DNA from: Gemmatimonadota bacterium
Lineage (GTDB): Bacteria > Gemmatimonadota > Gemmatimonadetes > Gemmatimonadales > Gemmatimonadaceae
DNA: 32,151 nucleotides
Direction of reading: 5' to 3'
NCBI GenBank assembly: GCA_031127085.1
Contig: JARIEY010000015.1
Location: forward strand, 1-32,151
Positions 1-32,151 of this stretch are shown here, piece by piece (the first letter of the stretch is position 1; each line of letters starts with the position of its first letter). The notes under the pieces were generated by a model, which was not told where the DNA came from, did no database searches, and was given only the letters and a program-made list of their open reading frames with translations. The position numbers and the translations under genes are program-made.

Positions 1-842
1 GGAATCTTTGCGGCGCCGGTGGCGCGCTCGAGTTCGCCGAGCGTCAGGTACTGCAGGTACCAGTCGTACCGGTCGCGGCGATCCTGCACCAGCGGCCCCG
101 CATTCACCATGCCCGCTTCCATAATCCAGGCGTATTCCAGCCCGAACGTCTGCCGGAACGCGCCCTGATGAAAGAAGTCATCGCCCAGCCAGGTGTCGGT
201 CATTGGCGCCTGCGGCGAAATGGCCTTCACTGCCGGGTGCGGATTGACGCCGGCCATTCCCGCGAGCCAGCCGGGATAGGAGACGCCGAAGACACCAAGA
301 CGACCGTTGTTCCCCGGGATGTTCTTGATCAGCCAGTCGACGGTGTCGTAGGTGTCGTTGGCCTCGGCCAGCCCCGGCGCGTTCATCACGAACGTCCCCT
401 GCGAGCCGCCGCGCCCGCGGCTGTCCTGGAAGACGAAAATGTAGCCGTCCTCGGCGAGTTCCTTGTGACTGCCCAGCAGAAAGCCGCCGCCCTTGTTGCC
501 GTCGATCCCGTACGGGGTGCGCGCCATCAGCAGTGGCAGCGGTTCGGCACTCACCTTGGGCGCGGCGATGATCGTGTGCAGCTTCACGCCGTCGCGCATC
601 GGGATCATCTCCTCGCGCACCGTGTACTGGGCGTCGAGGAGAGCCTTGGCGGGCGTCGGTGACTGCGCGGCGAGCGGCGCGGCGAACGGCACGACGAGCA
701 GAGCGGCCGATGCGGCCAACGTGGTAAGCAGCGCCCCAATCGACGCGCCGCGCAGACAGGTGGCCAACCGGGGGCCGGCACGGCGTGGGCCCGCAACGCG
801 GGCGGTGGGATTGGAGCTGCTGGCGGGACGCGCTGCACGCAT
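1..842 (-). CDS. Secreted S15/CocE-NonD family hydrolase (X-Pro dipeptidyl-peptidase-like), 3' end cut by window edge
   Basis: The reading frame is open from an ATG at 842 to the left edge, giving 280 residues of an alpha/beta-hydrolase. The start is chosen because GGAG lies 6 nt upstream and the first 60 residues form an Arg-rich, then hydrophobic signal sequence ending in AAPLAAQ. Residues 74-115 give the family start (YTVREEMIPMRDGVKLHT, then ARTPYG). An oxyanion-type DSRGRGGSQG follows at 140-149. The nucleophile elbow is GVSYPG with Ser188. These features match the peptidase S15/CocE family, which hydrolyses acyl or X-Pro peptide bonds, probably in the periplasm here. The Asp and His of the triad and the C-terminal jelly-roll lie outside the window, so the substrate cannot be judged. 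It is downstream of glyA on the same strand, separated by a hairpin repeat element. Confidence 0.88.
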   Translation of the reverse strand, partial: MRAARPASSSNPTARVAGPRRAGPRLATCLRGASIGALLTTLAASAALLVVPFAAPLAAQSPTPAKALLDAQYTVREEMIPMRDGVKLHTIIAAPKVSAEPLPLLMARTPYGIDGNKGGGFLLGSHKELAEDGYIFVFQDSRGRGGSQGTFVMNAPGLAEANDTYDTVDWLIKNIPGNNGRLGVFGVSYPGWLAGMAGVNPHPAVKAISPQAPMTDTWLGDDFFHQGAFRQTFGLEYAWIMEAGMVNAGPLVQDRRDRYDWYLQYLTLGELERATGAAKI

Positions 843-927
843 GGCGTTCTCCGTAACGAAGGGTCGGCGCGAAACGTGGGTCGGCGCGTCGCGGGAGGCA
901 AGCGACGCGGTCAGGAAAGGAGACACA

Positions 928-1075
928 CACCACAAAGGCGCGAAGAACACGAAGTGCGCAATCCGAGGCATGCGCCCGGGGCGAGGGCCCTCCGGATCCA
1001 AACGTCGGAATCCGAAAGTCCTCGCCCCGTCAAGTTCTCGCGCCAACCCTTGGTGCTCTTGGTGCCTTCGTGGTG
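928..1075. repeat. Nested inverted-repeat element with 9-nt sub-repeats (array 1)
   Basis: The outer arms are 928-954 and 1048-1075. Read on the minus strand, the distal arm is built of about 9-nt units (CACCACGAAGG, CACCAAGAG, CACCAAGG) and the proximal arm is its imperfect complement. Inside lies a perfect 9-bp hairpin, GGGGCGAGG at 978-986 pairing with CCTCGCCCC at 1020-1028. The element fills most of the gap between glyA and the S15-type gene. I recall similar CACNAAG-type palindromic spacers in other GC-rich phyla, but cannot confirm that here. Confidence 0.75.
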
Positions 1076-1090
1076 AAGCGGAACCGCCGC

Positions 1091-2380
1091 CTACACCGCC
1101 GCCTTCGCTCCCGGATAGAGCGGGAACTCGGCCGCCAGCGCATGCACCTTGGCCTTCACCCGCGCGTGCGTTTCGGCGTCTTCCGGCGCCTGCAACACTT
1201 CGTCGATCAACTCCGCGACGCGCAGCATCTCGGCCGTCCCCATCCCGCGAGTGGTAAGCGCGGGCGTCCCGAGGCGAATTCCGCTCGTCACGAACGGCGA
1301 CTGCGTCTCACGCGGCACGGTGTTCTTGTTCACCGTGATCCCCGCCTTGTCCAGCGCCTGCTCGGCGATCTTGCCCGTCAGGTTCTTGGAACGCAGGTCC
1401 ACCAGCATCAGGTGGTTGTCGGTGCCGCCGCTGACGATGTGGAAACCGCGCGCGCTGAGCGCACCAGCCAACGCCTTGGCGTTGTCCACCACGCGCTGGG
1501 CGTAGGCCTTGAAGTCGGGCTGCAGCGCTTCACCGAACGCCACGGCCTTGGCCGCGATGCAGTGCTCGAGCGGTCCGCCTTGCAGCCCCGGGAAGACGGC
1601 TTTGTCGATCGTCTTCGCGTGCTCGGCCTTGCAGAGAATCAACCCGCCGCGCGGGCCGCGCAGCGTCTTGTGCGTCGTCGTGGTCACGACGTCGGCGTGC
1701 GGAATGGGCGACGGATAGACGCCGGCCGCCACGAGCCCGGCGAAGTGCGCCATGTCGACCATCAGGATCGCCCCCACCTGCTTGGCGATCTCGGCGAACT
1801 TGGCGAAGTCGAGGAATCGCGAGTAGGCCGAGTAGCCGGCGATGATCATCTTCGGCTTGTGCTCGAGCGCCAGCGCCTCGACCTCATTCATGTCGATGAG
1901 GCCGTCTTCGTTCACGCCGTAGGCGACGATCTTGTACATCAGCCCCGAGAAGTTCACCGGCGAGCCGTGCGTCAGGTGCCCGCCCATCGACAGGTTCAGG
2001 CCGAGCACGGTGTCGCCGGGCTTGAGGAACGCCAGGTACACGGCCGCGTTCGCCTGCGCGCCGGCGTGCGGCTGCACGTTGGCGTGGTCGGCGCCGAACA
2101 GCTGCTTCGCGCGGTTGATCGCCAGCTGCTCCGACTTGTCCACCACTTCGCAGCCGCCGTAATACCGCTTGCTCGGCAACCCTTCGGCGTACTTGTTGGT
2201 GAGCGGCGAGCCCAGCGCTTCGAGCACGGCGGGCGAGACGAAGTTCTCGCTGGCGATCAGTTCAAGCCCTTCGTTCTGGCGCGCGATCTCCTCTTCGATG
2301 TAGCCCGCAAGTTCCGGATCCTGCGTGCGCAGCGCCTCACCCGGCGGGCACCGGTCCCACGACATCCACGACTGGCTCAC
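1091..2380 (-). CDS. glyA: Serine hydroxymethyltransferase
   Basis: This PLP enzyme interconverts serine plus tetrahydrofolate with glycine plus 5,10-methylene-THF and is the main C1 entry point; the window also holds purN and purH, which consume formyl-THF. The 429 residues match the usual length. The PLP lysine is K238 in [14 protein letters not shown]. The DMAHFAG segment at 209-215 and [10 protein letters not shown] at 41-50 are diagnostic. AGYSAYSR at 181-188 has Tyr where many homologues carry Gly. The start is a GTG at 2380 that overlaps the rpiB stop as GTGA and has GGAGG about 5 nt upstream, which favours it over an ATG 15 nt further in. It is the third of three overlapping genes (leucine dehydrogenase, rpiB, glyA), so translational coupling is likely. 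Confidence 0.97.
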
Positions 2381-2826
2381 TGCTCCTCCTCGCGCTCGAT
2401 CTTCTCGATGCGGCGTTCGTGCCGGCCGCCCTCGAAGGGCGTCTCCAGCCAGGTCTTGAGAATGGCCACGCCTTCCTCGTCGCTGACGAACCGCGCGGGG
2501 AGGACGAGGACGTTGGCATCGTTATGCTGCCGCGACAGCGCGGCGACTTCCCTGCTCCACACGACCGCGGCCCGCACGTGCGGGTGGCGGTTGGCGGCGT
2601 ACGACATCCCCAGCCCGGTGCCGCAAATCAGCACGCCACGCCGGGCCTGCCCCGTCTCCACCTCTCGCGCGACGGGATGCGCGTAGTCCGCATAGTCCGT
2701 CGACGCCGCGGAATGCGTGCCGACATCCTCCACGTCGAAGCCGAGCCCCGAGAGCGCGACCTTGAGCTTCTCCTTCAGCTCGTAGCCGGCGTGATCGGAC
2801 CCAATGGGAATGCGCTCGACGCTCAT
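2377..2826 (-). CDS. rpiB: Ribose-5-phosphate isomerase B
   Basis: The gene encodes a 149-residue RpiB, which interconverts ribose 5-phosphate and ribulose 5-phosphate in the pentose phosphate pathway. The N-terminus has [14 protein letters not shown] (residues 6-19). The active-site cysteine is C68 in [14 protein letters not shown], and [14 protein letters not shown] is the typical third motif. The ATG at 2826 overlaps the stop of the upstream leucine dehydrogenase as ATGA. A start 15 nt further upstream exists, but the overlap and the family N-terminus favour 2826. Its stop overlaps the glyA start by 4 nt, so the three genes form a tightly coupled block. The sequence does not distinguish ribose from allose-6-phosphate activity. 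Confidence 0.95.
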
Positions 2827-3899
2827 GACTTGCGCGGCCACTGCGGCCAGGTCTTCATCAGGCCGCGCACGGCAGCGATGCGCTGCTCCGCCAGTTTGTC
2901 GGCGGCAAGGTACGTCAGGATGCCCTGCTCCTTGGCGATCTGATAGACGCTGAGCGTCGTGTCAAAGATCTCGTCCGCCTTGCGCAGCGCACGCTCGCGC
3001 GTCCAGCCGGCCACTTCTCCGTAGACGTTGATGACACCGCCGGCGTTGGTCACGAAGTCCGGGCCGTAGAGGATGCCGCGCTTCTCCACAGCTTCGCCGT
3101 GCTTAGCCGGCACCAGCAACTGGTTATTGGCGCCGCCGCAGACGATCTCCACCTGCAGCTTGGGGATCGTGTCGTCGTTGAGCACGGCGCCGAGCGCGCA
3201 CGGGGCAAAGATGTCGCCCTTCGCCGCGTAGATGGCGTCGCCTTCAACGGCGGTGGCACCGAACTCCTGCACCATCGCCTGCACCTTCTCGGGGCGGATG
3301 TCGCTGACGATCAGCCTCGCACCGGCGGTGTGGAGTTCCTTGCAGAGATAGTGCCCCACGTTGCCCACGCCCTGCACGATCACCGTGCGCCCCGTGAGAT
3401 CCGGCTTGCCCCAGCGGAACTGCGCCGACGCCTGGATGGCGCGGAAGACACCGCGCGCCGTCACCGGTGACGGATCGCCCGACTTGGTGGCCAGCCCGGC
3501 CACGTAGTCGGTCTCCATATGCACGAAGTCCATATCGGCAGTGCTCGTCCCCACATCCTCGGCCGTCACGTACCGCCCGCCGAGCGACTCCACAAACCGC
3601 CCGTGCGCACGGAAGATCAGTTCGCGATTGGCCGTGCAATTGTCGCCGATGATCACCGACTTGCCACCGCCCAGATTGAGTCCGGCGACCGCGTTCTTGT
3701 AGGTCATGCCGCGCGCGAGGCGCAACGCGTCGGTGATGGCCTCTTCGTCGCTCGCGTAGTTCCAGAACCGGGTGCCGCCGAGCGCGGGGCCGAGCGTGGT
3801 GTCGTGGATCGCAATGATGCCGCGATAGCCCGCGGACTTGTCCTGACAGAGCACCACCTGTTCGTGGCCCATGTCGGTCATGGTGTCGAAGATGTGCAT
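2823..3899 (-). CDS. Leucine (branched-chain amino acid) dehydrogenase
   Basis: This NAD-dependent amino-acid dehydrogenase of the Glu/Leu/Phe/Val family reversibly deaminates leucine, valine or isoleucine to the oxo acid. The N-terminus MHIFDTMTDMGHEQVVLCQD, followed by IHDTTLGPALGGTR, matches the leucine dehydrogenase start. The catalytic lysines fall at K68 (TYKNA) and K80 (LNLGGGKSVI). VQGVGNVGHYLC is the Rossmann dinucleotide site. Length is 358 residues, normal for the family. The frame stays open upstream to 4028 through a heptamer array that would add HPPSAIC peptide repeats; I treat that as non-coding because homologues begin at MHIF. No Shine-Dalgarno is visible before 3899. Phenylalanine or valine preference cannot be excluded. 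Confidence 0.93.
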   Translation of the reverse strand: MHIFDTMTDMGHEQVVLCQDKSAGYRGIIAIHDTTLGPALGGTRFWNYASDEEAITDALRLARGMTYKNAVAGLNLGGGKSVIIGDNCTANRELIFRAHGRFVESLGGRYVTAEDVGTSTADMDFVHMETDYVAGLATKSGDPSPVTARGVFRAIQASAQFRWGKPDLTGRTVIVQGVGNVGHYLCKELHTAGARLIVSDIRPEKVQAMVQEFGATAVEGDAIYAAKGDIFAPCALGAVLNDDTIPKLQVEIVCGGANNQLLVPAKHGEAVEKRGILYGPDFVTNAGGVINVYGEVAGWTRERALRKADEIFDTTLSVYQIAKEQGILTYLAADKLAEQRIAAVRGLMKTWPQWPRKS

Positions 3900-3915
3900 G
3901 GCTGGGTGGGAGGGC

Positions 3916-4020
3916 GGATGGCCGGACTCAGATGGCGGATGACAGATGGCGGATGGCGGATGGCAGATAGCAGATGGCGGATGGCAGATAGCGGATGGCG
4001 GATGGCAGATGACGGAGCAC
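3916..4020 (+). repeat. RGATGGC heptamer array, about 15 units in strict register (array 2)
   Basis: On the plus strand the sequence divides into 15 consecutive 7-nt units with consensus RGATGGC. Variants are AGATAGC, GGATGAC and one poor unit, CGGACTC. The register never slips. On the minus (sense) strand of leucine dehydrogenase it is GCCATCY, pyrimidine-rich and free of ATG and stop codons. It ends 16 nt before the leucine dehydrogenase start. There are no spacers, so it is not a CRISPR array. Confidence 0.9.
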
Positions 4021-4142
4021 CCAACCAAAGTGCCAGCGTTACTACGCGTTGCTCAAAATCTAAGTTGAGTCACGTGCAACGGACCGCTCCGAACGCTCAG
4101 CAAAATCGGAACAGCGCGTCCGTGAATCCCGCACCGACGCTC
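4021..4142. other. Spacer between heptamer array and acyl-CoA dehydrogenase stop
   Basis: No gene is seen. The stretch is less GC-rich than its surroundings and holds a two-part inverted repeat: CTCAA at 4052-4056 pairs with TTGAG at 4065-4069, flanked by GTTGC at 4048-4052 and GCAAC at 4076-4080. It could be a weak terminator for the acyl-CoA dehydrogenase gene or part of a promoter for leucine dehydrogenase. No convincing -35/-10 pair is visible. Confidence 0.35.
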
Positions 4143-5300
4143 TTATCCCTTCAGCGCCGCGCGACCAATCACGACGCGCTGGATCTCGGACGTGCCTTCG
4201 TAAATCTCTGTGACCTTGGCATCGCGGAACAGCTTCTCCACCGGATAGTCCGTGGTGTAGCCGTAGCCGCCGAAGACCTGAATCGCCTGCGTGGTCACCC
4301 ACATCGCCGTCTCCGTGGCGAACAGCTTGCACATCGACGCATACTCGCCCACCGCCTCGCCGCGGTCCTTGGCGGCGGCCGTCGCGTGAATGAGCGAGCG
4401 CGCCGCGTTGATGCGCGTGGCCATATCGGCAAGCTTGAACTGCACGCCCTGAAATTCGCCGATGGCCTGCCCGAACTGCTGGCGCTCGCGCGCGTACGCC
4501 CGCGCGTGATCGTACGCCGCGCGCGCGATGCCCAAGGCCTGCGTGGCGATCCCGAGCCGCCCCGACTCGAGCGACTGCAGCGCATACACGAAGCCCTGCG
4601 TGGGATCACCCAGCAGTCGGTCGCCGGGCACGCGCATGTTGTCGAAGACCAGCTGCACGGTCTCCGACGCACGCAGCCCCATCTTGTTCTCCTTCTTGCC
4701 CACCTTGAAACCGGGCAAATCAGGCGTGACGATAAAGGCGCCAATCCCCTTGGCCCCTTTGCGCGCGTCGCTCGAGTCGGTGCGCACCATCGCCAACACC
4801 ACGCCGGCGTGGCCCCCGGCCGAAATCCACGCCTTGGTGCCGTTCAGGACCCAATCGTCACCATCGCGCACGGCCTGCGCACGCATCGCGGCGGCGTCAG
4901 AACCGGCATCCGGCTCCGACAGTGCGAAGGCCCCGAGCTTCTCGCCGCGCGCCAGCGGACCCAGGAACTCGCGCCGCTGCGCCTCGCTGCCGTACTTGAG
5001 CAGCATCTGCGTGGGGAGCGAGTTGTGCACGCTCATCAGGACGCCCACCGAGGCGTCCGCCGCCGAAATCTCCTCGAGCGCCAATAAATACGTGGTGGTA
5101 TCGAGGCCGAGTCCGTCGTGCGCCTCGGGAATCATCATCCCCAGAAAGCCGAGCTCCCCGAGTTTGTGCGTCAGCGTCGGATCGAAGTGCGCGTCGCGGT
5201 CCCACTGCGCCGCGTACGGCGTGACCTCGGCCGCGCAAAACTCGCGGGCGGTGTCAACGATAGCACGCTGCGTCTCGGAGAGGTGGAGGAGGGAATTCAT
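4143..5300 (-). CDS. Acyl-CoA dehydrogenase, short-chain/butyryl-CoA type
   Basis: A 385-residue FAD flavoprotein that oxidises acyl-CoA to trans-2-enoyl-CoA, or is a branched-chain acyl-CoA dehydrogenase. Motifs in order: FALSEPDAGSDAAAMRAQA (first family signature), WISAGGHAGVV, QFGQAIGEFQGVQFKLADMA, and QVFGGYGYTTDYPVEKLFRD near the C-terminus. The catalytic base is E368 in EIYEGTSEIQ, the position typical of short-chain enzymes. The start is ATG at 5300. Only two bases separate it from the heptamer array, so there is no Shine-Dalgarno. It lies downstream of HBD and upstream of leucine dehydrogenase, so it could act on butyryl-CoA or on isovaleryl/isobutyryl-CoA derived from leucine or valine. 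Sequence alone does not decide which. Confidence 0.93.
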   Translation of the reverse strand: MNSLLHLSETQRAIVDTAREFCAAEVTPYAAQWDRDAHFDPTLTHKLGELGFLGMMIPEAHDGLGLDTTTYLLALEEISAADASVGVLMSVHNSLPTQMLLKYGSEAQRREFLGPLARGEKLGAFALSEPDAGSDAAAMRAQAVRDGDDWVLNGTKAWISAGGHAGVVLAMVRTDSSDARKGAKGIGAFIVTPDLPGFKVGKKENKMGLRASETVQLVFDNMRVPGDRLLGDPTQGFVYALQSLESGRLGIATQALGIARAAYDHARAYARERQQFGQAIGEFQGVQFKLADMATRINAARSLIHATAAAKDRGEAVGEYASMCKLFATETAMWVTTQAIQVFGGYGYTTDYPVEKLFRDAKVTEIYEGTSEIQRVVIGRAALKG

Positions 5301-5302
5301 GG

Positions 5303-5429
5303 AGATGGCAGAGGGCGGATGGGTGGGGGCAGATGGCAGATGGCAGGAAGCTGACGTCGGATGTCAGAGAGCAGATGGCTGATGGCAGGCATCCGCCACC
5401 CGCCATCCGCTATCTGCCATCTGCCATCA
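5303..5429. repeat. Two-armed RGATGGC heptamer array filling the HBD-acyl-CoA dehydrogenase gap (array 3)
   Basis: Twelve heptamers in unbroken register run from 5303 to 5386 (AGATGGC, AGAGGGC, GGATGGG and so on). After AGGC the same repeat continues in the opposite orientation from 5391 to 5429 (ATCCGCC, ACCCGCC, ATCCGCT, ATCTGCC). The two arms are complementary and can fold into a hairpin. The array begins 2 nt from the acyl-CoA dehydrogenase ATG and reaches the HBD stop codon (5427-5429), so it is the whole intergenic spacer. Confidence 0.9.
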
Positions 5430-6272
5430 GTACGAGTAGAACCCCCGCCCCGCCTTGCGCCCCAGCCACCCCTGCGCCACGTACTTCCGCAGCAGCGGGC
5501 ACGGACGGTACTTGGGATCGCCCAGCCCCTTGTGCATCACCTCGAGGATCGCGAGGCAAGTGTCGAGTCCAATGAAATCAGCGAGCGTCAGCGGCCCCAT
5601 CGGGTGGTTCATGCCGAGCTTCATCACCTGATCGATTGCCTCGGGCGTGCCGACGCCCTCCATCACGCAGTACACCGCCTCGTTGATCATCGGCAGCAGG
5701 ATGCGGTTGGCCACGAAGCCCGGGTAGTCGTTCACCTCTACCGGCGTCTTGCCCACACCCTTGGCGAGGGCGAGCGTGCGATCCATCGTCTCCTGGCTTG
5801 TTGCCAAGCCACGGATCACCTCGACCAGTTGCATCACCGGCACGGGGTTCATGAAGTGCATCCCGATCACCGCCTCTGGGCGCTTCACGCGGCCGGCGAT
5901 CTCGGTGATGGAGATGGAGCTCGTGTTCGTCGCGAGGATGGCGCCCTCCGGGGCCAGCCGATCGATCTCGCCGAACAGCTTGTGCTTGAGGTCCACATTT
6001 TCCGTCGCCGCCTCAATCACGAACTGCGCGTCGGCCACGGCATCGAGCGACGTCGATGTCGCGATGCGCGCCATCGCATCGGCCTTGGCCGCCTCGTCGA
6101 GCGCGCCCTTCTTGACCTGACGGTCGAGATTCTTCTCAATCGTCGCCTTGGCCTTGTCGAGCGCGCCCTGGCTGATGTCGATCATCACCACGTCGTGTCC
6201 GGCCACCGCGCTCACGTGCACAATGCCGTTCCCCATCTGCCCTGCGCCGATTACCGCGATCCGATCGGACAT
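5427..6272 (-). CDS. hbd: 3-hydroxybutyryl-CoA dehydrogenase
   Basis: This NAD(P)-dependent enzyme interconverts 3-hydroxybutyryl-CoA and acetoacetyl-CoA. The 281 residues match the single-domain bacterial HBD length. The Rossmann loop GAGQMGNGI is at 9-17. NTSS is at 116-119, the catalytic His is H139 in [11 protein letters not shown], and E151 completes the dyad. [19 protein letters not shown] and the C-terminal [11 protein letters not shown] are typical. The start is ATG at 6272 with AGGGAG 7 nt upstream; a longer upstream reading adds a non-homologous N-terminus and is rejected. The CPBP gene stop lies 1 nt before this start, so the two are co-transcribed. The thiolase that supplies its substrate is two genes upstream. 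Confidence 0.96.
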
Positions 6273-6273
6273 G

Positions 6274-7194
6274 CTATGGCTCCCTGCGGCCGCGCGGCCG
6301 CCAGTCGATTGCGAAGCGCCATCCGCGGCGGTGGACCCCGATCCACCCGGCACGAACGGACAGAAGAAAACTAACGCCCAACATTCCAACGGCAGCGGCG
6401 GCGCCAGCCTCGGGCCCCCAAGCGCCGCCCGTCAGCCAATCGGGCCCTGCCGAGACCGTGCGGTACATGGGCTGCGGCACGGCCAGCCCGCTCACCGGCG
6501 TATGAAAGACCGCCACCTGCACGAAGTTGTACGCAAAGTGCGCCAGCCACGCGGCCCACAGCGAGTCGAGCGCGAGGCGCACGATGGCGAGGAAGACCCC
6601 GGCGAGCGCCACCAGCACAATGGCCTGCGCGGTTACGCCGGGGTTCAGTAGATGCAGCAGCGCGAACAGCACGCTCGTCCACGTGACGGCCGCTCGCACC
6701 CCCCACCGGCGATGCACCAGCGTGAACGCATACCCGCGCAGCACAAGCTCTTCGGTCAGCGCGGCGGGCAACAGGATGCCGGCCGCGAGCCCGGCCCCTT
6801 GCCACCAACTGCCGGCCGCGGCGCCTTCCATACGCAGCGCGCCCACCCAGAGCAGCGCCCCGGCTGGCACCGCGATGGCAAACCACCCGGAAAATAACCC
6901 GCCGAATAGCGGCCAGCGGCCCAGCGCGTCGGTGCCGAGCCGTGTCGTCTGGCTCCACGATTCGCCGAAAATCCGCACCGTCACGGCAGTGGCCGCCAAC
7001 ATCGCCAAACACGTCATCAGCTCAGCGCTCGGCGCGCGCACGTTGAGCGCGAGGTTCACACCGCGCACGAGCGGGTAGATCACCGCCGGCACGACGATCG
7101 CCGACACGATGATCAGGCCCAGAAAGGCCGCCAGACGTGCAACGACGCGCCCCGTCGCCAGAGGTTCAGCGGAGACGGGGCGCGTCGTAGTCAT
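6274..7194 (-). CDS. CPBP-family intramembrane metalloprotease (Rce1/CAAX-like)
   Basis: A 306-residue polytopic membrane protein with about eight hydrophobic segments. The three CPBP (ABI) motifs are present: EELVLRG with E148, E149 and R153, FALLHLLN with H181, and WLAHFAYNF with H219. These residues form the glutamate/histidine active site of the Rce1 family. The start is ATG at 7194, 7 nt after the thiolase stop; a longer upstream reading overlaps the thiolase gene and is rejected. Its stop is 1 nt from the HBD start. A membrane protease embedded between two acetoacetyl-CoA enzymes is odd. Its substrate cannot be inferred from sequence; bacterial relatives are often linked to peptide maturation or immunity. 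Confidence 0.9.
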
Positions 7195-7201
7195 CGGGGG
7201 C

Positions 7202-8407
7202 TCAGACCCGCTCGACCGAAAGCGCCACGGCATTGCCGCCGCCGAGACAGAGCGTCGCCAGCCCGCGGTGGAGGCCGCGATCCTGCAGCGCGTAGAGCAG
7301 CGTCGTGAGAATGCGCGCGCCACTACCACCGATCGGGTGGCCCAGTGCGATGGCGCCGCCGTTCACGTTGACGCGATCCCAGTCCCAGCCCAGCCCGTCG
7401 CCGTCGGCCAGCGCCTGTGCGGCGAAGGCCTCGTTGGCCTCAATGAGGTCGTAGTCGCCAATCTTGGTGCAAGTCTTCTTCATCAGGTTCTGCACGGCAA
7501 GGATCGGCGCAAAGAACAGGTCCTGCGGATCGCCGCCACCCGAGGCGTAGCCCGTGATGCGCGCCAGAATCGGCAGGCCGTTGGCCTTCGCATACTCCTC
7601 ATCGGCCACGACCAGTGCGGCCGCGCCATCGTTGAGTCCGGGCGCGTTGCCGGCCGTGACCGTGAGTTCGTCCGGCTTCATGTCCTTGGGCGCATCACCC
7701 GGGAAGGCCGGGCGCAGCTTGGCGAGCGCCTCGATGGTCGTGTCCTTGCGCGGGCTCTCGTCGGTCTCGACGATGGTCGCCCCCTTCTTGCCCGCAATCT
7801 CCACCTTGGCGATCTCGGCGGCGAACTTCCCCGCCTCAATGGCGGCCACCGCCTTCATATGCGAGTGGTAGGCGAACTCGTCCTGCCGCGCGCGCGTGAT
7901 GCCGGCCTTCTTCGCCGTGTACTCCGCGTGTCCGCCCATGTGGCGGTTGTAGAACGCACACCAGAGCCCGTCCTTGATGAGCGCGTCGTGCATCGTCTGC
8001 GCGCCGAACTTGATGCCGTTGCGCATACCGAAGACCAGATGCGGCGCGCTCGACATTGACTCCTGGCCACCCGCGACCAGCAGTTGCTCGTCGCCCGCGC
8101 GGATGGCCTGCGCGGCCAGCATCACAGCCTGCAGCCCTGACCCGCACACCTTGTTGATGGTCATCGCGGGGACGGCAGCGGGGATCCCCGCCTTGATCAT
8201 CGCCTGCCGCGCAGGGGCCTGCCCCACGCCGGCCTGCAGCACGTTGCCCATGATCACTTCGCCAATCTCGGCGGGATCAATCTTGGCACGCTCCATGGCG
8301 GCCTTGATGGCGATGGCGCCAAGTTCCGGCGCCTGCAGGGTGGAGAGCGAGCCCAGAAAGCGGCCAATGGGCGTGCGGGCCGCGGAGACGATGACGGGAG
8401 TTGGCAT
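7202..8407 (-). CDS. Acetyl-CoA acetyltransferase (thiolase)
   Basis: This is a thiolase II of 401 residues that condenses two acetyl-CoA to acetoacetyl-CoA, or cleaves it in fatty-acid breakdown. The acyl-accepting cysteine is C88 in [26 protein letters not shown] with H357, and C387 in LCLGGGNA complete the active site. The start is [15 protein letters not shown] at 8407, where homologues start; a longer upstream reading is rejected. No clear Shine-Dalgarno is visible. Ten nucleotides upstream is a short pyrimidine-rich TCTACCN repeat. It heads the thiolase, CPBP protease, HBD, acyl-CoA dehydrogenase series. No enoyl-CoA hydratase is in the window, so the pathway must be completed elsewhere. 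Confidence 0.95.
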
Positions 8408-8416
8408 GAAACCGCC

Positions 8417-8440
8417 GAGGGTAGACGGTAGAGGGTAAAT
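8417..8440 (-). repeat. Short TCTACCN heptamer repeat upstream of thiolase (array 7)
   Basis: On the minus strand the bases read as three consecutive 7-nt units: TTACCC with its preceding T, TCTACCG and TCTACCC. They end about 10 nt before the thiolase ATG. The unit differs from the RGATGGC family, but the placement and the pyrimidine-rich sense strand are the same. It is short and could be chance. Confidence 0.5.
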
Positions 8441-8517
8441 GACAGCGCGCGGATTCGGGGGCCCGATGAAAGCTAGCGTGAGGGCGCGGCCGGGGGCCAC
8501 AGCGCGCGCGGCGCCCC

Positions 8518-8529
8518 CTCGCATGCGAG
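8518..8529. promoter_or_regulatory. 12-bp perfect palindrome in the spacer upstream of thiolase
   Basis: CTCGCATGCGAG is a perfect palindrome in the 156-bp gap between the M29-like gene stop (8564) and the thiolase start (8407). It could be an operator or part of a hairpin. No partner site was found, so the call is tentative. Confidence 0.25.
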
Positions 8530-8563
8530 TCGCTCGCCGAACGCCACCGCCCGCAAGCCGGCG

Positions 8564-9715
8564 CTAAAACCGCTCGACGAACTGCCCCTCACGCATCAGC
8601 GCGAGCGGCGGCTCGTCCGCAAAAGTCAGGTCGACCACGACCGGCACAACATCCGGCTGAGTCTCCTTCACATACACGCGGTCGATGTGGATCACGGCGT
8701 CTGGCGACGAGAAGGCGCTTGGCCCCACCTGTCCGCCAAAGTGCTCGCTGCGCCCGAAGGCGAGGTGAAGCCCCAGCTTCTCGTCGAGCAGCACCTCGCC
8801 CACGGCCTGCACGCCAAAGGCCGCCAGGACGCCAAGTCCCAGCTCAGCCAGGTTGGCATAGGCGGGTTCTTTGGCAAGCAACTCGGCCTCGCGATCAGCA
8901 GCGACCCCCTGCGACAGCACGCGCACGGCCCGATTGCCCGCGATTTCATAGCGCACCACTTCGGTGCCGAACTGCACGGGGAGCACGCCCGCCGAGCGAC
9001 TCGGGTCGCCCTCGCGCTCGCCTTCGTAGGGCACGATATACGCCTCGCCCGACGGCAGGTTGCCCGCGACCCCGCGCTGAGGAAGCAACCCGCCCGACGC
9101 GTGCCCTGTGCGATGCCGCAAGTCGAGGTGCAGGCGGTCCTCGCCACCCGAATGATGGAACACGAGGTCGGCGCCCGTCGCACGGTCGAGCAGATCCTTG
9201 AGGAGGTTCACCCGGCGATTGACCTCGGTGTAGTCCACTCGCAGTGCAGGGATCATCTCCGCACGGAAGCCGGGCATCGTCGCCGCGCGCATCGGGTGCG
9301 CGCGCGCCGCCACCTTGAGCGGCGCGGTGGAACTGAAGCGCGTCAGCGCCATCAGCATGGGGGTCGTGTCGAAGATTTCCGCCATCGGGCACGCGCCCGA
9401 CGGGTCAAGATGATCGGCGTGCTGCGGCAGCGCTCCGCCGGTGTAGAGCCAGCACCGGTCCGGCAGGTCGCCGTTGTTCGTGTGCACATTGGGATACAGC
9501 AAAAGCTGCGTGCGGTATCCCACGGCATCCGACTGCCCCTCGAGCATCGCCACCCAGTCCGCAGCGATGCGGCGGCGGGCCGCCCACGCGGCATCGTCCG
9601 GCACGCGGTCATCGGGGAGATCAATCATCACGCCCAACCGGCGGTCATCGGTGGTGGGCGCGAAGACGCGCTGGACAAGGGCGGCGAGTTCGGCCGCGGT
9701 CAACGAGTCGTGCAC
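8564..9715 (-). CDS. M29 (aminopeptidase T)-like metallopeptidase
   Basis: The gene encodes 383 residues. I see a resemblance to the M29 aminopeptidase family rather than a certain match. NLPSGEAYIVPYEGE recalls the M29 NLPTGEV segment with its metal-binding Glu. GEVLLDEKLGLHLAFGRSEHFGG recalls the segment carrying a second Glu and a His. IHIDRVYVK near residue 350 occupies the place of the HxD ligand motif. The N-terminal half (1-200) is poorly recognisable. The start is GTG at 9715, 13 nt after the previous gene; GGAAGG lies only 3 nt upstream, so a start slightly elsewhere is possible. It has no signal peptide, so it is probably cytoplasmic. The alternative is a DUF-type protein that has lost peptidase activity. 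Confidence 0.55.
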   Translation of the reverse strand: MHDSLTAAELAALVQRVFAPTTDDRRLGVMIDLPDDRVPDDAAWAARRRIAADWVAMLEGQSDAVGYRTQLLLYPNVHTNNGDLPDRCWLYTGGALPQHADHLDPSGACPMAEIFDTTPMLMALTRFSSTAPLKVAARAHPMRAATMPGFRAEMIPALRVDYTEVNRRVNLLKDLLDRATGADLVFHHSGGEDRLHLDLRHRTGHASGGLLPQRGVAGNLPSGEAYIVPYEGEREGDPSRSAGVLPVQFGTEVVRYEIAGNRAVRVLSQGVAADREAELLAKEPAYANLAELGLGVLAAFGVQAVGEVLLDEKLGLHLAFGRSEHFGGQVGPSAFSSPDAVIHIDRVYVKETQPDVVPVVVDLTFADEPPLALMREGQFVERF

Positions 9716-9728
9716 GGGCCTTCCGTAG

Positions 9729-10280
9729 CTAGGGTGCGCAGCACTTCGGATAGATCACCAGCGTCACGCGCTTCTCCCGCGTCCCCGTGGCCACTGCTGC
9801 GGCCGCGAGCGCGGTCAGCCACACGGGCGCCGCGCGCCGCCACGCGGAGTAGTGGCGCTGCCGCTCTTTGGTTGCTGGGGTCATCGGCCAACCGGCGTAG
9901 CGGAACGCGACCGCGCTGACCACCGTCGACACCGCGACGTTTGCCCCCCAGTCACTCGCCTGCCCGTTGGTGCGCGACACCAGCCATGCCCCCGTGCCGG
10001 CCCCCAGGCCACCACCCGCCCACAACAGGGGCGTGAGCGCGCGCACGAGTTGGGGGTCGTCAACCTCGCCGCCGTGACCGCGAATCAGATACGCCACGCC
10101 CGCCGCGGCCACGAGCCCACCCTCGGCGCCCAACGTGAACGCCACCGCTCCGGCGGCGAGTTCCCCTGCGACGCGCGTCGGCAAGATCCGCGGCGTGACC
10201 GTCCGCTGCCCAGCGGCCGCGCTTCCACAAACGGCAAGCGCCAGTACGGTTCGGCGCAGACTTGTGATAACGGCGAACAT
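9729..10280 (-). CDS. Small secreted/membrane glycine-rich protein, unknown function
   Basis: I do not recognise a named family. The protein has 183 residues. A signal peptide (MFAVITSLRRTVLALAVCGS, followed by AAAGQ) precedes RVAGELAAGAVAFTLGAEGG. Two or three Gly/Ala-rich segments could be membrane-spanning or a glycine zipper, and the tail is basic with a CC pair. The start at 10280 has a strong GGAGG 6 nt upstream, better than an upstream start at 10304. The RVAGE motif and overall layout recur in the minus-strand gene at 11255-11803, suggesting two diverged copies flanking the Uma2 gene. It is upstream of the M29-like gene on the same strand. Confidence 0.7.
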   Translation of the reverse strand: MFAVITSLRRTVLALAVCGSAAAGQRTVTPRILPTRVAGELAAGAVAFTLGAEGGLVAAAGVAYLIRGHGGEVDDPQLVRALTPLLWAGGGLGAGTGAWLVSRTNGQASDWGANVAVSTVVSAVAFRYAGWPMTPATKERQRHYSAWRRAAPVWLTALAAAAVATGTREKRVTLVIYPKCCAP

Positions 10281-10317
10281 CTCATCCTCCGCGGAACCAC
10301 GCACGCCTCCTGAGAGA

Positions 10318-10387
10318 ATCTGCCATCAGCCACCCGCCATCCGCCATCCGCCATCTGACATCTGACATCTGCCACCCGCCATCCGCA
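10318..10387 (+). repeat. Heptamer array ATCYGCC (complement of RGATGGC), 10 units (array 4)
   Basis: Ten consecutive 7-nt units run in strict register: ATCTGCC, ATCAGCC, ACCCGCC, ATCCGCC twice, ATCTGAC twice, ATCTGCC, ACCCGCC, ATCCGCA. This is the reverse complement of the unit at 3916-4020, so it is the third locus of the same family. It occupies the divergent spacer between the 183-residue protein gene (-) and Uma2 (+); its pyrimidine-rich strand is the Uma2 sense strand. Confidence 0.9.
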
Positions 10388-10490
10388 TCGTTTTATCCCT
10401 CTCCGCACTGGAACGATGACGCAGTCCCAACGGCGGAGGCCCATAATGCGCCATGCCGAGTTGCATTCCTCCCGCCGCCGAGCGTACCGT

Positions 10491-11063
10491 ATGGCCATGC
10501 CTGCAAGCGTACCACGCTACTGGACGCCGGCCGATGTGCTGGCGGAGTTTCCCGAGGGCAGCGGCACTCGGCACGAGTGCATCGACGGGGAGCTGTTCGT
10601 GACCTCAGCGAAGCGCACTGCACACGCGATCGCGGTTCAGCGCCTCGCACGACTGTTGTCGCGCGCCATCGAGGCTGACGACCAACTCCCGCGCGTCATT
10701 GTGCTCCTCGCCGACCTGCGACTCACCGCGGACTCGCTCGTGCAGCCCGACCTCTTCGTGCTTCCCGCTCCACTAAGTGCCGATGCTCGCTGGGAAGACC
10801 TCCCCCGACCGATACTGATCATCGAAGTGCTGTCACCCTCCACCGCGCACGTCGACCGCGGCCGCAAGCGCCATCTCTACCAGCGCGCCGGGGTGCCGGC
10901 GTACTGGATTGTCGACCTCGACGCGCGGTGCGTGGAGCGGTGGACACCGTCGTCTGAGGCGGCGGACGTGAAGACGGGGACGCTGCAATGGGTCGACCCA
11001 GTCAGTGACGCGACGGTCGATATCGACCTGGCCGCGCTGTTCGCGTCGGTGCTCGACGGGTAG
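10491..11063 (+). CDS. Uma2-family PD-(D/E)XK endonuclease-like protein
   Basis: 190 residues with the features of the Uma2 (DUF820) family of small PD-(D/E)XK nuclease-fold proteins. Key segments are HECIDGELFV near the N-terminus, VQPDLFVL carrying the catalytic Asp, IIEVLSPST carrying the E-x-L pair, and DRGRKRHLYQRAGVPAYWIVD. The order D then EVL then K/R-rich helix fits the nuclease core. I placed the start at the ATG at 10491 rather than the earlier one at 10416, because the upstream residues look like random Arg-rich translation and family members begin close to the WTPADVLAEFP segment. No Shine-Dalgarno is clear. Uma2 genes are often numerous and mobile, and their biological role is unresolved. 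Here it lies alone between two paralogous minus-strand genes. Confidence 0.88.
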   Translation: MAMPASVPRYWTPADVLAEFPEGSGTRHECIDGELFVTSAKRTAHAIAVQRLARLLSRAIEADDQLPRVIVLLADLRLTADSLVQPDLFVLPAPLSADARWEDLPRPILIIEVLSPSTAHVDRGRKRHLYQRAGVPAYWIVDLDARCVERWTPSSEAADVKTGTLQWVDPVSDATVDIDLAALFASVLDG

Positions 11064-11138
11064 CTCGTCCGGTAGCACGGGACCGCGAATAACCCGACGC
11101 ACCCTGCCCGACTGGGCCTTCTCCGCGCAACTCGAATT

Positions 11139-11159
11139 GCGTTTGGTATTACTAAACGC
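11139..11159. promoter_or_regulatory. 21-bp near-perfect palindrome between convergent genes
   Basis: The core TTTGGTATTACTAAA is flanked by GCG and CGC, giving ten paired positions around a single central base with one G-T type mismatch. It is noticeably AT-rich against the local background. It lies between the Uma2 stop (11063) and the convergent gene end (11255). It could be a protein-binding site or a bidirectional terminator stem, although no U-tract follows. Confidence 0.4.
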
Positions 11160-11254
11160 TCATGGGAACGCGTACCAACGAGCGACGCCTGCGCGTCCGC
11201 GTCATAGGCCTCGCTCAGGTGGGAACCATCACCGCCTGACCCGAGCGCGTCGCC

Positions 11255-11803
11255 CTACCTCTGCCACTTCCGCGACGCGTTGAACGCGATCGTTCCACCA
11301 ATCGCAGGCAACGACGAGTCAAGCGTCGCCATCAACCACTTGCGGTGCGAACTGGCCTCGTTCGAGGGCATGCGCCCCTTGAAGATCAGCTTCGACATCA
11401 GCAGACTCGCTCCCACCCCGGCCGTCACGCCAACCATCGTGGTGCGGAAGTCGCCGGATTCCGCCCCGAGATTGCCGATCGCGAACACGGTGCCGCCAAT
11501 CGCAAACGCGGCGCTCGCGATGCCGATGTCGTTGACGATGTGCTCCCGCACGCGGTCGTGGTCGGACTTCATCATGGTCGTGGCAATCGTCCCGACCCCA
11601 CGCCCCACGAAATACCCGATCACGCCAGCGTACGTGCCGGCCACGATCTCGCCGGCCACCCGCTCATAGCGGATGGCGGGTTTTCCCTCGGTCGCGGCGC
11701 CAGCCTGCTCGGCCCCCACCGGCACCGGCCCCCACTGCCCCTGCGCGACGCTCGCCCACAGGGCGAGCAGCGCGGCGGCGGCGAAGACGCGAGATCGGAT
11801 CAC
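11255..11803 (-). CDS. Small secreted/membrane glycine-rich protein, possible paralogue of the protein at 9729-10280
   Basis: No named family is recognised. The protein has 182 residues with a signal peptide (to about residue 22, ending VAQGQ), then RVAGEIVAGTYAGVIGYFVG and further Gly/Ala-rich segments. The layout matches the protein encoded at 9729-10280: signal peptide, RVAGE-hydrophobic-AG motif, an acidic/basic linker, a second hydrophobic segment, then a basic tail. Identity is low, so paralogy is an inference. The start is GTG at 11803 overlapping the thrS stop as GTGA, so it is translationally coupled to thrS. The envelope location suggests its function is unrelated to tRNA charging. 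Confidence 0.7.
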   Translation of the reverse strand: MIRSRVFAAAALLALWASVAQGQWGPVPVGAEQAGAATEGKPAIRYERVAGEIVAGTYAGVIGYFVGRGVGTIATTMMKSDHDRVREHIVNDIGIASAAFAIGGTVFAIGNLGAESGDFRTTMVGVTAGVGASLLMSKLIFKGRMPSNEASSHRKWLMATLDSSLPAIGGTIAFNASRKWQR

Positions 11804-13746
11804 GCGCCCTGCCCTTCGCTCGACGGCGTGAGTGCGCGAGCGGCGATCTCACCACGCACACGTTCAATAAAGGCATCCACGCTCACGACCTCCTGCTTCT
11901 TCCCCTCGCCGCGCACGCGCACGGCAATCGTCCCGGCCTCCGCCTCGCGCTTTCCGATCACCGCCATGTACGGCACCTTCATCACCTCGGCCTGTCGAAT
12001 ACGGTAGTTCAGCGATTCGGACGTTTCGAGATGCGCGCGAATGCCGGCCGCCTTCATCTGCTCCGTCACGGTCTTCGCCACATCGGCCAACTCGTCGGAG
12101 ATCGGCAGCACCCGCACCTGCTCGGGCGCCAGCCAGACGGGGAATGCACCGGCAAAGTGCTCGATGAGAATGGCGATGAAGCGTTCGAACGATCCGCTCA
12201 CCGCCCGGTGAATCACCACTGGACGGTGCGCCGCATTGTCCTCCCCCACGTACTCGAGGTCGAACCGCTCCGGCGCGTTGTAGTCGAGCTGAATGGTTCC
12301 GAGCTGCCACTGCCGGCCAATGGAGTCGGTGACGTCGAAGTCGATCTTGGGGCCGTAGAACGCGCCGTCGCCCGGCTTCATCTCGTACGCACGCCCGGTG
12401 GACTCGAGGGCGGCGCGCAACGCCGCTTCGGCCGAGTCCCAGAGCTCGTCGCTTCCAATGCGCACTTCGGGGCGCGTCGCAAACCGCAGCGTCGCCGCCA
12501 ACCCAAAGGTGTCGTAATAGCCAAGAATGAAGTCCATCAGGAACTTCACTTCGTCCGCAATCTGGTCCTTGCGCAGATAAATGTGGCAGTCGTCCTGCGC
12601 GAACTGCCGCACACGCGTCAACCCGGAGAGCGCCCCTGACACCTCGTTGCGATGCAGCACGTCAAACGTGGCGTACCGGATGGGGAGCTCCCGGTACGAA
12701 TGCTTGTGCGACGCGTAGAAGAGGTGGTGCGACGGGCAGTTCATCGGCTTGAGCGACGTGTCGTGCTCCTCGGTCTCATTGTTGTAGACGAGGAACATGT
12801 TCTCCTTGTACTTGCCCCAGTGCCCCGATTGTTCCCAGAGCTTCTTGGTGTACAGGATGGGCGTCTTCACCTCGAGGAAGTGCTCCTGCTGCCGCTCGCG
12901 CACAAAGTGCTCGAGCGTCAGGTACAGCTGCGTGCCGCGCGGCGTCCAGAACGCCGAGCCCGGCGAGACCGGGAAGAACTGGAACAGGTCGAGCGACTTG
13001 CCAAGCACGCGATGGTCGCGCCGCTTGGCCTCCTCGATCCGGTGCAGATGCGCATCGAGCTCTTCCTTCTTGAAGAAGGCGGTGGCGTAGATGCGCTGCA
13101 GCATCTGCCGCTTTTCATCGCCGCGCCAGTACGCGCCGGCGGTGTGCAGCAGCTTGAAATGCTTGAGGTGCGACGTGTCGGGCACGTGCGGGCCGCGGCA
13201 CAGATCGGTAAAGCCGCCGTCGGTGTAGGTCGAGATGACCTCGTCGCTCCCTTCGAAATCGGCGAGGCGCTCGAGCTTCAGGGGATCGTCCGCAAAGACC
13301 ACGCCCGCTTCCGCCTGCGACACCTCGGCGCGCACGAAGGGCAGCTTCTCGGCCGCCACCTTTCGCATCTCCGCTTCGAACGCCGCCAGATCTTCGGGCG
13401 TGAACGGCTTGTCCACCTCGAAGTCGTAATAGAAGCCGTCGTCGATGGCCGGGCCGAAGCCGATCTTCGCCTCGGGGCGCAGCCGGCGCACGGCCGTAGC
13501 GAGCACGTGAGCGCCCGAATGGCGCAGCACGGCGAGCGCCCGCGGATCCTTGTCGGTAATCACGGTGAACGCGCCGCCCTTGCGCAGCGGCGTCACCAGG
13601 TCCTGCACCTCGCCATCCACGGAGACGGCGACGGCCGCCAGCAGCAGACGCGGTCCAATGGAGGCGACAACCTCCCTGGGAAGGGTGCCGGGCGCCACTT
13701 CGCGGGTGGCGCCATCAGGAAGCGTGAGGATCAGCAGCGACGACAT
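11800..13746 (-). CDS. thrS: Threonine-tRNA ligase
   Basis: 648 residues, full length for bacterial ThrRS, a class II synthetase that charges tRNA-Thr and edits mis-charged serine. Domains in order: TGS (1-62), editing domain with HSGAH at 76-80 and CRGPH with C183 and H187, catalytic core from about 245 to 540, and anticodon-binding domain from about 545. The catalytic zinc ligand C337 is in PMNCPSHHLFY. The start is ATG at 13746. Its stop overlaps the GTG of the downstream glycine-rich protein. No T-box or other leader recognisable as a riboswitch was found upstream. The 15-nt tandem duplication just 5' of the start is listed separately. Confidence 0.97.
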   Translation of the reverse strand: MSSLLILTLPDGATREVAPGTLPREVVASIGPRLLLAAVAVSVDGEVQDLVTPLRKGGAFTVITDKDPRALAVLRHSGAHVLATAVRRLRPEAKIGFGPAIDDGFYYDFEVDKPFTPEDLAAFEAEMRKVAAEKLPFVRAEVSQAEAGVVFADDPLKLERLADFEGSDEVISTYTDGGFTDLCRGPHVPDTSHLKHFKLLHTAGAYWRGDEKRQMLQRIYATAFFKKEELDAHLHRIEEAKRRDHRVLGKSLDLFQFFPVSPGSAFWTPRGTQLYLTLEHFVRERQQEHFLEVKTPILYTKKLWEQSGHWGKYKENMFLVYNNETEEHDTSLKPMNCPSHHLFYASHKHSYRELPIRYATFDVLHRNEVSGALSGLTRVRQFAQDDCHIYLRKDQIADEVKFLMDFILGYYDTFGLAATLRFATRPEVRIGSDELWDSAEAALRAALESTGRAYEMKPGDGAFYGPKIDFDVTDSIGRQWQLGTIQLDYNAPERFDLEYVGEDNAAHRPVVIHRAVSGSFERFIAILIEHFAGAFPVWLAPEQVRVLPISDELADVAKTVTEQMKAAGIRAHLETSESLNYRIRQAEVMKVPYMAVIGKREAEAGTIAVRVRGEGKKQEVVSVDAFIERVRGEIAARALTPSSEGQGA

Positions 13747-13768
13747 TCGGGGACAGGAAAAAGGGCCA

Positions 13769-13798
13769 GTGGAACACGACGATGTGGAACACGACGAT
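13769..13798. repeat. Perfect 15-bp tandem duplication in the thrS leader
   Basis: GTGGAACACGACGAT occurs at 13769-13783 and again, with no mismatch, at 13784-13798. It lies 23 nt upstream of the thrS start. It is either a recent duplication or a doubled binding site. Confidence 0.8.
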
Positions 13799-13831
13799 CA
13801 CGAGCGGACCGGCTGCGTGCGGGCTCGCGCG

Positions 13832-13987
13832 CTAATGCTCGGCCAACGCCTGCAGCAGACTGGGGACGCGGTCGGCAAATGCAAAGAAGCAGACGATCCC
13901 CACGAGCAGCAGAATCGTGAACACCACCCACGGCGCAATCGCCTTGGGGGTGGCGACAGCTTTGGGATTTGTCAGCGGTTCGAGCAT
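13832..13987 (-). CDS. 51-residue single-span membrane protein, unknown
   Basis: A short reading frame starting at ATG 13987 gives MLEPLTNPKAVATPKAIAPW, a hydrophobic span at about residues 20-38, then a short amphipathic tail ending LLQALAEH. The composition is that of a real small membrane protein: a Pro/Lys-rich soluble start, one span, and a positive residue next to it. No Shine-Dalgarno is seen and no family is recognised. It lies upstream of thrS on the same strand and is divergent from valS, so it may share the valS-thrS promoter region. Longer readings of the same frame extend into the valS gene and are rejected. Confidence 0.5.
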   Translation of the reverse strand: MLEPLTNPKAVATPKAIAPWVVFTILLLVGIVCFFAFADRVPSLLQALAEH

Positions 13988-14122
13988 GCGGACCGGGCCA
14001 AGGCGTGAACGCACCGCAGGGCGGCGCGTGAGGACGGAAGATGCCCCAACATAGCAGATCGACGGGGGCGAACGACAGATGCGGCGCACCGCAACCGCTA
14101 CCGTTAGAGGCAAGAAGGCCGG

Positions 14123-14128
14123 TATCTT
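14123..14128 (+). promoter_or_regulatory. Candidate -10 element for valS
   Basis: TATCTT lies 9 nt upstream of the valS ATG at 14138. If transcription starts at the usual distance, the message would be nearly leaderless, which fits the absence of a Shine-Dalgarno. No matching -35 hexamer is clear. Confidence 0.35.
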
Positions 14129-14137
14129 TAGAGCGAC

Positions 14138-16891
14138 ATGACCAATCCGACCCCTTCCGACATCCCCGCGACCTACGACGCGGGCGCCACTGAACGCGCC
14201 CTGTACGAGGCCTGGGAGGCCGCCGGCCTGTTCCACGCCGAGGCGGCCAACAGCTCACGCACCGGTGGTGCGCGCGACCCCTTCACCATCGTCATTCCGC
14301 CCCCGAACGTGACGGCCGTGCTCCACGTCGGACACGGGCTCAACAACTCGGTGCAGGACGTCATCGTCCGCTGGCGCCGGATGGCGGGCGACGAAGCGCT
14401 GTGGGTGCCAGGCACCGACCACGCCGGCATTGCCACGCAGAATGTCGTGGAGAAGCTGATCGCGCAGGAAGGCAAGACGCGCTTTGACCTGGGTCGCGAG
14501 CCGTTCGTGGCGCGCACGGCCGACTTCGTGCGCGAGACGGGCGGCGTGATCCTGCAGCAGCTGCGGGCCATCGGCGCCTCCGCCGACTGGCGCCGCACCG
14601 CCTACACGCTGTCCCCCGAGCTTTCGCGCGCCGTGCGCGAGGCGTTCGTGCGTTTGTACGAGAAGGGGCTGATCTACCGCGGCTATCGCGTGATCCACTG
14701 GTGCCCGCGCTGCCTCACGTCGCTCTCCGACGAGGAAGCCGAGTTCAAGGAGACGTACGGCAAGCTGCATCACGTGCGCTACCCGCTTGCCGATGATCCC
14801 ACGCGTTCGATCACCGTGGCCACCACGCGCCCGGAGACGATGCTCGGCGACGTCGCGGTGGCCGTGCACCCGGATGACGAACGCTATCAGGCGCTCATCG
14901 GCACCGACCTTCTGCTCCCCATCGCGAACGTGCGCATACCGATCGTCGCCGACTCTTTTGTGGACAAGGAGTTCGGCACGGGGATGGTGAAGATCACGCC
15001 GGCCCACGACCCCAACGACTTTGAGGCGGGCAAGCGGCTGGGGCTCGCCATGCCGGTGGTGATCACGCCCGACGGCCACATGGGCGAGGTGCACGAGGCC
15101 GAGGGCCGCGTCCCCGCCTCGCTGCGCGGCCTCGAACGTTTTGACGCCCGCAAAAAGATCGTGAAGATGCTCGAGGCGCAGGGCTTCCTCGACAAGATCG
15201 ACCAGCACCATCACAGCGTGCGGCATTGCTACCGCTGCCACACCGTGGTGGAGCCGCGCCTCAGCGACCAGTGGTTCGTGAAGATGGCACCGCTCGCCAA
15301 ACCCGCGCTCGACGCGGTGCAGACGGGCAAAGTGCGCATCGTGCCGGAACGCTGGAACGCCGTCTACGTGAACTGGATGGAGGGGATCCGCGACTGGAAC
15401 ATCTCCCGCCAGCTCTGGTGGGGGCACCGCATTCCGGTCTGGCACTGCCCCTGCGGGCATAAGGCCGCGCTCCGCGAAGATCCCACCGGCGGCTGCCCGC
15501 AGTGCGGCGGCGCGTGGACGCAGGACGAAGACGTGCTCGACACCTGGTTCTCGTCCTGGCTCTGGCCCATCAGCACGCTGGGCTGGCCCGACAAGGACAA
15601 CGGGCCGGACCTCAAGGCGTTCTATCCCACCGACGTGCTCGTCACCGCCCCGGAGATCCTGTTCTTCTGGGTGGCGCGGATGATCATGGCCGGGCTCGAG
15701 TTCAAGGGCGAAGTGCCGTTCCACACGGTGTATCTGCACGGCACCGTGCGCGATATGCAGCATCGCAAGATGTCCAAGTCGCTGGGCAACGGCATCGATC
15801 CTTTGGAGGTCGTGGAGAAGTTCGGCGCCGATGCGCTGCGCTGGACGATGATCGCCGGCATGGGGCTTGGTGTGGACGTGCTGCTCGATCCGGAAGATCT
15901 GGAAAAGTCGTTCGCTCCCGGCCGCAACTTTGCCACCAAGCTGTGGAACATCGGCCGCTTCCTCCTGATGCAGGTGGGGGGCGAGCCGGTGCGCGCGCTT
16001 GGCGAACTGGACCGTACCAAGTTCCGCAGCGCCGACCACTGGATCATCAATCGGCTGGCCGATGCCGTGGCCGACTGCGACACCGCGCTCGGTCCGGTGC
16101 GGCCGCCCAATGGCACGTGGCCGGAATCGCAGCGACAGGCCGGGCTGCGCCTCGACGCGTACGCCGAAGCGGCGCGGCGCTTCCTCTGGAACGACCTCGC
16201 CGACTGGTACGTGGAGTCGAGCAAGAACCGACTCACCGAGGCCGGCGACGATCGTGAGATCGCACGCGCTTTGCTGGTGCACTGCTTCGACCAGGGCCTG
16301 CGGCTGCTGCATCCCATCATGCCGTTCATCACTGAAACGCTCTGGCAGAAGCTGCCAAGCCATCAGGACGGCGCGTGGCTGGTGAAGGCCGGGTGGCCGA
16401 CGGCCCCCGCGCGCAGCGAGGCGGCGCAAGAGTTCGAGGTCGTGAAGGAGGTGATCACGGCCGTGCGGCAGATCCGCAACGATTATGTGCTCCCCCCCAC
16501 GCAGCCGCTGACCGCGCACCTGGCGGGCAATGCCACGGCCGCGGCCATCGCGCTCGCCGAGGCGGGCTTTGTGCAGCGTATGTGCCGCGCGGAACTCGTG
16601 GACGGCGGGGCACCCACCGGTGCGGCCGCGCACGCGCTGCTCGGCGGCGGCCTTGAAGTCGTGATCCCTCTCGAGGGGATCGTGGATGTCGCCAAGGAGC
16701 GCGGCAAGCTGGAGACCGAACTCGCGCAGTTGGACAAGCAACTGACCGGGCTGCGCGGGCGGTTGGCCAACCCCGGGTTCACCGGCAAGGCACCGGCCGC
16801 GGTCATTGAGGCCGAACGTGCGAAGGAAGCTGAGTGGGCGGCGCGTTCAGAGTTGCTGCGGGGCAAGATCAAGGCGATGGGCGGGGCGTGA
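14138..16891 (+). CDS. valS: Valine-tRNA ligase
   Basis: 917 residues, full length for the class I enzyme that charges tRNA-Val. The HIGH-type motif is HVGH at 63-66 in PPPNVTAVLHVGHGLNN. KMSKS is at 544-548. A CPRC segment and a CPCG...CPQCGG zinc-ribbon-like region (about 430-460) lie in the editing/connecting domains. TTRPETMLGD marks the editing domain. The C-terminal coiled coil (from about 825, IVDVAKERGKLETELAQLDK) binds the tRNA. The stop overlaps the ATG of the next gene as TGATG. It opens a run of overlapping genes to purN, so a housekeeping operon is likely. Confidence 0.97.
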   Translation: MTNPTPSDIPATYDAGATERALYEAWEAAGLFHAEAANSSRTGGARDPFTIVIPPPNVTAVLHVGHGLNNSVQDVIVRWRRMAGDEALWVPGTDHAGIATQNVVEKLIAQEGKTRFDLGREPFVARTADFVRETGGVILQQLRAIGASADWRRTAYTLSPELSRAVREAFVRLYEKGLIYRGYRVIHWCPRCLTSLSDEEAEFKETYGKLHHVRYPLADDPTRSITVATTRPETMLGDVAVAVHPDDERYQALIGTDLLLPIANVRIPIVADSFVDKEFGTGMVKITPAHDPNDFEAGKRLGLAMPVVITPDGHMGEVHEAEGRVPASLRGLERFDARKKIVKMLEAQGFLDKIDQHHHSVRHCYRCHTVVEPRLSDQWFVKMAPLAKPALDAVQTGKVRIVPERWNAVYVNWMEGIRDWNISRQLWWGHRIPVWHCPCGHKAALREDPTGGCPQCGGAWTQDEDVLDTWFSSWLWPISTLGWPDKDNGPDLKAFYPTDVLVTAPEILFFWVARMIMAGLEFKGEVPFHTVYLHGTVRDMQHRKMSKSLGNGIDPLEVVEKFGADALRWTMIAGMGLGVDVLLDPEDLEKSFAPGRNFATKLWNIGRFLLMQVGGEPVRALGELDRTKFRSADHWIINRLADAVADCDTALGPVRPPNGTWPESQRQAGLRLDAYAEAARRFLWNDLADWYVESSKNRLTEAGDDREIARALLVHCFDQGLRLLHPIMPFITETLWQKLPSHQDGAWLVKAGWPTAPARSEAAQEFEVVKEVITAVRQIRNDYVLPPTQPLTAHLAGNATAAAIALAEAGFVQRMCRAELVDGGAPTGAAAHALLGGGLEVVIPLEGIVDVAKERGKLETELAQLDKQLTGLRGRLANPGFTGKAPAAVIEAERAKEAEWAARSELLRGKIKAMGGA

Positions 16892-18315
16892 TGCCGCACC
16901 GCGCCCCCGGACGCGCCGTATCCCGCGCAAGATGTGGCATCGCATGCGCCGTGCTCGTGGCGGCGTATGCGGGCGCGTGCGCGTCGCCGGGAGCCCCACC
17001 GGGCGGTCCGCAGGACAAGGCCGTGCCCGTGATTCTCAAGGTGGAGCCCGAGTCCGGGGCGATCAACGTGAAGGCCAAGAGCGTGATCGTCCGCTTCAAC
17101 GAGGTGGTGAGCGAGCGGCCGCGGGTGGGCAACTCGCTGGCCGATATCGTGGTGCTCTCGCCGTCGGACGGGGCGGCACGTGTGGACTGGAATCGTTCCA
17201 GCATTACCGTGCGACCACGCAAGGGATTTCGCCCGAACACCGCCTACTCGCTGACCATCATGCCGGGGCTCGCCGATCTCGCCGGCAACCCCACGACGAA
17301 GGCGCGGACGTTCGTGTTCGGCACGGGCGCCACCATCCCGCGCGGCGTGGTGGCGGGCGCCGTGTTCGACTGGACGACGCTCAAGCCGGCGAGTGACGCG
17401 CACGTGGAGGCACGACTCGGCGGGGACACCACGTTCAGGTGGATCGCGCGAGCCGATACCCTGGGATGGTACAAGCTCCCGTTCATGCCGCCCGGCAGCT
17501 ACATCGTGCGCTCGTTCATCGATGCCAACACCAATGGCAAGCTCGAGCCACGAGAACTCTGGGACAGCGTGACCGTGGGCGTCACCGACTCGATGCGCGT
17601 CGATATGTACGCCTTCACGCACGACACGCTCGGGCCGCGCGTGGTGGGCGCTGACGTCAAGGACTCGGTGACGCTGCGACTCACGTTTGATCGGCCGCTG
17701 GTGCTGAATCCGCAGCTCACGGCGCAGCAGGTGGAAGTACGGCGCGCCGATTCCAGCCTGGTGCGCGTGCTCTCGGTCACGCGCGCCGCGCTCTTCGACT
17801 CGCTGGCGCGCGTGCGCGAGGCGGCGGCCAAGGATTCCGCGCAACGCGCCGACACCAGCGCGGCCGGTCGCACGGCGCGCGCGCGCGCCGACACCGCGCG
17901 GATGATGGCGCAGCGCGACTCCATCGAACGCGCACGCATCGAGGCCCGCCGGGCATCGCGCGACACGGTGCCCAAGATTCCGCCGCCGGTCCCCACGCGG
18001 ATGGCGATTGCGTCGGAATACATCGCCGTGCTCGAAGAGCCGCTCGTACCGGGGTCGTATCGGGTCACGGTGAAGGACGCGGTCAACCCTTCGCTCGCCA
18101 AACGCACGAGCGAGCGGACCTTCACCAAGGCGAAGTCGGCGGAGAAGAAGGGCGACGCCGACAAGAAGGTAGAGGGCGACGCGAAGGCGGCGCAGCCGGC
18201 CGCCAAGCCCGCCGTCGTGCCACCGGCACCCAAGCCGGATCCCTCCGCGCCGGCCGCCAAGCCCGCCGTCGTTCCGCCGGCCGCGATGCCGCCGGTCAAG
18301 CCGCCGGCCAAATGA
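16891..18315 (+). CDS. Ig-like (Big_5-type) domain lipoprotein
   Basis: 474 residues. A lipoprotein signal is present, with the lipidated Cys at C30 in AYAGACASPG. The mature start SPGAPPGGPQDK followed by a Ser/Gly/Asn-rich NVKAKSVIVRFNEVV strand set is characteristic of Ig-like lipoproteins of the FCB group. There is one Ig-like domain at about 45-140, then a carboxypeptidase-regulatory-like beta region (SYIVRSFIDANTNGKLEPRE), an Ala/Arg/Asp-rich helical linker near 315-360, and a low-complexity AAKPAVVPPA repeat tail. The start at 16891 overlaps the valS stop; an earlier start in the same frame lies inside valS and is rejected. It is probably an envelope protein of unknown role. Position between valS and selA suggests operon membership, not shared function. 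Confidence 0.85.
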   Translation: MPHRAPGRAVSRARCGIACAVLVAAYAGACASPGAPPGGPQDKAVPVILKVEPESGAINVKAKSVIVRFNEVVSERPRVGNSLADIVVLSPSDGAARVDWNRSSITVRPRKGFRPNTAYSLTIMPGLADLAGNPTTKARTFVFGTGATIPRGVVAGAVFDWTTLKPASDAHVEARLGGDTTFRWIARADTLGWYKLPFMPPGSYIVRSFIDANTNGKLEPRELWDSVTVGVTDSMRVDMYAFTHDTLGPRVVGADVKDSVTLRLTFDRPLVLNPQLTAQQVEVRRADSSLVRVLSVTRAALFDSLARVREAAAKDSAQRADTSAAGRTARARADTARMMAQRDSIERARIEARRASRDTVPKIPPPVPTRMAIASEYIAVLEEPLVPGSYRVTVKDAVNPSLAKRTSERTFTKAKSAEKKGDADKKVEGDAKAAQPAAKPAVVPPAPKPDPSAPAAKPAVVPPAAMPPVKPPAK

Positions 18316-19742
18316 ACGACCCGCGCCGCGCGCTCCCCTCGATTCACGTCCTGCTCGAGCTGGACGGCGTGCGGACGCTCGCGGAGCAGGTACCGCGCCA
18401 GGTGGTCGCCGAAGCCGTGCGCGCCGCCGTCGCGGCGGCACGCGAGCGACCGGCGGACGCCCCGTCCACGGACGCCGAGTGGAGCGCCGACATCACCGCG
18501 CGGCTGGCGGCGCGCGAGCGGCCCACGCTGCAACCGGTGCTCAATGCCACGGGGGTGGTGCTGCACACCAACCTCGGACGGGCGCCTCTCGCGGCCGCGG
18601 CGATCAACGCCATTGCCGACACTGCCCGCGGCTTCTCGTCGCTCGAGTACGACATGGGCGCCGGGGCGCGCGGTTCGCGCCACGTGCACTGCGCTGCCCT
18701 GCTCTGTGAGCTGACCGGGGCCGAGGATGCGCTCGTCGTGAACAACTGCGCCGCCGCGTTGGTGCTGGCGCTCAACACGCTGGCCGACGGACGCGACGCC
18801 ATCGTGTCGCGCGGCGAGTTGGTGGAGATCGGCGGGTCGTTCCGCGTCCCTGACATTATGGCCAAGAGCGGCGCGCGCCTGGTCGAGGTCGGGACGACCA
18901 ACCGCACGCACGCCGAGGACTACCGCCGCGCGATCTCCGCGCAGACGGGCGCGCTGGTGCGCGTGCACCGCAGCAACTTCACGCTGGACGGTTTCGTCGC
19001 CGCCGTGTCGCCTCGCGACCTCGCGGCGATTGCCGATGCCGCGAAGGTGCCGCTGCTGCACGATTTTGGCAGCGGGCTGATGCTCGACCTCTCGCCGTGG
19101 GGGCTCGCTGGGGAGCCGACGGCGCGCGACGCGGTGGCTGATGGCGCCTCGCTGGTGGTGATGAGCGGCGACAAGCTGCTCGGCGGCCCGCAGGCCGGCA
19201 TCATTTTGGGGCGGGCGGCCCACGTGGACGCACTTCGCCGCAACCCGCTCGCGCGCGCCCTGCGCGTCGACAAGCTGACCCTCGCCGCGCTGCACGCCAC
19301 GCTTCGCCTCTACCGGGAACCCGCGCGCGCCCTGCGCGAGATCCCGGCGCTTGCCATGCTCACCGCATCGGCGGAGTGGGTGCGGCAGCGTGCCGCGGCC
19401 GTGCAGGCTGCGTTGGCTGTGCACGGCGTACCCGCTCGTGTCGTCTCCACCGCAGCGACGGTGGGCGGGGGCGCCTTTCCGTCGTCGCGCATCCCGTCGT
19501 GGGCCGTCGCGCTCGACGAGCAGCCGGCGGTTGTCGATCAGCGCCTGCGCGACGGGGAGCGGCCGGTGGTGGGTCGCATCGCCGATGGCGCGCTGTTGCT
19601 CGACCTGCGGGCCGTCGCGCCGGATGACGACCGAGCGCTGACCGACGCCCTGGCCGCGGCGGTCGCCGGCGGTTCAATGCCCCGCGGTGCGGTGGCCCGC
19701 GGCGCGAGTGAGGACGGGCAGGAGGCGCCGAATGACCGATGA
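18312..19742 (+). CDS. selA: L-seryl-tRNA(Sec) selenium transferase
   Basis: 476 residues. SelA converts seryl-tRNA(Sec) to selenocysteyl-tRNA(Sec) using selenophosphate, as a PLP-dependent decamer. The PLP lysine is K288 in SGDKLLGGPQAGII. VSRGELVEIGGSFR, LVEVGTTNRTH and NATGVVLHTNLGRAPL are the family signatures. At 144-146 the sequence is NNC where the E. coli enzyme has NNN. The start ATG overlaps the lipoprotein stop as ATGA. Downstream gmhB starts inside its last 11 nt. Its usual partner selB, selD and a tRNA-Sec gene are not in this window, which is unusual but common enough across genomes. Selenocysteine use by the organism is inferred, not shown. Confidence 0.95.
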   Translation: MNDPRRALPSIHVLLELDGVRTLAEQVPRQVVAEAVRAAVAAARERPADAPSTDAEWSADITARLAARERPTLQPVLNATGVVLHTNLGRAPLAAAAINAIADTARGFSSLEYDMGAGARGSRHVHCAALLCELTGAEDALVVNNCAAALVLALNTLADGRDAIVSRGELVEIGGSFRVPDIMAKSGARLVEVGTTNRTHAEDYRRAISAQTGALVRVHRSNFTLDGFVAAVSPRDLAAIADAAKVPLLHDFGSGLMLDLSPWGLAGEPTARDAVADGASLVVMSGDKLLGGPQAGIILGRAAHVDALRRNPLARALRVDKLTLAALHATLRLYREPARALREIPALAMLTASAEWVRQRAAAVQAALAVHGVPARVVSTAATVGGGAFPSSRIPSWAVALDEQPAVVDQRLRDGERPVVGRIADGALLLDLRAVAPDDDRALTDALAAAVAGGSMPRGAVARGASEDGQEAPNDR

Positions 19743-20364
19743 CGCACTGGTTAGTGGTCGGCCCGAGGCCACGCCCGCCCAGCGGCGCACGAGCCAGGTG
19801 TTGATGCGCCGCGCCGCCTTTCTCGACCGCGATGGCACACTCATCGTCGATCGGCACTACCTCAAGGATCCCGCGCAGGTGGAACTGGTGCCGCACGCGC
19901 CCAACGCCGTGCGCCGGTTCAACTACGCCTTGATGCCGGTCATCGTCATCACCAATCAGTCAGGCATCGCCCGTGGCCTGCTGTCGGAGGCAGACTACCG
20001 CCAGGCGCGCGCGCGGCTCGACGACTTGCTGGAAGAGCGCGGCGCATTCATCGATGACCACTATCACTGCCCGCACCATCCGGATATTTCGGGGCCGTGC
20101 GAGTGCCGCAAGCCCGGCATAGGGATGTACGAGCAGGCCATCGTCGAGCACCAGATCGACGCCGCGCATTCGGTGTTCATCGGCGACAAGCTGCGCGATC
20201 TGCTCCCGGCCAAGGTGTACGGCGGACGGGGGATTCTGGTGCCATCCCCCGAGACGTCCACGGAGGATGTGGAGGGGACGCTCGCCGCCGGCTTCGAGTT
20301 GGCATCGTCGCTCACCGAGGCGGCCCTGATGGCCACGGACGCCTCGCCGAACCCGGAGACCTGA
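19732..20364 (+). CDS. gmhB: D-glycero-D-manno-heptose 1,7-bisphosphate 7-phosphatase (HAD family)
   Basis: 210-residue HAD phosphatase of the GmhB/HisB-N type that removes the C7 phosphate in ADP-heptose synthesis for lipopolysaccharide. HAD motif I is FLDRDGTLI with D32 and D34, motif II is VITNQSG, motif III lysine K127 is in CRKPGIGM, and motif IV is FIGDKLRD with D152. The zinc loop is CPHHPDISGPCEC, with C113, H115, C123 and C125. The start is ATG at 19732 with GGAGG about 7 nt upstream, and it overlaps the end of selA. A histidinol-phosphatase function is a less likely alternative. Presence suggests an LPS-bearing outer membrane. Confidence 0.85.
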   Translation: MTDDALVSGRPEATPAQRRTSQVLMRRAAFLDRDGTLIVDRHYLKDPAQVELVPHAPNAVRRFNYALMPVIVITNQSGIARGLLSEADYRQARARLDDLLEERGAFIDDHYHCPHHPDISGPCECRKPGIGMYEQAIVEHQIDAAHSVFIGDKLRDLLPAKVYGGRGILVPSPETSTEDVEGTLAAGFELASSLTEAALMATDASPNPET

Positions 20365-20365
20365 C

Positions 20366-21037
20366 GTGCAACGCATCGCGGTGCTCGCCTCGGGTGGCGG
20401 CAGCAACCTGCAAGCCATCCTCGACCATTTGGACGTGCTCGGTGACGCGTCGCCTGCGACGGTGGTCGCGGTCCTCAGCGACCGCACGGGTGCGTACGCG
20501 CTGGAACGCGCGCGGCGGCGTGGGATTTCTGCGGTGCATTTGCCGCGCGCGGCCGGAGAGGGGGCGCTTGAGCAGGCGCTCGTCGCCCACGAGGCCGACC
20601 TCGTGGTGCTGGCCGGCTACCTGCGCCTCATCCCCGCCGCCGTGGTGCGACGCTGGACCGGGCGCCTGGTGAACATTCATCCGTCGTTGTTGCCCGCCTT
20701 TGGCGGCCACGGGATGTACGGTCACCACGTGCACGAGGCCGTGCTCGCCGCCGGCGCGCGGCTGACCGGCGCCACGGTGCACTTCGTGAACGAGCAGTTC
20801 GACCGTGGTGCCATCGTTGCCCAGTGGCCGGTCCCGGTGCACGCCGACGACACGGCAGACACCTTGGCGGAACGCGTCCTGCGAGTGGAACATCGCATCT
20901 ACCCGTGGTGCGTGGCCGCGATCGCCAGCGGCGCCGTGCGCTTAGCGGACGATGGCCGTGTGGTGGGTGCCCTGCCCTATCAGTTCCCGCGCTTCGGCGT
21001 TGAGGGCCCACGCCACCCCTTCGTCCCCGACGCGTAG
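20366..21037 (+). CDS. purN: Phosphoribosylglycinamide formyltransferase
   Basis: 223 residues. PurN transfers the formyl group of 10-formyl-THF to GAR, the third step of purine synthesis. N103 and H105 in RLVNIHPSLLPAF and D146 in NEQFDRGAIVAQ are the catalytic triad by comparison with E. coli PurN (N106, H108, D144). The N-terminal phosphate loop is ASGGGSNLQA. GGHGMYGHHVHEAV is the variant seen in Bacteroidota-type enzymes. The start is GTG at 20366, 1 nt after the gmhB stop, with GGAG upstream. The purH gene that completes the pathway follows 169 nt downstream. Confidence 0.95.
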   Translation: MQRIAVLASGGGSNLQAILDHLDVLGDASPATVVAVLSDRTGAYALERARRRGISAVHLPRAAGEGALEQALVAHEADLVVLAGYLRLIPAAVVRRWTGRLVNIHPSLLPAFGGHGMYGHHVHEAVLAAGARLTGATVHFVNEQFDRGAIVAQWPVPVHADDTADTLAERVLRVEHRIYPWCVAAIASGAVRLADDGRVVGALPYQFPRFGVEGPRHPFVPDA

Positions 21038-21058
21038 CGAGGCAAACGCAGACGCATC

Positions 21059-21079
21059 GCAGGGTGGTCTCCACCCTGC
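21059..21079 (+). promoter_or_regulatory. Perfect 9-bp hairpin between purN and purH
   Basis: GCAGGGTGG at 21059-21067 pairs with CCACCCTGC at 21071-21079 around a TCT loop. No U-tract follows, so it is not a classic terminator. A second small stem, GCATT/AATGC around TCGT, is at 21107-21120. Together they could attenuate or stabilise the purN-purH message. Confidence 0.5.
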
Positions 21080-21136
21080 ATCCGCAGTCGCCGCACACGT
21101 GGTATCGCATTTCGTAATGCAGGTCGCATCGCCGAT

Positions 21137-21203
21137 CGAATCGCAGGTCGCAATCCCAGATCCCCATCCTGAATCGCAATCCGAATTCCCAATCCTCAAT
21201 CGC
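21137..21203 (-). repeat. GATT-family array with alternating 7- and 6-nt units (13-nt period; array 5)
   Basis: On the minus strand, GATT or a one-base variant (GAAT, GATG, GATC, GACC) recurs ten times with spacings alternating 7, 6, 7, 6 and so on. This gives a 13-nt higher-order period such as GATTGAGGATTGG. On the plus (sense) strand it is pyrimidine-rich. It ends 3 nt before the purH start and replaces a Shine-Dalgarno. It is unrelated in sequence to the RGATGGC arrays. Confidence 0.75.
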
Positions 21204-21206
21204 CCC

Positions 21207-22739
21207 ATGCCTCTCGCCCTCCTGAGCGTCTCCGATAAATCGGGGATCGTCGACTTCTCCCGCGGCCTCGTGGCTCGCGGATTCGACCTCGTCTCCACCG
21301 GCGGTACCGCCAAGGCGCTGCGTGATGCCGGGCTCGCCGTGCGCGACCTGAGCGATGTCACTGGCTTCCCCGAGATGCTCGACGGCCGCGTGAAGACGCT
21401 GCACCCCGTGGTGCACGGCGGGCTGCTCGCGCGACGCGACCTCGCCGAGCATATGGCGGTGATTGCCGAGCACGGCATTGCTCCCATCGATGTGGTGGTG
21501 GTCAACCTGTACCCGTTCCGTGAAACGGCGGCCAAGCCGGGGGTCGCGCCAGACGACGTCATCGAACAGATCGACATCGGCGGCCCTTCGATGCTGCGCT
21601 CGGCGGCCAAGAACTTCGCCGCCGTCACGGTGGTCGTGGATCCGGCCGATTATGGCCGCGTGCTCGACGCGCTGAGCGCCGGTGGCGACCAACTGGCCCT
21701 GCGCCGCGAACTGGCCGGCAAGGTCTACGCGCACACCGCGGCGTACGACAGCGCGATCTCGGGCTGGTTCGCGCAACAGGCCGGCGACCGATTCCCCGCG
21801 CGGATGACGCTCGCGTTCGAGCGCGCCCAGACGCTCCGGTACGGCGAGAACCCGCACCAGAGCGCGGCGTTCTACGTCGACGCGCCGGGGGCCGGGCTGT
21901 CGGCGTTGGTGCAAAAGGGCGGCAAGGAACTGAGCTTCAACAACATCCTCGATCTCGAGGGAGCGCTGCTCGCGGTCGATCCCTTCGCTGGCGAATGCGC
22001 CTGCGCGATCGTCAAGCACACCACGCCGTGCGGCCTTGCCACTGGCTCCACGCCGTTGCAGGCGTACCAGAAGGCGTTGGCGTGCGATCCGGTCTCGGCC
22101 TTCGGCTCGATCATCGCGTTCACGATGACCGTGGACGCGGCCGCCGCGCAGGCCATCTCGTCGCTTTTCGTCGAATGCATCGTCGCCCCGTCGTTCACCC
22201 CGGAGGCGGTCGACATCCTCTGCGCCAAGAAGAACCTGCGCGTCCTCGAAGGGCGCGCCGCGGAGCGTGCCGGCGCGCTGGACGTCAAGCGTGTCCGCGG
22301 CGGCGTGCTCGTGCAGGAGAAGGGACCGCCGTCGATTGACGACAGCACCTGGCAGGTGGTGACCAAGCGTCCGCCGACCCACGCCGAGCGCCGCGACCTG
22401 TTGTTCGCGTGGCGCGCGGTGGCCAGCGTGAAGTCCAACGCCATCGTCCTCGCGCGCGACGGCGCGACCATCGGGATTGGGGCCGGCCAGATGTCGCGCG
22501 TCGACGCCGCCTTCCTCGCCGCGCACAAGGCCAAGGGGACGGGGCACCCGACCGCCGGCGCCGCGCTCGGCTCCGATGCGTTCTTCCCCTTCCGTGACAG
22601 CATCGACCACGCCGCATCGGCCGGTATCACTGCCATCGTGCAGCCCGGCGGCTCCGTGCGCGATTCAGAGGTCATTGCCGCGGCGGACGAGCACGGGATT
22701 ACGATGGTGTTTACGGGGCAGAGGCTGTTTAGGCACTAG
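21207..22739 (+). CDS. purH: Bifunctional AICAR transformylase/IMP cyclohydrolase
   Basis: 510 residues, normal length for PurH, which catalyses the last two purine steps. The N-terminal IMP cyclohydrolase (MGS-like) domain starts LALLSVSDKSGIVDF and has LSTGGTAKALRD-type and GGPSMLRSAAKNFAAV motifs. The C-terminal transformylase has RYGENPHQSAAFY, K270-H271 in IVKHTTPCGLATG, and SAFGSIIAF. The start is ATG at 21207, where homologues begin; an upstream in-frame reading to 20952 overlaps purN and carries repeat-derived residues, so it is rejected. It follows a repeat-filled spacer of 169 nt after purN and precedes another repeat-filled spacer. C1 supply from GlyA supports both PurN and PurH. 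Confidence 0.97.
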   Translation: MPLALLSVSDKSGIVDFSRGLVARGFDLVSTGGTAKALRDAGLAVRDLSDVTGFPEMLDGRVKTLHPVVHGGLLARRDLAEHMAVIAEHGIAPIDVVVVNLYPFRETAAKPGVAPDDVIEQIDIGGPSMLRSAAKNFAAVTVVVDPADYGRVLDALSAGGDQLALRRELAGKVYAHTAAYDSAISGWFAQQAGDRFPARMTLAFERAQTLRYGENPHQSAAFYVDAPGAGLSALVQKGGKELSFNNILDLEGALLAVDPFAGECACAIVKHTTPCGLATGSTPLQAYQKALACDPVSAFGSIIAFTMTVDAAAAQAISSLFVECIVAPSFTPEAVDILCAKKNLRVLEGRAAERAGALDVKRVRGGVLVQEKGPPSIDDSTWQVVTKRPPTHAERRDLLFAWRAVASVKSNAIVLARDGATIGIGAGQMSRVDAAFLAAHKAKGTGHPTAGAALGSDAFFPFRDSIDHAASAGITAIVQPGGSVRDSEVIAAADEHGITMVFTGQRLFRH

Positions 22740-22758
22740 TGCGCGCGGCCCCTTTCGA

Positions 22759-22992
22759 GGGAAGGGGAAGGGAGCAGGGTGTGGGAAGGGGAAGGGCAAG
22801 GGAGTTGGACGCGGATGCGGGGGTGGGGGTGGCGGCTCTGCGCGTGAGCGGCAACCCATCTGAACCACCCTCGGCTCGTCGGGTACGAGCGTAGTTGCAT
22901 CGCTGGCAATCCCCCTGCCCCCACACCCTTCCCACACCCTGTTCCCTTCCCCTTCCCAAGAACAGCCCACACCCTGCTCCCTTCCCCTTCCC
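22759..22992. repeat. GGGAAG-family hexamer array with a 24-bp perfect inverted repeat (array 6)
   Basis: The left block (22759-22836) reads in 6-nt units on the plus strand: GGGAAG, GGGAAG, GGAGCA, GGGTGT, then GGGAAG twice and later GGATGC and GGGGGT. The right block (22907-22992) is the same repeat inverted. A 24-nt segment at 22759-22782 is the perfect reverse complement of 22969-22992; 22934-22957 is a near-copy with one difference. Both G-rich blocks have at least four runs of three Gs, so G-quadruplexes are possible on opposite strands. It fills the purH to DUF2723 spacer. Between the blocks is a 6-bp hairpin, GCTCGT/ACGAGC at 22874-22890. Confidence 0.9.
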
Positions 22993-22994
22993 AC

Positions 22995-23000
22995 TATATT
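22995..23000 (+). promoter_or_regulatory. Candidate -10 element for the DUF2723 gene
   Basis: TATATT lies directly after the right arm of the hexamer array and 38 nt before the ATG at 23039. No -35 consensus is present at the usual distance; that position lies inside the repeat. Confidence 0.4.
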
Positions 23001-23038
23001 GAAGGGTTACCCGCTTTCACCCTCCGTCCCGAAGCCCG

Positions 23039-25309
23039 ATGGCGACGAACGCTGCTGCGACTGAAATCGACTCCCGCCCCTCCTACCTCGCCGCTGGTAT
23101 CGCGGGGGTGCTGGTCTTTCTGCTCTACTTGGTCACGCTCTCGCCCGAAACGGCGATGTGGGACACGAGCGAGTACATCGCGGCGGCCTACACCCTGGGC
23201 ATCCCGCACCCGCCGGGCAATCCGTTCTTTGTCCTGATCGGGCGCGTCTTTGCGATTCTCCCCGTCGCCCCCACCGTGGCGATGCGCATCAACCTGCTGG
23301 CGGCCATCTCAAGTTCCATCGCTGCCGCGATGTGGTTCCTCATCACCGAGCGCGTGCTCGTCGGCTGGTTCGAGAAGCGCTGGCAGCGCATCATGGGCGG
23401 CGCGCTCGCCGTCCTCATTGGCTCCACCGCCTTCACGGTCTGGGCGCAGTCGGTCGTCAACGAAAAGGTCTACACCATCTCGCTCGCCGGCATGGCCATC
23501 ACGGCCTGGCTGACCGTGCGCTGGTGCGACGACCCGGACGGCCCGTCGGCTGACCGCCTGCTCGTCCTGATCGCCTACATCTGCGGCCTCGGCTATTCCA
23601 ACCATATGGCCGGGATGATGGCAGCGCCGGCTGTCGGCCTCGCGGTCCTCATCCGTCGCCCCAAGACCATTCTCCGCTGGCGCCTGCTGCTCGCCGCGGT
23701 GGGAGCGATCATCCTCGGCGGCACGCCGTTCCTGACCCAGCCGATTCGCGCCGCCTACAATCCGGCGGTCAATGAGGGCGAGCCCACCGCCTGCCGTGAC
23801 GGACTCAAGGTGTCGTGCACGTTCAGCAAGGGGACGTACGATGCCTTCATGTACAACTTCAATCGCGGCCAGTACGGCAAGCCGTCCCTGAGCGAGCGCC
23901 AAGCGCCGCTCGGCGCGCAGATCGGCATGTGGTGGCTGTACTTCAAGTGGCAGTGGCTGCGCGATTACGACGGACTGCGCCCCGGCCTGCAGGGCTCACT
24001 GGCGGCGGTCTTCCTCGTCCTCGGCATACTGGGCGGATGGGTGCACTACAAGCGAGACCCTCGAAGCTTCGCCTTCTTTGGGCCGCTGATGTTCACCCTG
24101 ACGCTGCTCCTCATCTATTACATGAACTTCAAGTACGGATACTCACAGGATCCGGACCTTGGAGATTCCGTCCAGCGCGAAGTGCGCGATCGCGACTACT
24201 TCTACCTGTGGAGTTTCTCGGCGTGGAGCGTCTGGGCCGCACTGGGCCTGACCTTCGTGTGGGAATCATTCGCCGCGATTGTCGGCACCGAAAAGGTGAA
24301 GGTCGGCACGGAACAGCTGGAACTGCCGACCAACCGCGGCTGGGCGATGACGTCGCCCGTGCTGTTGCTCGCCTTCGTCCCGCTCTTCGGCAACTGGGAC
24401 GCCGCCTCGCGCCGCGGCGAGACCGACACGGGTGACTTCGCCGTCGACCTGTTGAACAGCGTCGAACCGTACGGTGTGCTGGTGACGGTCGGCGATAACG
24501 ACACGTTCCCGCTCTGGTACGCGCAGGAAGTACTGGGCGTGCGCAAAGACGTCGTGGTGGCCAACACGTCGCTGCTCAACACCGACTGGTATACCCGGCA
24601 GCTGCTGCGCCGTCCGGTCTTTGACTACGACACGGCTAAGGGACCGTCCGCGTATCGCGGCAAGACCTGGGTGAAGCCCACGGGCGCGCCGTTCAATATG
24701 ACGATGGAAGAGGCCGACGCGGTCCCGCTCGGCGACACCATGGATCAGCCGCAGGTCTTCGTCGCCGGGAAAATCCGCGCGGTGATTGAACCGCGCTTCC
24801 TCGCCCGCGCCGACATCTTCGTGCTGAAGATGATCCAGGACAACAAGCGCCCCGTGTACTTCAGCCGAACCTCGGGCGGGTATCCGTTCGAGCTCGGCCT
24901 GGGCAGCTATGTCCTGACGCAGGGGCTGGCGCGCAAGCTGCTCACCGACTCGATCGTCGGCGGCAAGGACACCGTGCGCGTGCAGGGTGAGGGATGGGTG
25001 GACGTCGCGCGCATGAAGTCGCTGACGGCGGAGTATCGCGCGCCCGCCGCGCTCGAGAAGAAGAACAAGTGGGTGGACAAGGCGTCGGTCGGTATCCCCT
25101 ACCTGTACGTCTCCACCAACTACGTGCTCGCGGAAGCGCTCAACAACCTGGGCGACAAGGCGGGATCGGATAAGGCGCTGGACGCCGCGATGCGGGTCGC
25201 GAAGGCGACGGGACTCGGTGACCTGTTCGCCGGAGCCACCCCGGCCCCGCCGCCGCCAGTCGTGTCGGGTGACTCCGCGCGCAAGACGGCAGTGCCTGTG
25301 AAACCGTAG
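23039..25309 (+). CDS. DUF2723 (GT-C/TMEM260-like) membrane protein
   Basis: 756 residues. The N-terminal part (about 1-460) is polytopic, with the first span near 18-35 and about ten spans in total. A luminal/periplasmic loop carries WDTSEYIAAAYTLGIPHPPG at 41-60, with the acidic D42/E45 pair and PPGNP typical of the DUF2723 family. That family is related to GT-C glycosyltransferases using polyprenyl-linked sugars, including TMEM260. The C-terminal half is soluble, with GDNDTFPLWYAQEVLGVRKDV near 484-505, and a Pro-rich tail. A transferase acting on surface proteins is the likely role, but no substrate is shown. The start at 23039 has no clear Shine-Dalgarno. It is preceded by the hexamer array. 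Confidence 0.85.
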   Translation: MATNAAATEIDSRPSYLAAGIAGVLVFLLYLVTLSPETAMWDTSEYIAAAYTLGIPHPPGNPFFVLIGRVFAILPVAPTVAMRINLLAAISSSIAAAMWFLITERVLVGWFEKRWQRIMGGALAVLIGSTAFTVWAQSVVNEKVYTISLAGMAITAWLTVRWCDDPDGPSADRLLVLIAYICGLGYSNHMAGMMAAPAVGLAVLIRRPKTILRWRLLLAAVGAIILGGTPFLTQPIRAAYNPAVNEGEPTACRDGLKVSCTFSKGTYDAFMYNFNRGQYGKPSLSERQAPLGAQIGMWWLYFKWQWLRDYDGLRPGLQGSLAAVFLVLGILGGWVHYKRDPRSFAFFGPLMFTLTLLLIYYMNFKYGYSQDPDLGDSVQREVRDRDYFYLWSFSAWSVWAALGLTFVWESFAAIVGTEKVKVGTEQLELPTNRGWAMTSPVLLLAFVPLFGNWDAASRRGETDTGDFAVDLLNSVEPYGVLVTVGDNDTFPLWYAQEVLGVRKDVVVANTSLLNTDWYTRQLLRRPVFDYDTAKGPSAYRGKTWVKPTGAPFNMTMEEADAVPLGDTMDQPQVFVAGKIRAVIEPRFLARADIFVLKMIQDNKRPVYFSRTSGGYPFELGLGSYVLTQGLARKLLTDSIVGGKDTVRVQGEGWVDVARMKSLTAEYRAPAALEKKNKWVDKASVGIPYLYVSTNYVLAEALNNLGDKAGSDKALDAAMRVAKATGLGDLFAGATPAPPPPVVSGDSARKTAVPVKP

Positions 25310-25317
25310 GGACGCGA

Positions 25318-25336
25318 GCCGCTACGCCGTAGCGGC
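25318..25336. terminator. Hairpin at the convergent ends of the DUF2723 and Hpt genes
   Basis: GCCGCTAC at 25318-25325 pairs perfectly with GTAGCGGC at 25329-25336 around a GCC loop, 9 nt after the DUF2723 stop. It covers the Hpt stop codon (25322-25324). It could terminate transcription from both sides, although there is no U-tract. Confidence 0.5.
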
Positions 25337-25675
25337 CTTGAGCCACTCCGCGGCCGTCGTATACGTCTCGTGTACGGCGGCCGCGTGCGTTTGCACCGCC
25401 GCGAGATCGCCGTGCTTGGCCGCCTGTTCCGCGGCAAGGCATGCATCGGCCATCGCGTTCAGCCCGAGTTGCCGCGAGCTCCCCTTGAGCGCGTGCGCCG
25501 CCTCCGCGACGCCCGTCAGATCTCCGGTATCGGCCGCGCCCTGGAGCGCACGAATCCGCCCCGCCGAGTACTCGACGAAGACCGTCACCATCTGCTTGAC
25601 GAGATCATCACCACCGAGGGCGCGGAGCCCATCGAGGGCGGCAAGCACGGGTTCGGGGATTTCGTGCAACGGCAT
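25322..25675 (-). CDS. Hpt-domain phosphotransfer protein
   Basis: 117 residues forming a single Hpt helical bundle. The phospho-accepting histidine is H61 in AAHALKGSSRQLGL, the diagnostic Hpt motif. Flanking helices (PEPVLAALDGLRALGGDDLV and an Ala-rich C-terminal helix) fit the fold. The start is ATG at 25675; an earlier start in the same frame adds an unrelated stretch. It is divergent from, and 293 nt away from, a hybrid histidine kinase that has a receiver domain but no Hpt. A phosphorelay from that receiver to this protein is therefore an obvious inference. No output response regulator is in the window. Confidence 0.88.
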   Translation of the reverse strand: MPLHEIPEPVLAALDGLRALGGDDLVKQMVTVFVEYSAGRIRALQGAADTGDLTGVAEAAHALKGSSRQLGLNAMADACLAAEQAAKHGDLAAVQTHAAAVHETYTTAAEWLKAATA

Positions 25676-25968
25676 CTCCGAGGGTTGACGTGGGGGGCGA
25701 CCCACAATGTAGTGCAAACGCGCCGATCTGTCGCGGGCGTTCCCGACGTGACCTCCGTTCCCCCTCACGCCGGAGGCCCGGTGCGGCGCCGTTTGCGGGC
25801 ACGTCCCGATCCCCGTAGGATTCACCCCAACCCGCGACGACAAAAAGCACACCGTCGCGCGCGTCCGTTGAAAAACGCCCCCCAGGCACGGCAGGTCTCC
25901 TCTTCCAGCCACGTTTCCCGGTCACCGACCGGGCGGCGCCTCGGGGTGTTCGTGATCCACCACGCACG
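25676..25968. promoter_or_regulatory. Divergent Hpt/kinase regulatory region
   Basis: No gene is seen in this 293-bp divergent spacer. Near the kinase start lies a perfect interrupted palindrome, CCCGGTC-ACC-GACCGGG at 25917-25933, which is a plausible operator or a stem of the leader. No standard promoter hexamers or heptamer arrays were found here, in contrast with several other spacers. Confidence 0.4.
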
Positions 25969-28900
25969 ATGAGCGAACATCCGTCGACGGGCGAACAACG
26001 CGCCACGCAGGTGGCGCGCGTCGTGGCCGTCCTGACCGTTCTCGCCGGGCTGGTCGTGCTGACCGGGTGGGCATTCGACATCCGCGCCCTCACGAGCGTG
26101 CGACCGGGCTGGCCGACGATGAAGGCGAACTCGGCCATCGGCTCGCTGCTCGTCGGGTTGGGACTGATGGCGTATGCGGGGCCCTCAGATGCCCCGCCGG
26201 CGCGTGTTGCGGCCTGGCGGGCGATTGCCTGCGCGTGCGGCGCGGGTGCGGCGTTCATTGGGATCATCACTCTTCTCGAGTACTTGCTCGGCTGGAATGC
26301 CGGCATCGATACCGTGCTCTTCGCCGAGGCGGCGCGCGGCGCGGCCTCCACGCACCCCGGTCGTATGGCCCCCGAAACGGCGCTCGGCTACAGCGCACTG
26401 GGGCTGGCGCTCGTGCTGGCCGCCAGCCGGTGGAAGAACGAGACCGCCGGGCTGGCGGCGGCCAGTCTCGCGGTGGCCGCCGTGGCCATTGGCGTGGCGA
26501 CGCTGACCGCCGTTGGCACGCTGCAACTCGGACGCGAGGGGTGGCTCGGAGCCACGGTCGGCTCGCTCCCCACGGCGCTGCTGATCCCGTCGGTTGGTCT
26601 CTCCATCATCGCGCTCGTCTGGACGCGAGTGCCCGCCATTTGGACCCTGGGAAGCCGCGCGTCCGCTTCGTTTGGGGTGGGCCTGCTGCTCTTGGTCATT
26701 GGCGGACTCTTCGTGAGTCGCACGCAAGGGCTGCTCCAGAGTCGCGCCGCGGAGATTGGGGAGCACGAAGGCGTGCGTCTGGAGGTCCATCGCATCGCCG
26801 CGCTGGCGATCCGCACGCAGTCGATCGTCAACGCATCCCTCGCCCTTGAGGCGAGTGCCCTCCGCGCGCAGCTCGATACCGCGAGGGCGGGCTCCGACTC
26901 CGCACACGCGGCGCTGCACGCGCTCGTCGACGCGGCGGGCATGCAGGCCCACGCGCATCATCTCGCGGTCGTGGACACGATCATGGCCGAGCAGCGCGCG
27001 CTGCAGGATCGCACGCTCGACGCGGAGCGCACCGACCGCGACATCCTGGCGCACCGCGAGCGCGTGCGGGTTGGGCTGGCGGACATGATGCGCCGCCATC
27101 GGCTCTTGCAGGATCTCGAGCAGGACCATGCGGTCGTGATCGACTCGCTTCGCCTCGATGTGCTCGAAGCCGAACGCAACGCCTACGCCGTGATCAGCGC
27201 GACGACGGCAGGAAGCGTCATTGTCTTCATTATCGCATTGCTCGGGCTCAATCGGCTGGAGCGCCGCCGCCGCGATGCCACCGCGCGGCTCCGGGAAAGC
27301 GAGTTTCGCTGGAAGTTCGCCATTGAGGGGGCCGGCGACGGGCTCTGGGACTGGGATGTTCGCGCCGGGACTGTCTTCTTCAGCCGTCGCTGGAAGCAGA
27401 TGCTGGGATACACCGAGCACGAAGTAGGCGCGACGCTGCACGACTGGACGTCGCGCGTGCATCCGGACGATCTCGATGGAGCCCAAGAGGCCCTGCGGCT
27501 TCATCTGGCCGATGCCACGCCCACCTACTTCAGCGAGCACCGGGTGCGGCACCGGGATGGCAGTTGGCTGTGGGTCCTCGACCGCGGCGTCGTGGTGCAG
27601 CGCGACCCCGATGGGCAATCGTTGCGTGTGATTGGCACGCAGAGCGATGTCACGGCGCGGCGGCGCATTGAGCAGGACCTGCTCGAGAGCGAGGCCCGCT
27701 ACCGCGGACTCGTCGAATCCTCGCCCGACGCCATCTTCATCCACCGCGGCGGCAACATCATCTTCGTCAATCAGGCGGCGGTGCAGATGATGGCGGCCGA
27801 CTCGCCGGCCGACTTGATTGGCACGCCGCTGCTGGAGCGGGTTCATCCAGAGAGCCGTGCGCTGGCGCTCGAGCGCATACGCCGAGGGCTCGCCGACGGC
27901 ACCCCAGCGCCGTTGCTCGAGGAGCGCCTCATCCGGCTCGACGGCACCACGCTGTACGCCGATGTTACGGGGATTGTGATCACCTTCGACGGCACTCCCG
28001 CCGTGTTGGCCTCGGCACACGACATCACGAACCGCAAGGCGGCGGTCGAAGGGCTCGCACTCAGCGAAGCGCGCTTCCGCACGATGTTCGACGAAGCGCC
28101 GCTCGGCATGGCGGTGATTGACTCGCTGTCCGGCGAGTTGCTCGACGTCAATCGCCGCTACGAGACGATTCTAGGTCGGTCGCGCGAGGCGCTGGTGGGG
28201 CTGGACTGGATGCGGCTCACCCATCCCGACGATGTGCAGTCCGACCTCGATCAGATGGACCGGTTGAATGCCGACGCCGTGCCCGGATTCCAACTGGCGA
28301 AGCGCCTGGTGCACGCCAGCGGGGCGGCCATTTGGGTGAATCTCACGGTCGCGCGCCTCACGCCGGGGCCCGACGGGCGCCGGCGCCATATGGCGATGAT
28401 CGAGGATATCACGGCGCTGAAGCGCGAGGAGGAGACGCGGGCACGGCTCGAGACGCAGTTGCAGGCGTCGCAGCGCATGGAGTCCGTGGGCCGGCTTGCC
28501 GGTGGCGTGGCGCACGACTTCAACAACATGCTGGGCGTCATTCTTGGCACCACCGAACTTTCACTGCGGCAGGTAGATCCGGCGAGCCCGCTCCACGCTG
28601 ACCTGCGGGAGATTCAAGGGGCGGCGCGGCGCTCCGCCGACCTGACGCGCCAGTTGCTCTCATTTGCCCGCCGGCAGGTGGTGGCCCCCACGGTGCTCGA
28701 CCTGAACGAATCGGTGAGCGGCTCGCTGAAGATGCTCCAGCGCCTGATCGGTGAGGACGTGCACCTCGCGTGGAACCCCGCGGCCTCCCTCTGGCCCGTG
28801 ACGATGGATCCCTCGCAACTCGACCAGGTGCTGACCAATCTGGTGCTGAATGCCCGGCACGCCATCGCGGACGTTGGCACGATCACCATTGCCACCGAGA

Positions 28901-29619
28901 ACCGGCCGATCGACGCCGCCTTCTGCGAGCACCACCCGGACGCCGTCCCCGGCGATTTCGTCTGCCTGCGCGTGCGCGACACGGGGAGCGGCATCGACCC
29001 CGACGTCCTGGCGCACATTTTTGAGCCCTTCTACACGACCAAGGCGCTCGGTGAGGGGACGGGGCTGGGCCTGGCCACGGTCTATGGGGCGGTCCGGCAG
29101 AATCAGGGGTTCATCACGGTCGACAGCGCCCCGGGGCGCGGGGCCACGTTCGACGTCTACCTCCCCCGCCACCTCGCGGGCCCCACCCGCGGCCGTGCCT
29201 CTGGGGCAATGGAGGTGATCGCCGAGGGACGCGAAACCGTGCTGGTGGTCGAGGACGAGCCGGCGATCCTGCGGATGACCACCCGGATGCTGGAGTCGCA
29301 GGGATACGCCGTGCTCGGAACGTCGAGCCCCCAAGACGCCGTGCGAATGGTCAGCGAACGCGCCTGCGACATCGACCTGCTGCTGACCGATGTGGTGATG
29401 CCACTGATGAATGGCCGCGACCTGGCGGCAACCCTGGTAACGATCTGCCCACGCCTGCGCGTGCTCTTCATGTCGGGGCACACGGCCGACGTGATGGCCA
29501 AGCGCGGCATCGTCGAAGGGGGCGTGAGCTTTCTCCAAAAGCCGTTCACCACCGCCGATCTCGCGCGGCGCGTGCGAGAGGTGCTGGACGCCGCGGACCC
29601 ACCGGGGCCGCCCGTGTAA
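25969..29619 (+). CDS. Hybrid histidine kinase with membrane sensor, three PAS domains and receiver
   Basis: 1216 residues. The N-terminal membrane region (about 16-250) has roughly seven spans and is followed by a helical loop (about 260-405) rich in Ala/Arg that resembles a CHASE-type sensor, then a further span near 410-428. Three PAS domains follow (about 444-560, 572-690 and 698-815), then HisKA with phospho-acceptor H849 in GGVAHDFNN. The HATPase domain has NLVLNARHA (N957, N961), D1004 in DTGSGID and GTGLGLATVYG. The C-terminal receiver has the acidic pair in VVEDEP (1093-1098), phospho-Asp D1141 in LLLTDVVMP and K1191 in QKPF. It lacks an Hpt domain, which the divergent neighbour supplies. 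The signal it senses is unknown. Confidence 0.93.
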   Translation: MSEHPSTGEQRATQVARVVAVLTVLAGLVVLTGWAFDIRALTSVRPGWPTMKANSAIGSLLVGLGLMAYAGPSDAPPARVAAWRAIACACGAGAAFIGIITLLEYLLGWNAGIDTVLFAEAARGAASTHPGRMAPETALGYSALGLALVLAASRWKNETAGLAAASLAVAAVAIGVATLTAVGTLQLGREGWLGATVGSLPTALLIPSVGLSIIALVWTRVPAIWTLGSRASASFGVGLLLLVIGGLFVSRTQGLLQSRAAEIGEHEGVRLEVHRIAALAIRTQSIVNASLALEASALRAQLDTARAGSDSAHAALHALVDAAGMQAHAHHLAVVDTIMAEQRALQDRTLDAERTDRDILAHRERVRVGLADMMRRHRLLQDLEQDHAVVIDSLRLDVLEAERNAYAVISATTAGSVIVFIIALLGLNRLERRRRDATARLRESEFRWKFAIEGAGDGLWDWDVRAGTVFFSRRWKQMLGYTEHEVGATLHDWTSRVHPDDLDGAQEALRLHLADATPTYFSEHRVRHRDGSWLWVLDRGVVVQRDPDGQSLRVIGTQSDVTARRRIEQDLLESEARYRGLVESSPDAIFIHRGGNIIFVNQAAVQMMAADSPADLIGTPLLERVHPESRALALERIRRGLADGTPAPLLEERLIRLDGTTLYADVTGIVITFDGTPAVLASAHDITNRKAAVEGLALSEARFRTMFDEAPLGMAVIDSLSGELLDVNRRYETILGRSREALVGLDWMRLTHPDDVQSDLDQMDRLNADAVPGFQLAKRLVHASGAAIWVNLTVARLTPGPDGRRRHMAMIEDITALKREEETRARLETQLQASQRMESVGRLAGGVAHDFNNMLGVILGTTELSLRQVDPASPLHADLREIQGAARRSADLTRQLLSFARRQVVAPTVLDLNESVSGSLKMLQRLIGEDVHLAWNPAASLWPVTMDPSQLDQVLTNLVLNARHAIADVGTITIATENRPIDAAFCEHHPDAVPGDFVCLRVRDTGSGIDPDVLAHIFEPFYTTKALGEGTGLGLATVYGAVRQNQGFITVDSAPGRGATFDVYLPRHLAGPTRGRASGAMEVIAEGRETVLVVEDEPAILRMTTRMLESQGYAVLGTSSPQDAVRMVSERACDIDLLLTDVVMPLMNGRDLAATLVTICPRLRVLFMSGHTADVMAKRGIVEGGVSFLQKPFTTADLARRVREVLDAADPPGPPV

Positions 29620-29703
29620 CGGCGGGGACCGCGCCCCTCATCAGGCGGTGACCCCGGCGTTAGGTTTCAAGAGTCTCAAAACCCGGAACGAAGCCGTCCC
29701 GCC

Positions 29704-32151
29704 ATGGAACATTTCCCGCCGGCCACCGGCCCCGCCGCTGATGACGCCATCACGGCCTTTCGCGAACGCGTCCTCGATAAGCTGCTCTACCACGTAGGCA
29801 AGGACGCGAGCCACGCCCTCGAGCATGACTGGTTCATGGCGACCGCGCTCGCCACACGCGACTACGTCACCCAACACTGGATGGACTCGACGCGGCGCAC
29901 CTACCGCGAGGGAAGTAAGCGCGTCTACTACTTCTCCCTGGAGTTCCTGATCGGCCGCCAGCTCTTCGAGGCGCTCGGGAACCTGGGGCTCGTTGAGACG
30001 GCGCGGCAGGCGCTGCAGGACCTGGGCGTGGACCTCGACCGGCTCCGCAAGCGCGAAGCCGACCCGGGCCTCGGCAATGGTGGTCTCGGCCGACTCGCCG
30101 CCTGCTATCTGGAGAGTATGTCGACGATGCGGATCCCGGCGTACGGCTACGGGATCCGCTACGATCACGGCATTTTCCGGCAAGCGCTGAACGACGGCTG
30201 GCAAGTGGAACTGCCCGAGGAATGGCTGTCGTCGGGCTTCCCTTGGGAGTTTGAACGCCCCGAGGTGAACTACACGATCGGCTTCGGCGGCAGCGTCGAG
30301 CAAGTCGAAGGGACGGACGGCACGACACGCGCCGTCTGGCGTCCGGTCGACAGCGTGAAGGCCGTGGCCTACGACACGCCCATCGTCGGGTGGCGCGGGG
30401 CGCACGTCAACACGCTTCGCCTCTGGTCCGCGCGCGCGGCAGACCCGATCTCGCTGGATGACTTCAACCGCGGTGATCACGTGGGCGCGCTTGCCGAGCG
30501 CGTGCGGATGGAAGCGATCTCGCGCGTGCTCTACCCGAGCGACCACACCCCCGCCGGCCACGAACTGCGACTTCGCCAGGAGATGTTCTTCGCCTCGGCG
30601 TCGCTGCAAGACATCCTGCGCCGCCATCAGGCGCAGCACGGCGATCTGCTCTCCCTGCCCGACCACGTCGCCATTCAGCTGAACGACACGCATCCGGTCA
30701 TCGCCATCCCGGAACTGCTGCGGCTGCTCGTGGACGTGCACGGCATGAACTGGGAGCTCGCGTGGGACATCACGCGGTCGGTGTTCAACTACACCAACCA
30801 CACGCTCCTGCCCGAGGCGCTGGAAAAGTGGTCCGTGGCGCTGATGGAGGGTCTGCTGCCGCGGCATATGCAGATCATCTATCTCATCAACGCCCTGCAC
30901 CTCGACGAACTGCGCACACGCGGCTGCGACGACGCGCAGCTGCTCTCCACGGTCTCGCTCATCGAGGAGAACGGCGGACGCGCGGTGCGAATGGGCAACC
31001 TGGCTTTCCTGGGCTCGCAGCACGTCAACGGCGTGTCGGCGCTCCACACGGAGCTGATGCGCAAGACGGTTTTCCGCGAGTTCGAGTCGCTCTACCCCGG
31101 GCGCATCGTCAATAAGACCAACGGCATCACGTTCCGTCGGTGGCTGTATCAGGCCAATCCGGCGCTGACGGATCTCATCATTCGTGCGGTGGGCCCCACG
31201 GTGATGGATGACGAAAGCCGGCTGCAGGAATTGATTCCGTTCGCCGACGACTCTTCATTCCGCGAGCGGTTCGCCGCGATCCGGCGCGCCAACAAGGTCG
31301 CGCTGGGCCGGCTGGTCGCCGAGCGGCTGTCCATTCCGCTCAACCCGGACGCGATCTTCGACGTCCACATCAAGCGGATTCACGAGTACAAGCGGCAGTT
31401 GCTCAACCTGCTCGAGACGATTGCGCTCTTCAACGAAATGCGCGCTCGTCCCACCGCGCAGTGGGTGCCGCGCGTCAAGATTTTCGCGGGCAAGGCGGCA
31501 GCGGGTTACCACCAGGCCAAGCTCATCATCAAGCTGGCCACCGACATCGCGCGCATCGTGAACCGCGACCCGGTGGTGCGCGAGCGGCTGAAGGTCGTCT
31601 TCCTGCCGAACTACAACGTCAGCCTGGCCGAATCGATCATCCCCGCAGCCGACCTGTCGGAGCAGATCTCGACCGCCGGAATGGAAGCGTCGGGCACCGG
31701 TAACATGAAGCTGGCGCTGAACGGCGCGCTGACCATTGGCACGCTCGACGGCGCCAACATCGAGATCAAGGAACACGTCGGCGACGACAACATCTTCATC
31801 TTCGGCCTGCTGGCCGAGGAAGTGGCGGAGCGCCGTCGCGCCGGGCTCGACATGACCGAAACGATCGTCGCATCGCCGGCGCTCGCCCAGGTGCTGGACG
31901 ACCTCGAGTCGGGGCTGTTCTCTCCCGACGATCGGTCGCGCTACAAGGGACTGGTCGATTCGCTGCGGCACCACGACTTCTTCATGGTGTGCGCCGACTT
32001 CGAGGCGTACCGCACGATGCAGCGGCAGATTGGCACGCTGTACCGCGATCCGGCGGCGTGGTGGAAGATGTCGATCCTCAACACCGCGCGGATGGGCTGG
32101 TTCTCAGCCGATCGTGCGATCCTCGAGTACGCGCACCAGATTTGGGATGCC
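29704..32151 (+). CDS. glgP: Glycogen/alpha-glucan phosphorylase, 3' end at window edge
   Basis: 816 codons are visible with no stop before the right edge, against about 815-850 residues in homologues, so only the last few residues are missing. The enzyme releases glucose 1-phosphate from alpha-1,4-glucan. Family motifs include RVYYFSLEFLIGRQL, LGNGGLGRLAACYLESM, QLNDTHPVIAIPEL, and EASGTGNMKLALNGAL, with the PLP lysine at K669. The start is ATG at 29704, 84 nt after the kinase stop; no Shine-Dalgarno is clear. It is plus-strand and downstream of the kinase. Storage-glycogen turnover is the usual role; maltodextrin use is an alternative. Confidence 0.96.
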   Translation, partial: MEHFPPATGPAADDAITAFRERVLDKLLYHVGKDASHALEHDWFMATALATRDYVTQHWMDSTRRTYREGSKRVYYFSLEFLIGRQLFEALGNLGLVETARQALQDLGVDLDRLRKREADPGLGNGGLGRLAACYLESMSTMRIPAYGYGIRYDHGIFRQALNDGWQVELPEEWLSSGFPWEFERPEVNYTIGFGGSVEQVEGTDGTTRAVWRPVDSVKAVAYDTPIVGWRGAHVNTLRLWSARAADPISLDDFNRGDHVGALAERVRMEAISRVLYPSDHTPAGHELRLRQEMFFASASLQDILRRHQAQHGDLLSLPDHVAIQLNDTHPVIAIPELLRLLVDVHGMNWELAWDITRSVFNYTNHTLLPEALEKWSVALMEGLLPRHMQIIYLINALHLDELRTRGCDDAQLLSTVSLIEENGGRAVRMGNLAFLGSQHVNGVSALHTELMRKTVFREFESLYPGRIVNKTNGITFRRWLYQANPALTDLIIRAVGPTVMDDESRLQELIPFADDSSFRERFAAIRRANKVALGRLVAERLSIPLNPDAIFDVHIKRIHEYKRQLLNLLETIALFNEMRARPTAQWVPRVKIFAGKAAAGYHQAKLIIKLATDIARIVNRDPVVRERLKVVFLPNYNVSLAESIIPAADLSEQISTAGMEASGTGNMKLALNGALTIGTLDGANIEIKEHVGDDNIFIFGLLAEEVAERRRAGLDMTETIVASPALAQVLDDLESGLFSPDDRSRYKGLVDSLRHHDFFMVCADFEAYRTMQRQIGTLYRDPAAWWKMSILNTARMGWFSADRAILEYAHQIWDA

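Follow-up and report, generated by a model that had tools for sequence, protein, structure and literature searches.

The window analysed here is a stretch of 32,151 nt from a Gemmatimonadota genome in which several intergenic spacers carry degenerate tandem repeats of short period. The repeats belong to unrelated sequences and follow one strand rule, which raises the question of what makes or keeps them. The initial annotation listed seven such spacers, held that at all but one divergent locus the part nearest the downstream gene is pyrimidine-rich on the sense strand, and proposed one constraint acting on different sequences, possibly a 5'-UTR module. We compared these spacers with others from the same genome and from relatives.

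Repeat arrays in the window

Arrays 1, 3 and 7 are two-armed. In array 1 (minus strand), the 5' arm at 1049..1075 is purine on the sense strand and lies 15 nt after the stop (1091) of a gene identified by Pfam as SHMT, and the 3' arm at 928..954 is pyrimidine on the sense strand (purine-rich on the plus strand). These arms form the inverted repeat CACCACRAAGGC...GCCTTYGTGGTG with a score of 17. The next start is about 85 nt away at an ATG read by eye (842); the automatic caller placed it at 767. Array 3 (5299..5428, minus strand) is made of 7-nt units and takes up the whole spacer between the 3HCDH stop and the start of the acyl-CoA dehydrogenase gene. It touches both codons, and the TGA stop of 3HCDH opens the first repeat unit. 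Its inverted repeat pairs 5299-5335 with 5390-5427 (score 22.5), and the tandem array was called at 5303-5428. Array 7 (plus strand) has a purine arm at 22759..22835 (GGGAAGGGGAAGGGAGCAGGGTGTGG), 19 nt after the purH stop, and a pyrimidine arm at 22897..22992, the end of which is about 45 nt upstream of the next start. The inverted repeat covers 22754-22818 and 22897-22962 with a score of 34.5; past 22962, the remainder of the pyrimidine arm repeats the same words up to a TATATT box. This box (22995..23009, plus strand; TATATTGAAGGGTTA) is a putative -10-type promoter element of the PF11028 gene, and variant forms of it occur in ten orthologous purH-PF11028 spacers, as judged by eye.

The other arrays are shorter or single-armed. 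Array 2 (3917..4016, minus strand) lies 17 nt upstream of the start of an ELFV (Leu/Glu-type) dehydrogenase gene. It is a single arm of 7-nt GCCATCY units and is rich in pyrimidines on the sense strand. Array 4 (8417..8440, minus strand) has three degenerate, ACCGTCT-like 7-mers before the thiolase start, with autocorrelations of 0.53 at 7 and 0.56 at 14 over 8405-8445. Array 5 (10318..10386, plus strand) is a single-armed 7-nt array, pyrimidine-rich on the plus strand, located between divergent genes 37 nt from the start of the left gene. Array 6 (21139..21195, plus strand) has a single arm with a 13-nt (6+7) period, is weakly pyrimidine-rich and lies 11 nt before purH. Arrays 2, 4 and 6 are start-proximal. 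Six of the seven spacers hold repeat structure, but array 4 falls below the listing threshold for tandem arrays (score of at least 13). The initial annotation was correct that arrays 1 and 3 are two-armed; array 6, which it also described in this way, lacks an inverted repeat of score 14, and array 7 is two-armed instead. Its gene names match those from Pfam (ELFV dehydrogenase, acyl-CoA dehydrogenase, thiolase, purH and PF11028, the last of which we take to be its DUF2723).

The view that the repeat families are unrelated was borne out. The families in samples of this genome include GGCAGAT, ACAACAGAGAG, GGATTGCGATT, GGGAAGG and others, and further unrelated families occur elsewhere in the genome, such as the 11-nt ACAACAGAGAG. 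GGGAATC arrays are present in G012, which belongs to another genus, and one exact 20-mer array sequence was found in many phyla. No Rfam family matched at gathering score anywhere in the window. Terminator-like sites with the GC-rich stem and U-tract of a canonical intrinsic terminator showed no excess in positions 1-16000 (8 compared with 7.9 in shuffles). At the 3HCDH spacer, the arms of the array run out in mixed C/T.

Placement and polarity across genomes

Five samples, taken from this genome and three relatives, contained 202 short-period arrays in spacers compared with 2.4 in shuffles. The individual samples had 38, 40, 61, 38 and 25 arrays and shuffle means of 1.0, 0.4, 0.6, 0.4 and 0; an 80-kb sample of G028 with only 2 arrays was excluded from the pooled counts. 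Gene borders came from a home-made caller, which for the cross-phylum 20-mer set was trained on single 8-kb loci. As a control with annotated genes, E. coli had no arrays and one inverted repeat with a score of at least 16 in 58 spacers, too few for a calibration of polarity.

Arrays were concentrated at stop codons: for 75 of 162 the stop was no more than 5 nt away, compared with 40.7 at random (p = 0.0005, the floor of 2000 draws). The start proximity put forward in the initial annotation was not seen, as a start was equally close for 24 of 135 arrays and 23.6 were expected. This placement test covered arrays in spacers of up to 600 nt. In codirectional spacers, 70 of 120 arrays were closer to the stop than to the start, a weak tendency (p = 0.08) of which there was no sign in the samples G000sel (12 of 25) and G001 (18 of 39). 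Spacer arrays with the exact 20-mer were nearer the 5' neighbour of the purine strand in 47 of 60 cases (p = 1e-5).

Strand bias was pronounced on both sides. Among 105 array sides within 15 nt of a stop, 74 were purine-rich and 16 pyrimidine-rich, and among 41 within 15 nt of a start, 35 were pyrimidine-rich on the sense strand and 3 purine-rich. Spacer length was not limited in these counts, and an array between convergent genes was counted once per side within 15 nt. Thus, of the two properties by which the initial annotation said its rule would stand or fall, pyrimidine richness on the sense strand held up and closeness to starts did not. The start-side bias is nonetheless partly background, since array-free spacers of the genus are also pyrimidine-rich in the last 30 nt ahead of the start (sense purine 0.42-0.44; 0.50 in G012). 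Of 38 genes with an array no more than 15 nt upstream, 1 had an SD-like motif, compared with 169 of 571 genes with array-free spacers (Fisher p = 6e-5). The initial annotation noted the lack of a clear Shine-Dalgarno, but by these counts most genes lack one anyway.

The pyrimidine bias and the scarcity of SD-like motifs are consistent with start-side arrays serving as unstructured, SD-free ribosome landing sites in a 5'-UTR translation module. So are the single-armed arrays that adjoin the purH ATG, which look similar by eye in six species (6 of 10 orthologous loci, where the purH start was found). Arguing against this are the lack of start enrichment over random placement, the similarly pyrimidine-rich background of the genus and the position of array 7 upstream of the putative promoter box. 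In addition, the summed five samples had arrays in 42 of 127 convergent, 93 of 503 codirectional and 22 of 168 divergent spacers. Because arrays are commonest in convergent spacers, which have no start, a 5'-UTR module cannot be the general reading. As a general cause, a start-anchored module is ruled out by the placement tests and the convergent spacers, and we consider a role of this kind improbable.

Inverted repeats with a score of at least 16 had a similar distribution (44 of 102 convergent, 63 of 416 codirectional and 13 of 157 divergent spacers; chi-square p = 5e-13; spacers of 40 to 600 nt), and a control with one shuffle per spacer gave a single inverted repeat. Of these 120 inverted repeats, 94 were purine-first, 21 neutral and 5 pyrimidine-first, so that unrelated families obey one polarity, as had been claimed. 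Half of them (60) overlapped a detected array, and these were 52 purine-first, 7 neutral and 1 pyrimidine-first; the other half had no such overlap. An inverted repeat is identical when read from either strand, so one polarity yields both parts of the rule, purine after stops and pyrimidine before starts. When only tandem-armed inverted repeats were placed, 34 of 53 were within 5 nt of a stop compared with 25.0 at random (maximum 34), and 9 of 42 were near a start compared with 13.1, a weaker result than with all arrays.

These data bear on a second alternative, that the arrays are functionless mutational products. Slippage would make them in unconstrained spacers, snap-back or template switching would invert an arm, and weak purifying selection would remove orientations that harm neighbouring genes, such as a purine-rich sense strand ahead of a start, which would create extra ATG and SD-like words. 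Single-armed arrays are common, which fits this idea. However, polarity is equally strict in convergent spacers without a start to protect (17 purine-first, 1 neutral and 0 pyrimidine-first tandem-armed inverted repeats), and the anchoring at stops exceeds random placement.

Single arms also show the polarity. In codirectional spacers of up to 600 nt, 46 arrays had no accompanying inverted repeat of score 14. Among 69 cross-phylum arrays, 57 lacked a partner arm of score 14 within 220 nt. Single arms, again from spacers of no more than 600 nt, were purine-rich in 18, pyrimidine-rich in 7 and neutral in 1 case on the stop side, and pyrimidine-rich in 15, purine-rich in 3 and neutral in 2 on the start side. 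Since single arms follow the same polarity, the rule may have a root other than hairpin formation. Whole-genome patterns of the 7-nt family, in counts that include overlapping matches, gave purine-first to pyrimidine-first ratios of 16/0 in this genome, 29/3 in G001, 13/0 in G005, 9/2 in G007 and 15/0 in G012. Counter-examples were G053 (1/6), G006 (0/1), G022 (0/2) and G055 (1/2). Selection acting on RNA was assessed from sense-strand mismatches. In codirectional elements these were G.U in 142 and A.C in 112 cases (p = 0.07; 254 informative mismatches in 63 elements), which is only suggestive; the convergent control had 71 and 78. Folding energy did not differ between sense and antisense strands (sense more stable in 38 of 63, p = 0.25).

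Orthologous spacers

At the 3HCDH-acyl-CoA dehydrogenase spacer, a repeat hairpin was found in 9 of 10 species, with units that differ by species (TGGCAGA, TGGGAGA, TGGTAGA, CGGTGGA and TAGACGG among others). G009 was excluded from this comparison because its best match is only 43% identical. The complementarity of the arms was 24.8 within species and 11.7 across species (permutation p = 5e-5, the floor of 20000). An arm's own partner ranked first for 7 of the 9 rows and 8 of the 9 columns, in a set of species that are not independent. G004 has no hairpin here, and its two genes are separated by 9 nt. Because of this, and because the next start comes within a few dozen nt, full termination at this spacer is unlikely and the element is dispensable.

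The purH-PF11028 spacer gave a similar result. Among 10 species, 7 had an inverted repeat scoring at least 14, and in these the arm match was 31.6 within species compared with 11.75 across (p = 2e-4); 3 of the 10 had no inverted repeat above their own shuffles. The best inverted repeat in G003 is not purine-first, and the spacer of this species contains two near-copies of a single two-armed element. Stretches from G003 and G006, in which no downstream ATG was located, were cut at a fixed length.

The speed with which unit and length change at a given site, seen at both spacers, and the missing hairpin in G004 favour mutational products, and arm copying alone would also give matched arms. Retention of the hairpin by 9 of 10 species at the 3HCDH spacer speaks against them. 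We regard a purely mutational origin as possible but rather unlikely.

A third alternative is that a transposase has spread the arrays as mobile palindromes of the REP/BIME or MITE kind. REP/BIME elements are imperfect palindromes located between genes or cistrons, close to gene 3' ends. They have a fixed consensus, a RAYT transposase and roles in mRNA 3' stability and termination. The arrays are likewise dispersed, intergenic and inverted, and the exact 20-mer in many phyla and the near-copies in G003 could be signs of mobility. Unlike REP/BIME, the arms are degenerate tandem repeats of variable length with units that differ between species at one site. PF01797, which we take to be the Y1 transposase (RAYT) domain, had no match in the own genome, G000 (82% complete), and matched in 2 of 11 genus genomes and 5 of 14 control genomes. 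A REP/RAYT origin was rejected on the lack of a match in the own genome, and mobile elements in general seem very improbable.

Known repeats and a possible 3'-end element

Degenerate heptamer arrays also occur in cyanobacterial spacers as STRR, which the arrays here resemble in this respect. Our search for published work on Gemmatimonas with repeats or terminators found nothing relevant. The closest likeness is with the GGGNATC heptamer intergenic tandem repeats of Xanthomonas and Nostoc; the sections covered of the paper describing them (Rehm et al., 2015; PMC4692102) give the same strand and distance rule, so the initial annotation was mistaken that no named description exists. According to these sections, the G-rich strand is the sense strand where the repeats lie within 50 bp of a stop and the antisense strand where they lie within 50 bp of a start. 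The repeats are nearer the 5' neighbour, regardless of how that gene is oriented, and rare between divergent genes. The same sections also report 70 and 75 convergent inverted pairs in two Xanthomonas genomes, between which repeat length and sequence vary widely. Our arrays match this in having the purine strand sense after stops and antisense before starts, in lying nearer the 5' neighbour of the purine strand (exact 20-mer) and in forming convergent, purine-first inverted pairs. The placement rule and convergent pairs are thus already known for GGGNATC (Rehm et al., 2015). What is new is that several unrelated families are under one rule, compared with one G-rich heptamer type, and that words turn over while the architecture stays. 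The GGGNATC unit was not found in our own-genome samples, and the sections covered of Rehm et al. (2015) contain no group of unrelated unit families obeying a single rule, no between-species comparison of two arms and no stop-anchored hairpin model.

Rehm et al. (2015) read their repeats as quadruplexes and, in the same sections, left the function open. A purine strand folding into a G-quadruplex would suit the shared placement and strand rule, and one family in the window has GGG runs (22759-22835). However, families with single G or GG (ACAACAGAGAG, TAGACGG, GGCAGAT and ACGACAGAGT) have the same architecture. Families without GGG runs rule out a three-tetrad quadruplex as the common cause, and we give quadruplex elements hardly any chance. 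The TAACTGA direct repeats of marine Beggiatoaceae, for which a translational role was proposed (MacGregor, 2015; PMC4679880), are also heptamer spacer arrays found in several phyla with SD motifs rare alongside, and some overlap stop codons. Unlike our arrays, they are mostly directed at and near starts, with one inverted pair and a single unit; the ribosome landing sites considered above would be their counterpart.

Based on sequence comparisons, there is about an even chance that many of the arrays represent one or both arms of stop-anchored 3' RNA hairpins that are terminator-like or 3'-end barriers, with single arms as survivors of such hairpins. This idea brings together the excess over shuffles, the stop anchoring, the polarity, the convergent preference and the within-species arm match at two orthologous spacers. 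Such elements would be imperfect intergenic hairpins assembled from short tandem units. The purine-rich 5' arm would tend to start directly at the preceding gene's stop or at most a few bases away, with the stop codon sometimes inside the first unit, and the 3' arm would be its pyrimidine-rich complement. In RNA, the hairpin may act as the 3'-end element of the upstream gene, either terminator-like or exonuclease-blocking, and would be intercistronic inside operons. An rY:dR hybrid is weak, and the one formed by the 3' arm may replace the U-tract. Slippage and arm copying would enlarge arrays and alter the unit, with selection preserving hairpin and polarity. Single-armed arrays and the one relative with reversed polarity are left over by this hairpin reading. 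A broader idea, which we put forward tentatively and as somewhat doubtful, is a widespread sequence-free class of gene-boundary hairpins. Its architecture, a purine tandem arm at the stop and a complementary pyrimidine arm at the far end, would be inherited while a copying process rewrites both arms with a new word in each species, and unrelated words in many phyla would share a 3'-end function.

If true, this would provide a candidate 3'-end system for a GC-rich bacterium without evident U-tract terminators in positions 1-16000 of the window, and the poorly explained repeats, so far described piecemeal, of Xanthomonas, Nostoc, Beggiatoaceae and Gemmatimonadota would be one class with a testable rule centred on stop rather than start codons. 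It would also be a case of an RNA-type hairpin retained at a site while its sequence is replaced, and would offer a route to studying how inverted arms remain matched.

Placement and strand of the spacer arrays

The genome to which the window belongs (G000; assembly of 3.15 Mb in 241 contigs, 82% complete, with the window as contig C37) was sampled as 57 stretches totaling 682 kb with the window included, 40 of them picked by contig number and 16 for holding a 7-nt pattern. The relatives sampled were G001 and G003 from the same genus, G012 from another genus of the same family, and, for 80 kb only, G028. Genes were called with a script that combines codon scores and dynamic programming, and the calls in the window include the Pfam-named genes. 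Arrays were defined as repeats of short period (5–16 nt) located in spacers. The two G000 samples yielded 38 and 40 arrays, and the counts for G001, G003, and G012 were 61, 38, and 25; dinucleotide-shuffled controls of the same five samples, in this order, gave 1.0, 0.4, 0.6, 0.4, and 0. G028 contained 2 arrays.

We examined placement in the five samples pooled, using spacers of up to 600 nt and taking random placement within the same spacers as the expectation. Arrays lay within 5 nt of the stop codon in 75 of the 162 cases with a stop-side neighbor (40.7 expected), whereas 24 of 135 lay within 5 nt of a start (23.6 expected). Thus, the initial annotation's claim that arrays keep close to start codons was not supported, and the crowding occurs at stops instead. 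In the G000 sample picked by contig number alone, the values were 13 of 28 at stops (5.6 expected) and 2 of 25 at starts (3.2 expected). With a simpler count in codirectional spacers, 70 of 120 arrays were nearer the stop than the start (p = 0.08). The pyrimidine-rich sense strand claimed for the start side was borne out: of 41 cases no more than 15 nt from a start, 35 showed it and only 3 were purine-rich. At the same distance from stops, the sense strand was purine-rich in 74 of 105 cases and pyrimidine-rich in 16. Together, the stop-side excess and the opposite polarities indicate that the start-side rule is correct, but that its complement at stops is where arrays crowd. As a comparison, array-free spacers of the genus were themselves rich in pyrimidines ahead of starts (sense purine fraction 0.42 to 0.44, with 0.50 in G012). 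Downstream of stops the fraction in array-free spacers was near neutral (0.50 to 0.53), against 0.60 to 0.65 where the spacer contains an array or inverted repeat.

Among starts with array-free upstream spacers (L031–L086, the window, and L115–L154), an SD-like motif was present at 169 of 571. Because this is just ~30%, these genomes may make little use of SD. The window also has a perfect 15-nt duplication (GTGGAACACGACGAT, 13769–13798), 22 nt upstream of gene 11800–13746 and outside the described repeat families. A 27-nt tandem repeat (GCCGGCCGCCAAGCCCGCC..., 18195–18309) at the 3' end of called gene 16951–18315 is probably a low-complexity protein tail.

Polarity of the inverted repeats

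Among 675 spacers of 40–600 nt in the five samples, 120 contained an inverted repeat scoring at least 16, compared with 1 in a single shuffle of each spacer. Convergent spacers had one in 44 of 102 cases, codirectional spacers in 63 of 416, and divergent spacers in 13 of 157. The 5' arm was purine-rich in 94, pyrimidine-rich in 5, and neither in 21. Split by overlap with a detected array, these numbers were 52, 1, and 7 in the 60 that do overlap one and 42, 4, and 14 in the 60 that do not. Tandem-armed inverted repeats in convergent spacers were purine-first in 17 cases, neutral in 1, and pyrimidine-first in 0, so start-codon protection cannot be the only cause. The median distance of tandem-armed inverted repeats was 3 nt on the stop side (n = 71) and 30 nt on the start side (n = 49); 20 stop-side distances were negative, meaning that the arm starts within the stop codon or slightly ahead of it. 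A TAGACGG array in G003 begins with the stop codon TAG, and TGATGGCAGATGGC-like arrays begin with a TGA stop in several species.

Whole-genome counts of the 7-nt family (overlapping matches counted) gave purine-first versus pyrimidine-first values of 16/0 in G000, 29/3 in G001, 13/0 in G005, 9/2 in G007, and 15/0 in G012. Contrary counts came from G006 (0/1), G022 (0/2), G055 (1/2), and G053 (1/6). In G053, from another family of the same order, the polarity is thus opposite to that elsewhere, and the unit (L364) is CTGATGG-like and weakly purine-rich.

Orthologous spacers

Between the genes for 3-hydroxyacyl-CoA dehydrogenase and acyl-CoA dehydrogenase, a hairpin lies immediately 3' of the stop in 9 of 10 species with differing units. 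It is weakest in G005 (score 14), and G004 has a 9-nt spacer with no such hairpin. Arm complementarity was 24.8 within species versus 11.7 across (permutation p = 5e-5, the floor), and the own partner arm ranked first in 7 rows and 8 columns, out of 9 each. In the spacer between purH and the PF11028 gene, an inverted repeat scored at least 14 in 7 of 10 species, and in these 7 complementarity was 31.6 within species versus 11.75 across (p = 2e-4). In G007, G002, and G009 the inverted repeat there was not above its own shuffles, and in G003 the best one was not purine-first. In place of the GGGAAGG family, G003 (L186) has a two-armed element of the CACGGAG type 3' of the purH stop, present as two near-copies.

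By eye, variants of a TATATT-like box follow the array at all 10 purH/PF11028 loci (22995–23009 in the window), ~45 nt ahead of the start codon in the 8 with a start located. This places the array upstream of a likely promoter and outside the 5' UTR, so the suggestion that arrays form a 5'-UTR module is not supported at PF11028; its best fit is the single-armed, 13-nt-type array before purH, which lies directly against the ATG in each of the six species with a located start. A sigma-70 consensus scan of window positions 1–16000 gave 0 promoters versus 1.8 in shuffles, and promoters in this genome may therefore be of another type.

Distribution beyond the phylum and possible role

The 20-mer GGCAGATGGCAGATGGCAGA (L223–L302), which belongs to the 7-nt family, has exact matches, mostly in spacers, in genomes of many bacterial phyla, recorded as Cyanobacteria, Chloroflexi, Verrucomicrobia, Acidobacteria, Planctomycetes, Bacteroidetes, and Proteobacteria among others; Gemmatimonas records carry the same repeats as G000. 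The survey covered 80 loci among the matches listed, of at least 113 stretches. Among these matches, our caller put 60 of 81 arrays in spacers, 13 at edges, and 8 within coding sequence. For 47 of the 60, the closest gene edge lay 5' of the purine strand, being a stop in 26 and a start in 21. Codirectional arrays were split evenly between sense and antisense (19 each). Among the matches listed, the partner arm was 3' in 11 of 69, 5' in 1, and not found in 57, so many arrays are single-armed; these may be decayed hairpins or a separate thing. In G010, a member of the genus, a match to Y1 transposase (PF01797) contains one internal TAG (L221).

Rehm et al. (2015; PMC4692102) describe GGGNATC repeats in Xanthomonas and Nostoc that share with our arrays their placement, strand preference, scarcity between divergent genes, and, for Xanthomonas, convergent inverted pairs, and leave their function open. 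MacGregor (2015; PMC4679880) describes TAACTGA arrays that are directed at starts and have few SD motifs. Since the placement rule is known from GGGNATC repeats, the apparently new parts are that a single genome applies one rule to several unit families unrelated to one another, and that both arms are replaced in matched fashion at orthologous sites; neither was found in the consulted portions of these two papers or in the literature searched.

A-tract/U-tract terminators have a polarity resembling that of the hairpins. U-tract terminators were not in excess in the half-window scanned (1–16000). Mismatches were G·U versus A·C in 142 versus 112 cases in codirectional and 71 versus 78 in convergent spacers. 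We favor a role as a 3'-end RNA hairpin that would act like a terminator or block 3' exonucleases, a reading drawn from sequence and supported indirectly by the stop anchoring, the preference for convergent spacers, the terminator-like polarity, the lack of a U-tract excess in the half-window, and the retention of structure despite sequence change. Counting against it are a location inside an operon, where complete termination is implausible, and the existence of the single-armed class. Within operons, the 3'-end hairpin would be an intercistronic element.
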